Shown one piece after another: positions 1-64,000 of a stretch of 64,000 nucleotides of DNA (the first letter of the stretch is position 1; each line of letters begins with the position of its first letter). The notes beneath the pieces were generated by a model that saw only the letters and a program-made list of their open reading frames with translations, was not told where the DNA came from and searched no databases. The stretch comes from Forficula auricularia (Eukaryota > Arthropoda > Insecta > Dermaptera > Forficulidae), in the NCBI GenBank assembly GCA_024734495.1, contig JALMQS010000153.1:35588584-35652583 (forward strand), read 5' to 3'. Position numbers and translations under genes: made by a program.

Positions 1-58
1 ATAAGTTGCAATAAAATTACCTTGTAAGTTTTAAAAACCTAACTTAAGGGCTTCTCTC
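1..58 (-). repeat. Fragment of Tc1-like transposase gene
   Basis: The first 58 bases nearly match 4711-4767, which is the exon/intron boundary region of the Tc1-like transposase annotated at 3794-5397. The match ends where this sequence reads cagcagaattatag instead of continuing into the transposase. It is therefore a second, truncated copy of the same transposon that runs off the left edge of the window. Confidence 0.75.
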
Positions 59-147
59 AGCAGAATTATAGTTTAAAAATTGAGTGGATATTGATTGAGG
101 CAGACCAAAAAAAGAAAAATATACATTTATAATATCTTTTTATTCAT

Positions 148-190
148 AAACCGACGTTTCGGAGGCTATTCCCTCCTTCTTCAGAAAGAG
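148..190 (-). ncRNA. Hammerhead motif with disrupted stem I (element A, left arm)
   Basis: On the minus strand the core CTGAAGA (184 to 178), the stem II hairpin, GAAA (160 to 157) and CGTC match the right-arm copy. The 5' strand of stem I is different: CTCTTT precedes the core instead of AAACC, so it cannot pair with GGTTT (152 to 148). This copy is probably inactive in cis. Confidence 0.65.
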
Positions 191-233
191 AAGACAGAGA
201 ATGTCGCTATGGATTTCTCTTCACTGACTTTTC

Positions 234-276
234 AAAACCCTGAAGAAGGAGGGAATAGCCTCCGAAACGTCGGTTT
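234..276 (+). ncRNA. Minimal type I hammerhead ribozyme motif (element A, right arm)
   Basis: Core CTGAAGA is at 240-246 (C3 U4 G5 A6 N7 G8 A9, with N7 = A). Stem II is GGAGG (248-252) with CCTCC (259-263). GAAA is at 264-267, followed by CGTC (268-271). Stem I pairs AAACC (235-239) with GGTTT (272-276), a perfect 5-bp helix exactly where a type I hammerhead requires it. Stem III is reduced to the self-complementary ACGU, so activity would be expected from a dimer. Predicted cleavage is after C271. The AATAAA at 280-285 follows almost immediately. The fold is read from sequence; activity is not shown. Confidence 0.8.
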
Positions 277-773
277 ATGAATAAAAAGATAGTGTAAATT
301 ATCTTCTTCTTTTTTGGACTGCCTCATCAATATCAACTCAATTTCACTTATCAGTCCGTCTCCAAAAATTACTTCAATATTATAATTTTCCTAAGAATTT
401 TTTTAACAATTGGCTATCAGTGTCGCTAGTTGCGAAGGAGCTTCTCCAAATTGAAGTTGATAAAAAATTATCTTCGTTCCACAATGAGTGGTTTAAGACT
501 ACAAAATCTTGAAATATTGACCATTAATGAAGAAATTACAATCAATATAAATTTTGAGAGCATTATAGACAATTTTTCTACTATGAAAGTTAGAAGAGTA
601 AAAGTATATAAATATGTTTACATACACATATGTGTATAATTTGTTTATTTATCCAAAAGAAATGAAATTATTTATGTATAACATATAATAAAAAATATTT
701 AATGGTAATTTTTTTTAAATTAAATTCAAAGTTTTTTTGCTGAGGGTAGCAGAAATTTTATATATTGAAAGAG

Positions 774-974
774 ACAACAATAGTGTGCTTCTCGGAATTC
801 GAAATTTTTATTTATAACGAGACTATGGCCCGAGGCTGCCTCCTTCATCAGTCTATTACAATTATTTGTAATTATATAGTAACAATAATATTGTAATAGA
901 CTGATGAAGAGGGCAAACCCCTCGAGAATAGTCTCGTTATAAATAAAAATTATAATTCCAGCAGAAGACACACT
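774..974. repeat. Palindromic element B, degenerate hammerhead family 2
   Basis: The arms are 774-861 and 889-974, with a centre of about 27 bp. Each arm carries CTGATGA (minus 851 to 845; plus 901-907), a stem-II-like hairpin, and a shared end reading TAGTCTCGTTATAAATAAA. The GAAA of the core is altered in both copies (GAGAA on the right, GGCC on the left), so these look decayed. Better preserved relatives at 52840-52890 and about 44229-44280 suggest an ancestral GAAACTATAGTC, in which ACTATAGT is a self-complementary stem III. ATAAATAAA follows the motif in both arms. Confidence 0.65.
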
Positions 975-1203
975 CTTTTATTTCTCCATTTTTTTTTTTT
1001 TTTTTTGTGAATTCGGTATATTATTTGTCTCATAAGTGGGGAACCTGCCGTCTCCCTAAGTTTCTTGTGGCCTTTTAAAAAAGTATCTTGTATTTTTATA
1101 AAAGTGTATATTAAAAAATGCAAATCTTTAAAAAACAATGGTAGTTTTAAGAAATTTGGTGTTGGTACATGGTGAAATATTTTTTAAATTATTGGATAAA
1201 AAA

Positions 1204-1880
1204 CAATCAAAAAACACGTTTTTTCGAAACCCAAACTTTTCGGGAGAATTTCTCCCTTTTTCAATGGCAAATTTTTTGCAAAAAAGAAAAAAAGTTGCAT
1301 TCCTCTAAAATTTGAAAGCAACTTTTTTTACTTTACCATACCAGGTATGTGTGTTGATTAAGCACTAGGCGAAACTATGGCATTTCGCTCTGAAAAAAGC
1401 CCTAATAAGTAACATTGAAAATTATATTTTTCCGAGAGAAAATTGTTTTGTCAAAATGTCTGTTAGTCCGTTAGTGTGTTATTCTGTTAGTCTATGCGTT
1501 ACCAAATTTTCGCAGACGAGCTAGCTCAAAAACTAGTGTGAATATCAAAACCAAATTTCACAAGTAGTTTTTGTGCACATTGGCCCAAAATTAAGGGTGG
1601 CAGGGGGGTTAAAATTGCTAAAATTATAATATTTTCAAACTAAAAAACAAGAAAATGAAATATACTATAAAATGAACCTATAATAACGAAACTTGCGCTA
1701 AAACTAAGGGAGCAGGCTCAAAAAATAAATCTAGGCCCTTGGATTAAACTCAACCAGAAGTGTATGATAAAGTCAAGTGGATGGCCACGTCAGAACGTGT
1801 CAATTTATTTTTGCATTCCATTGAAAAAAGGAGAAATTCTCCCGAAACGTTTGGTTTCGAATAAAAGTGTTTTTTTAATT
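1204..1880. repeat. Element C: inverted hammerhead-like arms around a dispersed repeat
   Basis: The left arm (about 1204-1268, minus) and right arm (about 1814-1880, plus) are inverted copies. On the right arm stem II GGAG..CTCC is followed by CGAAACGTT and TGG, with CCA before the core, so stem I (CCA/TGG), stem II and GAAA are recognisable. The first core strand reads TTGAAAA instead of CUGANGA. C3 and G8 are both changed, so the motif is probably inactive. AATAAA follows. The interior holds the dispersed repeat at about 1328-1810. Confidence 0.55.
1328..1810 (+). repeat. Dispersed repeat R1 (copy 1)
   Basis: This closely resembles 53230-53945. Both start near ctttaccatac and share the passages caaaatgtctgttagt, tgaacctataataa and ctcaaccagaag, ending near gatggccac. 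Related pieces also occur, in the opposite orientation, around 51240-51440. No coding frame is supported. The repeat class is not recognised. Confidence 0.65.
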
Positions 1881-2820
1881 GTTTTTAAAGATTTGTATTT
1901 TTTAATATTTATTATACAATCAATAATTAATTTTTCTTTATAGGTATATCAACTTATGTGACCTCTTTAATTACTGCCTAATTTATATGGCATCTAATGG
2001 TAAAAAAGATCCCCATTTATAGTTTGTCTCAATTACAATTATTTAGTCATGTTATTAATTTATAAAAAGCACCATTTGATTGTCTTAGAAAGGGTAAAAT
2101 TGGAGACCGTCTCAGGAAGCATAAATTCTAGGTACGCCACTGCAATTGGCTACCCTATGATGAGCGAACAAGTAATTAAAAATAAACGATTAAATCTCGA
2201 ATCTAAGAGATGACACCCACCGTCTTGTGATATTTCGGATTTCTCATTTGAAAAGTTAATAAAATGTTAGCCTGTAATTAAAAGGCAGACATATACACCA
2301 GTTAATGCTATAGGCTGTCAACATACTGAATTGTGAACGCATACAAAAGACATAAAACGACTCCCAGGTTAGATAAATTCCCCGCCAAAGATAACAGGTC
2401 GCCGTTTTATCCTTTCACACCTTAATTCGCTCGATTCGCTAATTATTAAAGGTTTAAGTTTTATTACTTTGAATCGTGGTATCGAAAAACCAGAGTAAAT
2501 GTTTTTTTTGTCCCAAACATTTTATGGGAGACAGACAGATGGGACATAAAATGAATGCAATGGGAATCTGATACAATAGGGACTCCTGATGGGAAGCCTC
2601 TGAACCTTAGGTACTTCGTGCAGTAAAGTCGCGTGTACCAAGCCTATTACTCCAGAGGAATTTCGGTTATTTTTCGGCCCAGAAAAAACACAGGAGTTTT
2701 CATATAGTACATTAGGGTGGTCCTTATTTTGGGTATTTTCTAATTTTTACGCTGACAGGGGCTCATATGGTTCGAAATAAATAAAAAATCAATTGGTGTG
2801 TTCACCACACGACATTCACA
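1881..2820. other. Intergenic sequence without recognisable feature
   Basis: No coding frame of plausible composition, no terminal inverted repeat and no tandem array were found here. Confidence 0.5.
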
Positions 2821-2824
2821 TTTT

Positions 2825-2985
2825 CGAAATTTGAAACTTAAGCTCGATATAGGATAAAAGGAGCTGTTGGTTAAAATCAGAAAACCGGAAGTGGACATTT
2901 ACATGAAATATTCTTCATGTCTCCCGGGATCCTAGGCTTGCTGTACTCCTTCTAGCCTATATCGAGCTTATGTTTCGAATTTCAG
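2825..2985. repeat. Inverted repeat (hairpin)
   Basis: The sequence cgaaatttgaaacttaagct and the following cgatatagg, near 2825-2860, return in inverted form near 2945-2985 (cctatatcgagctta, gtttcgaatttc). It is probably the end pair of a small foldback or MITE and may belong with the adjacent hairpin at 3187-3312. Confidence 0.6.
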
Positions 2986-3186
2986 CTTCTGAGACTCATG
3001 GTTGCGGTACTAACGAATAACAGCATACGCGTACGCACTGACCAATGGATTTTTGGTCCCTTTTTGGCCTCTGGGGGCACATTCTGGATTTGCAAGTCTC
3101 TGAACCGCGATTTGGCTGATAGTTCCTAAACCCGATTTCCAACTATTAAGGGCATCGATTCCTTCACTTAGGGCCAGTGAGCAGCC

Positions 3187-3312
3187 GGCAAACTCTTTTA
3201 AAGTTGGCAAAGGGTAAAAGGCTGGGATGGCCAATCAGATGAAAGTGCCTGTCATCTGATTGGCCATCCCAGCCTTTTACCCTTTGCCAACTTTTAAAAA
3301 GAGTTTACCAAC
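3187..3312. repeat. Near-perfect long hairpin
   Basis: The left arm 3187-3242 and right arm 3253-3312 are inverted copies (ggctgggatggccaatcag against ctgattggccatcccagcc and beyond), with a loop of about 10 bases. The open frame across the left side is not convincing as a gene. Confidence 0.8.
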
Positions 3313-3793
3313 CGACATACAACTGGCCCATAGAAGTGAAATTAGCTTTTTTCATCTCTGAGATACAATCTCTCAAAGAGTCAGGACCCAGACAGACCAT
3401 CGCAATACTTCCCCATTATATTCTATGAATATAAATGTGAAAGTAAAAAATATCCCCCAAATTTCAAGTCCCTACCTAAATTTTAACCTGTGCCGCACAG
3501 CGATGCAAGTTCCCCATCTAAATAACTTACGGTTTTTGTAGTGAACGATCAATTTTTATTCCGGCCCAAAGAATTGGTTCAAAAATTTGAAACTCTGCTA
3601 ACTTAAAATGATGTATAATTAATTTTCAGAGGAGAAATGACAATAGATTTTAAATTAAAGAGACCTTGTCCGAAAGATTATTAGTATTAATTTAATTGAA
3701 ATACAATTTTTGAATGAATTAGAAATGATTTTGGTAAAGAGAAATCAATGAGGTTGTTCTCTGCTTGATGAAAATAAACATATACATATTATA

Positions 3794-5397
3794 CGAGGCC
3801 CGTCCCATCTCAATTGGTCCACCAATATTTTTTCTTTTTAAATAAAATTATGCTAATTCACGGTAAATTTAATTTAAATATTAATTTTTATTATCATTTG
3901 GAACAACATTTTAAACAATTTAAAACATTTTACCTTGTAACATTTAACTTAAAATTATTTTTTAATTGTTAAAAACAAGAAAACACACAAAATCCAAAAC
4001 CTTTATCACTGTGTGACGTTTTCAATTACGGCTTGAATTCTTTTGGGCAACGTACTTACTAAGTTTCGACACTCACCTTGAGTGAAAGTGATATCCCGAA
4101 ATATTTTGAAGTTTGTGTTTTAATTCGACTACGTTTCTAGCTGGTTGTATTCGTAATACCTTTTTCATTGTGTGCCAAAGAGTTTTCTATTGGTGACAAG
4201 TCGGGACTGTTTGTCCTGCCCACTCCAAAAGTGGAACATTTATGATCTGAAAGCCATTTAAAAAATTTTCCTGATGTATGGTGGGTCGCCCCGTCTTGTT
4301 GGAACACAAAATTATTATTATTCTGCAATGCATCTGCCATTGCTGGACGTAACGATTTTTTTAAATCTCTAAATATTTATTGGTGTTTACAATTCAATCA
4401 AGGAAGTGAAGTTTCCCAACACCTCTAGCAGACATTCAACCCCATAGCATAACTGAAGCAGGAAATTTTACTTTCTTTTTTAAACAATATGAATTGAAAG
4501 CTTCATTTTCTGACGGATAACTCTGCTTCGATTGTCCCCAACACAAACTTCAAATGAGACTCATCACTCCAATGGACACTATTCCATTCATCACTCATCC
4601 GATTAATGTGACTTTTAGCCCATTTAAGCTGGTTTTTCTTTTGTTTTAATGTCAAGAGTGGCTTTTCTTTCGCCTAAAAGAAATTAGTAAAATTACAAAA
4701 AAAATTTGGAATAAGTTGCAATAAAATTACCTTGTAAGTTTTAAAACCTAACTTAAAGGCTTCTCTATGGCACGTGGATCTTGAAACACTTCGCCCCACA
4801 GCATCGCTCCAAAGAACAGATAATTCACCATAGTTCGAACGCCTGTTTTTTCTAATAATCTTCCTCAATGCCCGTCTATCAGCATCTGATATTTTTGGAT
4901 TTCGACGCATGCCGAGGTTTTGTAGCTATTGTACCCGTTGTTTTATAAACTCGAATAATATTTCTGACAGTAAACTTTGATAAATTAACTAGATCGTGAA
5001 TTTCCGAGTTTGATTTTCCCTTTTTAAATAAATTGATAATAATTGAGCGAATTTTTTCATCAACAACCTTTCCACGAGTCATGTTTACTAATAATAAACA
5101 AAACAAACTTTCTTTTGTTGGAAAAAGGCAAAGCCTACTTGATTATTTCACATATTCAAAGATTCTTAAAAAAAAAATCGTGAAAAGCAAAGAACTATTT
5201 TTTATATAAAAATATGTTTTTAACAATTAAAAAATAATTTTAACTTAAATGTTACAATAAAATGTTTTAAAATGTTTAAAATGTTGTTCCAAATGATAAT
5301 AAAAATAAATATTTAAATTAAATTTACCGTGAATTAGCATAATTTTATTTAAAAAGAAAAAAATATTGGTGGGCCAATTGAGATGGGACGGGGCTCG
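3794..5397 (-). mobile_element. Tc1-like DNA transposon with long terminal inverted repeats
   Basis: TIRs start CGAGGCCCGTCCC (left, 3794) and end GGGACGGGGCTCG (right, 5397). They are flanked by TA on each side (3792-3793 and 5398-5399), the target duplication of this superfamily. The inverted arms are about 195 bp long, far longer than the minimal mariner TIR. The element lies inside MITE M1. The interior carries a broken transposase gene on the minus strand. Confidence 0.85.
4137..5082 (-). pseudogene. Tc1-like transposase pseudogene with a 57-nt intron
   Basis: The reading starts at Met 5082 (MTRGKVVDEK). A paired helix-turn-helix region follows (KSNSEIHDLVNLSKFTVRNI; then, after a one-base frame change near 4905, RNPKISDADRRALRKIIRKN). 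The segment ending in TYK is followed by a GT..AG interval (4730 to 4674 on the minus strand) with TTACTAAT and a T-rich tract before the AG. Joining across it restores the usual TYK-AKEKPLLT run. Downstream are the first catalytic Asp (HWSDESH), the second (FQQDGATHHTS, about 4300) and the final Glu (SPDLSPIEN). Additional stops between the first and second Asp show that the gene is dead. Confidence 0.8.
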
Positions 5398-5612
5398 TAT
5401 AACAAATGTAAATATGTATATATATTTTATATAATTTATTTGTTAGGGTCTATAGTTTCGACCTTCACAGCAGTCTATTTAATTATGAATATTCTATTTC
5501 TTATTTCGTATGGGTTCAAATACCCGATTGGATATAGATAAATTTGTAAATTATATAAATGCATATTTATATTTGATATCAAGCAGAGGACAACCTCATT
5601 GATTTCCCTTTA

Positions 5613-6825
5613 TAAATCAACAACTCTTCTAAACTGGGCAAATCAAAATCTGTTAAATTTATTTGGTCCATAGTTTTGAAAAATGATTGTTGATTTTTTG
5701 TAAATAAAATTTTGCATATGCATCTTGTTTCTAGTTATTTTCAAAATAAATCTATCTGTATCTATATAATTATATAGATGTTTTGGAAAAATTTGTATCT
5801 CTATATGAAAATACATTTTTCCCAAGAGCATTTGTATCTGTATCTAGATGGTTTTAAAAAGGTATCTTTAACAACCACTTTGAATATATCGTGTAAAAGA
5901 GATAACCGACAGAGGGTCCAACTTAAATAAAAACATGTAAGCAAGCAATCCTATCCGGGAATTACCCCTATTTCTCCGATCTCTGCATAACACGAGCATT
6001 TTAAAAGATATTGTATATAAGTTTTACAGTGTATTTCATCAGCTATTAAAAGATTCATTCCAATAAATTGCACAATATTGCAAAATAGGAAACATAAAGG
6101 AAATAAATGTTAAATCATGCTTTGTGAATAACAATAATAAATAAATATTTTTTATTCATTTTGTTTCACTTCAAGAAAGATTAAATATTCAAAAATCGAG
6201 CGATTAGCTTTGCGTGATGAAAATCGCTAACAAAGCAGAAGACGAAGAGCTTAATGAATTTAATTTGCCCGATTCGTTGAGCCAGCATGTGAATCTAAGA
6301 TAATCAGTCCATTAGTGTAGAATTATCAATTTGTCCGGGTTATCTTACAGACACAATAATTACTGTCAAATTTATGAATCATAAATTCAAATAATAATCA
6401 CAGATTTCAACAAAAAAAAATCACATTTATACTAAGAGGCACCCTTTATCTAACACCGCTTTTATTTTTGTAAAATAATATTTACTTTTCTCAGAATAAA
6501 TTATTTAATTTTGAAATTTTAATCTTCTCTAGCTACTTGAATAGTCATCAGAGATAATTATAGATAATGAACTTTCTTTTAGTATATTAAATTATCAACA
6601 TGTTTCTTCATTAGAGTTTTTGAATATGTAGAATATCTAAACCACTAGAGCAGGATTTATCTAACATTCCACATAAATTTTACCATCACAGCCTAACCCT
6701 TTGAGGTAGAAAAATTTATATAATGACCTTTATTAAAAACATTTAATTTAAAACAGAAAAGTTAATATGTCTGAAGTCAATAGTTTACGCGTTAAAAAAT
6801 ACATCCTCTCAATATAACAGACCTA
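5613..6825. other. A+T-rich sequence without recognisable feature
   Basis: No supported coding frame, paired terminal repeat or RNA gene is visible. Confidence 0.5.
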
Positions 6826-6827
6826 AA

Positions 6828-7862
6828 GAATTATAAATGAGAACGAAATCTTATTTTATCGATTTAATCTTGAGGTTCTTAGTAACTTTTTAATATAAGA
6901 AAATAGTACTTTGATTAAGAATTTTGTAGTTTAGAGAAATTGCATGAAAAGATTCAATTTCTTCGAGCGAATCAACTAGAAATGCCAAAAAGTTTTATTT
7001 TTTTCTCATTAGATATTTATTCAATTCTATTGAAATTTAATATCTCGTGTGTTATTTTCATTTATCTTTTATATCAAAAAATTATTATTAGAAAATTTCT
7101 ATTTTAAAGGTTAGTTTAAAGGTTAGTTTACTGAAATCCAATTTGAAAAAACGCTAATAACTAGGTTGAAATTTTTTTTAAATGTCAAATTAATATGATA
7201 TTATAAAACAATTAAGTATTAATAATTTACTTCAATTTTGAACGAAATCTCTTCAGTACTTTTTGAAAAAATCGTCAAAAGCCCCGAAAACCGTCTATGA
7301 AAGGCCGTTTTAGAAACATTTGATAATTCAGCTCCATGTGACAAGTCAATGTATCGTTTCATATAACTTTTTTCAAAGTCATCTCGTGCTATCAAAAAAC
7401 ATCGTTTTTGAGACGGTTCAGATGGTTTTTGACCATTTTCTCAAAAAGTACTGAAGCGATTTTGTTCAAAACTAAAGGAAATTATTAATAATTAATTGTT
7501 TTATATTATTTATTTATTTAAATTTCAACGGAGTTAATATCGTTTTTTCAAATTGGACTCAAATAAACTACACTTTAAAATCCAAATTTCCTATTAATAA
7601 TTATTTGATATAAAAGATAAATGAAAATAACGACATGAATTTTCAATAGATTTAAATAAATATCTGATGAGAAAAAATAAAACTTTATGGCATTTCTAGT
7701 TGATTCGCTCCCGGAGAGAAGAAATTGAATCTTTTCATACAATATCTTTTAAATTACAAAATTCTTAATCAAAATGATATTTTCTCATATAATAGACCTA
7801 GTGTTAACCTTTAGATAAAAAATCGATAAAATAAGATCGTTTTCTTTCTCATTTATAATTGA
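6828..7862. repeat. Foldback element with arms of about 500 bp
   Basis: The left arm runs from about 6828 to 7330 and the right arm from about 7360 to 7862. Paired blocks include gattcaatttcttc/gaagaaattgaatc, aactagaaatgcca/tggcatttctagtt, cttcagtactttttga/tcaaaaagtactgaag and gaacgaaatctt/aagatcgttttc. Indels have accumulated in both arms. No coding frame is present. A third partial copy in the right-arm orientation follows at 7905-8065. Confidence 0.8.
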
Positions 7863-7904
7863 TCTGTGGGTCGCAAGTCACCCGGCATCCGAGACTCATT
7901 TGTT

Positions 7905-8065
7905 ACGCTTTTCTAGCCTTTTACCATTTTCTTAAAAACTAATCAATTAATGTCTTTCAAAATTGATTCATAATCGATTGTTTTATAATATTTATTAATT
8001 TCATATTTTTAAAAATTATTTCAAAGTAATGATTAGCGTTTTTTCAAATTAGACTTCAAAATAAA
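7905..8065. repeat. Partial extra copy of the foldback arm
   Basis: The order ccattttctt, aattattt, tgttttata and gcgttttttcaaatta matches the right arm of the preceding foldback at 7430-7580. The tail (aaataaactac) matches too. Confidence 0.6.
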
Positions 8066-8259
8066 CTACTGAGTGAAGCTGTGAAAACTGATTAAGAAGA
8101 AAGTGATAATGAAGTCCGAAGTCTTTCGAACGGCATATTCGAGGCCAAATATGATGCAGGATGGCCGAATGTAGAGATGAAACTTTCCCATTTTCCTGAA
8201 ACCTTGTCCTCCTTTACCACATCCAGACAAATGCTGTTCAGCTGCGCGCGCACTACCGC

Positions 8260-8640
8260 CGGTGCGCCACCGTGGAAGTCCGTGGACTTGAGAGCGGCGA
8301 CAACCAAGCTGCTCCCGGATTGGCCATAATAACAAATGCGCTGATTGGCTGTGCCAAGGACCTATCATCAGCAGCCCTAGATGTCAACTCAATGCCTATA
8401 AAGATCGTCTCCATAGCATCAGACGGCAGTTCAGCTCAGTTCAGCTCACTGTGCAGTTCAGCTCACAGTCCAGTTCTGAGCAGTTCACAGTTCACACTCG
8501 AGTTGTAATCTCACCAGGCATCAACATCAAGATTGAAGAAGTTTTCTTATATACTCTGTATCTATTTTCATTTAAATTCTTGTTAAAATAAATTGTTACC
8601 TCAAACTACAGTTTATTATTCACCAACCACATATACCAAT
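8260..8640 (+). repeat. Possible solo LTR or LTR fragment
   Basis: A G+C-richer block with short cagttcagctca-type tandem repeats (8428-8500) is followed by an A+T-rich stretch with aataaa and then caaactacag and accaaccaca. This layout is typical of the U3-R-U5 of gypsy-like LTRs. The ends are not defined and no target duplication was found, so this is a weak call. Confidence 0.3.
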
Positions 8641-8787
8641 CCTACATATATATATATATACAATTTTTGCCCGTTTAATAAGAGTAGAAGATAAGATTAA
8701 ATAATTTTTGTAAATTTTCTTTCAGTCCCTTATTCTGTTGGAAGGGGTCCTCCAGGGAGGATTTGACAAGCCGACGGAAGAGCATAT

Positions 8788-9999
8788 TGGTTGCGCCAAT
8801 CGCAACCGTGAGCTTATTGCATGTGTGATCATCGTTTTTACGATTTTTGTGCAGAAAAAATATCTCTAGGGCAGTGTTCGTCAACTCGATAGAACAGCGC
8901 GAGGGAGGCGCTCGCTCTGGGAACAGCCATAAACAAATTTATGTTTATTGACATAATTAATTTTTTCTCATTCTTGTGTAATCATCGAATCTATGCAGAT
9001 CATGTTCTGTTAATCAGAGTCCAGTCTCACATTTTACTCTCATATTTTTTATTTGCTGGTGTTTATTCTTCCCCATATCAATTGTAAATTGATAAAATAT
9101 CAACTAGTGAGTCGATATTTATGTTAGAACACCACAACTGGACCTCTAAACTTCTGCTTCCTGGTAGCTGTACCATTTTCTCTCTCAGTATCGACTTCAT
9201 TGGAAGGAAATACACACTCCTTTTATTTTTGGTACAGATTGGCCTGGAAGAAATTCTCACATTCAACGGATTCGTCAAACCTTCTCAACAAACTGCTAAG
9301 TGAAACCATTTAATCATATCCAATTTTATTACACTTTTCTTCAATTCCTTCTAACTGAAAAACTCTCTCCCTTCTTATTAAATATAATCCATTTGTTTTT
9401 GAACACTTCATCTCTTCTACGCAAATAATTTCTCAAATCCATTTACCTATTATATTTATTTTTATAAATAAATATGGCCGCCTTGTTTATGGCTAATTAG
9501 TTCTAATTTTAAGTTTTATTTTAATTAAACATTTTTAATCCTGTTACTACTAATAACTTTAATTGAAAAATTGTTAATTAGATTTAATTAATTAATTTTA
9601 AATTCATTCGTTTATTTGTCTCAAATACTTTCTGTTTAATTAACTTATAATTTACCCTGTTAATAATAATAAAAATAAAGTGATAATTTCTAATCATAAT
9701 TCATATTCACAATTCAATTGGACTTTGCAATTTTTTCTCAGATAATTTTCTTGTTATATTTTTTTTATTTATTCTCGACTTTCAGAGGTAAGCAAGAACC
9801 TTCTAATTTAAATTCAATTTCATAATATGGTGATAATTTAATCACATTAAAACTAACATAAAAGTTTAAGTGCGCTGGGCAACTGAAAAACTTTTTGGAG
9901 TCACTGTTATTATTTTAATCCTAACATATTTTTTTTAATTTTGTTGAACTTTGAATTTTTCTAACTTTTTTCTACCCTGACTATCAGTTGGCTCAACCA
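8788..9999 (+). repeat. 5' LTR of the BEL/Pao element
   Basis: It starts TGGTTGCGCC and ends GGCTCAACCA, so the outer six bases (TGGTTG/CAACCA) form the short terminal inverted repeat expected of an LTR. It aligns over its whole length with 14252-15441. The length is about 1.2 kb. The small open frame inside it (9121-9303) is duplicated in the other LTR and is not considered a gene. Confidence 0.9.
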
Positions 10000-10010
10000 T
10001 TTAAATTTTT

Positions 10011-10028
10011 TGGTGACCCCGACGTGAT
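10011..10028 (+). promoter_or_regulatory. Primer-binding site complementary to tRNA-Trp
   Basis: TGGTGACCCCGACGTGAT lies 11 bases after the 5' LTR. It is complementary to the 3' end of animal tRNA-Trp (..ATCACGTCGGGGTCA plus CCA). It would prime minus-strand DNA synthesis of the BEL element. Confidence 0.85.
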
Positions 10029-10204
10029 CCAAACTGCTAACTTGCTTACACTGTATAGTCATCGCCAAACAAAGGGCAAATAATTTTATTGAAATTATCA
10101 TATATTTTTATTTTTATTTTTATATTTACATTATTCTTATTTTATTTTTAGTTGTAATTATACAAATTGTTCTTACTAATTGTATTTAGTCATAATCTAT
10201 CACA

Positions 10205-12049
10205 ATGCCACCCAAATCAGTTCTTGACACAGTTAAAGGGGAGATACAAGCTCTGGGGATAGAAATTAAGCTTCTGCTCCAATACTCCTCTTACAAGGAA
10301 AATCCTCAGAAGGCAACACTAGTAGACGTACTAGAACAGGCAGCAAAACTAAAAAGTGACTTATCTAACATCATCAAAAAATCTTCTCAACATGCATTAT
10401 TCACAATAGAAGGAGGTGAAAACTTAGAAGACCAAATAACAACTCATCATAATTCACTCGTCACCTTTATTGGAGAAACCAAAATTCTTTTGTCACAAAT
10501 AACCCCCTCTAGTACTTCACAGGAAATCAACTCAACACAACTTACAATTCATCCTACTGTACATTTACCTACTCTAAATTTGCCTAAATTTTCAGGAGAT
10601 TACGATCAATGGAAATCGTTCCTAGACTTGTTCACAGCCACGATTGATAGAAATTCTTCACTCACCCAAGCTCAAAAATTATCATATTTGAAAGGGAGCT
10701 TGTCAGGCGCTGCAGCTCTAGTCATACAGGCTTACTCAATCACCGATGACAATTACTCCATTTGCTTACAATTACTCAAATCTCATTATGATCGCACTCG
10801 CGAAATAATATTCTCGTTTATTGACAAACTCTTGAATTTACACCCAATTACTCATGTAACGAAAGACACACTTTCTCAGTTTTCAATAGCAGTCACAGAC
10901 ATCACTCATAATCTTCAGACTTTAGGAATGGACCTAAAGGCGTGCAACCCTTTCATCACACGCATCATCATGAAGAAGGTGGATGGCCACTCTTTGGAGA
11001 GTTGGCTACACTCACAGTCAGTGGATGAAGTCCCTGAGTTTAACACTCTACTCAAACACTTAGACGTCAGATCTCAAGCCTTGGAGACACAGGCGAAAGC
11101 AACTCACTCTTCTAACAAACCAAACCCTCAATCATCATCCAGTTTCACAAAGAACAAATCGGTCAAGACCTACACCCTCACCACTACAGATAACTCTTGT
11201 CCCATTTGTAACAAACAACCTGTCCATCGCTTCATAGATTGTGACAAATTCAAGTCTATGACACCGATAGAACGTCACAAGAAAATCAGAGGGCTGAAAC
11301 GTTGTTTTCTTTGCTTCTCAGCACTTCACTTATCAGACAAATGTTCCTTTAAGCCTTGCTTTATGTGCAAAGGAGCTCATCATCGGATGTTGCACCTTCA
11401 ACCAACAGACAATGTCACACACAAATCTGAACCGTCTAACACAAGTCCCAACACTGCGGGCACAACACCTCCAGAAAAATCAAAACGTATATGTCAAGTG
11501 TCAAGGTCAGCCTATGAGGTTGTACCTATCTTATCGACCGCCTGTCTCAGTCTCCTATGTGCAGATGGAACTGTTCATACGGCTCGTTTTCTTATAGACA
11601 GTGCGAGCGAAGTTTCGCTTATTTCTAGTCAATTAGCACTGGCGCTTAAGACTAAGAAAACTTCTAATCCCATACAGATTGAAGGGTTAGGAGCTTCTTC
11701 CAAACTAGATGTCACTCACTCTACTTTTGTTTATATTTCCTCACGCTTTACAGACTCAGAATTTGAACCATTTGAATTCCACATAGTTAATTCACTACAA
11801 CTTAAATTACCAACCAAATCAGTAGATACATCCTCACTCTCATACCTTGAAGATAAACCTCTTGCTGATCCATGTTACCACACCCCTGCACCCATACAAG
11901 GGATCTTAGGAGCTTCTGCCTGCGCCAACATTTTTACCGGTGAGAAGATTGCTAGCCCTGACGGTAGCACAGCACTTTTCGGTTCCAAATTTGGATGGTT
12001 GCTGCTGGGTTCTGCTCCAGCCAAAATGAGCAGTTTTGCATCTGTGTGA
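10205..12049 (+). CDS. BEL/Pao gag-protease polyprotein
   Basis: This 614-residue frame begins at an ATG (MPPKSVLD) after a long A+T-rich leader. Residues about 115-260 resemble the DUF1759 gag-like region (LPKFSGDYDQWKSFLDLF). Zinc-knuckle-type motifs follow: one starting CPIC (about residue 331), a canonical CX2CX4HX4C (CFLCFSALHLSDKC, about 370) and CFMC..H..H (about 384). An aspartic protease of the DUF1758 type is at about 460, but its active site reads IDSASEV, with S-A where D-S/T-G is usual, so proteolysis may be impaired. The frame ends at a TGA while the protein is still protease-like (GWLLLGS). In intact BEL elements gag, protease and pol are one frame, so this stop is probably a mutation. 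It is among the longest intact frames in the window. Confidence 0.88.
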   Translation: MPPKSVLDTVKGEIQALGIEIKLLLQYSSYKENPQKATLVDVLEQAAKLKSDLSNIIKKSSQHALFTIEGGENLEDQITTHHNSLVTFIGETKILLSQITPSSTSQEINSTQLTIHPTVHLPTLNLPKFSGDYDQWKSFLDLFTATIDRNSSLTQAQKLSYLKGSLSGAAALVIQAYSITDDNYSICLQLLKSHYDRTREIIFSFIDKLLNLHPITHVTKDTLSQFSIAVTDITHNLQTLGMDLKACNPFITRIIMKKVDGHSLESWLHSQSVDEVPEFNTLLKHLDVRSQALETQAKATHSSNKPNPQSSSSFTKNKSVKTYTLTTTDNSCPICNKQPVHRFIDCDKFKSMTPIERHKKIRGLKRCFLCFSALHLSDKCSFKPCFMCKGAHHRMLHLQPTDNVTHKSEPSNTSPNTAGTTPPEKSKRICQVSRSAYEVVPILSTACLSLLCADGTVHTARFLIDSASEVSLISSQLALALKTKKTSNPIQIEGLGASSKLDVTHSTFVYISSRFTDSEFEPFEFHIVNSLQLKLPTKSVDTSSLSYLEDKPLADPCYHTPAPIQGILGASACANIFTGEKIASPDGSTALFGSKFGWLLLGSAPAKMSSFASV

Positions 12050-12261
12050 GGCACAGACCACTTCCCAAGGCTCGATCTTTGTATGTTTCAGCAGTGGGGA
12101 GCTAGAGGATTCTCTTAACTTACCTTTGCCGGAACGCTTTCATTAGAGGAAACCTCTGTTCGGACTCACACACAACACGTGGACAATCGCATACAGAGTT
12201 CACCTACCCTTAAAACCGGAATCGCACCTACCTTTGTGGGAATTCCGAATCCAAGGCATTT

Positions 12262-13293
12262 GTGCTTTTGCGGGCTCTGGAACGGAAATTTACAAAGAAC
12301 CCTAGATACCATACTCAATACATTGAATCCATGAATCAATATATTGACAACCATCACTTAGAGTTGGTACTACCTTCAGAACAATATCACAATAACAATA
12401 GATGTTTCTATCTACCCCACTCTGCAGTCCCAAAGAAAAACAGTTCAATATTGAGGATTGTTTTTAATGGATCTTCAACTTCGACAAATGGAAACTCACT
12501 CAACGATATTCTCATGCCAGGAGATGTCCTTCAAACCGATATAAGACATGTTCTTACCAATTTTCGATCACACCGATATGTTATTTGTATGGATATAATT
12601 TCTATGTTCCTTCAAATTCTTGTCGCAAAACCAGACCGAGATCTACTCCGCGTACTATGGCGTGAAAATTCCTCACAACCGATCTCAGTTTACCGTTTCA
12701 CTCGTGTGCCATTCGGATTATCTTGCAGTCCTTTCCTCGCTATTCGAGCGTTACATTACCTGGCTGATCAATTCTCCTCACAATATCCGACAGCTGCTAG
12801 TAACATAAAGACAAACTCTTATGTCGATGATTTCCTATTAGGAGCTGACACCATATCTGATTTGACCACGCTAGTTAAGGAGATTTGTTTTATCCTAAAA
12901 CAAGGATCATTCTTCTTTGACAAGTTTGCATCTAACTCACAGGAACTACTCGAAGACTTGAGAGATCTTCACCTCATCTCTGATTCTTCCAAGGTGCTAA
13001 GTCCTGGGGATATTTCAGTTCTGGGCATTGACTGGAGATCTCAAGAAGATAGTTTTTACTTCAAACTTACTATACCGAATGAAACTCCAAACACAAAAAG
13101 GGGTATTCTATCAGAACTCCAACGGGTGTATGATCCACTTGGTTTTTTGAACCCATGTCTGATCAAGTTTAAGATATTGTTCCAGGAGTTATGGAAAGAC
13201 AAGACGCTTGATTGGGATACTCCAATACCTCAATCTTTTCGAGACCTCATGGGAATTGTATCACAAGGAAGTTGCCAAATTCCAACACATTAA
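12262..13293 (+). pseudogene. BEL/Pao reverse transcriptase, part of broken pol
   Basis: The 343-residue frame covers most of the BEL reverse transcriptase: ALERKFTKNP (N-terminal signature), LRIVFNGSS, the first catalytic Asp in MDIISMF, FGLSCSPFLA, and YVDDFL with the two catalytic Asp residues (about residue 190). The connection region follows (LSELQRVYDPLGFLNP). Between the gag-protease stop (12049) and this frame, about 200 bp of pol N-terminus are out of frame. The frame ends at 13293 where a shift enters the RNase H remnant. The catalytic motifs are intact but the polyprotein is not. Confidence 0.88.
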
Positions 13294-13642
13294 AATCCCA
13301 CGGCTCTTAAAAAGTCTTGACGCTACAACTTACCGAATCATTTGGATTCTGCGATGCTAGTGACCTATCTTACGGATGCGTCCTTTACATGACATCATAT
13401 TATCATTCTACCCCTCCAAGATAGCAGATTCCTATATGCCAAATCTCGGGTAAGACCACTCAAACTAACTACAACTCCAAGGTCAGAACTCTTATCCGCA
13501 CATCTACTTTCAAAAGCTATTCATTTTATCCTTCCTTCGTTGTCCATGCCTATTCAGGAAATTAATTGTTTCTCTGATTCACAAATCGTACTCTCATGGC
13601 TGAATAAGAAGATCCCTCGGTTCAAGTCTTCTTACGTATGAC
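13294..13642 (+). pseudogene. BEL/Pao RNase H remnant
   Basis: Shifting between frames reveals FGFCDASDLSYGCVLY and INCFSDSQIVLSWL, typical of the BEL RNase H domain, with several stops and frame changes. It ends abruptly at the deletion junction near 13640, where sequence jumps directly into the integrase C-terminus. Confidence 0.7.
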
Positions 13643-13644
13643 GA

Positions 13645-14119
13645 AGGTGTCACGGCTTTGATTAAAATTGAAGCTCTTCTAAACTCTCGACCATTGTCTT
13701 CTCTGTCCAATGATCCAAATAGTTTTGAGGCACTCACACCAGGACATTTTCTGGTTGGAAGTTCTCTCACTACACTACCCATTCGAAGTGGAACGGATAC
13801 AAGAATTCCACTTACCAAACGTTGGAAATATGTCTCCAAACTTACTACTGAATTTTGGAATAGATGGAACCGGGAGCATTTGGCTCATCTACAGTTGAGA
13901 AACCGTTGGCTGCACAACAAGGAACAACCACAAGTGGGACAACTTGTGCTACTCTTAGATAAGGCGCTCTTGCCGGGAAAATGGACAATGGCTCGAATTA
14001 TTGAAGTTATACCCGGCAGAGATAAGTTGTCACGACTTGTTAAACTACGCACACCTAATGGGGAATGCCTTCGTCCAATCACAAAAATCTCACCCTTACC
14101 TATCAAACACGAAGGATAA
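13645..14119 (+). pseudogene. BEL/Pao integrase C-terminal fragment
   Basis: This frame encodes about 155 residues of the C-terminal part of BEL integrase: ALLNSRPLSSLSNDPN, LTPGHFLVGSSL, KRWKYVSKLTTEFWNRW and a terminal small barrel region (GQLVLLLDKALLPGKW, DUF5641-like). The zinc-binding N-terminus and the catalytic DDE core are absent, removed by the same deletion that truncated RNase H. It ends at TAA, about 130 bp before the 3' LTR. No obvious polypurine tract was found next to the LTR. Confidence 0.85.
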
Positions 14120-14251
14120 ACATTGTTAACACTTCATCACTTACACACTTTTCTTTCACACGTTTACTTTTTCCTTATCTTTACTCTCTCCTTCTCAGTC
14201 TACACCTTTTCAACAAATTTATTGCGACATTCTGTCACCGGGCTCCCGGTA

Positions 14252-15441
14252 TGGTTGCGCCAATCGCAACCGTGAGCTTATTGCATGTGTGATCATCGTT
14301 TTTACGATTTTTGTGCAGAAAAAATATCTCTAGGGCAGTGTTCGTCAACTCGATAGAACAGCGCGAGGGAGGCGCTCGCTCTGGGAACAGCCATAAACAA
14401 ATTTATGTTTATTGATATAATTAATTTTTTCTCATTCTTGTGTAATCATCGAATCTATGCAGATCATGTTCTGTTAATCAGAGTCCAGTCTCACATTTTA
14501 TTCTCATATTTTTGCTGCTGGTGTTCATTCTTTCCCTTATCAATTGTAAATTGATAAAATATCAACTAGTGAGTTGATATTTATGTTAGAACACCACAAC
14601 TGGACCTCTAATCTTCTGCTTCCTGGTAGCTGTACCATTTTCTCTCTCAGTATCGACTTCATTGGAAGGAAATACACACTCGTTTTATTTTTGGTACAGA
14701 TTGGCCTGGAAGAAATTCTCACATTCAACGGATTCGTCAAACCTTCTCAACAAACTGCTAAGTGAAACCATTTAACCTTATCCAATTTTATTACACTTTT
14801 CTTCAATTCCTTCTAACTGAAAAACTCTCTCCCTTCTTATTAAATATAATCCATTTGTTTTTGAACACTTCATCTCTTCTACGCAAATAATTTCTCAAAT
14901 CCATTTACCTATTATATTTATTTTTATCAATAAATACTGGCCGCCTTGCTATTTATGGCTAATTAGTTCTAATTTTTAAGTTTTATTTAATTAATTTTCA
15001 ATCACAATGCCACCTAATAACTTTAATTGAAAAATTGTTAATTAGATTGATAATTAATTTTAAATTCATTGATTTATTTGTCTCAAATACTTTCTGTTTT
15101 AATTAGCTTATAATTTGCTAACATTAATATGTAAAAATAAAGTGATATTTAATCATAATTCATATTCACCATTCAATTGGACTTTTTTATTTTTCCTCAG
15201 ATAATTTTTCTTGTTATATTTTTTATTTATTCTCGACTTTCAGAAGGTAAGCAAGAACCATTATTTAAATTCAATTTCATATGTGTTGATAATTTAATCA
15301 CATTAAAACTAACATAAAAGTTTAAGTGCGCTGGGCAACTGAAAAACTTTGGAGTCACTGTTATTATTTTAATCCTAACATATTTTTTAATTTTGTTGAA
15401 CTTTGAATTTTTCTAATTTTTCTACACTGACTATCAGTTGG
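14252..15441 (+). repeat. 3' LTR of the BEL/Pao element (end lost in the gap)
   Basis: It begins TGGTTGCGCC like the 5' LTR and stays collinear with it until tatcagttgg. The N run begins there, about 8 bp before the expected CAACCA end. The right target-site duplication is therefore not visible. Confidence 0.9.
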
Positions 15442-15541
15442 NNNNNNNNNNNNNNNNNNNNNNNNNNNNNNNNNNNNNNNNNNNNNNNNNNNNNNNNNNN
15501 NNNNNNNNNNNNNNNNNNNNNNNNNNNNNNNNNNNNNNNNN
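15442..15541. other. Assembly gap (100 N)
   Basis: Exactly 100 N, the conventional size for a gap of unknown length. It truncates the BEL 3' LTR. Confidence 0.98.
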
Positions 15542-15850
15542 TGAATCAGACCTAAGTGTCAAAAACGATAACCGAGCAGAGGGGTTTCTTCTGACAAGCA
15601 ATCTCATTTTAAATTTAAATTATTTTGGAATACCAGATGAAAAAACAAAGGAATTTGTGATATCTGAGCTCTACTCGCTTTATGTTTTTGACGTGACAAC
15701 GTCTTATAATTCGATGGAGCCGGCTGCACGCACAAAAAAACATGACTCATGCGGCGTTACCTCGCTCTGAGGCGTTCCATTTAAGGCTTGAAGTGCAAGC
15801 GAGAGCGCGGAACGAGCGACAAAGATTGAGGCGGGCTTTTTAAAAGCTAC
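15542..15850 (+). repeat. Unidentified repeat-like block with an open frame
   Basis: The frame from the gap to 15770 encodes GIPDEKTKEFVISELYSLY and similar residues that I do not recognise. The part from about 15690 on (gacgtgacaacgtcttataa, then a G+C-rich stretch) looks like a mobile-element end rather than a gene. No second copy lies in this window, so the repeat status is inferred from composition only. Confidence 0.3.
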
Positions 15851-16180
15851 AGTTACAAAAATTTTAATGATGTTTCCAAATTTTAAATTTAAGATTTATG
15901 AACAATAATTTAATCACAGTTTATTCTTATAATAAATTATTCAAAATTATTACTTTTTTACAACAAATTACAATTAAATTTGCAAAAATAATTAAGTAAC
16001 TAATTGAACAACAACTTTTATTCAGTTTACTTGCTGAAAGAAATAATGTCAATACAAAATTTATTATTATAAAATAATAAAATCAAAAATTAAATTTTAA
16101 CAGTCAGTAGAAATTTAAACAATAAATTTTATTCAAGTATTTTGTAAATTTAAAATGATTTTCTGAACGAAGAATTTTAT
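15851..16180. other. A+T-rich sequence without recognisable feature
   Basis: No coding frame or paired repeat is visible between the block after the gap and the hairpin at 16184. Confidence 0.5.
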
Positions 16181-16183
16181 GAA

Positions 16184-16346
16184 AAAAATCGGTTGTCTGT
16201 AAAGTCGGTTTACTGACGATAGTTGAACGTGCCAACGTCGTCATAGAAAATGCCATTTCCATACAGTATTTTTCTTATGAGTGCTGTCACGTTCAGCTAT
16301 CGTCAGTGAACCCATTTACGCAGCCAACCGATTTTTATGCTATAAG
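16184..16346. repeat. Inverted repeat (hairpin)
   Basis: aaatcggttg and actgacgatagttgaacgtg on the left return inverted on the right as cacgttcagctatcgtcagt and cagccaaccgattt. The loop is about 50 bases. It ends a few bases before the pogo-like element. Confidence 0.75.
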
Positions 16347-16511
16347 TATCATACAGTAGAACCTTGTTTATCCGGTCCTAACTGGGACCAAGCGCCGACC
16401 GGATAATCAAGAATTCGGATAATCCGAGGATCTCTGCGGTAATAAAAGCAGAAACAATTCCGCCAGACAAGGAATTTGAATTTAGCTGCGATAACTAGCT
16501 TACCGATTAGA

Positions 16512-16985
16512 TGCTGTATTTTAGAGGTATGTAACCCCTTTGGAACTAGATGTGAATTGTTCAGTATAGAGAATGAATTTTATTCTACGGTTGAATAATG
16601 AGATTTATTGTCTTGTTTAGATAGCTTTTTATTTTTCAAATCACGAGACGGTTTCGGTGGAGAATCTCCACCATCATCACTCTAAAAGTGGACAATGATA
16701 AAATAAATACAAAAAATGCAATCTTGGTAACGAACATACATATGTTATTGGCTTTTTGTTCGTTACCAAGATGGCATTTTTGAATTTATTTTATTTTAAT
16801 TTTAACTTCATTGTCTACTTTTAGACTGATGATGGTGGAGAGTCTCCGCCGAAACCGTCTCGTGATTTGAAAATAAAACATCTAAACAAGACAATACATC
16901 TCATTATTCAACCAGAATAAAATTCCTTGTCTTCATTTGAACACCACATCTGGTTCAAAGGGCTTACATACCTCAAAACAGCATC
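16512..16985. repeat. Palindromic element D with divergent hammerhead motifs
   Basis: The arms of about 220 bp are near-perfect inverted copies: tagatgctgt...ggtatgtaacc on the left and tacatacctc..acagcatcta on the right. The centre is near 16750. Each arm carries a hammerhead motif with its 3' end outward and aaaataaaa beyond it. On the left arm the core reads GTGATGA (C3 changed to G); on the right arm it is intact. Confidence 0.8.
16822..16866 (+). ncRNA. Hammerhead ribozyme motif (element D, right arm)
   Basis: CTGATGA at 16826-16832 is the textbook core. Stem II pairs GGTGGAGA with TCTCCGCC (with one G-U pair). GAAA is at 16851-16854, followed by CCGTC with predicted cleavage after C16859. 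Stem III is only A-U and C-G around one base, too small to be stable alone. Stem I is weak next to the core (GA/TC, then mismatches). AATAAA follows 12-17 bases downstream of the cleavage site. Confidence 0.7.
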
Positions 16986-17186
16986 TAATTATTATACATA
17001 AGCCATCAGCGCCTTTATAAAAAAACATGTTTATTTCAAAATATCAAAATTAAAGCGAATTTTTGGTGAAATTATAATTACATTCTTGCTATCAGGGTTA
17101 AAAATTATTATCTGTGTGAACATTTATTAAAATAAAAATCCGGAGGTGCTGATAAATGAGGGCCGGATAAGCGAGGCTTTACTGTA

Positions 17187-18220
17187 TCAATTTAAAAACA
17201 AAATAATGTTCTTTAAAAAGGGTATTTTTTCGCCTTTGAATGTAAGCAAACTTCAATTAACCCTTTAGTTTCTGAATGTTTGGTCGCCCGGTAGGACACC
17301 AGTATGCAATCCCGAGTTGTTTGCTTTTTCTTAATGCAGTATAATTTGATGTGACAACCTGATTGGCTTGTGCCCTTTGTCCTCAAGGGTGCAACAGGCA
17401 TGACCGAGAGGGTCTCTTCCTCTTTTTTAAGTTCAATAAAGAGCTATTTGGAGGAGATTATAAATGATCAAGCAAGTCATCCTCATGACTCCTAAGATCA
17501 ATGAAGGCAAGACCTTGACTACCAGCATCCTTACTTGTTGCACTTGGAGGTTTATTAAAAATCGGTCTGTCACATTAATGGCTGATAAATGATGAATATC
17601 AGTTAAAAAGAGCCAATTCTCCCTTCAGAGTAACATCAAAACCCTTCGAAATCCTTTGTTGAAGGGTTTCCCTTGGTTTGGAAACCCCTTAATGTATATT
17701 TTGATTACATTCGCCAATGCAACACTTGCCCTATTCTTAGAAGAGTGTTAAGCTAGGAACCAGCTGATAACTAAAAACATACAGGCATTAGCCCTCTCGT
17801 CGAATCTTTATTATATTTAAATAAAAAAGTCATTAAAGCATTTTTATTCATCAATTGATTAAATTCTGGAATCTATTGAATGTCCAAACAAATAGCAGCA
17901 GAAATTTTAAATTGTGTACCATTTCGAAACTATCAAACCTACAGCAATCAAATTTTACAATTTCCATTTATACAGATGATTATAATTATTCAGCACTACG
18001 TGGATGCAGAACTCTTATAAATCGAGAAATTTTATTAAACGGGTAACAGATTAAGCGGTTAGGTTTTTTTGAAGGCGCTAAAGAAATATAATTTGCTCTT
18101 AAATCTGGACTCATTGAAATTTTAAAGATTATTTTTGTTATAAAAATAATAATAATAATATTAATTATTATTATTTTGATTAGTTATGTCCCACGATTAA
18201 ATGATTAAATTTGGTATCGG
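17187..18220. other. Intergenic sequence without recognisable feature
   Basis: Short frames here (17213-17401 minus, 17855-18046 plus) have no recognisable domain and ordinary A+T-rich composition. No paired repeats were found apart from simple (aat)n runs near 18150-18175. Confidence 0.45.
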
Positions 18221-18263
18221 GAAATAAGGACTATATTTTTTTATGCAAATAATTTATATTTTA

Positions 18264-18304
18264 TTGCCAACGTTTCATCAACTTTGTTGACTTCTTCAGG
18301 GCTC
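18264..18304 (-). ncRNA. Hammerhead ribozyme motif (element E, left arm)
   Basis: On the minus strand, stem I GCC (18302 to 18300) pairs with GGC (18268 to 18266). The core CTGAAGA (18299 to 18293) is intact, stem II is TCAAC-AAA-GTTGA, and GAAA then CGTT follow. All elements match the right-arm copy except one base beside stem II. AATAAA follows immediately after stem I. Confidence 0.8.
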
Positions 18305-19059
18305 TAAAAAGTGATAAGACCTCAATTAATACAAATTATAACATTTTCAAATCAAAATCAAAATTGATCTCAAAAACCATTTCAATACATACAAAAAACA
18401 AATTAATACACAGTGTATGTAGTGATATGGTTTTGGAATCAATTTTGATTTTGATTTGAAATATTTATAATCTGTATCTTATTAAACAAGCAAAAATTGT
18501 ATATTTATAATTAAGTAATGGAGAAGGATTCAGCCAATGGGTAGCCTCTGCTGAATAATAATTGTATATTTATTTGTATCTTAGTTCTATTTTGAAAACG
18601 GCTAAACAGATTTTGATGAAATTCACGGGTTAGGGGGTTTTTGGAGTGACAATTCGATCTGTCACGGTCTCATCTTCGACAAAATTGTTTTTGATGGGTT
18701 TTTTCGTAATCAAATTAATTATTCTCAGGTAGACAAATCCCATTCTTAGGGTTTTTAAAAAAGGTTTCCCTTTTTCTTTTATACCCAGGCAGACAATGGG
18801 TTGTTTGTTTCATTGTTCTAAAAGGCCTTGAAGAAGTATTGTGATTGTGGATTTTAACATATTTTGTTCTCCCTAAACGTTAGAAATATTAATAAACGTT
18901 TTATAATTGTTTTTATAAAGAACTTTATTTATTTAATAGAATAAAAAATAATCAAAAATTTATTTAAAAATATATTTCGCATAAGCAGGTCTCAATTTTC
19001 TGAAAAAAACAACACATTTTGATAGGTTTTATTTATTAACAATTGGATGAATAAAAATG

Positions 19060-19320
19060 AATCATATGGTTGAATCAAAACAGGTGCAGGAAGTGGGGTG
19101 CAGTGGTGGGGGATCCGGGGGTAGGGCGAGGTTTCGGGGGTGGGGTCAAGCGGGGTGGGGGTTTACAGTGGGCGAATACTTATATATATTTGTATTTTTT
19201 TTTAATTTGAAAACGGCTCTCAAATAAAAATCGACCTTTTTTATCAGAATTTTAAATTTAAAATAATATTAAAATAAAGGTTTTAACTGAAGGAAGAAGT
19301 TACCGAGCATCGCTCGGTGC
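19060..19320 (+). repeat. G-rich dispersed repeat, copy 1
   Basis: The block with ggggatccggggg and tataaatatttgtattt-like sequence, followed by cgagcatcgctcggtgcctc, resembles the reverse complement of 50685-50885, where cgatactcgtt, aaatacaaatata and ccggatccccaccactgcac occur in reverse order. Confidence 0.6.
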
Positions 19321-19362
19321 CTCCAGAGTACTCTGTATTGATTGAGATTTTATCACTTTTTA

Positions 19363-19403
19363 GAGCCCTGAAGAAGTCAACAAAGTTGAAGAAACGTTGG
19401 CAA
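19363..19403 (+). ncRNA. Hammerhead ribozyme motif (element E, right arm)
   Basis: Stem I GCC (19365-19367) pairs with GGC (19399-19401). Core CTGAAGA is at 19368-19374. Stem II pairs TCAAC with GTTGA across an AAA loop. GAAA is at 19391-19394, then CGTT, with predicted cleavage after T19398 (a UH site with H = U). AATAAA overlaps the 3' strand of stem I. Confidence 0.8.
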
Positions 19404-19445
19404 TAAAATATAAATTATTTGCATAAAAAATATAGTCCCGAAACC

Positions 19446-20600
19446 AACTTTAATAATAATAATAATTATTATTTCTCCAAAACTTTTTAAATAAATTTAA
19501 TAATTTAAATAAATTTTTATTTATTATAATATTAAATTCGCTAAACACATTTGGTCATCATTGATTGACCATCCTTAGTAATAAATAAAGTATTAGTTTT
19601 TAGGAAGTGTCACTAAAAAGTAAAAAGTTTATCGCTACTGAAGATGGACAACCAGGGGTGACTGAAAAATGTAGTGAATTGTAATAAATAAATAAAAGAA
19701 AGAATTTATTTAAATTAGCAAATTTATATCACTAAAAAATAAATATTCCTTGAAGTATGAAGAAAGAAATTTTATTTAATTAGGCTAAACCCTAAACAAA
19801 GATATAGGTATTCTATTAGACAGTGCACATGCACGAAATCATTTTCGACTCGAGTAAAAAGCTTCAATTAAAAAAATATATAGGTATCTTAAAGAAATAT
19901 TTAAGAAAAAAAACATGTGTGAGCTTCATCCACATAAGATCCCTATTATTATTTTAAAAGCCACTAATAGTTCATCACAAATAAAATGTAATAATATTAT
20001 ATTAGGAAATTTAAATTATTATTTTAAAATCAAGTCTTGTCTCCAATTTCCTCTCTATTAGGATATTTCTCCTTTATTGTAACAAAAAAATTCAAACAGA
20101 TACGTCTCTAAAGAAGTTTCACTTCAATAATCATCAACCTACTTGGTATTTAATGTAAGCAAAATATGCATGGTAGTTACAGGGTTAATGTCACCATTGG
20201 AATTATTCTTGCCTCAAATCACTATTATTTTCTTTATTGGGCCTCCGAGGAGCGGGCCACCTCTCACAATAACGATAAGATAGATATGTACATATTTACA
20301 AGCAACTTCACACTTTCAGCTTCAGAACAATTAACTAAAATTCAGAGTGGGTGGATGAGAGAGCCAGGATAAATCCTGACTCACATTTCACTTTTTTTTT
20401 TAAATTTACAATAAAATAATTATACGCCGCCCGCTCTATAGGTTCTTCTGCCAAAAGTGTAAAAATTAAAGAGAGATCCCCTCATCGGCCTATATGTTAA
20501 ATCATTTATTGTTCTTTGGGATATACTCAGAGCGACGAGGAACTCCACCGCTTTATGCCACCATCGCTCCGCAATATTTTCCACCAGACTGGAGTTGCCC
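19446..20600. other. A+T-rich sequence without recognisable feature
   Basis: No gene supported. A short frame at 20166-20372 has no recognisable domain. Confidence 0.45.
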
Positions 20601-20615
20601 CTATATTTTTCAATT

Positions 20616-20868
20616 TTATTTTAGTGGGCAACACCCAGTCCTGCAAACGCGGAGACGGTCTGCACGTCCAAAAAACCACACCACCCCCGACACATCCTTC
20701 GCCACGATGTCTGGCTTTCTATTGCCCGCCGAGCTGGAGTACAAGTACTCCAACTCGACACGCATTCCCTTTTTGATTAGATCGTCGGCCAGACATAGTA
20801 CCACAGCGTCATGCCTCTTAACCCGCCCATCCGAGGTCCTGTCGCAACATTGGATAATGTGCGACGTT
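20616..20868 (-). pseudogene. R2-type LINE remnant: restriction-like endonuclease region
   Basis: The minus frame reads HIIQCCDRTSDGRVKRHDAV, then LADDLIKKGMRVELEYLYSS, then RKPDIVAKD. This order (a CCHC-like H..Q.C.RT.G.R..RH segment followed by RKPDIV) is characteristic of the C-terminus of LINEs with a restriction-like endonuclease, such as R2 relatives. Only about 80 residues survive. The block is visibly richer in G+C than its surroundings, which supports an origin by insertion. Confidence 0.6.
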
Positions 20869-20871
20869 TAG

Positions 20872-21995
20872 TGAGTAGTTTAATGTAAAAAAATTGAATT
20901 TATTTCAAATTAGAAAACAAATTTTTAAAGGTTGATTATTTATTACTAGTGCAAATCTAGCCTGAGAGTGTACCGCGTCTTGAAATTTTTAAAATATTTT
21001 TCTACAATTTAAAAGTTATAAAGCATCATCACAAATCAAAGTGTAATAGAATTAATTATACTTAAGATTTTGAATATATTTTTAAAATTTTTGTTAGTTT
21101 GTCTAGTTATTATACATAATCAAGAAGATTTTAAAATAAACTATTCGACAATTCGGGGGATGATTTTACCAATCTCTCCACCCACTACAGAATCATTTCA
21201 TGGAGAAAATGCCTTTAGTTTATAGAATCTTTGGACTTTCTCCCTCAATCCTACTTCATAGTAACAGCCATTTTCTTATCTGAAGACCACTCATAGGATT
21301 ATCATACTAATGGAGCGGAAAATTAAATTTACCCTCATTTTTTTATGTTTTGATGATAAATTGTTGTTGAAAAGAGTGTCCTCTTAGCTATATATATATA
21401 GCGTCGCCTTTATATTCAAAAAAGTGAAATAAGAGGGTAAAGGAAGGCATGGGGTAAGTTAGTAGGGGTGTTCTTCACCAGGCGAGAAAATCTATCATAA
21501 ATGTTCATTTTTTATGTCTCCCTCTTTTTGGCCTCTTATGGCCCGCGGGGGAACATGACGGCAAATCTTGCTACAAGAGGGTTGACAAGTGAAGATTTCA
21601 TAGGCTCGCACCCCTCATTTGGTAATACCCCTAATTTTTACATTCTACCGAGTGTTCAGAAGTCGTTTAAAAACAAATAGGTATTAGAAAGATTTTCAAG
21701 TTTTTTATGCAATCTCACCCTCTCTTAAAACATGGATGAAAGAAAATTACTCTTTCTAGCTTGTATTTCAGATTTTATACCATACATCAAAAAATAGAAT
21801 TTCCATCATGATCTCTGTATACACGATTTTCACTTACAACCTCCCTTTTTTTGAAATCATCTTAGCAATTTTTCATTTCAAATTAGTCCATCGGTAACCC
21901 AAAACAACAAAAGTAAAGAAAGTCCATGAATCTATTTGAATAAAAACTATACTTAAAAAAATTTTGTTTTGCCCAGATTAGCATAGTTGTTGATT
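20872..21995. other. Sequence without recognisable feature
   Basis: No coding frame or paired repeats. Slightly G-rich near 21430-21560 but not interpretable. Confidence 0.45.
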
Positions 21996-21998
21996 CAT

Positions 21999-22086
21999 AA
22001 AGAGAAATCACTGATATTGTCCTCTGATTGATGCATATAAACATATACATATTCATACAAAATATAAATATGTATTGTATATGGTA
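21999..22086. repeat. MITE family M (copy M2), left half only
   Basis: aagagaaatcactgatattgtcc and gatgcatataaacatatac match the left end of M1 (3737). The copy stops where a hAT end begins at 22087. Confidence 0.6.
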
Positions 22087-22507
22087 CAGAGATGTTGCGA
22101 ATATTTGCATTAGCATCCGCAAATGCGGAGCTTCCGCATAGATTTGGACATCTGCATCCGCATCCGCAATAATCAATGCGGATGTTCATGCGGATGCGAA
22201 TGTAATACAAGTTGCGACAAGAAAGAAATTCTACTATCGCTCAGAAACGAGTGCAAACAATTCAGGACATTCTGAATCAACCTCATCTCAAAGTGTTCCT
22301 AACAGATTCTGTGACGCAATGGAACAGTACGTTTTACATGTTCGAGCGTTTTTCAAAGGTAAAGGATGATGCCTAAGTCTTTACATCAATGATGATAAGA
22401 TTAACCCGATTTTGCCAGAAGAATGGAAAATCATTGAAAGTTTTATTCAATTACTGAGACCTTTTGAGGAAGCCACACTGGAACTGAGCAGCTCTCATTT
22501 TGTAAGG
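22087..22507 (+). pseudogene. hAT transposon left end and transposase fragment
   Basis: The sequence CAGAGATGTTGCGAATATTT at 22087, followed by gcatccgcaaatgcgg and similar repeats, is the kind of subterminal structure found in hAT elements. From about 22255 the frames encode LTDSVTQWNSTFYMFERF and, after a frame change near 22366, EEWKIIESFIQLLRPFEEAT. These are typical of ZBED-like hAT transposases. The catalytic core upstream is missing. A LINE is inserted at about 22508. Confidence 0.65.
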
Positions 22508-23513
22508 TTACAGGATGTTACGGAGTGCCTTCTCAAGCGAGGCGTTCCTCCAAGAATTTTAAAAATTATCCAAGATTTAAACACAGGTAACACGACTTAC
22601 ATCAAATCCAATAGCGAGAGAACAAAACCTATTAGCATCTTCAGTGGAGTAAGACAGGGAGATTCATTGAGTCCTATGCTCTTCAACGTGATAATGGACG
22701 ATATTATCGAAAATCTACCCGAACACCTTGGCTACAAATTGGGGGAAACCACCTTGCCAGTGGTGTGCTATGCTGATGACGCGGTCCTGATGGCGGAGTG
22801 CGAAGAGGACCTTCAAATTCTCCTGGACAAATTCTCTGAAAATTCCGATCGGCTTAACATGCAAGTCTCTACCACCAAGACAAAATGCATGGCGATTGCA
22901 AAAGCTCCCCTTAGGTGTAACTTAGTCATCAACAACAGTCCAATAGAACAAGTCCCAAGCTTTAACTATCTGGGAGTTCAGATTTCTAGCAGACGAAACC
23001 TTAAGGAAGAAGTAACTTCGCAAGTCATCAAAGGAGCAAAAATTTCGGGCTGTCTATCCAATCTAGTCTGGAAAAATAAGTTTATGTCTGCCGAAAGTAA
23101 AATTAGGATATATAAGACAGGTGTTCGCCCGATAATAACATATGGGGCTGAGTCCAGGGCAGACACATCCGTTACAAAGCAGCTTCTCCGGACAACTGAG
23201 ATGAGAGTTGTAAGAGCCATCCATTCGAAGACCCTACATGACAAAATCCGGAGCGAACACCTTAGGCAAATAAGCGGTCTTCAGGACATAGTCGATTGGG
23301 TTCACGTAAGAAGAAGATGCTGGGCTGCCCATGTAGACAGAATGCAAGACGACCGTCTCCCGAAAATTTTGTCAAAAAACCGTCCCGAAGGGGTCAGAAG
23401 CCGTGGAAGACCAAAAAAACGATGGAAAGAGAGTTATGACCCTGATGACTGATTGTAATATGTTGGAGAAACAGGTGTTCACACCTATATAAAAGAATAA
23501 GAAGAAGAAGAAG
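22508..23513 (+). mobile_element. LINE, RTE-like, 5'-truncated, with (GAA)n tail
   Basis: From residue about 33 of the open frame ending at 23452, the protein switches from hAT to a LINE reverse transcriptase: SGVRQGDSLSPMLFNVIMDD, then VVCYADDAVLMAE with the catalytic YADD, then FNYLGVQI. A C-terminal region with a cysteine/histidine-poor RRRCWAAHVDRM segment and GRPKKRW follows. The frame is open to its stop, so the reverse transcriptase C-terminal half is intact. The 3' end is a short (gaa)n array (about 23498-23513), not poly(A), as in RTE-group LINEs. The 5' end (endonuclease, reverse transcriptase N-terminus) is absent. The hAT-LINE fusion frame is accidental. Confidence 0.82.
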
Positions 23514-23551
23514 ACAGTGATGCAATAATTTTACCCAGCAGTTTACATATA

Positions 23552-23897
23552 CAGTGAAACCCCACAAATCCGAACCCCGGAACTTCGAAATCCTGGGAAA
23601 TCCGAACGAGTTTTTTTTTTTGTCAAATTTAAGTTTGGGTAGGTGCTTTCTCGATCTCGAGGCTAGACCAAAGATTCTTCCAAGATCTCCGCAGTAAGTT
23701 CACACTTGTATTTTGCCACGATTCTGCAACCCAGTAAATAATGTCTTTTATTGTAACTTTCTTCAGCTTCTCAAGGATAGAAAGAGAACCATTTTCTTCA
23801 ATAAGATATCCAAACCACCAGCTTTCAGCTAATCCGAACAAATTGAAATCCGAACAGGCTACAGCCCCAATTAGTTCGGATTTGAGGGGTTTCACTG
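23552..23897 (-). mobile_element. Tigger/pogo-type deletion derivative
   Basis: The ends CAGTGAAACCCCACAAATCC (23552) and GGATTTGAGGGGTTTCACTG (ending 23897) are inverted and flanked by TA. The interior of 346 bp holds only the end of a transposase gene on the minus strand. It is a MITE-like internal deletion of a larger element. Confidence 0.85.
23629..23895 (-). pseudogene. Tigger/JRK-like transposase C-terminal fragment
   Basis: The frame contains KDIIYWVAESWQNTSVNLLR followed by RSWKNLWS. This corresponds to the C-terminal segment after the DDE domain in Tigger/JRK transposases (DVIYWVAEAW..LRRSW). The start of the frame is TIR sequence. The rest of the transposase has been deleted. Confidence 0.7.
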
Positions 23898-24209
23898 TAT
23901 CTCTATATCTATTAAAACGTAAGAATGTTCGTATTTGCGGGTATATACTATGTTAAGGGAGAATGGTGGGGTTTCTTGGTGAAACATTTTAAATAAAGTA
24001 AAAAAAATTTTGAAAAATTTAAGAAATTTTTTAAATTTTTCAAGAAACTTTTTAAATTTTTCAAAATTTTCTTTACTTAATTTCTATCTTTGTCTTGAAT
24101 CACTGGGCTGATTTTGATGAAACCTCCTCTAAACAGTTCCTATGAATCAGGCGAGCAGGGTAGACTATAGATATTTGATAATTATTTGAAGGAGACAAAG
24201 AGGCAATTA

Positions 24210-24320
24210 AAAAGTGTGTCTACTGCTGAAATATTTAATTTATTTATAACGAAACTAAGTCTCTCCTTCAATTTATAAAAATTCTCCTACTCTCGGCAAA
24301 AAGAAACTTTCAATTTGATA
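24210..24320 (-). repeat. Remnant of hammerhead family 2 element
   Basis: tttatttataacgaaactaa, then ctccttca and attctcctactctcggcaaa, match pieces of 774-974 and 52780-52980. The core strands are no longer present. Confidence 0.5.
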
Positions 24321-24349
24321 ATTAATTAATAATTTTAATTATAATGCCG

Positions 24350-24425
24350 AAGGCGGGCGTCGCAGCTTGTGCCGATATGTGAGTTTATATGCATTGAGGA
24401 GGAAACAACCTCATTGATTTCTTTT
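24350..24425. repeat. MITE family M (copy M3), right end
   Basis: gtttatatgcattgaggagg and aacaacctcattgatttc match the right end of M1 at 5570-5606. Confidence 0.6.
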
Positions 24426-24640
24426 TATCTTTAGAAAACTTTACTGTGTTCGTTCTAACATCTAACCGATAGTCAGATTTAAATTAATATTTCTTTGCTG
24501 TACGGCGGGGTTTCAAATATTTTTGAGACACGCCTAACCAACTCCATAATTGCAAACCTCAAATTTGTAGAAGATTCTACCCAGATAAATAGACAGAGAA
24601 ACATTTTGTGCACAAAATTTTGCTCCGTTACTGTTTAGAA

Positions 24641-24690
24641 CCCTGAGGAAGTATTGGCGAAAAATTCCAGTATCCGAAATATAAATCTTG
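24641..24690 (+). ncRNA. Degenerate hammerhead-like motif
   Basis: CTGAGGA is followed by a possible 7-bp stem II (GTATTGG with CCAGTAT), then CCGAAATATAAAT. The core strands fit (N7 = G), but stem I and the UH site are not convincing and there is no inverted partner nearby. This is a weak candidate. Confidence 0.3.
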
Positions 24691-24804
24691 TAAATTTCAA
24701 CAACTAGAATATATTAAGTATAAATAATACATTAAAAATCTTGTAAAAACACATTTATATTTTAAAATGGACTAAATATCAGAAATTTTATAATTCTTTA
24801 TTAC

Positions 24805-24958
24805 CGAGAGGTGAACTGCGATTGGAATTAGGTGTACACCTCTTTGGAATTATTTGGAATTATTTTGGAATTCATTAGACATCTATTGTCTTCTACTTGG
24901 AAATGAAAGTGGAAGTGGAAGTAGGTGTATAAGATATTAGGTCGCGGTTCACCCTTCG
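24805..24958. mobile_element. hAT-type MITE, copy 1 (154 bp)
   Basis: TIRs are CGAGAGGTGAACTGCG (left) and CGCGGTTCACCCTTCG (right). An exact 8-bp target duplication TTTATTAC lies at 24797-24804 and 24959-24966, as expected for hAT. Two more copies lie at 36005-36163 and 37550-37705 in the opposite orientation. Confidence 0.85.
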
Positions 24959-24969
24959 TTTATTACTAA

Positions 24970-26130
24970 AAACCATTTGCTTACTCCCATGATTTGAAAG
25001 TAAAAGCTTGGGAGGTTCTAACTTTAAATGATTTAAAATAAGCGCCCACGCCTTTATTTTTGGTCATGTAAGTTTAAAGAAATATTGATTTCCTGGGTTA
25101 TAGTAAAATTTTAAATAAAACTGTTTCTTTGAAATTCTTTTTTGTTTTTTTAATTATTTACAATAGGCATGTTTTATTCAAAAGGGGATCTAAGCAAGTT
25201 TACCCTACTCACAACAATGAGAGATTTGAGTGTAGATTTGAATGAAAGTATGAGGGAGTTGACTTGTTCAGTTATTTATCATCTAGAGGAGCTCACTCTG
25301 TTGTAATATTAAGAATGTAAAGTAAATCCCTCGTTCAGGAACCATAAAAACGAGCAAATCTCTAAGGGCAGAAGGTGAAATCTTCAGGCGACACGGAAAT
25401 CTAAAGGTGCATAGCGTGACGTTGATTTAAAGACAAATGGACAGAGGACTTTGGTATTCACTCTGGCTTTGCTTTTGATATTAATATAATTATTCATTCA
25501 AATTAAACCTTCTCGTCACCATTTCTCTTGTTAACACATCCAACCCTAAATGCATATAAATAAATAAATAAATATATGTATATAGTTAGGTGTGATATGG
25601 TAGCTTAGCTGTGGAAATTTATGTTAAGTAATAGTGGAAATTTAATTAAAATTAATTAATTAATTTAATTTAAATTTTTCTCGAAATCAACTTCGGCCAA
25701 ACCGGAAATAAAAAAATATTTAAATCCAAAATCTTGAATAAAAAAAACCTAAAAAAAAAATTGTCATTTTAATCATAAATTAGTTATTGATTTATTTTGA
25801 TTAGATAATGTAAAATTTTTATATAATATTCTAGCGTTATTTAAATAATTCTCAACTTTAAAATCGAAAAATAGTAATTTTATACACATTTAGATTTTCA
25901 ATATTTAATATATTCAGGAAAATAATGGAGTTATACAATTATTATGTATTAATAATAGCCAGTATTTATGGAGTGTGATTTTTTAAGGGGGATAAAATTT
26001 TTGACCGTATTTTATAAACTCTAATATTTTTAAAATCACTTCAGGAGCTTCGTTCCTGACGGGGGTCCCACGTCCACACTTTTTTTATCTTATATAGTTG
26101 AGCTTATAATTTTGCTTTTAGTGAATTTTA
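24970..26130. other. A+T-rich sequence without recognisable feature
   Basis: No supported gene. Simple (aaat)n-type runs occur near 25560-25575. Confidence 0.45.
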
Positions 26131-26133
26131 TTT

Positions 26134-26175
26134 TGGGCCGCATGCGGCCCGTGGGCCACATGTTGGACAGCCCTG
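26134..26175 (-). repeat. hAT terminal repeat without partner
   Basis: On the minus strand it reads CAGGGCTGTCCAACATGTGG, then CCCACGGGCCGCATGCGGCC. This is a typical hAT terminus followed by its GC-rich subterminal palindrome. The opposite end was not found, so the element is truncated. Confidence 0.55.
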
Positions 26176-26189
26176 CTCTACTTGATACA

Positions 26190-26536
26190 TCATCATCATC
26201 ATCAATGAGTATACAGTCATAGGACTGGTTTGATGCAACAATCCGTCTCCACTCGACTCTGTCCCCCGCCAGCTGTTTGACCTCTCTAAATGTCTGGCAT
26301 CCCATATCCCCAATTATTTGGTTGAAATATTCTAATCTGGGTCTTCCCCTTCCCTTTTCTTTCCCACCTCCTCCTACAAGATATCCCTAAGCAGTCCCCC
26401 ATGTCTCAGTGTGTGCCCCATCATCTGACCTCTTCTCTTCTTCAGACTCTTCCACAAGGTTCTTCTTTCCCCGATTCTTCCAAGAACTTCTTCATTTGTA
26501 ATTTTATCCATCCATTTGATATTCATCATTCTTCTG
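26190..26536 (-). pseudogene. LINE 3' end (C-terminal domain, RTE-like)
   Basis: Changing frames on the minus strand gives KWMDKITNEEVLGRIGEE, then KKRRGQMMGHTLRH, then GKEKGRGRPRLEYF and FREVKQLAGDRVEWRRIVA, the C-terminal end of RTE-like LINEs. It terminates in a short (gat)n array (minus strand) near 26190. It may be the 3' end of the LINE at 28740-31430, separated from it by the LINE inserted at 26537. Confidence 0.7.
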
Positions 26537-28194
26537 TTTTTTTTTTTTTTTTTTTTTTTTTAATGCAATCGAATGCAAGAAGGCGTGCGCCACTAAAGAT
26601 GCAGCTCCTATGGATCTCGAAAGACCCTTGCATTACCGAAGAGAAGGGAAAGTTGATTGTAAGAGGGTGTAGACGTAGGTGTCTATGCACCCCGGTTTTG
26701 AAGGTTTGAAGATTATAGGTTCTGGGAAAGATGGAGGCTGGGAGAGAGTTCCAGTTCCTTGAAGTCGTAGGGATATATGTATTGGCGAATGAAGTGGTCC
26801 GGCACTTTTCCAATTTGACCGCGAAAGAGTGTTGGGAGTCGGCAAAACGCGTGCTACGTGCAAAGCATGCTTTGGGGGGAATTATTGATTTTATCTCATC
26901 AGAGCACCTGCCGTGATAGTATCTATAGAAAAGCGAAAGGGCAGAGACATTTCTTCGATGAGCCAGCGAGTCGAGGGAGTCGGTGAGGGTAGAATCGTTA
27001 ATTAGCCTGGCGGCTCGTTTCTGAATTGCATCCAGGGTAGCACGGAGAATATTTTGAGGCTCCTCTCCATAGATGAGAGCCGTATTCGAGACAGGGGCGG
27101 ATTTGGGCCTTGTAGATGGTGAGAAGTTGTGGGAGTTTGTAAAATCGCTTGGACCTGAATAAGAAGCCAATCTTCCTTGCTGCAGATTTCGCCACAGAGG
27201 AGATGTGTTCATTCCAAGACAGGTCAGATGTGACTGAGACGCCCAAAATGGATAGGCTGTCACACATTTTTAGGGTATTCGAATCGAAGTGAATATCAGG
27301 GAAATCTTTATTTTCGCGCCTAGAAATTAGACAACATTGAGTCTTGTTTGAATTAAAGTTAACTAAATTTTGAGAGCCCCATTTATTCAGTTTGTCTAGG
27401 TCGAGACCAATTGAGGAGGCAACATTGATTCGATTATTCGGGAGTGAGGGTTTGCTGTGTAGAGTGCTATCGTCGGCGTAACAATGAGTGGGGTTTGACG
27501 TTTGATCGATAACGTCGTTTATATAAATTAGGAAGAGTGTGGAGGAGATTACAGAGCCTTGGGGAACACCAGGGTTTGTGGAGAACGATTCAGATGATAT
27601 TCCATCCACCACAACATTTATACTTCGGTTTGTCAGAAAGCTTTCTATCCATTTGCGAAGTGTTGGTGTGAATCCAAAGGCTGGCAGTTTGGCAAGAAGA
27701 TTTTTGTGCCAAACCTGGTCAAAAGCTTTGGTGATATCAAGGGCTACAGCGAGGGTTTCTTTTCCGGCCTCTAGAGTTTTGTTCAAGGTGTGGGTGACAT
27801 AGGTTAAGATGTCGCCTGTGGAACGATTTTTTCTAAATCCATATTGCCTATCGTGAATTAATTTATTATTTTCTAAGTGATGAAGGACGTGTTGGTTTAT
27901 AACCAATTCCATTATTTTGGAAAGAACAGAGGTGATTGAGATAGGTCTGTAATTAGAGATTTGTGAAGAGTCTCCTTTTTTAGGAATAGGTGTGACTCTG
28001 GCTATTTTCCAGCTTTTGGGGAATATGCCCGAATCGTAAGAGAGTTGGAATAGCTTGGATAAGTTAGGGGCAAGTTCAGGGGCGCATTTTTTAATGAGAA
28101 TTGGTGGGATGTCATCCGGGCCAGCGGCGGAGTTGGAATTTAATTTATTAATTGCTTTTATGATTATTTGGGGCCTGAAAATTATTTTGTACAT
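26526..28194 (-). pseudogene. CR1/Jockey-like reverse transcriptase, one frameshift
   Basis: The frame from 28194 has the full reverse transcriptase: AGPDDIPPILIKKC, RVTPIPKKGDSSQISNYRPI, the first Asp in LDITKAFDQVWH, GVPQGSVISSTLFLIYINDV and CYADDSTLHS, ending in KAQIRPCLEYGSHLW. A one-base shift near 27060 moves to the frame that continues RATLDAIQKRAARLINDS, LAHRRNVSALSLFYRYYHG and RNWNSLPASIFP, the usual C-terminal region, and ends just before the tail. The catalytic residues are intact. The endonuclease is missing, so this copy could not move by itself. Confidence 0.87.
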
Positions 28195-28600
28195 GAGGTT
28201 GGTTTCGGGGGTATAAGTGGGCGGGTTAAGCCCTTTGTCATCTAAAGTGGAGTTAGTTGCGAAATAGGAGGCTAGTGATTCAGTTTTTTCAGCGGGGGTC
28301 GTGGCTACTGAAAATTTGGGCGAAAGAGGGGCGGAAGTGAGGGAGACTATTTATTGACTTGTGTAATGAGAAAAAGGCCCGTTTTCAATTGGGGCAAGAT
28401 GCGAGACGGTCAGCCGTCCTCTGGTCGAATGATTTCTTAGCCTCAGAGATTATTTTTTTGCATGAGCTTCGCGATTTGGTAAATGCAACTCGGTCACATT
28501 CTAGACGTGAAAGTTGCCATTTCTGAAAAGATTTGTTTTTTCACGGACGGAATCTGCGCATTGTTTACCAAACCAGGGCTTAGAATTCTTGTTACAAGTT
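26537..28600 (-). mobile_element. LINE, CR1/Jockey-like, 5'-truncated, poly(A) tail
   Basis: A 25-base poly(T) at 26537-26561 is the poly(A) tail on the minus strand. The reverse transcriptase and C-terminus follow upstream. The 5' part fades near 28600 inside the linker between endonuclease and reverse transcriptase (the N-terminal remnant has stops). The element is inserted in another LINE, whose 3' end is at 26190-26536. Confidence 0.85.
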
Positions 28601-28754
28601 AAAACTCAAATATATTGATTTTGTATAAACCTCTTTGAGTTTTATTTCATTCACTGTGAAACTACACACCCTTTACTTTATTAATTAATATCATGTTTCA
28701 CCTAAAACCTACACCACTTTCCCTAAGTAAAAAAAAATGAAAAAACATAGATTG

Positions 28755-30017
28755 TAGATTAGTCTTCTCTCCCTGAATTTTATTCCCGGCTGTTTTAAGA
28801 TTTTAAACATAATTTGCCAATTGACGTTATCGAATGCTTTTTCTCGGTCTATGAATCCGATGTAGACAGATTCTTCCCTGATAAAAGCCCTTTCTATTAT
28901 TATTCTAGGAGAGAGAATTGCTTCTCGGGTGCTTCTGTTTCTTCTAAAGCCGAACTTGTCTTCCCCCAGATTTTCTTCAAGTCTTTGTTCTATTCTTCTT
29001 TGGATTATTTTGGTTAGGATTTTGGAGGCATGTGAGGTTAGGCTAATGGTCCTGAAATTTTCACATTTATCCGCGCCTGTCTTTTGGGAAGTGTGACTAT
29101 TTTGTTTTTTGGAAATCTTTTGGGATGATTCCCAATTTATAGATTTTGCTAATTAGTTCAAAAAGTTTGTCACGTGCCTTTTCTCCAGAGTTCTTTAGGA
29201 TTTCAGCTTGTATATTGTCTATTCCGGGTGCTCTATTATTTTTTAGTTCCTTCAGAGCTGTCTCGAATTCTGACCTGAGTATGGGGTCTCCTAATTCGTT
29301 TTCGTCCACAGATTCTTCTTCTTCTATTGGGTTCATTGTTTTTTCTTCTCCATAGAGTTCTTCTAGGTATTCCTTCCATCTATTTGCCTGTTCGTTTTCG
29401 TTTAGAATAATGTGGCCTCCTTCATCTCTTATGTTCTTGCTTTTTGGCTTGTCTTCTTGAAAATTTCTTTTTATTGCCCTATAGGCTACATCAACTTTTC
29501 CCAATACTAGATTTTCGTTGACTTCTTTACATTTTTCTTGAATCATTTTTTCTTTTGCTTTTCTACATTCTCTTATAACTTTCCATCTTAATTTTTTATA
29601 TGTTTCTTTCCCTTCTTCGTCTTTTTCTGTTCTTAAATTTTCTTCGTTCGTCAATCAGTTGCAGTATTTCGTCTGTTACCCATGGCTTTTTAATTTCGTT
29701 TTTCTTTGATTGAAGGACTTCGTTGGCTGTATCGGCCAAGCTTGATTTCATATCATTCCATTCTTGTTCGATTTCTTCTTCTTTATTATTTGTGGGTGTT
29801 TTTTTCTTCCAGTTTCTTATTCATTACGTTTTCGAAGAGTTTTTGGGTTTCCTTATTTTTTAATTTAGATATATCCCAGTTTTTTCCCGACCCCCCCCCC
29901 TTTTTTTTTATTAGTTTTTTAAATTTTAGTTGGCATTTCATCGCAATTAGATTGTGATCACTAGATATATCAGCCCCAGGATAGCTTTTGCAGTACTTTA
30001 CTTGATTTCTGAATCTT
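28755..30017 (-). pseudogene. LINE B linker and N-terminal reverse transcriptase
   Basis: After the insertion, the frame continues DISSDHNLIAMKC. A long charged linker follows (RWKVIRECRKAKEKMI, NRWKEYLEELYGEE), then the start of the reverse transcriptase (NNRAPGIDNIQAEILKN). A frame change near 29097 leads to CENFRTISLTSHASKILTKI and FGFRRNRSTREAI, ending with FIDREKAFDNVNW, which holds the first catalytic Asp region. The YADD part is absent at this locus. Several stops make it non-functional. Confidence 0.8.
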
Positions 30018-30756
30018 TGTTTGACTAATTATTTATTAGAAATAAGAAAAAACGCGTCATTTCTAGTGATCTCAACCCGAACCTCCCATCTCGAACACTG
30101 TGGCAAAACATCAGAAGGCACGGTTTTGTGAAGGGTAACACACGCCGCGTGGAATTTGACCCCGAGGATCTGGGACAGTACTTTGCGGGAGATAATCCGA
30201 TGGACATTGGACCACCCGCATGTCTTGAGTCTGTTGACCACGACGGTTTTATTTCTCTTCTGTAACCGGCATTGATGTTTTGAATGCATTTAGTAAGATT
30301 AATTCAAGGGCGGTCGGGTGTGACGAAATCCCTCGTGTATTCATTGATATGCTTTTGCCTAGCATTCTACCTGTGGTTGTCGATATGTTTAATTTTTTCC
30401 TTACTTCCTCTTCCTTTCCTGCTGGCTGAAAATATGCCAGGGTGACGCCGATTCACAAGGTGTTAACCCCTCGTGACCCTTCTGATTTCAGGCCCATCAG
30501 CGAGCTGCCTGTGATGTCTAAGGTCTTTGAAAATCTTGTGCTGTCTCAGGTCAGGTGCCATCTGACTGGGTCGAGTCTTCTTGTTGACCTCCAGTCTGGA
30601 TTCAGACCGAGACATAGCTGTGCAAATGCGCTGCTGAGAGTAACCGACGACTGTCGGTCTCTGGTTGACAGTGGAGGATTGGTCGAAAATTGTACATTAA
30701 AGGGGCTAGATGGCCCTACAGATACAATGTTTTTAATAAATAAATAAATAAATAAT
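30018..30756 (+). mobile_element. LINE C fragment (CR1/Jockey-like), internally deleted
   Basis: The plus strand encodes SRAVGCDEIPRVFIDML, RVTPIHK, SDFRPISELPVMSKVFENLV and LQSGFRPRHSCANALL, the first part of a reverse transcriptase. It then jumps straight to a 3' end (ggggctagatggccctacag and a taaataaataaata tail at 30735-30755). The catalytic middle has been deleted. It is inserted in LINE B, whose endonuclease frame resumes on both sides. Confidence 0.8.
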
Positions 30757-31425
30757 ATGCAATCTATTTGAAATCTCGCCTTGTCTTTAGGCATTTTCCA
30801 CGTGTATGTCCTTCTTGGATGGTGTTGGAAGAGTGTGTTTGCTACTACTAGACTGTGCTTACTGCAAAATTCAATTAATCTTTCGCCCCTTTCATTCCTA
30901 TTTCCTAGACCGTGTTCGCCCACCACATTTCCTTCTTTGCCTTTTCCTACTATTGCATTCCAATCCACCATAATTATTAAATTTTCATCCCCTTTAACGC
31001 GCTTCATGAGGTTTTCAATTTGTTCGTACATTTCTTCTATTTCTTGGACCTTATATGATGTAGTAGGCATGTATACCTGGATTATCACACTATCTTTTGG
31101 TTTCGAATCCACTGTGATCATAACAATCCTTTTGCTTACCTGTAGATAATTCTTTACCCTTTGCCCTATTTTTTTATTCATAATAATGTCCACTCCTGCC
31201 ATCCCATTCTGCCCTCCCGTGTGAATGATTCTATGGCTGTTATCAAACCAAAAATCTCCCTCTTCTGGATATCTCATTTCACTAATCCCAATAATGTCCA
31301 ATTTGTGTCTATTCATTTCCCGCTTTAAATTCACTAGTTTATCTACTCCCGTTAGCGTCCTAACATTCCACGCTCCGACTCGTAGAAAGTCATTATTTAT
31401 TTTTCCCTTTCTGATGGTCTCTCCT
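30757..31425 (-). pseudogene. LINE B endonuclease domain
   Basis: The frame reads VGAWNVRTLTGVDKL, KLDIIGISEMRYPEEGDFW, VYMPTTSY, IIMVDWNAIVG (the GDFNA-like motif, with G-D-F changed to V-D-W) and RRTYTWKMPKDKARFQID. These are the ordered motifs of an APE-type LINE endonuclease. The frame is open until it runs into the inserted LINE C near 30757. The EN start is close to 31425; no 5' UTR is identified. Confidence 0.82.
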
Positions 31426-31614
31426 ACTTAATACACATATCACATATAGTACCTATATATTCTCTTTAGGATTCAACTATTCTCGTCGAAACAAAATCTT
31501 TTCAATTAATTTACTTTACTTTAATTTACTTTTAATACCTATTTCTTTTGATTATTTAATTTAATCTTTATTTCTAAAGACAGGGCTAGATAATGTCAAC
31601 TGCTAAATCCAAGG

Positions 31615-31725
31615 TGTTTTGGGATTATTTTTAGAGGGTTGATTTCACTCCTTCAGAAATTTAACCCAAATGCTAAAATGCAATTGACTCTGACCTCCGA
31701 AGCAAAACCGGTAGTGACATAACAT
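31615..31725 (-). repeat. tRNA-derived SINE-like family S2, copy 1
   Basis: On the minus strand, accggttttgcttcggaggt and ggagtgaaatcaaccctc match the better copy at 31912-32040. The B-box part is degraded. Confidence 0.5.
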
Positions 31726-31911
31726 AACAGGAATATTAATTCTAGTGACCTACGATTATTGAAGATTTTCATTATTCGAAACGTTACAATTTTTTTATTT
31801 AAAATATAATGTATGTCTGTACGATAAGTTTTAAAACAAAATGATTGCAAATTTTTTTATTGATAAATATTTCAAATCTTTTAACTGAGAATTTATTACG
31901 TGTGATATATA

Positions 31912-32040
31912 TTTTAGACCGGTTCGCCTCGGAGGTCAAGCCAATTATCTGAATAGTATTTTGACTCTCGGATTCGATTCCCGAGGGGTGAAATCAACCT
32001 TCTGGAATATAATAAAAATCACCCCCATGGATTATCTCTT
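31912..32040 (+). repeat. tRNA-derived SINE-like family S2, copy 2
   Basis: gaccggttcgcctcggaggt is followed by a B-box-like GGATTCGATTCC inside cgg/ccgag pairing, then gtgaaatcaaccttctgg. The layout fits the 5' part of a tRNA-derived SINE. Related sequences are at 31615-31725 (inverted) and 52135-52260. Confidence 0.5.
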
Positions 32041-32985
32041 GTGTTTTCTTTAGAAATTCTAACTCTGCTACTATCGGGATTTTAAAGTTTTATATTTTAA
32101 TACTGGGTTGTTAATCGGTGTAACGCCAGCATATTTAATTTGATTTGAAGTTTTTTCAATAGATTAAAATCTGATCCATGTATATAATTAGTACTTAATG
32201 ACAATTCCAGAAATAAAAGAGATATTGTGAATTTTAAATTAAATTCTTCAGAATAATCATGGACATCCAATCAAAAGTAAAATTAATTAAGAATGTGTTT
32301 TTTCTTGATTCAGGAGTCACTTGTAATATTTTAGTGTGAATCTTAAACGTCATCTCCTACCTTCTTGAGTTTAAGCTTTTAATTATTTTGAAGCCACTTT
32401 AAGCTAAGATGGATAAATTGATTATCTATAGATGATATAACCAATTCAGATGTTATCTTTGTCGTTTTAGTCGAGAATCTCCAGCTCTTGAGTACATGGC
32501 GCAAAGTAACAATTTATACACATAAGCTATGAGAAAATTAATGTTCAATCTTTTTTAATAGAAGAGAAGGCGCGGGAATATGGCCCCTGCTGGTTGGATC
32601 CTCCTTCTCTTCCGAATCGGTCAAGGACCATCTATGATTTAAACAGCGTATTAAGGCGAACACTTGTCGCAAAGAATATGAAGTAGTATTTGAGTGCTGC
32701 TGTATCCGATTTTTGACATTTTTCAAACACTTCAGGTCGTAGTTTAATGTTGTTATTTACTAGAACCATGCTGAAAGTATACCTGTGGCAATCGTTGTAA
32801 ATCGTAAAAATATTTTTCACTGTATTGATATGCTAGCTTGTCGAACTGCAGGAATAATAATTTGACAAAAAAATTTTCCTAATCGTAATAAAAGATGGCT
32901 GAAACGTGAAGAAAACCCATTTTCAGATATCCTTTTTTCTATCTGACTGGGCGTCAGTCTAGATTCCCGTCAGTCGAAAATCGAA
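32041..32985. other. Sequence without recognisable gene
   Basis: A minus-strand frame at 32632-32820 encodes KCQKSDTAALKYYF, which might be a decayed transposase fragment. Nothing else is recognisable. Confidence 0.35.
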
Positions 32986-32989
32986 GCTC

Positions 32990-33505
32990 GTAGTATCTAC
33001 GGTTTGTCGGTTTTCAAAAGAAAATTATGTAATTTCGAAAACCGTTTTTTTTACTAAAAACCGGTTTTAAATGTATACACTATACATATCATGTATATAT
33101 TAACCCTTAAATTGCGGATACTAAAATTATAGACAGAGGCGAGTGTGGTATATGTATAAACAACATCTTTATTTTTGCTAATAGTAAACAGCAGTTGTGG
33201 ATTATATTCCACTAAAATAAAAATAAAATAAATACAATAAAAAATCTTTTAAAATAGAATACCACTTTACTAATATAATTTAAAATTATGTAGATTGTAC
33301 CATATATACTTATTTACTTTTATTTTTCGCAAAAACAAGTCAGCATCACTAACCTTTTGAAAAAGAATAGTTTCTTTTTTATCTGCAAAAAACCGAAACC
33401 GGCTTAAATCGGTTTTATATAATATAATAAGTAAGTATAAGTATAATAAGTTGAAATTCGAAAACCGGTTTCTAAAAAGTCGGTTTTTGTATAAAACCCT
33501 AATAG
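32990..33505. repeat. Possible hAT-like non-autonomous element
   Basis: Repeated aaaaaccgg/ccggttttt motifs occur at both sides. The right side (33440-33505) ends gtcggtttttgtataaaaccct, resembling hAT ends that begin with agggttttat. The left end and target duplication are unclear. Confidence 0.3.
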
Positions 33506-33867
33506 TAACGTTCCTTCTGGTACCAAGCTGTTTATAATTCCAAAATAATGTACTGATTAGATTTTTGAGCTTCCAGTTGAGAAATAAAGCAAAATAAAAA
33601 TACATAAATAAAAATTAATTAGCCGGGCAAGTGTGAGTTGGGCCGCATACCGAGGGTCCAGTATCTTATAACTTCTAAAATAAAATTAGTGAATTTGATG
33701 GAACTTTTTCAAAATCTTAAGTTAAGACATTCTAGAAGCCAATTATTACGTAAAAATAAAAATAAAAGTAAATAAATATTATATGAAATATTCAATTACT
33801 ATGAGTTAAGATTACTAAGTCACTTGCTTCACATTAAAAATTAAAAAAATAAATGAGGTAAATTTTT

Positions 33868-33909
33868 TCAATATATATATTTCGGGCTGTAAACCCATCT
33901 TCAGGAAAA
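33868..33909 (-). ncRNA. Hammerhead ribozyme motif (element F, left arm)
   Basis: On the minus strand, TTTTC precedes the core CTGAAGA (33904 to 33898). Stem II begins GGG and ends CCC. GAA is followed by the fully self-complementary ATATATATAT, then T, then GAAAA, which pairs with TTTTC as stem I. The 10-nt palindrome can be a hairpin-less dimeric stem III. Confidence 0.7.
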
Positions 33910-33917
33910 TAAAGAAG

Positions 33918-33966
33918 TTTAACTGAAGATGGGCTTACAGTCCGAAAATATATATATTGAAAAAAT
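33918..33966 (+). ncRNA. Hammerhead ribozyme motif (element F, right arm)
   Basis: CTGAAGA is at 33923-33929, stem II GGGC..GTCC follows, and GAA is followed by an (AT)n self-complementary segment, then T and GAAAAA. The 5' strand of stem I is TTTAA rather than TTTTC, so stem I is weaker than in the left arm. Confidence 0.6.
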
Positions 33967-34170
33967 TTACCTCTTTTATTTATTTTTAATTTTGAATGTG
34001 AAACAAGTGACCTAGAAATTTTAACTCATAGTAAATGAATATTTCATATAATATTTATTTACTTTTATCTTTATTAAAGATGTTTCACCTTGCACCAACA
34101 CCACAATCTCTATTTTATTTCTAATTATTACGTAAAACATTTAGAACGTATTATATTAATTTCTCTATAC

Positions 34171-35124
34171 CAGTGTTTCTCAAAGTAGTTCCGCGGAACC
34201 CTAGGGTTCCATAAAAACACTCCAAGGGTTCCGCAAAAAAAATCACGTTAGGTGAAAAAATTCTAGCGTTCAAAAGGAAGGTGAAATTTTGGATTAGTTG
34301 TGTGAATCGTAGAGATCTCGAGTGTTTTCCAGTGAAGTACATTTTGGAAGAAGATCTAAATACCAGTCAATATACCAAAATTGTTCATCACTTGGAATGT
34401 CTGAATAAATCAATCGAACAATATTTCACTGATGATAATTTCAAAAAACTGGAAAATAATTCTTGGATGAAAAATCTTTTTGTTTATAGTGAAAAGCCAT
34501 CTTCCTTTTCACATCAAGATTATGAAAAATTTATCGAAATATCTTCAGATTCTTCACTGCAGACAGCCTATAAAACGATGCCTTTGTCAAAATTTTGGTG
34601 TAGTTATACAGGGGAATATCCATAGTTGACCCAGAAAGCTGTTTTAATTCTCTTTTACCATTTGCCACAACTTATTTGTCAGAGTCTGAATTCTCAACCT
34701 ACTTATTAACAAAAAATAAGTACCGCAATAATTAGATGCATAGTCGGATATGAGATTACAACTTTCATCAATAAGACCTGATATAAAGTATTTGTGTATA
34801 CACAAAAACAGTATCATTCGTCCCATTGATGGCAATACCTATGAAAAGTTGATGTGTTGGAAAATGTTTTTTTTTCTTTTACTTACGGAAGTTTTGATTT
34901 AGTTACTGTTTAATATAGATATAGTGGGTGATTGTATAAATAAAAAAATAAAAATATAAGACAATAAAAGTAGTGTTTCTTAATTAATTCACTCCATATA
35001 TCTATATTTCAAAGTCAAAAAAAAAATGTTCACATAACAACGCTTTAATCACACTATTATCGGGTTCCACGCTTACCTTCCAACGGAAAAGGGTTCCACA
35101 TTCGAAAAAGTTTGAGAAACACTG
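34171..35124 (+). mobile_element. hAT element (ZBED-like), deletion derivative
   Basis: TIRs are CAGTGTTTCTCAAAGTAGTT (left) and TTTGAGAAACACTG (right). The 8-bp flanks CTCTATAC (34163-34170) and CTCTACAC (35125-35132) differ at one base and are a good hAT target duplication. Only the C-terminal part of the transposase remains inside. The right end of this element is included in the duplication at 36585. Confidence 0.87.
34275..34850 (+). pseudogene. ZBED5/SCAND3-like hAT transposase C-terminal part
   Basis: The frame up to 34625 encodes NRRDLECFPVKYILEEDLNT, SIEQYFTDDNFKKLENNSW and SLQTAYKTMPLSKFWCS. Short out-of-frame pieces then correspond to LTQKAVLI.. and NKYRNR-like C-terminal dimerisation sequence (to about 34850). 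This matches the C-terminal portion of ZBED5/FAM200-like hAT transposases. The BED finger and DDE core are absent. Stops and indels show decay. Confidence 0.8.
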
Positions 35125-36350
35125 CTCTACACGACATACCTATATCATAATTATTATCCATTGATAAGTTTCAGTTTTTGACATCATTCGCTAGCCCCTA
35201 AAGATAGTCAACTAAACATACCTACGCACGATTTTTTTGGCTATGCCGCATATCACAGGGTGAAGAACCTCTGACCTTGCAGGTTGAATTAATCCAAACT
35301 AATTTGAATTTGATCATTCTTATTTCAAGCAGTATTTTTTCATCGTTCTTAAAATTTTCGAATTTCTAGTTATTCTTCATGAGTGTTCACAAATATTATG
35401 TGAATGAAAGTGGGAAAAATCATTTTCAAATACAATTTATTTTTCCTTTGGATTTTACGCCCACGAATCATAATAATTCAAGAACGGAAAGTCCTAGAAT
35501 GTTCAGTCTGGTTCTTTAATTATTCTCATTTCTTTGTGGACCTTGGAAATTTTTTTTGGAAATGCAGAAAATTCGAAAATCGATTTGTTTGGGAGCTATC
35601 GACCGGTGGTAGCTAGTGAGCTCAAATTATGCACACACGTTTATTTTAGTTCTATCTAATAAATTTACCAAGCTACTTACTCGCTTAATATTTAATATTT
35701 AATATAATTACGAAAGATTCCCCTTTCAATTTTGAACTTATTAGCAATTAATAATACTATATATCATTTTAAATTAGAGACTCTTCTAAATGAACTAGAA
35801 GAGAGAGTTTGAATTCGTTAAAATTACGATGGGAAACCGATTAGATACATCATAGTCTATCTGATCTTTGAAACACAGCGTAAGATTCAAGAATTAATGT
35901 GCCCCTACTGAAAAAAATGAAACCCTATCGAACGAAAATAGCTAGTCCTACGATACACTTCTCCAAGATTATCAGCTGAACCAAGCAGATCTTGTACCGA
36001 TTGGAGAGGGGTGAACCTCGACCTAATAACGTGTACACCTACTTCCACTTTCATTTCCAAGTAGAAGACAATAGATGAAGGGGCATTATCTAATGAATTC
36101 CAAAATAATTCCACATAATTCCAAAGATGTGTACACATAATTCCAAACGCGGTTCACCCCTCGACCATCGGTTACCATCGATTTCCTACATTTCTACCAT
36201 ATAACCTCTTTCTAGATTAAAATGTTCTCTGATGAAAAATTGCCAAATCATTAAAAATTACAGAGAGTTTTTTCACTTCTTTCCAGTTAATTTAATTTTT
36301 AATTAGCCAAGTACCATCGAATGGGTTATTAAAACGGTTTAATAAAACTG
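35036..36350. repeat. Segmental duplication, copy 1 (1.3 kb)
   Basis: Collinear with 36585-37895, from within the hAT right end through the MITE at 36005 to tcaccatcgaatgggttatt-type sequence. Differences between copies are largely one- or two-base indels. Because the copy includes part of a hAT element plus its flank, it is a duplication of the locus, not transposition of one element. Confidence 0.85.
36005..36163. mobile_element. hAT-type MITE, copy 2
   Basis: Ends agaggggtgaacc and ggttcacccctcg, with related 8-bp flanks (accgattgg and accatcgg). At 45765-45785 a relative of the surrounding sequence lacks the MITE and reads gtaccatcggtt, an empty site. Confidence 0.8.
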
Positions 36351-36380
36351 TGATGTAGGTAGAATTGAACGTTTTTAAAA

Positions 36381-36480
36381 NNNNNNNNNNNNNNNNNNNN
36401 NNNNNNNNNNNNNNNNNNNNNNNNNNNNNNNNNNNNNNNNNNNNNNNNNNNNNNNNNNNNNNNNNNNNNNNNNNNNNNNN
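36381..36480. other. Assembly gap (100 N)
   Basis: Exactly 100 N, lying between the two copies of the 1.3-kb duplication. Confidence 0.98.
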
Positions 36481-36584
36481 GCCGCATTAATTCCATGCCT
36501 GCTAAAAAACCATCTGAAATAAAAGCCAAACCTTTCAGCTCATCCTCACACTGGCTCACACTGAAATTAAATGTTACCTCTTAA

Positions 36585-37895
36585 CGCTTTAATCACACTA
36601 TTATCAGTTCACGCTTACCTTCCCTAACGGAAAAGGGTTCCACATTCGAAAAAGTTTGAAACACTGCTCTATCTATACCTATATCATATTATTATCCATT
36701 GATAAGTTTCAATTTTTGACATCATTCGCTAGCCCCTTAAAGATAGTCAACTAAACATGCCTACGCACGATTTTTTGCTATGCCGCATATCACAGGGGCA
36801 GAAGAACCTCTGACCTTGCAGGTTGAATTAATCCAAAACTAATTTGAATTTGATCATTCTTATTTCAAGAGTATTTTTTCATAGTTCTTAAAATTTTCGA
36901 ATTTCTAGTTATTCTTCATGAGTGTTCACAAATATTATGTGAATGAAATGTGGAGAAAAATCATTTTCAAATACAATTTATTTTTCCTTTGGATTTGGAT
37001 GCCCACGAATCATAATAATTCAAGAACGGAAAGTCCTAGAGTGTTCAGTCTGGTTCTTTAATTATTCTCATTTCTTTAGTGGACCTTGGAAATTTTTTTG
37101 CGAAATGCAGAAAATTCGGAAAATCGATTTGTTTGGGAGCTATCGACCGGTGGTAGCTAATGAGCTCAAATTATGCACACACGTTTATTTTATGTTCTAT
37201 CTACATGTTACAAGCACTTACTCTCTTATATTTAATATTTAATATAATAATTTACGAAAGATTCCCCTTTTCAATTTTGGGCCTATTAGCAATTAATAAT
37301 ACTATATATATCATTTTAAATTAGAGACTCTTCTAAATGAACTAGAAGAGGAATTTGAATTCGTTAAAATTACGATGGGGAAACCGATTAGATACATCAT
37401 AGTCTATCTGATCTTTGAAACGCAGCGTAAGTTCAAAAATTAATGTGCCCCTACTGAAAAAAATGAAACCCTATCGAACGAAAATAGCTAGTCCTACGAT
37501 ACACTTCTCCAAGATTATCAGCTGAACCAAGCAGATCTTGTACCATTGGAGAGGTGAACCTCGACCTAATAACGTGTACACCTACTTCCACTTTCATTTC
37601 CAAGTAGAAGACAATAGATGAAGGGGCATTATCTAATGAATTCCAAAAATAATTCCACATAATTCCAGATGTGTACACATAATTCCGAACGCGGTTCACC
37701 CCTCGACCATCGGTTACCATCGATTTCCTACATTTCTACCATATAACCTCTTTCTAGATTAAAATGTTCTCTGATGAAAAATTGCCAAATCATTAAAAAT
37801 TACAGAGAGTTTTTTCACTTCTTTCCAGTTAATTTAATTTTTAATTAGCCAAGTACCATCGAATGGGTTATTAAAACGGTTTAACAAAACTTACT
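36585..37895. repeat. Segmental duplication, copy 2
   Basis: Begins in the hAT right end (cgctttaatcacactatta) and stays collinear with 35036-36350 to about 37890. It lies directly after a gap. See the copy-1 entry for the comparison. Confidence 0.85.
37550..37705. mobile_element. hAT-type MITE, copy 3
   Basis: The duplicate of the MITE at 36005. Flanked by accattgg and accatcgg. Confidence 0.8.
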
Positions 37896-38310
37896 CATAT
37901 TTAGCCAATAAATTTCCTCTTAAAGAAAGAAAAAAGTATTTTTATTTGTACTAATCGTGTATAGAAGTTAGAAGCCTAAAGACATTCTACGCAAAAGTGA
38001 TGATTCAATTGTAATTTGCGAAGTAATGGTGCGCTGTTCGTTACTCGAAGAGGCCATTTGCTCAATCAAGGTTCAACCATCAGGGTTTACGCTTTACGGC
38101 GTTGCCGTTTGACTTGGATGAAAAATGGCCCTTTCTTATTACATTTTATTAGAAAAATAATTTTTGAATCTAACTTTTTTCATTCAATACTATAAAAAAA
38201 GTTTGTTTTGACCGAAGATTATATCTAGAATTATAGGTGGGCAACTTTAGTCCATATTGACAAGCGCAGTATTAAAGGAAATAAATAATTGAAACGATTG
38301 TCTTTCTCCT

Positions 38311-39255
38311 CAGAGGCGTAGATAAGGAGGAGGTGTCCAGGGGCCTAGCCCCTCACAGAGCCCCTTTGGACAGGAAACAACTAATGCATTAGTTTAAAAT
38401 TCTGGATTTATATTTTTGTAAAACTACTCGTAATATAAATATCAGTCTATGATTTTTCATCTGTTCCAAATTTATTTTTCAGTTATCCAACATTTTATTA
38501 TAATAAAAAACAAATAAGTTTCTTGAAACTAAATATATGAAAGAAGATGAATTACGAAATTGGAGCGTGAGGAACAAGTTCGGGTCTAGTTGAAGCAGAA
38601 CAAAACTTGACCGGCTAAAATCCGGCTCTTGTTCTAACAATACCCATGATAAAATTATAATATTGCATACCCACTGGCTAAATGAACAATTTTTTATTTT
38701 TATTTTTTTTATTTATTGTCATCGGGAACAAAGCCCATTTAGACAGCACATCAGTAAAGTGTTAGTAGTGTTAGTGAGGGAGCCGAGTTTTAGCCGCAAG
38801 AAATTTTATAAGCTAGCCAGGCTCGAACCCGGGTCTCCCGCTTGGACATTGTCATCAACGATGTTGAAGCGGAGCTAGCGCCTTAGCCAGCTCGGCCAAC
38901 CCGACTCCGGCTAAATGAACATATTTATTGGAAAATTTTGCTGGTGTTCGAATCAAATATTCATCTCGTAAATTTTACTTTAAAACAAACGAGTTTATTA
39001 AAAGATGAAAAATATAGTATTTTTCAGAAATTTCAGCTTCACGTGAAGCATTTGAATATTCACAATAGTTATTTCATGAAAAAATGAAATTTTATTGTTC
39101 TTAGGTCCGGGCCAGGTTCTAGGTGGAAAGAGGAAGAATGTGAATAATGAAACCCGCTAAACAAAATTTATAATAAATAAATAATTTAAAACCTAGGGGA
39201 GGGTAACCCCCCCCCCCCCTTGACCTCTCTGCGGGCGCTTGTTAATCCGCCACTG
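38311..39255. mobile_element. Putative hAT non-autonomous element with SINE insertion
   Basis: The left end CAGAGGCGTAGATAAG and right end GTTAATCCGCCACTG are similar inverted ends (CAG[A/T]GGCG.A). The flanking 8-mers do not match, so the call is moderate. A SINE is inserted at 38689-38908. Confidence 0.45.
38689..38908 (-). mobile_element. tRNA-derived SINE family S1, copy 1
   Basis: On the minus strand the head reads GTCGGGTTGGCCGAGCTGGC, then a long variable-arm-like stem and a B box GGTTCGAGCC. This resembles a class II tRNA (Leu/Ser type, with the GGCCGAG A-box region). A body of about 90 bp and an A-rich aataaataaa tail follow. A perfect 13-bp target duplication GGCTAAATGAACA lies at 38676-38688 and 38909-38921. 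It shares its sequence with 61298-61501. Confidence 0.9.
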
Positions 39256-40030
39256 TCAGTTCTAAATCATTCTCCAAACTAATTTCAAAATATTTACATT
39301 GTGTCTTCCTACATATTAACAAGTCATAAAATCGCAGGTAATTATACAGGCTAACCTTTCGTTTAGTAAAAACATGCCGACTGATTTCATTTTAATTAAT
39401 TTGGCATTAATCTCCGCTTTCTCTTCTTCTCCTTCATTTCTTTGCAGACTTCTTGAAAAGGTTGCCCTGTTTATGCATGACATAAAAAATAATATATAAT
39501 CGTATCTCGGAATATAAAGAATTCAACTGGTAATTTGCAAACAGCATTTTTGCTTCTTTGAAGTAAGCCGGTCGCGCATAAATTATCCTGTTTGCAAACC
39601 ACTACACGCAACTCGATTTACTTTAGCATGTGATAAGCATAGTAAGCCAGAAATTGAGAGCGTAAAAAGTTTGGAGTGAAACTCTAATCAGTTGGCAAAT
39701 ATTGGAATGGGTTTACTAAAATAGAAAGAAGAGAAAATTGCGAATCCAGGTGTAAATAAATAGATTACTTTTTTATTATTAAAAGAAAAAAAAACGATTT
39801 CCTAAAAGGTAAGAGGAATTTGAATAAATTTGAAATGGATTCGAATTCCTTTTTAGAAATTTTTGTCATTTATTAGAATAACAAGTAATTCATATTAGAA
39901 AGAGAAGTTTGATATCTTGCCATGGATATTTTTTTTCTTTTTCGTTTAAAAAATTTTAAATCATGTTAAATTATAAAAAAATATAAAATTGTTCATGTCC
40001 ATATCTTAAAGATGTAGACAAAAATCAACG
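39256..40030. other. Sequence without recognisable feature
   Basis: No supported gene, repeat pair or RNA. Confidence 0.45.
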
Positions 40031-40034
40031 TGAA

Positions 40035-40120
40035 AATCAATGAAGTCGTTCTTTCTTTGAACTCATGCCTATATATAAGTGAATATGCATCAAGCAGACG
40101 ACAACCTCATTGACTTTTCA
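40035..40120. repeat. MITE family M (copy M4), short form
   Basis: aaatcaatgaagtcgttc at the left and gcatcaagcagacgacaacc then tcattgac at the right are the two inverted ends of family M with little between them. Confidence 0.65.
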
Positions 40121-40244
40121 ACTAGGGATGCTTTCCAAAAGTAAGGGTACTTTTTTGAAATGTTATTTTAATTTTCGCTTGTTTTTGCAAATTTCATCAA
40201 ATACGGCATCGACATTCGTTATTTTTCAAATTTAACATTAAATT

Positions 40245-40665
40245 TTTACTTTATCCAATGCGAAGCATGGGGAAAGTATTGTAATCGGTCTCGCGGCAAA
40301 GCGCGTGACTTCAAGGGATCCTCAGGTAAAGACTACGGAACCCATTGACTCAATTAAGGTCACAAATTGTAGTATTCAATTAGATTGAATTTTAGCACGT
40401 GACGATTTTGACAAAAATTACCTGGGGTCTCGTCGAGAGGCCAAAAAGAGTGCCATTTTTACTTTATCCAATGCGAAGCATGGGTAAAGTATTGTAATCG
40501 CTCTCGCGCCAAGCGGACTTCAAAGGGTCCTCAGGTAAAGACTACGGAACCCATGGACTCAATTAAGGTCACAAATTGTAGTATTCAATTAGGTTGAATT
40601 TTAGCACGTGACGATTTTGCCAAAAATTACCAGGGATCTCGTCGAGAGGCCAAAAAGTGCCATTT
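40245..40665. repeat. Tandem duplication, two units of about 210 bp
   Basis: Both units start actttatccaatgcgaagca and contain ggtaaagactacggaaccca, gcacgtgacgattttg and tctcgtcgagaggccaaaaa. Units: about 40248-40452 and 40460-40665. The start has the hairpin-like ctttatccaatgcgaagcatggg(t)aaag, related to ctttaccatac..gtatggtaaag at 45060-45090, 51930-51950 and 53230-53250. Confidence 0.85.
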
Positions 40666-40680
40666 TTTGGAAGTGCGTGG

Positions 40681-40718
40681 GGATGGATGGATGGATGGAT
40701 GGTGTGTGTGTGTGTGTA
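40681..40718 (+). repeat. Microsatellites (GGAT)n then (GT)n
   Basis: Five to six GGAT units are followed directly by about eight GT units. Confidence 0.9.
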
Positions 40719-41204
40719 TGTTATCGTTTTTTTCGTCCACGATTTTTCCACACCTTTGCACCGATTGAAATGAAATTGAAAACCTACCATTAGTTTAACA
40801 AAATGAAGCGCTGATTAGTTTTTGGTACATATCGGCCCACAAACATTAGTACTTTATTTCAGTACTTTTTAGTTTTTCTAAATATCTTGAAAATGACTTA
40901 ACCAATTTTGATGAAATTTAAAATCCTAATTAAGTACCTTGGGGACAACAAAAAAGGTTAAATAAAGTTTTTAGTAAAAGTATATTTTAAAGTACTTTAC
41001 TCTAGAGTAAGATAGTATACTTTTTTAAATTCCTTATTTCACCAAAAATTAAAAAAAACTTTAAAATTTATTCATTTGATCGGTAATATAGCTCATTTAA
41101 ACTTGCTTAAGTAAGAATGGTTAGGCTTCTCGCTGTGAAGTGATAAAAATTTGGGAGGAAATTTTATATGTAACCATAGCAACTGCGTTGTTTTTTTATC
41201 CGTT

Positions 41205-41905
41205 ACCTTTGCTGAAGACATGGAGGTATCGAGTTAAAATCAAAAATAGTGATTGATTCTGATCTAATAACTTGAGGAATAACCATTCTAAATTGGATTT
41301 TTGACGTTTCGGTTTTTATTGGTAACCATTGCTGAAGACATGGAGGTATAGAGTTAAAATCAAAAATAGTGATTGATTCTGATCTAATACTTGAGGAATA
41401 ACCATTCTATATTGGATTTTTGACGCTTCGATTATTATTGGTAACCATTGCTGAAGACATGGAGGAATCAGCTTAAATTCAAAAATAACGATCGATTCTT
41501 TTCTAATACTAGAGGAATAACCTTATCGCATTCCATTTTTGATGTTTTGACTATTAATGGCAACCTCTACTGAAAATGTGGAAGAATCGACTTAAAATCA
41601 AAAAGACTAAATTATTTTTTGGTAAACAACTCAAGCTTGAGTTGTTTGCCATAAAAGAATTTAGTCTTTTTGATTTTAAGTCGATTCTTCCACGTTTTCA
41701 GTAGAGGTTCCATTAATAGTCAAAACATCAAAATGGAATGCAATAAGATTATTCCTCTAGTATTAGATAAGAATCGATCGTTATTTTGATTTTAAGTCAA
41801 TTCCTCCGTGTCTTCAGCACTGGTTACAATAATAATCGAAGCGTCAAAAATCTAATGTAGAATGGTCATTCCTAGACTGTTAAATGAGAATCGATCATTA
41901 TTTTG
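41205..41905. repeat. Tandem 120-bp repeats followed by a long palindrome
   Basis: Three diverging tandem units of about 120 bp (41212, 41330, 41448; each with ccattgctgaagacatggag and ttgaggaataac) run into a palindrome centred near 41640 (aactcaagcttgagtt). Its right arm repeats one and a half units in reverse. No coding frame and no TIR-type ends were recognised. Confidence 0.8.
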
Positions 41906-42252
41906 AATTAAAGTTAGCATGAACTGCATATAGCAAGTGATATCTGATTAATAATAAAGGAATAAACGATATTTCAAATGAATTTGGATAAAGTTTAGCA
42001 ACGATCCGTTGCAGTTTATTTACAATATATTCTGGGACCTTCGCCCCAAACGGTTACTGCTTTGTGTGAGTGAGGGTAAGAGTCAGAAATTAATTCTTGT
42101 GACTTAAACTTCACAGTCCCTGAGATAGAAATCGATCATCTTCGACAATGAATCAGCCTGTTCTATAAGAAAATTTTAAATTGCTCCTAATCCTATTGCT
42201 ATAAGCAAGCTATGACTTGTCTATAGCGCTCTTAGTTAGATCCGATCTTGTA

Positions 42253-43536
42253 TTGGATTGGCAACTAAGTAATTGCGGATCTTTTTTAGAAAATCAAAGA
42301 CAATTTTTTCATGGACCTAAATAACTTTATTCTGTAATGTATTGCCCATTTTGATCAATGATCTTTTGCCATCTTTCAGGCAGCATCATAATCTCAACTT
42401 CATAAAACTTCTGGTTTTTATTAGCAAAAAACTGAATCAGGTACGTTTTGACATCATCATAATTATTGAAATTTTTACCACTCAAGGAGTTTTGTAAAGA
42501 TCGAAACAAAAAGTAATCAGATGGTGCAAGGTCAGGACTATATGGTGGATGTGGCAAAACATCCCAACCAAGCTCCAATAATTTTGCCGAGTGACCAAAG
42601 ATGTGTGTGGCCTTGCATTGTCATGATGGAATACAACACCTTTTCGATTTGTCAATTCGGCCCGCTTTTCTTCAACTGCATTGTTTAATTTCGTTAGTTG
42701 TTCAATGTAGACAACAGAATTGATCGTTCGGTTGGGTGGTAAGAGTTCAAAGTAGACAATCCCTTTGTAATCCCACCAAACTGATAACAAAACCTTATTG
42801 TGATGAATACCTAGCTTTTGATGTTGTTTGAGCTGGTTCACCTGGTGGTCCACGATCTTTTCCGCTTGATATTGTTGTAAACAACCCATTTTTCATCGCC
42901 AGTTATCAGTCGTTTTAAAAATGGATCATTTTCATTACGTTTCTTTAGCAAGTCGCAGCTGCTAATGCGTTGCGTTAAATGCGTTTCTTTCAGTTCGTGA
43001 GGAACCCATGTATTGAGTTTTTGAACATAGCCAAGTTGTTTTAAGTGATTTTCAATGCATGTATGTGATACATGAAGCTTCTTTGCAATCTCACATGTTG
43101 TACTGTGACGATCCGAATCGATTATTGCTTTGATTAGGTCGTCATCAACTTCAACTGGACGACCAGAGCGTTTTTCATCTTTGAGTGAAAAATCACCAGA
43201 ACGAAATTTGGCAAACCAATTTTGACACTGCCGTTCTTTAAAGGCTTCGTCGCCATAAACAGCACATAACTTTTTGTGAGCTTGCGATGCGTTTTTCCCT
43301 TTGCGGAAATAAAAAAGGAAAATATGACGAAAATGTTCCTTTTGATTTTCCATTTTTCAACGAGCGCCAAACGAAAACTACGCAACCGATCAAAAAACTT
43401 TTTTACTGATTGACAGCTGAATTGCCAAATATCAAATAACAAAATGTGTTTTACATTTGGACTACGCCAGCAAACCTAAAAATTCAACTGAAGCCATCTA
43501 TTAGTGAAATCCGCAATTACTTAGTTGCCAACTTTA
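42253..43536 (-). mobile_element. Mariner transposon, nearly complete
   Basis: Inverted ends share TTGGCAACTAAGTAATTGCG (left from about 42258; right as its complement ending 43531). Five less conserved bases lie outside them, then TA on both sides (42251-42252, 43537-43538). The length of 1284 bp is typical of a full mariner. The transposase on the minus strand has two frameshifts but few other lesions. Confidence 0.88.
42327..43353 (-). pseudogene. Mariner transposase, two frameshifts
   Basis: Start MENQKEHFRH at 43353. The N-terminal HTH region reads QCQNWFAKFRSGDFSLKDEK and RSGRP, then a second HTH (EIAKKLHVSHTCIENHLKQL). The catalytic residues of the DD34D triad are all present: LITGDEKWVVYNN (first Asp), GVVFHHDNARPHTS (second), PPYSPDLAPSDYFLF (third). 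A frameshift near 42850 and another near 42575 break the frame. The C-terminus ends PERWQKIIDQNGQYI. The total fits the usual mariner length of about 345 residues. The lesions are few, so the element died recently or contains sequencing indels. Confidence 0.88.
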
Positions 43537-43539
43537 TAT

Positions 43540-45050
43540 ATTGATATTTCTTAGAAATGGAGTAGACCAAAGATTCTCAAATAAATCATTATTTATTCCT
43601 TTTTTGTATTATTACTATTTTAATAGTTCCTCAGCGAGAACAATTTTTATTCGACTAAAACTCGTCTGAACTTGCCTTTGACATGCTTAAACTGAAAGAT
43701 AAGTATATCAGGTATGGACTTTAAGCCTTCTATCCGCACCCTTTTCGGAAAAATCATTCATTTTAATTGCCCTTCAAACTATGCAACAATATTATTTCAT
43801 TTCGAGAACCAATATACTTTTCAAAACAAAATATATATTTTATAGAAAAATTTGAAATAACGGATAATAATTTGAAAACTTAAAGATCCTCCTGAAATTT
43901 ACAAGTCCATATTTATTAAAATACTCTAAATGTTTGAAATTTTAGGGATGCGCATCCATGGACCGCACTCCACTTATATATATATATGTATAATTTATTT
44001 AATCGAATGTTTTCTACATTTCATGCGGGCTATACGCGAAATGACGTTGGATTGTAGCTAAATGGATCACATCTTTTTCTCTCTTGGTCCAGACTTAAGA
44101 ATCACAGACTCCAATAGCGTAATCCGCAGTAGTCTCGCGATAAATATATTTTTCAAATAATCGCGGTCAAAACAACTTTCATCAATTATTCTTTGATATA
44201 TTAATGAGAAAAATTATAAAATTTATAATTATTTATTAGAGACTATAGTTTCGAACGTTTTAACTTCACCGTCAAACTTTTCTTTCATAAATATTCAATC
44301 TGTTATTTCACATGAGTTCAAATAGCAAATTGGAAGAAAATAAATTCGTTTTATTGTAATAGTAATCTGGTCATTTCACAAACGAACCATCGTTCAAAAT
44401 GAATTGAATTTTGTAAATCCAGAATAGTTAATAGCCGATATTTTCCGGCTGATGCTTGCTAAACACCAAAAAATGACAACAGTCCTTAAGTGAAAAAGAG
44501 TTTATCAAAAATAGAATTAATTCTCATTTATAATCTTCATCTATTCTAATTATTGGATTAAACATGTAGGTCATCAAATAGAAATTAATTAAATAGCTGA
44601 AGCGATATCAAAATGCAAATATATTATTTTTATCTTGATGAAGTAAAATGGAGTAATTTATTTGCTATTTACGTTGAGAAACTCAAGTGTTTTTTTCAAA
44701 TGTTTCATGAAAATGTTGATTTTGTTATCTCTAGTTATTTCGCAAAGACAAAATGTTGAAAATAATTTGAATTCCTTTTACAATTTAAATAAATTTTCTC
44801 TTGATAACCGGAGATCTAATTTAAGGGATTATTAATATTCCGAACAAAGATCTATAGATTTTAAAGAATAAACTAAAGATAGTATCATTCCTGCTTTTAA
44901 AATAAATAATTTCAATTATTCGAGTCCAGTGTTTCCAAAGTTTTATCTTCAACCAGAGCCGGTCCATGAGTTTTTGCGGCCTAAGCAGAATCCAAACTTG
45001 GCGCTCCTTACCCAAATAAAAAAAGAAGCAAAAAACAACACTTTTTGCAT
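43540..45050. other. Mostly featureless A+T-rich sequence
   Basis: A hammerhead-like family 2 remnant lies at about 44229-44280 on the minus strand (cgaaactatagtctctaata). A possible single hAT end (cagagccggtcc) lies at 44954. No gene was recognised. Confidence 0.4.
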
Positions 45051-45539
45051 GCACGATTACAATACTTGACCATACCTTGTATGGTAAAGTAAAAACAAAA
45101 ATATTAAATATTTTTGTTTCGTTTGAAATTTGAATAACCAAGTTGTAATGTTATTACGAACGTTTAATAAAATTGTGGTTCATGAGTTTATAACACATCT
45201 TGTAATGTCATTTGTCATTCAAATTATTTAAATTATGCCAAAGATAAAATTAAAAAATAATTTCTTAAAAATCTTATAATTTTTATCTTCAACTTTTGGC
45301 GCCCTAGGTGGATGCCGTATCCTCACTTAAAACGCAAGTTTTTCAATTTACATGTCATCTAAATTTATTGATTTCTCATTTTTAGTTGAAATTATTTTCC
45401 TAACACTTGCCTTTTACGCCCTTTGTGATGTCTGCTAAGAATTATGTTACCATATGATGATTTCATAGTATAATAATCATTTATAAGATTTTCAGTCAAA
45501 AAATACCAAACCCAAATCTTTCCTCTCATCTACGCAGTC

Positions 45540-45785
45540 ACCCGAATTTCGAAACGAACTAGAAGAAGAGTAGAACTTGAATTGGTTGAAATTACGATGG
45601 GAAACCGATTAGTTACATCATAGTCTATCCGATTTTTGAAATACAGCTTAAGATTCAAGAATTAATGTGCCCCTGCTGAAAAAAAGAAACCCTATGGAAC
45701 GAACATACTAAGTCCTAAGACACACCTCTCCAAGATTCTCAACTGAACCAAGCGGATCAGAGGGATATGTCTTGTACCATCGGTT
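45540..45785. repeat. Diverged relative of the 36-kb duplication, lacking the MITE
   Basis: aaattacgatgggaaaccga, aattaatgtgcccct and cttgtaccatcggttt match 35825-36005 and the sequence right of the MITE, but without the roughly 160-bp MITE. It is an ancestral or empty site. Confidence 0.75.
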
Positions 45786-46274
45786 TTCAAATGAAAGGCT
45801 TTTTGAAATGGTCTTTCGAAAAATTATAGAAAACACACACGATCATTCAGATAGAGGATATAACCGATCTCTCAAATATTTAACTATTGCATAGACAGTT
45901 GATTCCTCTCGGTAGCTGGAGAGTAATAATATTCCTGTCTATGGCCGTCAACCAGAGATGTTGGAACCTCTAAAAGGGAGAGGTGGAGGCCCTATCAAAC
46001 AATAATAATAACAATTTAATGTGTAAAAGCCAAGTTTTAGGAAAATAATTTCAACACTGCCGTGCCCCTAGATTTATTTATACATAAGCTCTTATAAAAT
46101 GTCAATATAAGTAAAAAAAAATATATATTTTTGGGCAATCATTAGTTGACTATTAAAATAGAAACGCCGGACACACGAAGATCCCGAGTTTGAACCACGG
46201 CTGGTCCTTTTGTTTATATAATAAAATAATATTTTTTATATTCTCTAGTATAATTTAATAAAAATTTGAATTAC

Positions 46275-46798
46275 AGTAGTGTCGCTATTCAGGAAGTCAA
46301 AAATCCATATTCAATAAATATTAAATAAATATATAAAAAAAGTTGAAGTGAATACATACATACATATTTTTCAAAGAAAAGCGTTGAAGCAAACCACTAG
46401 GGCAGTTCAAAAATTAATAACAGATTTTTTTAAGAGCTCTGACAATGTATAAACTGTACAGAATTCTGTAAATACATATGTATGTACATGTACATATTTG
46501 TACATTACATATTATGTTTGTATATTCTTTATAAGTTATTTATACATTAAGTTCATATTAATTAATAGTTTTATTTATCTTCTCCAATTATTTAACCACT
46601 AAAGTGAATTATTAACGGTTTTACCAAGGTTTCTTTTTGTTATTAAGTCAAACGACCTTTTTTTGTTATAAAGTAAAGAAAATTTTGAAATTTTTAAAAT
46701 TTAAAATATAAAATAATAAGTAGGTTATTTTTTATATTATTTTCGAAAATCCGGACAGGGTCCGGTCACAATAAATCCGGATTATAGACGCTCTACTG
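46275..46798. mobile_element. Pogo-like MITE
   Basis: The left end CAGTAGTGTCGCTATTC and right end GACGCTCTACTG are inverted, with TA on both sides (46273-46274, 46799-46800). The right subterminal region has ccggacagggtccgg. There is no coding sequence. Confidence 0.6.
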
Positions 46799-46800
46799 TA

Positions 46801-47795
46801 ATGGTTTTTTTTACGGGAAGTGTATTTATATTAAGTATGGAGAGGAGCAGAGAGCTTATGCTGGTGGCGGGGTTGTTTTTTATAATGAGCCCCCTTTTAT
46901 TAAATATTTGTTAAAATCATCTAGGAAACCAGCCTTTCCAATTTTATTTGGAATGCCCCGGCCTCCCTTCAGAAGTCGGCCCCGGAGGTGCAGCCCCGAA
47001 GGCTCGGCAACTCTGGCTACAAACTTTAATTTATTCTTGATCATAAATTAAACAACTCGTTACGGGCAAAGTAGCGCTTTAATCCAATGATTAGCAAACA
47101 AACTTAAGCAGTTTGATCTTGTAAGATATGGAGAGGAGCTGGCTGGAAATGAATGGTTTATGGCAACATGAGATCGAAGTAGGTAAGCCAAGCTTTTGGT
47201 ATTCGTTCAATAAAATGTATTGCAAATCTCAATGAGATAGTTGCAGGTGAGGAGAGAGAAATTCAGTTCCTAGTTGGTTAGTCGTTGCTCGATCCTTACC
47301 TGGATTCTCGTTTCGAGTTGAACCTGCCAATACACTCAACAATTTCCTTTTTCTAAATGTCTCCAGATTGATAATGAATAGAACGGATTTGAAGTTTCCT
47401 ATTAAGTCGCGGCGAGCGTTTTCTCTGCGAATAAATATTTCCTTCATTTATTAGAACATCATTTTCAACGAATTCAGTTTGTTATCACAATATAGGTATA
47501 TGGAATTGGCTGTCTGCGTGTCATCAACATTTAAACTCATTTAAGTAATTCAAAAATTATATTTGTTATCGCCGTTTCGGCATAATGAACAACAAATAAT
47601 CTGGCTTATTTTGTGCATACCACATGATTTTCACTTATTCAGCTTAAAATATCGTAAAATTAAAATTATTTTCTCCCTCAAAATAATCATTAAATTAAAA
47701 TTTAATTTCGGGGAAAATGAAAACAATCTGGGCCATAAATCTATCACATTTTGAAATGGTTTAAAATAATGAAAAAAATTTAACTAGAAAAAAAC
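46801..47795. other. Sequence without recognisable feature
   Basis: A minus frame at 47229-47447 has no recognisable domain. Nothing else is supported. Confidence 0.4.
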
Positions 47796-47799
47796 TGAA

Positions 47800-48275
47800 T
47801 ATATTTTTTAAAAGAACATAAAATATTTTTTTTTAATGTGTTTTAAACATTATATGAGACAAAAAAGAGGGAGAGGGCAAAAATGAAAATTCTAGCCCTT
47901 TCGACCGAACTCAACCAATTGTATACATATTCTGTGAACCCCCAGAAGGCTAGAAATTGAAAAACTAACCACCCAAAATTGGGAGGGAGGGTCAAAAATT
48001 AAAATTCTAGCCCTTTCGACCAAACTCAACAACATTTTACATAGTTTGGTCGAAAGGGCTAGAATTTTAATTGTTGACCCTCCCCCCAATTTTGGAGTAG
48101 TTAGTTTGTCCATTTCTAGCCTTCTGGGAGTCCACAGAATATGTATACAAAATTTGGTTGAGTTTGGTCGAAAGGGCTAGAATTTTCATTTTTACTCTCC
48201 CCTTTTTTTGTCTCATATAATGTTTAAAACACATTAAAAAAAAATTATTTTATTGTCTTTTAAAAAATATATTCA
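47800..48275. repeat. Palindrome with arms of about 220 bp
   Basis: Centred near 48033. Arms share ttttaaacattatatgagac, ctagccctttcgaccgaac (twice per arm) and agaaggctagaaat. The unit ttggttgagtttggtcgaaa relates it to the tandem block at 51430-51900. Confidence 0.85.
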
Positions 48276-48480
48276 GTTTTTTTCATTTTTTTTACTACCA
48301 TTTCAAAATGAGGTAGATCTTTATTTTGAGGGATTTGAATTTTTTCTCCGGTAGAAAATGAAAAATATTTTTTTTTTCATGGGGTTTATTTAGATTTAGA
48401 TTTTTTATTGAATGTTTTGAGGATGTTCTCTTCCTAGAGCAAAAAAGATTATACACAAATATAAAAATAATTTTTAAGAA

Positions 48481-49556
48481 AAAAATAAAAACAGACTTCA
48501 AAAAATCAAATGCAACAAATCAAAATACACTAAAAGGTATAAAACAATTATTATCTTATTTAGTTACAACTAAACGACGAAATATTAACATGAAATTACT
48601 TTTTGAAGTCGGTACCAAACAAACTATACCTATAAGCGAGCGTACCCGCCAAACGCTAAGTAAGATCCGTCGATTGCGATTCATAAAAGGTATATGTTTG
48701 GCACCGACTTCCAAAAGTAATTTCATGTTAATATTTCGTCGTTTAAGTTGTAACTAAATAAGATAATAATTATTTTATACCTTTTAGTGTATTTTATTTG
48801 TTGCATTTAATTTTTTGAAGTCGGTTTTTATTTTTTCTTAAAAATTATTTTTATTTTTCTCTTTTTAGTTAATAGTGATCATATCATCAGACTTGACCAA
48901 ATTAATATGACATCCATCCCTAAGACACCCCTTTCGGATAAAAAAAGAACCATCGAAATCGGTTCATAAACAAAGAAGTTAGGTCTAAACAAACCTAATA
49001 TAAAAATTTTTAAGAAAAAATAAAAACCGACTTCAAAAATTAAATGCAACAAATATAAAAATACACTAAAAGGTATAAAATAATTATTATCTTATTTAGT
49101 TACAACTAAACGACGAAATATTAACACGAAATTACTTTTAAAGTCGGTGCCAAACAAACTATTACCTATAAGCGAGCGTACCCGCCAAACGTACTAAGTA
49201 AGATCCGTCGAGTGCGATTCATAAAAGGTATATGGTTGGCACCAACTTCAAAAAGTAATTTCGTGTTAATATTTCGTCGTTTAGTTGTAACTAAATAAGA
49301 TAATAATTATTTTATACCTTTTAGTGTATTTTTATATTTGTTGCATTTAATTTTTGAAGTCGGTTTTTATTTTTTCTTAAAAATTTTTATTTTTCTCTTT
49401 TTAGTGATGTTATTAATAGTGATTATATCATCAGAACTTGACCAAATTAATATGACACCATCCCTAAGACACCCCCTTTTGGATAAAAAAAGAACCATCG
49501 AAATCGGTTCATAAACAAAGAGGTTAGGTCTAAACAAACCTAAACAAACCTAATAA
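48481..49556. repeat. Two tandem 535-bp units, each a foldback
   Basis: Unit 1 covers about 48481-49014 and unit 2 about 49015-49556. Each starts aaaataaaaaccgacttcaa, has inverted arms of about 160 bp (atacactaaaaggtataaaa, actaaacgacgaaatattaa and their complements), then a shared tail with aaatcggttcataaacaaag. Units are almost identical, so the duplication is recent. Confidence 0.85.
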
Positions 49557-49945
49557 AAAAGGTCTAATACCTATGAAAAAAATCGAAAAAATGGGACCAA
49601 TCGGAAGCTAGACTGGACCCAATGCAAAAAAAATTTTCAAAATCGGTTGACAATTGGCGGAGATATGAGGTAACATAGGCACAAAAAAAAAAAAAAAAAA
49701 AAAAATTCAATCGAATAGAGAACCTCCTGCTTTTTTGAAGTCGGTTAAAAATAGGTCTAATACCTATGAAAAAAAAACGAAAAAAAATGGGACCAATCGG
49801 AAGCTAGACTGGACCCAATGCAAAAAAAAATTTCAAAATCGGTTGACAATTGGCGGAGATATGAGGTAACATAGGCACAAAAAAAAAAAAAAAAAATCAG
49901 TCGAATAGAGAACCTCCTCCTTTTTTGAAGTCGGTTAAAAATTTA
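49557..49945. repeat. Two tandem 190-bp units ending in gaagtcggtt
   Basis: Both units contain gggaccaatcggaagctaga, tggcggagatatgaggtaac, an A-run, gaatagagaacctcct and ttttttgaagtcggtt. The last motif links them to the foldback units just upstream. A similar 3' end is common in insect genomes, to my knowledge. Confidence 0.85.
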
Positions 49946-50680
49946 ATAAAGAAAATTGAACCATACAATAATATAATAAATATAAATATAATACATTTAT
50001 AACACAATATTACGCACTTGTATGCTACTCATTAGAGATATCAGAAAGCATTCTCCCCCAATCATCCCAATTAACAATACAAATAAACCGTCCCACTTCC
50101 AATCCACCAGTCCACTCAACACCACAGAATCTCATTCAGATTTCTGCTTTGACAAAAAAGGCTCTAAAATTCATTTTTCAATACTGCAATTGATCTGAAT
50201 TTCCTGATTTCCCTGGCTATGGAATTGTGAGGTTTTCTTGTAAAAATCTCTTAACTAAAATTCTTTTTATTAATTTTTTTTTATTTATTTAATTCACTTT
50301 AAAATGAACGTAACCCCAAAGTGGCCATTTTTAAGTGATTTTTTTATCTTTCATCGTTTAGAAGTGACTTGACTGAAAATTCCACACATTCACTCATTCT
50401 CCCTCTATCAGCAACTAATAAGAACGAATTTGATACCTCAAGTATATTGGAAGCAATATAGGATACAGAACCCTCGGTATGCGAGTACGAATCACTCTTT
50501 TTTTAATATTTTAATAATCAAAACAGAAACGACGTGACGTCAGAGGCCATTCAGCTTAGACAATTTTTCTCTCATTGAAAATGCACAAAGAGATCTGATT
50601 TCGGCTGTGACTGTTTATTTTGTTTTTATTTTCAAAACATTAAACACATATTCAATATTTAAAAAAAAAGTCTTTATTAT
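49946..50680. other. Sequence without recognisable feature
   Basis: No supported gene or repeat pair. Confidence 0.4.
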
Positions 50681-50684
50681 TATT

Positions 50685-50885
50685 TAAAGTACCTGGAGCC
50701 AATGAGCGATACTCGTTAACTTTTGCTTCAGTTAAAAGCTATATATTAATATTATTTTTAATTTAAAATTCTGATAAAAATACAAATATATATAGTACAT
50801 GCCCCCTGGACACCCCTCCCGAACCCCCCGGAAACTCCGCACTTGGGCACATCCCGGATCCCCACCACTGCACCCCTCACATCTA
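50685..50885 (-). repeat. G-rich dispersed repeat, copy 2 (inverted)
   Basis: Reverse-oriented relative of 19060-19320; shared words include aaaatacaaatata, ccggatccccaccactgcac and cgatactcg. Confidence 0.6.
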
Positions 50886-51429
50886 CTCGCACCCAGCTTT
50901 TCCATTTCTAGCCTTCTAGTGGCCCACAGATTATGATGTGTATATAGTTAAATAAATAAATTCCGTATAATTATTTTTTTAAATTAAATAACAATTTATC
51001 GAGTTTGATAATTAATTAAATTGGCAAATTCTAATATATAATAATATTACTTATGAACTGTTTGTGGGATTTAAAACTCGCTTTATAATCAATTAAATTG
51101 CTTAATTTTAATATGGTATAATTTTATTTGGTATAAAGTATTCGTGGGTTTTAAAAGTAAAAAACCAATTAATAAATAAAAGATAATTGAAAAAATGTAA
51201 ACAAACTTTTTTATTGACATTTTCATCTATCAATAATTAGTTTAATTAAGAAAAAGCCAATTAAGATGAATTTTGATGAAGTCCAGACCTAACCAGATAG
51301 CTTTCTCATCCTCAAAACTTGTTAATAGAGTTCGATTCATCAAAATCAGTAGAGCCGTTTTCAAATTAAAAAAAATAAGCTGACGTGTTCTGATGTGGCC
51401 ATCCACTAGACTTTGCCATACAACCTGGC

Positions 51430-51900
51430 CCCTCACTTACATTAATATTTAATAAAATTATTTATAATCATGTAGGGGAGGAGGGTTAGTTTTTGCATTT
51501 TTATTCTCCCAGAAGCACACTGATTATGTATACAAAATTTGGTTGAGTTTGGTAAATGACCAAGATTTTCATTTTTTGAACCCTCCACCCCCCCCCCCCA
51601 TTTTGTGTGGTTAGTTAATGCATTTTTAGAATTCTGGGGACCCACTGTATACAAAATTTGGTTGAGTTTGGTAAATGGCCAAGATTTTCATTTTTTTGAC
51701 CCCCCACCCCCATTTTGGGCGGTTAGATTTTTCATTTTTAGGCTTCTGGGGGTCCACTAATTATGTATACAAAATTTGGTTGAGTTTGCTCAAACGACCT
51801 AGATTTTTAATTTTTAACCCCCCCCCCTTCCCACCCCTTAATTTTGGGTCGATGTGCACCAAAATCTAATCAGCTCTTAATCTCAATGGACCAAAAAACC
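51430..51900. repeat. Tandem repeats of about 115 bp, C-rich
   Basis: Three to four units contain tatacaaaatttggttgagt, ccaagattttcattttt, a C-run and attttgggcggttag. Flanking pieces on the left (51240-51430) match R1 in reverse orientation. R1, the 47.8-kb palindrome and this block form one related repeat group. Confidence 0.75.
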
Positions 51901-52067
51901 ACATTTTTCATGCACGATTACAATACTTGACCATACCCTGTATGGTAAAGTAATACAAATATATAAACATATAAATATACAATTTTTGGTCGTTTAATAA
52001 GAGTAGATATGTTTATTAATAGTGAGTTGGTGTTTACTGATTATGTACTGATATCGTATTACTAAGG

Positions 52068-52305
52068 AAATCACAAGAGGTTGTCATTTACTAGAACTGA
52101 GATAGTATGGATTATTTTTAATTAGGTAAGTAAGCGCGTTTTCACCCTCGGGAATCGAACCTAAAATTAAAATTTTAGCCCAATTATCTTGTTAGTTTTG
52201 GTGCTCTGGTTCATTCCCGCGGGGGTGGTAACAATCCTTCTGACATATATTTAAAAATAATCTATTCCATCTAGTAGATAACAACTTCTTGTGATTTTTA
52301 TAAAA
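52068..52305. repeat. Inverted repeat containing SINE-like S2 pieces
   Basis: The outer arms aaatcacaagaggttg and caacttcttgtgattt are inverted. The centre holds two S2-like heads: minus ggttcgattcccgagggtga at about 52152 and plus ggttcattcccgcgggggtg at about 52210. This arrangement resembles two head-to-head SINE pieces. Confidence 0.5.
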
Positions 52306-52599
52306 GTTTAAAGTCTACTTCTATCTATTTTAACTATTATTTTATTATTTATTAATTTGGAAATGGCATTTAAAATTGTTTTATATCCGTAAAAATTTGA
52401 TTGGCTAAATCCAAATATGTCGAAGACATATATGTATCACTTCATCATCAGTGGAAGATACTTATCTCACCAATATGTCGCTATCCAAAAGAATACACAA
52501 AGATTTTTACATTATAAAAAGAAGCATTAACAAAAATCTCTCAATAGTAACAGAAAACACACAGAGACAGAGGCAGATGTTTTAGATTAAGCCAACAAA

Positions 52600-53145
52600 T
52601 TTTTCAGCCTCACTTTAAAATACAAATTTAAAGCTTCTTTTTCGGATGCATTGCTAATTTCAAGTAGGACACTTTTCTGAGATTTCGAATACTTTCCACC
52701 AAATGCATTCTCCATCAAAATTTGTAATTGTGGCAATTGGATTTACGATCCTTCTAAATTAAATTGAAATTTTCTTTTTGCCGAGAGTAGCAGAATTTTT
52801 ATAAAAACACATCAATTCCTGTGAATCAATTGTAATAGACTGATGAAGAGGGAAAAGCTCTCGAACTATAGTCTCGTTATAAATAAATTTAAAAATGTAT
52901 TTTTTCAGCAGAAGACACACTCTTTTATTGTCTTCTTTAATTAATAAAAATTCTGCTACCCTCGGCAAAATGAAACTTTCAATTTAATTTAAAAGAATTG
53001 TCATTCCAATTGCCACAATTACAAATCTTGGTGGAGAATACATTTGGTGGAAAGTATTCGAAATTACAAAAAAATATCTTACTTTAAATTAGCCATGCAC
53101 CCGAAAAAGAAGCTTTAAATTTTTATTTTAAATTGAGACTGAAAT
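52600..53145. repeat. Palindrome with arms of about 200 bp around a hammerhead family 2 remnant
   Basis: Left-arm words gccgagagtagcagaattt, aattgtggcaattgg and gatttcgaatactttccacc return inverted on the right. The centre (52840-52890) holds CTGATGA, a stem-II-like agaggg..ctct, then GAACTATAGTCTCGTTATAA, one A short of the GAAA core. ATAAATAAA follows. Confidence 0.7.
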
Positions 53146-53229
53146 ATTCTACTGAATGTAAAAATATTTGGTTCCACAAGACATGCCCCTCCGAGAACAT
53201 CATTCCAATAAATTTTAATAATTTTTGCT

Positions 53230-53945
53230 TTACCATACAGGGTATGGTAAGTAACCGTGCATGAAAAAAATGTTGTTGTTTTTTGCTAACTTTTTTCGAA
53301 ATATCTCAAAAATGGCTGAAACTATTTTGATTAAAAAAATTGAGCGAAACCATGGCAAAAAAGTTCTAACAAGTGAACATCGAAAAAATTATATTTTTCA
53401 AGATAATAACTGTTTTGTCAAAATGTCTGTTAGTACGTGCGTTACTAAATTTTGTGGACGAGCAAGCTCAAAAACTATTGTGAATATCAAAACCAAATTT
53501 CATACCTAATTTTGGTGTATTGAGATTAAGAGCTGATTAGATTTTGGTGCATATTGACCCAAAATTAAGGTGGAGTTAGGGGGGGGGGTTAAAATTTAAA
53601 ATTATAATGTTTTCAAACTAAAAAAAAAAAACAAGAAAAATGAATTATACTATAAAATGAACCTATAATAATGAAAATATTTTTTTTTCTGGCGCCTAAA
53701 TTAGGGGGTGATGATCAAAATAAATCACAATAAATCTAGGACATTTGTGCAAACTCAACCATATTTTGCATACATAATCAGTGGGCCCCCAGAGCACTAA
53801 ACATGTAAAAACAAACCCCCCGAAATGGGGGGGGTTAGGGTCAAAAAATTAAAATCTAGGCCCTTTTGTACCAAACTCAACCAGAAGTTTATGGTAAAGT
53901 CTTGTGGATGGCCACATCAGAACGTGTCTATTTATTAATTGATAT
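53230..53945 (+). repeat. Dispersed repeat R1 (copy 2)
   Basis: Second copy of the repeat at 1328-1810, here without hammerhead arms. An open frame at 53261-53509 is part of the repeat and encodes nothing recognisable. Confidence 0.65.
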
Positions 53946-53949
53946 ATTC

Positions 53950-54245
53950 CGATGTCATTTAAATTTTTATTAAAATCTATATATTATTAAAAAACAATAA
54001 GTTTTTTTTTAATATACATATAAGGATATAGTTTTTTGTTCTGTGTGTATGAATAATAATAAATGATATTTAAGAATCTTGTAGGGATGTGTTAGAGAAA
54101 TTCTCTTGATCAGATCATGACTTTAACTTCAAAATTGTTCTATAGATAATCTATCGTAAAAAAAGAAAAAAAATTGGTTAATTTGACCTGTGTATAAAAT
54201 TGGTTGTTCAGTAAAGTCTAGGAAAATTTTTCTAATAAGAAATGC
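53950..54245. other. A+T-rich sequence without recognisable feature
   Basis: No coding frame or paired repeats. Confidence 0.45.
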
Positions 54246-54248
54246 TTA

Positions 54249-54470
54249 CGCCTGTGGGAGGCTCTCCTATCTAATACGTGGAGATATTGGTCTTTAAAAA
54301 GGTCTTGATAAATCGTCATGAAACAGCAATTAATTACATCCATCACGTTCAAGAGATAAGTATCGAGCTGGCTTTCTGGAGCTTCTCTTTTCGACTTATT
54401 ATCCTTGGCCGTGGATGCTGGAGCTGGAGCTGGAGCTGAATGCTGGTTTCTTCACTTGCTCTGCTCTGGA
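54249..54470 (-). CDS. Possible exon of an unrecognised host gene
   Basis: The minus frame is open from about 54470 down past 54249 and reads SAPAPAPASTAKDNKSKREA, then PESQLDTYLLNVMDVINCC and FMTIYQDLFKDQYLHVLDRR. Near 54249 a strong donor-like GTAAGC follows CACAGGC. The block is richer in G+C than its surroundings and includes a ctccag hexamer repeat. The 3' direction of this strand leads away from PPP2R3C, so the two would be divergent. No start exon or acceptor is convincing, and other frames are also open, so this could be a 5' UTR or promoter region of either gene. Confidence 0.28.
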
Positions 54471-54829
54471 CCATTTTTTGCTCCCTGACCGGCGATCGCT
54501 GGCTAACTCAACTTATATTGGAAACAACATATCATCCATTGTTTTTTGCTTTCTTTTTTCAATTTTTTTTTTTTTATTTTTTTCAATCATGTCCTATCAA
54601 ATACGCTTCGACAATGGCAATTCTCTTTTTAAATGGTAATTTAAATGATTAGTTAATGAGCATTTGCAGACAAAAGAAAATTATTCAAAATCAAATAAAA
54701 ATAAAAATAAAATTGGAGGAAAAAGTTGAACTTTTTTAAAACTTGGTACGCTCTCTGATTAGAGCCGTCCTAGTATAACAAAAATAATAAAATCAACTTA
54801 GAAGAATTTTCGATGGATTGGTAGAACTT

Positions 54830-54950
54830 TTAATAGAGAATTGATGAAAGGCAGCAAATACAATTCCGAATAAAATAAATTTATTGGAAAGTCATTTTGA
54901 TCCTCTCAGAAACCGACGTTTCGGAGGATCGTCCTTCTTCAGGGTTTAAG
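54830..54950 (-). repeat. Element G, left inverted arm with hammerhead
   Basis: About 120 bp matching 56970-57110 in reverse: acaattccgaataaa, aaagtcattttgatc, then the hammerhead motif. It ends about 60 bp before the PPP2R3C start codon. Confidence 0.75.
54910..54947 (-). ncRNA. Hammerhead ribozyme motif (element G, left arm)
   Basis: On the minus strand, stem I AAACC (54947 to 54943) pairs with GGTTT (54914 to 54910). Core CTGAAGA (54942 to 54936). Stem II AGGA-CGA-TCCT. GAAA then CGTC, with cleavage predicted after that C. Stem I and the stem III remnant are identical to element A, but the rest of the arm differs. It is antisense to the PPP2R3C transcript. Confidence 0.75.
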
Positions 54951-55009
54951 GTAGGTAGTTCTTAGATTATTTTCATGAATTTATTGAATGACATGAAATA
55001 GAAATAATA

Positions 55010-55275
55010 ATGGATTTGAAACAAATGTTAATTAAAGCATTAGTAAATAAAAAAGGTAATTACTATTTTATTAAAAAATTCATTTGAAAATACACTTACA
55101 CTTATTACTCTTTTTGATTGAAATTAAAGGCAATGAAAATGAATTGAATAATAAAAAATTAAATGATAATGAAGAATCAAAGTTATTTTTTAAACAATTT
55201 AATGAATGGAAGAAAAATAGTAAATCGAAATATTTAGATCATAATGTCAATGAAATTCCTAGGTTTTATTTTAAG
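55010..55275 (+). CDS. PPP2R3C: PP2A regulatory subunit B'' gamma homologue, exons 1-2 (partial)
   Basis: Exon 1 (55010-55055) encodes MDLKQMLIKALVNKK and ends AAAG before GT. Exon 2 (55130-55275) follows a 74-nt GT..AG intron and encodes KLNDNEESKLFFKQFNEWKK and NEIPRFYFK. It ends AAG before GTAATA. Phases agree (1 nt plus 2 nt make a Gly codon). The order and spacing match the N-terminus of animal PPP2R3C (MDWKEVL, then ..F.KYYSEWK.., then IPRFYYR), a subunit that directs protein phosphatase 2A and has EF-hand-like domains further on. The remaining exons are not found up to 64000, so intron 2 is at least 8.7 kb and filled with transposons. The start codon is the first in frame. A hammerhead arm lies about 60 bp upstream. 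Confidence 0.75.
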
Positions 55276-55601
55276 GTAATAATCTTGTATATTAATGACA
55301 ACTAGCTCTAACCAGCCCAGTTATATTTAAAATGTATACTTAATTAAGATTTCTTTATCAAGTACACGATATCCTGTATTTTAATTCTTAAGATGGTAAA
55401 TTTTTTAATAGATAATGTATGAATCAAGTACTTAAGGTAGTTCTTTCACAAATGCAAAAATTCAAGAAGTCTTTCGAAACTTGGAATATAAGTAATTAAA
55501 AGCATAATACACATACTGTTAAAATTTAAAGACGATTTACCACACGAAACATGAAATAATTGCAATTGAAAATGACATTTTTTAAATAGGGTAGATAGGG
55601 A

Positions 55602-55892
55602 TTTAATTAGAGGCGGCTGTGGGTCAGTGGATAGAGTGTTGGCCCGCTGACTCGAAGATCGCTGGTTCGAGACCGAGTCTCGGCAGATAGATATTTGCAG
55701 TCGCCTCCTCTTGGAAAGTAATGGCAACCTGCCAAGAGTATAATTGCCTAGTAACCTCTCCAAATTAGCCGTTCGGAACCGGGGTTAAAGAGTAAGTCCC
55801 GTATATCTGTGTAAAACAACTAAAACACACTCAGCACAGATATATGTGGAGAGGAGCCGACACCCGTTTCGGGTATGGCACTCGAAGAAGAA
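55602..55892 (+). mobile_element. tRNA-derived SINE family S3 with (GAA)n end
   Basis: The head GGCGGCTGTGGGTCAGTGGA, an A-box-like segment and B box GGTTCGAGACC (about 55664) form a tRNA-like region. A unique body of about 200 bp ends in gaagaagaagaag. Flanks agataggga (about 55593) and agatagggaa (about 55896) look like a target duplication. The (GAA)n end is shared with the RTE-like LINE at 22508-23513, a possible source of its transposition machinery. It lies in intron 2 of PPP2R3C in sense orientation. Confidence 0.8.
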
Positions 55893-56969
55893 GAAGATAG
55901 GGAAAGGGTGGGGATATGATAATTTTTTTTTTCATCATCTTAATGAAAAACCAATATTTGTTAGAATAATATATTCGGAGTAACTTGAAAAAAAAATTGA
56001 AATTATTTACCTCTTAGTTTTGATAAAAAACAAAAAAAAACATATTTGGGCGATTATTTTTAGTGGAGGGGATATAAGCACATATAGGCTTGGAAACGAT
56101 CCGGCAAGTATGTGTGTATCCATATAGAGATTTAATAGTGTGAGTAGACAGTCACATTTAAAAAACATAACCTAAAATTTTAGTTCCGTTCATATTTATA
56201 GAGTGGTTACGAGGCTAAAACTTTTTATGTGGATTGTCGCGAAAAAAACCTCATTAAAAAGGTCAATGAAGGAAACATGCAGGATACTTCGTTCTTCTCT
56301 TCTCCAGCAGTGCTCGAAATTTGCCGTTTCTTAAGGAGGTCCTTTCGTTGCCAATATTAAATAAAAATATTAGATCATAACTATAACTTAATTTTTTATA
56401 AATTGTTTAAGTCTCTATCTATGCTTTGGTGAAGTTTCAATTACACATTAGCGAGCAAATTTTTGAGAATAAAATTTTGAAAATGTAAACATTTTCTCAG
56501 AGTCTAATGGAAAATTAAGATCTTGACACTTTCTCTTGAATTATAGTACTATTAGTTGATTATATAAAGTTAAAAAAAAAGAAAAAATTAGCTTTTTGAA
56601 ACATCCAAGTATCTTTTTTTGCAATAAAATATATCATTGACCGACGAATTTATTTAGATATTTACTTTAAAAAATCACCGTAATGCTTTGTTTGGATGTA
56701 TACATTAAAAGTATTAATACAACGCATTGCCAAATCATACAATAATTAATATCATCTGATTTGAATAAATCAAACTAAATTTTGTATTTAATTATTTTTT
56801 TTATAATTGTTTTTATTTCAAACATTTACGGCTATCATACTATTTATTTTTTAATTCTATTATTTTTCTATATTTTTTGTATTTTTAACTTATTTTATTA
56901 AATAGGTATTAGATACTACATACTTAATTCCTTTATATTAAGGAAAAAAATTCTATTGTTTCCTTAATT
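55893..56969 (+). other. Intron 2 sequence of PPP2R3C without recognisable feature
   Basis: A+T-rich, no further exon of the gene found by eye, no paired repeats. Confidence 0.5.
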
Positions 56970-57110
56970 GACCCTTTAAACCCTGAAGAAGGAGGGAAGA
57001 TCTTCCGAAACGTCAGTTTTTAAGATGATGAAAATGACTAATAAATAAATTTATTCGGAATTGTATTTTTTCATTATTCTAGGGCTGCTTTCCATCAATT
57101 CACCATTAAC
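56970..57110 (+). repeat. Element G, right inverted arm with hammerhead
   Basis: Inverted counterpart of 54830-54950. Similarity continues beyond the motif (ttcggaattgtattt, gctgctttccatcaattc). Together the arms span 2.3 kb and enclose PPP2R3C exons 1-2. Confidence 0.75.
56978..57019 (+). ncRNA. Hammerhead ribozyme motif (element G, right arm)
   Basis: AAACC (56978-56982), CTGAAGA (56983-56989), a GGA..TCC stem II, GAAA (57007-57010), CGTC, then AGTTT. Stem I has an A/C mismatch at the pair next to the core and four good pairs beyond. It is sense to the PPP2R3C primary transcript, inside intron 2. Confidence 0.65.
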
Positions 57111-57642
57111 ATCAGCTATTTAAAATGTATTTTTTAATTTAATTAACTGGCTATAAATTCAATTTCTTAATTAGTTTTATTATATGAATTATCTGTAATA
57201 AATTATTAGTGGATTTTAAAATAAATATTTTGATTATTGGAATCGAAACAAAACACATGTTTATTTAGATCAGCACAAAAGGAATTAAAATTCAATAAAA
57301 TCATTCAAAGAATGATGTTTTTCGCATTTTTGAACGGGAAGTTCTAAAGCTAGAGAGCTCAAAATCTAATCAGTTTTCTCGCATTGGAAATACAAACATT
57401 TTGAATGCAGCTCGAACTTTCCTACCACTTTCCCTAATTGAGTTATCGTAGGTATCGAAATCCAAACGGACACACACAAACAGACAGATAGACATAGAGA
57501 GTATAACAAAAGTGCTTTACAATTATTTTTCTACAAGTTTCAGGCATTTTTAATCACAATTATAAAAAAAAATTAATAATCTTTATTTTATTTACATCAT
57601 ATTTTATCAAAACTCGGAAATGTTTGCCGGTGAATGTTTTAA

Positions 57643-58469
57643 GGTAGTTGTTCCGCCAAATGGGTTTTCTTAGGAATTTTTTGAAATTTAGACAGATTAT
57701 TATTTAAATACTTCAGCATCGATTGGTGGCAAAACAAAATTTATGAACAATATAGTTCCGGAGATATTAAATTTCAAAAATAGATTTTTTAAGGCTTTTA
57801 TACATTGCACTATACGGGATATCAGAAAATTCACATACATATTTATTTATAATTAAGAAACCCTTCTTACCATTTTATAAAAAACTAAACCAACATTAAT
57901 CAATAACCAATACATATTTTAAGACAATTTTGATTCATATTTGCAACACAGTTTCATAATAATGAATAAATAATGAAAAATTTACACTAAAAAAAAGCTG
58001 GCAATAACGCATTTATTTAACCTAAAAAGTAGGTTAACTTTAGTAGTTTTGTTGACGTTTTTTCGATTCAGCCATTGTTGCAACAGCTTTCAATCCTTTA
58101 TTAAGAACAGTTTCTGAGATAATAAGGAATAAATAATGAAAAATATATAAAAAAATTTACACTAAAAACAATTTGGCAACAGCGCATTTATTTAAACAGC
58201 AAAAGATGATAAAGCGCGCATGCGCTAGATTTTTTCAAAATTATAATTTTCATAAGGTGTAATGTAGGCGTTGATTACACTTTGTTAAAAAATAACAAAA
58301 CGATTTTTATAGAAATAAATCGACCTTTAAAAATGTATTTTATCTTTCATTTTAATATAAAAATATTCAATCTCTTACAATGGTGCCAGATTTGTCAAAC
58401 GAGCACGGGATTGGCTAGAATCGGAATATAAACATTAACTTTTTGGTAATATTGTCTCGAACAACTACC
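57643..58469. mobile_element. PiggyBac-like MITE, copy 1 (TTAA target)
   Basis: Ends GGTAGTTGTTC (57643) and GAACAACTACC (ending 58469), each bordered by TTAA. The interior is non-coding, with a partial internal duplication (57960-58020 and 58128-58190). TTAA duplications are characteristic of piggyBac; the TIR itself is not the usual piggyBac one. Confidence 0.75.
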
Positions 58470-58473
58470 TTAA

Positions 58474-59182
58474 TATTAATCGCAACTTTGGATTCTCTAT
58501 CATTAAAAATATATGACATATTTTTTTTAGTTTTAACAATTTGTGTAATTCATTTTATTAATCCATTTTATCTTGTGTTTTTCCCATCAGTGGTAGCTGA
58601 AAAAATGAAATAAGGGTTACCTTTATTTATCCTTAGACTTAATATTAAAACTCTTTTTAAATACTTATGATTATTAGACTTGTTTGTAATTTTCTAGTAG
58701 TGTTGTATTTGTCAAATATAATTTGTATTTCTATTTTCCAACGTACACCATAATTGACCAGATGTCTATCAATACCTGTCAAGAAAACATTTTATCCTTT
58801 TTTTCTAATTTATGTATATAGTAGTTCTTTTTATTATTATCCAGCTTTTAAATCTGTACTTGCATAGCCGCTATAACAATATATGTTATAGTAGATTAGT
58901 TTTTAGTGGATAAATAGATTATTGAGATAAATGGGCCGGACAATATAATTATATATGAAATAAATCAATTATTTATAAAACATTCGAACAGGTTATGTGG
59001 GAGAATATATAGTGTAAGTTTAAATTTTCTGGTGGGCGTATAGCCCCCCTCTCAGACCCGTAGTTTTTAAATAATTGCTTTCTTACTGCTGTACTTCTAC
59101 TACACAAATGGTTGTATTATAGTTGTTAAATAGTTGCTATATAGTTAGAGAGACACGTTTTACATCTATTTAAAAAAAGTTA
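58474..59182. other. A+T-rich spacer between two MITE copies
   Basis: No gene or repeat recognised. It separates the free MITE copy from the palindromic transposon. Confidence 0.45.
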
Positions 59183-59380
59183 TATAGGGTGGTCCAGAAA
59201 GAAATTCATTTTTGAAAATAGAATGAAAACAAAACTATTATATTTAAAATCGTTTAATCTTATATAGTATAAAGTTTATTAAATGTAATTTTAGTGTTTG
59301 AAAATTAAATCATCAAGATGACGTCCTTGGCTGTTTCAACATTCTTCCAAACGGGCACGAAAATTTTGAAAAACTTTTAA

Positions 59381-60095
59381 GATAGTTGTTTTGCGACAAT
59401 ACTAGCAAAAAGTTAATGCTATAGTATATAGAACAGACAATAAGGATTCATAATTCATAAGCCCAAAACTTTTTGCTGTTTATGTACCAATTCTAGCCAA
59501 TCCCGTGCTCGATTGACAAATCTGGCACCCTTGTAAGAGATTGAATATTTTTATATTAAAATGACAGATAAAATACTAAAATGTATTGCCAAATTTCTAT
59601 AAAAATTGTTTTGTTATTTTTTAGCAAATGTAATCAATCCCTACGTTAAACCTTATGAAAATTATAAATTTGAAAAAATCTAGCGCATGCGCGCTTTATA
59701 CATCTTTCGCTGGTTAAATAAATGCGCTGTTGCCAAATTGTTTTTAGTGTAAATTTTTCATTATACATTTTTCATTATTATCTCAGAAACTGTGTTGTAA
59801 CTATCAATCAGAATTGTCTTAAAATATGTATTGGTTATTGTTTAATGTTGGTTTAGTTTTTTACTAAAAATAGTAAGCAGGGTTTCTTAATTATAATTAA
59901 ATATGTATGTAAATTTTCCGATATCCCGTATAGTGCAATGTATAAGAGTCTGAAAGACTCTATTTTTGAAATTTAATATCTCCGGAACTATATTGTTCAT
60001 AAATTTCGTTTTGCCACCAATCGATGCAGATTTAAATAATAATCTGTCTAAATTTCAAAAAATCCTAAGAAAACCCATTTGGCGGAACAACTACC
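59381..60095. mobile_element. PiggyBac-like MITE, copy 2 (TTAA target, inverted)
   Basis: Inverted relative of 57643-58469. Ends are bordered by TTAA (59377-59380, 60096-60099). It interrupts the minus-strand transposase remnant, so it is younger than the palindromic element. Confidence 0.8.
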
Positions 60096-60101
60096 TTAAA
60101 G

Positions 60102-60330
60102 AGTTTCTTTTGAAATGGCTTCCATTTCTTGTTGAATATTCAGCTTCTGTTGACGGATTATTAGCGTATACCTTGCTTTTAAGGTGTCCCCACAAAAAGA
60201 AGTCTACTGGACTCAAATCGGGACTCCTCGGAGACCATGTTATTTCACCCCTCCGTGAAATCAGTTTCTGAGGAACAATACCTCTTATCACGCGCATGTT
60301 CTCATTCGAATTTGCAAGAATCGCGAGGTT
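60102..60330 (-). pseudogene. Transposase C-terminal remnant, left half
   Basis: The minus frame encodes ENMRVIRGIVPQKLISRRGE, WSPRSPDLSPVDFFLWGHLK and SKVYANNPST. Beyond the MITE insertion the last residues continue at 59384-59300. It is the inverted sister of the plus-strand remnant. Confidence 0.75.
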
Positions 60331-60674
60331 ACAATCGAAACACATGGTTTCAGCAGGATGGAGCCACGTGTTACACTTCGAATGAGAGCATGCGCGTGAT
60401 AAGGGATATGTTTCCTCAGAAAGTGATTTCACGGAGGAGTGACATAACTTGGCCTCCAAGGAGTCCCGATTTAAGTCCAGCAGACTTCTTTTTATGGGGA
60501 CACCTTAAAACCAAGGTATACGCTAATAATCCGACAACATTGCGGCAAATGAAACGAATATATAGCAAGAAATGGAAGGAATTTCAAAAGAAAATCCTAC
60601 TAAAGTTTTTAAAAATTTTCGTGCCCGATTGGATGAGTGTCGCAACAGCCAAGGACGTCATCTTGATGATTTAA
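60330..60674 (+). pseudogene. Transposase C-terminal remnant, right half
   Basis: The frame encodes WFQQDGATCYTSNESMRVIR (second catalytic Asp region), then ISRRSDITWPPRSPDLSPAD and FFLWGHLKTKVYANN. The residue at the third catalytic position is Asp (SPADFF). The N-terminal half and first Asp are absent. The family is an IS630-Tc1-mariner-type transposase; I do not assign it more finely. Confidence 0.8.
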
Positions 60675-60949
60675 TTTTCAAAAACTAAAATTATATTTAA
60701 TAAACTTTATATTGTATAAGATTAAACGCTTTTAAATATAATAGTTTTGTTTTCTTTCTATTTTCAAAAATGCATTTCTTTCTGGACCACCCTATATTTT
60801 AGTTATGTATTTATTTATTTATTTATTAAGAAGTTAGTCTGAAGCCTCATAGAGGAGAAAATACAGGTTAAAAACAGAAGCCATTTGGAGTACAGATGAC
60901 AATATAAGAAATCATTAACAATTCTTAATGAGAAATAATTAATAAAGGT

Positions 60950-61055
60950 GTCCTCTGAAAGATATACCTATATAAGTGAATATAGATATAAATATTTACT
61001 TAAATGTAGGTATATGTTTATTTGCATCAAGGCGAGGACAACCTCATTGATTATT
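60950..61055. repeat. MITE family M (copy M5), right part
   Basis: tatgtttatttgcatcaagg and gaggacaacctcattgatt match the right end of family M; the left end is not evident. Confidence 0.6.
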
Positions 61056-61297
61056 TTTTTTAAATAAAATTATACAAAACATATTATGTATATAGGTATA
61101 CATAATAAACATAAACACTATTTCCCGCAGTATTGAATTAAAATTAATTAATTAATTATACCTAACCTGCACCAAAATCAGCCCAACAAGAAATGTCTCC
61201 ATCCAACCCGAGGAGATGTGCCATCTAGAGACATCAATAACTATTTTCAAAAAAAGCATATATTATATTCAATCTATTTATTTTTTACTTAATTTTA

Positions 61298-61501
61298 GTT
61301 GGGTTGGCCGAGCTGTCTAAGGCGCTGGGCCCGCTTCAGCATCGTTGATGACGATGTTCAAGCGGGAGACCCCGGTTCGAGCCTGGCTAGCATATAAAAT
61401 TTCTTCCGGCTTCCTCACTAACCCTACTAACACTTTACTGATGTGTTGTCTAAATGGGCTTAGTTCCCGGTGAAAAATAAATTAATGAAAAAAAAATTAT
61501 A
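61298..61501 (+). mobile_element. tRNA-derived SINE family S1, copy 2
   Basis: Same head as at 38689-38908 (ttgggttggccgagctgtct), B box ggttcgagcc, body cactttactgatgtgttgtc, A-rich tail. Flanks ttttacttaatttta (61283-61297) and ttttacttgatttta (61502-61516) are a near-perfect target duplication. Confidence 0.88.
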
Positions 61502-61519
61502 TTTTACTTGATTTTATTA

Positions 61520-64000
61520 TTTTATTATTTTATTAAAATTACCAAATTAATTTTTCTAAACATTAATATACACAATAATGAGTTTTTGATTCTTTTCCAA
61601 CTTTCTATTTATTTACTTAGCCTGTTTTTATTTATTTATTTATTTTTCTTAAAACTAAATATTCATTTGATAAAAATATAATATTTTTTTCGGAAAATTA
61701 TACTTAATATGATGATATTCATGTGCCATTTCGTTAGACATTCGCTTGGATTAAACCTTGAGTCTATTTTACAAATGAAAAAGATCTTGTGAGAAAGAAA
61801 AAAAAAGGTATATTTTTTTAAGAAAAAACTTATACTAACACTTTTCAAAATATTTTTACGATTCTCTTTATTGAATGAATCCAACCGAATGCATCTATTC
61901 TGGAGCTCTTGGTTCGTTTATTTAAAGGCTCTCATGCTTGGGTTGTTGCAAATGTTTTTCCAATCCTTCGAATAATGGAAATATCAAAAGCAAATCCAGT
62001 TTTTTCTACGTTTATATATATATATTTACAGTGAAGAAAATAAAAAATTAATCTGGTGAATTGTTTGATCTTATTATCTGCATTCATATTCTTCAACATT
62101 TATTTAGTCTGTCGGAATTTACAAAGTAATAAGAAGAGTAATTAAAATACCTAAGCAATAAAATTAATTTACGTTATTTGATCTGAAATGTTTCCCCATG
62201 TCCAGTCAGACTAATTAAAAATCATATCACGAACGTGTATGAAGTTATAAGATGGAAAAAATGCAGAATCCAAGAAAGACCGAGTTCCTGGTAGCCAAGA
62301 TCACTTTAATAATGATAATAAAACAACCATATATTAACATTTACACCTGGAAAGGCTTAATGGAGATCGACCATTCGGACTGGAAGTCTGTCACGTTTTC
62401 AAATTTCCAAAGGATAGCACGTAGTGCGCTCTCGATTCTCGTTCATTTTAATTAAATCATTTGATTTTAATTTGAAATAAAAAGATTACTGTAGAAACAA
62501 TGGTCAGCTTGTATCAAAAAGGAATGTATTGTTTCCAGGCAGTATTCAAATCTTCTTTCCAAGAAAAGCGATGATTTTGTTTTTGCTTTTTTACGATTTA
62601 GGAACCCGTGACAAAATTGGAGAGAAAAAAAGAAAGCAAAAGGAAATCATCTGACGGATGTTCAGAAACAAAAGGTCCTTAATTCCGAGACTTGGTGAAG
62701 ATATTCATGAATTAGCGAATAGGAATTATGCCAGACGAGGCTAATGCAAAATTTATGAACTTAAGGAATCATAACTCGAAGCTAATTAATCATAAAGAGA
62801 AATCATTCTTAATTCCAAATAAGCATTGCAAAGCTCGTGAGCAACTCGAATAGCACAAACAAAACAATTGCTCTGGTTAATTAAGAAAAGAAGAAAAGAG
62901 GTGATATCCTTATCCAACTTGAAGAAGTAATCTCTCCTCAGAACTCTTAATGCTTATTTAGAGCGAACAGGTTTCAATATGGAGTTGACAAATATGGACA
63001 ATTTATGATAGATATTCCCACGGTGTTGTGCTGCAATTATCCAATTATTTACTTTCACTTGAAGGAAATGGGGGGGGGGGGACGAAGAAGAACCGAAAAG
63101 CAAAGACAGCGAGTTTGAGATTATTGGTTCTTTTAGTAAACCCGCGCCCCGAAAACTCTTCTCACAAAAGCCCACTTTGGTATTTTCAAGCTTCTCAATT
63201 GTTACTAACGAAGATGCATAAAGGGGGAAGGGGTTTGGAGTCCCGGGGCCCGAGGTTTACCAAATAAAAAATTAGAAGAGAATGTTTTACTGCATTGTTA
63301 AAATATATTTTTATAAAAAAAAGATGTGTGGCACTCGGGGACTGCCGCGGTAAAGCTATTGCATAGCATTTTTTATCAACTTATGCAATTTTTTTTTTTT
63401 TTTTAATGATATTGATGTGAGAAGGAGATACACCAGAAGGTGGATCCCCTAAAGGCCAGTATGGGCTGGCCCCTCCATCGTGAAAAGAACAGAGCAGAAG
63501 GAAAAGAAGCCGGGATCACGAGCCAATCTCAGAAACTTAGATACAATTCAATATCCAATTTACTAAGGTTTTAGGGGCTTCGAGCAGTGGTAAATTCTCC
63601 GCGCGATAAATTCGGTTAAATTTATCTCCCACTTAATAATGCAATTATAATATTTATGCAATATTTTTTTCTTTGATATTAATTCAAGTTTTTTCTTTGA
63701 TATTAATTCAAGTTGCACTTTTTGAGCGTGGTGACCGATAAGAAAACAATGTTTTTTCTTTTTCTTAATAAAAATAAGTAAAAGTATTGAATAAATGAGA
63801 AGTTAATATTTTTATTATCTTACAATACATGTAGGTTATTCAGGATTTCAGAATTTTTATCATTGTCACTATAGGGTTATGGTAACTGAAATAAGAAACA
63901 TAAGTTTGAGACTTGATATCCTCTAAATATCTGGAAAATACCGCATCAATGGTGATCCCATATTTTGTTGTGGATTCTTGTGGATCATTATTCATTTTCA
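61520..64000. other. Sequence without recognisable gene
   Basis: Short frames (61663-61884 minus, 62252-62455 plus, 62954-63267 both strands) lack recognisable domains. A poly(G) run is near 63071, a poly(T) run near 63388-63404, and a 23-bp tandem duplication (tttctttgatattaattcaa) at about 63668-63714. If PPP2R3C continues, this may be intron. Confidence 0.4.

Follow-up and report, generated by a model that had tools for sequence, protein, structure and literature searches.

Head-to-head hammerhead motifs in an earwig genome segment as probable relics of Penelope-like element insertions

A 64,000-nt stretch of the Forficula auricularia genome (the window, meaning throughout the whole stretch of DNA that was analysed) contains seven reported loci, A to G, at which hammerhead-like sequences lie on inverted arms. 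Do these loci form a palindromic element class of their own, or are they what the insertion of a known kind of retroelement leaves behind?

Hammerhead motifs and their inverted layout

Searching the window with an exact descriptor (CTGANGA, a stem II of at least 4 bp with one unpaired base permitted, and GAAA), we obtained seven matches, every one within A, D, E, F or G, versus a mean of 0.17 and a maximum of 2 in 30 first-order Markov sequences. The extra base was permitted because an earlier descriptor without an unpaired base after CUGANGA recovered no loci, its single match (at 7256) lying in none of those reported. With one core mismatch 15 matches were found versus 5.4 at random (max 10), and with two the signal was nearly gone (random mean 47.2, max 55). 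A graded descriptor, whose scoring was devised after the motifs had been seen, placed nine sites at a score of at least 30, all in the same five loci, versus two matches in 40 random sequences (0.05 each; best 31.3); since the two arms of a palindrome are not independent, these nine strong sites count as five independent loci. The left arm of A reaches only 28.9 on this scale. At a score of at least 26 there were 18 matches versus 0.7 per random sequence, seven of which fall outside the reported loci and a further copy of B described below.

Such weak matches outside the loci are what chance motifs would produce, and the Rfam result can be read in the same direction: Rfam 15, at gathering and at E 10, gave no hammerhead match over the window, nor in two short stretches, and its 32 matches at E 10 are all under their own gathering scores, the strongest sitting on hairpins at 47.9-48.1 kb, at locus B and at 3.2 kb. 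The covariance check proposed in the preliminary description was thus negative with Rfam's own models over the window (E 10), while its expectation that the motifs would exceed random sequence was borne out at A, D, E, F and G. The excess of exact cores and strong sites over random expectation, together with pairing that is kept across families (see below), makes chance an explanation that we barely entertain. Judged by motif, what A, D, E, F and G carry appears to be the minimal type I hammerhead. In viral contigs a stricter hammerhead pattern gave no matches, and a looser one matched once in each of five stretches, neither strand of the retrieved sequence showing another copy; these are probably chance occurrences. 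The minus strand of an array of 119-bp tandem and inverted repeats (41.2-41.9 kb) contains GAAACGTC, but no CUGANGA precedes it and the array was left uncounted.

The loci and their relatives are as follows (window positions):

77..344: locus A, palindrome with arms 77-201 and 220-344; hammerheads on the minus (C3 at 184) and plus (C3 at 240) strands
771..986: locus B, palindrome with degenerate hammerheads, both arms without GAAA
1108..1909: locus C, inverted arms 1199-1284 and 1808-1886; degenerate hammerheads (UUGAAAA)
16506..16989: locus D, palindrome with arms 16506-16736 and 16757-16989; hammerheads minus at 16680 (C3 replaced by G) and plus at 16826 (intact core)
18196..19463: locus E, arms 18196-18338 and 19329-19463; hammerheads minus at 18299 and plus at 19368
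24180..24340, minus strand: decayed copy of the B family, a truncated hammerhead joined to the inverted outer end
33756..34075: locus F, palindrome with arms 33756-33909 and 33918-34075; hammerheads minus at 33904 and plus at 33923
52598..53148: copy of the B family with 208-nt inverted arms; single hammerhead at 52840 on the plus strand, with GAAC for GAAA
54836..57106: locus G, of the same family as A, arms 54836-54949 and 56976-57106 with a 2-kb spacer; hammerheads minus at 54942 and plus at 56983

All seven reported loci have inverted arms with hammerhead or hammerhead-derived sequence on each arm, the ribozyme strand being minus on the left and plus on the right, that is, with 3' ends outward. 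These divergent pairs are as previously described, and a count of inverted against direct pairs gave seven of seven inverted and no direct pair in the window. A retrozyme origin, which requires direct tandem repeats, was rejected on this count. Metazoan non-LTR retrozymes resemble the loci in being small non-coding repeats with type I hammerheads, but the available text of PMC7229834 describes them as short direct tandem repeats, typically with tertiary loop contacts; PLEs (Penelope-like elements) have been suggested as their movers (excerpt of PMC7761336).

Small spacers of 18, 17, 20 and 8 nt separate the aligned arms of A, B, D and F, respectively, and clear arm homology stops at CUGA in A and F. 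Homology of the left arm of B to the 52.9-kb copy extends outward to about 721, and in C the flanks are again homologous in inverted orientation beyond the arms (about 1108-1139 with 1878-1909), its 0.5-kb spacer being similar to other repeats at 51-54 kb. A second palindrome (18329-18477) continues from the left arm of E. The copies of the B family near 52.9 and 24.2 kb had been missed before; in both, the inverted arm ends before its hammerhead, at nearly the same place as judged by eye. The three B copies do not share an inner junction, and neither do A and G.

Core integrity, stems and inertness

A hammerhead-like core stands on both arms at the five loci A, D, E, F and G. The view that each locus carries CUGANGA, stem II and GAAA was not confirmed: it fails for the left arm of D, where G replaces C3, and for both arms of B (GAGA and GGGC in place of GAAA) and of C (UUGAAAA in place of CUGANGA). 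In five of 15 parsed arms the 10-nt strands of stem I scarcely pair (weaker than -0.3 kcal/mol). The left ribozyme of A is without a pairing 5' strand of this stem, and on the right arm of F stem I is absent in that register, a short stem appearing in another with the graded descriptor.

Pairing of the stem strands is better in the native combination than when partners are dealt from other loci: only 4 and 46 of 5040 permutations did as well in a seven-locus set that took one arm per locus, picked after seeing which were intact, with the copy at 52840 standing in for B and the related A and G both included; without G, 2 of 720 did so for stem II and 6 for stem I, and a set restricted to the five loci Bp, D, E, F and G gave 1 and 3 of 120. 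By BLAST, the similarity of A and G is the sole one between ribozyme arms of different reported loci, which agrees with the estimate of about six families. Better conservation of the ribozyme within palindromes was considered and rejected: with gap columns omitted and arms trimmed by hand, 20 of 338 hammerhead columns differ between arms versus 43 of 510 outside (Fisher P 0.18).

Lunse in 2017 and Cervera and de la Pena in 2014 reportedly described small hammerhead variants of PLEs that cleave as dimers. The loci resemble these in a self-complementary stem III string (ACGU in A, E and G, an AU run in F), which could pair only between two ribozymes, and differ from them in that the copies are inverted and one transcript cannot give two sense copies. 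Dimer cleavage, which the preliminary description mentions for small PLE hammerheads, misfits the inverted layout because the transcript of either strand has one sense and one antisense ribozyme; moreover, the predicted fold of the A and F RNAs (the two loci folded) is a long hairpin that buries the ribozyme. Nor do we retain the proposal of active or recently active elements, as the arms within a locus diverge at 5.5-11.1% of aligned sites and the cores of B and C are broken on both arms. To us the loci are best regarded as old products of PLE insertion that are now inert. On this reading the hammerhead would have its place in the parent element, during the RNA stage of its life cycle, and in the inverted product, as modelled, it probably sits in a hairpin and does nothing.

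Target duplication, tails and an AC-rich motif

The sequences next to the arms bear on how the loci were inserted, and contain the following features:

345..378, plus strand: possible C-rich tail of locus A, 34 nt
1158..1177, minus strand: AC-rich motif TTTCACCATGTACCAACACC of locus C, 87 nt downstream of the left C3; the right arm is without it
33741..33755 and 34123..34137, plus strand: left and right copies of the 15-bp target-site duplication of locus F, AATTATTACGTAAAA
34076..34122, plus strand: one-sided tail of locus F, 47 nt, 28% C and 6% G
34083-34102: AC-rich motif TTTCACCTTGCACCAACACC in the F tail, 160 nt downstream of C3

The F duplication is AT-rich, and none of 2977 random flank pairs scores equally high, in a test for which the arm edges of E, F and G were placed by eye beforehand; a C/G bias like that of the tail is found in 508 of 25582 40-nt stretches of the window. 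A target duplication with a one-sided tail is clear at F alone: D has none and the other loci are singly non-significant, the duplication test being unconvincing at the other six (P from 0.03 at B, a poly-T string, to 0.97 at D). At A, the possible tail is followed by ATTATAATTT (379-388), which nearly repeats ATTATAGTTT of the left flank (65-74); this is not significant alone (P 0.11). The AC-rich motif is common to F and C, in equal outward orientation and at comparable distance after C3, and the ribozyme arms of these two loci have no BLAST relationship. With a search pattern built from the two sites it recovered, the motif occurs in only two of 15 arms, the remaining 13 being at random level, and the AT-rich flanks C right and G right equal its alignment score. 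At C it is not a terminal tail, since inverted homology continues past it and the right arm lacks it. The tail and duplication of F and the AC-rich motif of C and F had escaped the preliminary description.

The window also holds 63 inverted pairs of at least 40 nt within 4 kb, and six of the longest 25 overlap hammerhead loci; a Tc1-like element, whose inverted repeats are long, occupies 3.8-5.4 kb. This background would suit DNA transposons or foldback elements whose terminal inverted repeats contain hammerhead-like sequence incidentally, but we hold that to be very improbable: F has its 47-nt extension on one side inside the 15-bp duplication and not symmetric ends, the 3' ends of the hammerheads point outward without exception, the stems are kept by pairing and not by sequence, and the AC-rich motif outside the arms is common to two families. 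Six tandem-repeat rows scoring at least 80 were found in the window, none of which overlaps the loci.

Penelope-like insertion and the origin of the inverted arms

Excerpts of PMC3846280 describe PLE insertions with inverted pseudo-LTRs, head-to-head being the commonest inverted form observed, as well as palindromes at the junction of inverted pseudo-LTRs, a 31-bp tail on one inverted pseudo-LTR, and target duplications of 8-10 bp or none at simple, AT-rich targets. The head-to-head inversion that had suggested a distinct palindromic class is, on that account, an ordinary PLE arrangement (PMC3846280), and it is the arrangement of all seven loci. In vitro, both strands of AT-rich DNA are cleaved and then extended by a PLE protein, which starts at two internal sites, most often within the ORF at an AC-rich stem loop (111-118 bp from its beginning); the tail is the stretch that separates the two start sites (PMC11167929). 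Locus F fits these published products because of its 15-bp AT-rich duplication and its C-rich, G-poor tail.

We consider it probable that the loci are old 5'-truncated insertions of several PLE families, head-to-head pseudo-LTR pieces with 3' ends outward, each bearing a minimal type I hammerhead of a PLE, and we propose a two-ended route for them. A PLE protein would cut both strands of an AT-rich target, and each cut 3' end would prime reverse transcription from an internal start in or near the AC-rich stretch downstream of the ribozyme. Both cDNAs would extend inward beyond the hammerhead, halting at different points, and their joining would give a palindrome and a target duplication; different start sites at the two ends would leave a tail on one side only. 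The motifs, their family-specific pairing, the head-to-head layout, the duplication and tail of F, the AC-rich motif of two families and the arm divergence are observed in the window; the PLE parentage, this two-ended mechanism and the identity of the arm that stopped first are what we infer.

The link to Penelope-like enzymes that had been drawn for minimal hammerheads of PLE type is supported. EN-containing PLEs (Penelope/Poseidon type) resemble the loci in a minimal type I hammerhead that has no true stem III (excerpts of PMC7761336, PMC6155905), in head-to-head pseudo-LTRs and, clearly at F alone, in an optional 3' tail on one side and the duplication of an AT-rich target (excerpts of PMC3846280; PMC11167929), and in an AC-rich stretch downstream of the ribozyme (here F and C). 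Unlike them, the present loci show no ORF or enzyme, the spacers of C, E and G contain other sequence, and the duplication of F exceeds that reported for the PLEs of Adineta vaga. The solo or inverted pseudo-LTR insertions of that species likewise consist of isolated pseudo-LTR pieces, the remainder of the element being absent, and in some cases unrelated captured sequence lies between them; A. vaga is, however, another animal, and the word 'hammerhead' is absent from the available portion of PMC3846280.

A PLE insertion might also become palindromic by self-priming, the strand end folding back and the second arm copying the first. This origin, whose odds overlap those of the two-ended insertion, seems to us a possible though minority explanation. 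It has been proposed for PLEs from palindromes at inverted junctions (excerpt of PMC3846280), and both the short spacers of A, B, D and F and the palindrome adjoining the left arm of E agree with it. Self-priming alone, however, gives no one-sided tail as at F and makes no use of the both-strand cutting and extension seen in vitro (PMC11167929), and the inverted arm halts before the hammerhead in the two extra B copies.

The view of the preliminary description, a non-autonomous palindromic family that a PLE enzyme copies in trans as one unit, we find unlikely. A, B, D and F are short and non-coding, the inverted arm ends nearly alike in the two extra B copies, and equal signals in the transcript of either strand would suit mobilisation in trans; against copying as a unit are the variable inner junctions and the divergence between arms. 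A slightly more doubtful version makes the palindromes a self-standing, strand-blind class of non-autonomous PLEs, copied as a unit, in which the hammerhead, once paired in trans, would trim the RNA; pickup would be strand-blind because the mirror image puts the PLE reverse transcriptase start site 3' in either read-through transcript.

The origin of inverted PLE structures is unsettled between self-priming (excerpt of PMC3846280) and both-strand cutting with extension (PMC11167929). Near-bare pseudo-LTR palindromes in which the hammerhead serves as an internal ruler, and which have a target duplication and a tail on one side, approximate the simplest products of such a reaction. If the genome resembles the window (7 to 9 sites per 64 kb, six families), counts of tails, inner junctions and arm variants could separate the models.

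The window yielded no PLE coding sequence, GIY-YIG being absent from nine large ORFs and from 30 of 59 further open stretches of at least 75 aa (the 20 longest and 10 chosen). The missing ORF is compatible with solo pseudo-LTRs, since these would lack RT/GIY-YIG, and the arms downstream of the hammerhead are not evidently coding. RVT_1 matches among the large ORFs cannot alone separate LINE from PLE; we read them as Pao and LINE from a Pao peptidase match and from motifs that we take to mark these groups. The BEL-Pao ORF has 16 relatives, the best at 56%, and the named insect ones (in Helicoverpa, Bactrocera, Eurosta, Gonioctena and Malaya) are at 25-31% identity.

Hammerhead cores and stem pairing

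The arms of all seven reported inverted repeats (loci A to G, A and G being of the same family) contain a hammerhead ribozyme (HHR) or a decayed one. Using descriptors in which CUGANGA and stem II may be separated by a single unpaired base, we found seven exact cores, all of them in A, D, E, F and G, compared with a mean of 0.17 in 30 first-order Markov sequences, and nine sites with a graded score of at least 30, confined to the same five loci (2 in 40 random sequences). At a graded score of at least 26 there were 18 sites, 7 of them outside the loci and the additional B-family copy, with 0.7 expected per sequence overall. A descriptor lacking the unpaired base after CUGANGA recovered none of the loci when run on the window. 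The preliminary description had assigned a CUGANGA/GAAA core to each locus: this holds for A, D, E, F and G, but B and C are broken on both arms, and the left arm of D is broken at core position C3. A weak hammerhead-like site at 52451 on the minus strand, near the B copy, has GACA replacing GAAA, and its score of 29.0 is comparable to the best obtained from random sequences.

We parsed 15 arms (those of the reported loci and of a B copy; left arms carry the minus-strand ribozyme, right arms the plus-strand one). In 11 of them stem II has 5-7 pairs after a single unpaired base, in three it has 4-5 pairs after two unpaired bases, and the left arm of G folds otherwise. The stem strands of a locus pair better with each other than strands dealt among loci: in permutations using one arm each from A, C, D, E, F, G and the B copy at 52840, the observed energy was reached by 4/5040 for stem II and 46/5040 for stem I. 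C and D contribute little or nothing to the stem I result, and 5/15 parsed arms have virtually no stem I pairing. Where stem III would be expected, A, E and G have ACGU and F has an AU run; these strings are self-complementary and cannot close inside one ribozyme. The same position is near-palindromic in D (ACCGU) and the B copy (CUAUAGU).

Arm orientation, decay and predicted folding

The divergent arrangement with 3' ends outward was borne out, as the minus-strand ribozyme lies left and the plus-strand ribozyme right in 7/7 loci. Two further B-family copies (52598-53148 and approximately 24180-24340) also have inverted outer ends; their inverted arm ends before its ribozyme, so that one HHR or a truncated HHR is carried. 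In A and F, clear arm-to-arm homology stops at CUGA, with a few upstream bases still aligning, and we infer that the arm with a paired stem I is the arm that ran on.

The proposal of an active or recently active class does not fit the arms, which diverge by 5.5-11.1% per locus (gaps left out), nor the dead cores of 2/7 loci. Differences between arms affect 20/338 HHR columns versus 43/510 columns elsewhere (P 0.18), so the HHR is not significantly better kept. In the two loci folded, the transcripts of A and of F with its tail are predicted to form one long hairpin each (A, -150.7 kcal/mol against -52 for shuffles; F, -172.1 against -48), pairing the ribozyme with its own antisense. Cleavage as dimers is likewise disfavoured, since a transcript of an inverted pair holds one sense ribozyme and so cannot furnish the dimer required by a palindromic stem III. 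A by-product of insertion is a simpler reading of the layout than an active class of palindromic elements.

Outer ends and comparison with Penelope-like elements

The outer ends of F are unequal: AATTATTACGTAAAA adjoins the left arm, whereas 47 nt separate the right arm from a recurrence of the same 15 bases, a flank repeat whose score was matched by 0/2977 random flank pairs. The 47-nt stretch has 28% C and 6% G; among 40-nt stretches of both strands of the window, 508/25582 reach 27.5% C or more with G no higher than 7.5%. A is arranged alike: its C-rich stretch is 34 nt long and its repeat agrees at 9/10 positions, which is not significant alone (P 0.11). Flank repeats of E (P 0.11), C (0.20) and G (0.20) are not significant, that of B (P 0.03) lies on a poly-T string, and the flanks of D show no repeat (P 0.97).

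C and F have in common an AC-rich motif, TTTCACC[AT]TG[CT]ACCAACACC, reading away from the ribozyme at both:

34083-34102, plus strand: AC-rich motif in the tail of F, 160 nt after C3
1158-1177, minus strand: AC-rich motif outside the left arm of C, 87 nt after C3

With up to 3 mismatches, the pattern, which was built from these very two sites, recovers only them in the window (0.02 in shuffles). By pattern-free scoring, the C-F flanks tie for best among 84 between-locus pairs with a score of 23, the highest score among 3976 random pairs being 21; the pair that equals them is AT-rich. Whole-window BLAST also matches C to F (E 5e-4, 83% identity across 36 nt). The remaining 13/15 arms do not rise above the random level for the motif. 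In C, inverted homology picks up again beyond the motif (1078-1198 and 1878-1935) and the right arm lacks it, which places the motif inside the arm there rather than in a terminal tail; the right arm looks as if the AC-rich stretch had been lost between two ATTGTTTTT repeats. For a Penelope-like element (PLE) studied in vitro, the commonest start of reverse transcription lies within an AC-rich stem loop located 111-118 bp into the ORF, and this ORF opens at stem II of the element's ribozyme (PMC11167929), so the position and composition of the C/F motif are as expected of a PLE.

That PLE protein cuts and extends both strands at AT-rich DNA and begins at two internal RNA sites, the tail being the stretch between the two (PMC11167929). 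According to PMC3846280, a typical PLE insertion has an ORF with pseudo-LTRs (pLTRs) and an adjacent inverted pLTR shorter than the direct one; a 31-bp tail occurs at one inverted pLTR, target duplications are 8-10 bp or none, the arrangement seen most often is head-to-head, and insertion favours AT-rich targets. Other papers describe minimal type I hammerheads carried by PLEs (PMC7761336, PMC6155905, PMC7229834) and 5' truncation, inverted pLTRs and 3' extensions as PLE features (PMC8969392); the accessible portion of a Drosophila virilis paper mentions neither hammerhead nor pLTR (PMC12910113). The loci share the PLE feature combination but lack the PLE ORF, and no GIY-YIG domain was found in the 9 large ORFs of the window or in 30/59 of its other open stretches of at least 75 aa; their putative PLE membership rests on non-coding features. 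Immediately inside the left arm of E lies another palindrome (18329-18477), reminiscent of those at PLE pLTR 5' ends.

Self-priming is a possible origin of the loci. We favour two-ended target-primed reverse transcription, in which separate cDNAs would grow inward, because it explains the outward 3' ends, the one-sided tail and the unequal inner ends together. Literature searches, judged by titles and abstract openings, listed no paper on inverted hammerhead pairs as elements in their own right; such pairs may nevertheless have been described before.

Repeat content of the surrounding DNA

The window is repeat-rich, insect-like DNA with reverse transcriptase ORFs that we read as LINE, a mariner helix-turn-helix (HTH), a Tc1-like element (some Tc1 domain matches being below Pfam cut-offs) and

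10205-14119: ORFs of a BEL-Pao element

The Tc1-like element (3828-5362) has 105-nt inverted repeats, 98% complementary, around Tc1/Sleeping Beauty HTH fragments whose matches are mostly below Pfam cut-offs. The window has 63 inverted pairs of at least 40 nt within 4 kb, so an inverted repeat is in itself nothing unusual here; 6 of the 25 longest of these 63 overlap HHR loci. Several long inverted pairs, reaching 196 nt (93%), form a nest at 57704-60797 that is without a strong hammerhead site. Degenerate repeats are common to 50688-53936, 1393-1809 and 18478-19332, so that the spacers of C and E hold sequence of other repeats, found also around the 52.6-kb B copy. Within the spacer of G, 55609-55905 looks by eye like a tRNA-like SINE; ARAGORN reported no tRNA in the window. 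At 41205-41909, a 119-bp tandem array of 3.4 copies reverses direction at a palindrome near 41635 and continues inverted; on the minus strand its unit bears GAAACGTC or a close variant, with no CUGANGA preceding. A hammerhead-like string (GAAACGUU, with a stem II of 7 bp) occurs in single copy at 11740-11776 of L002, a contig of the viral collection, and is one of 5 matches to the pattern.
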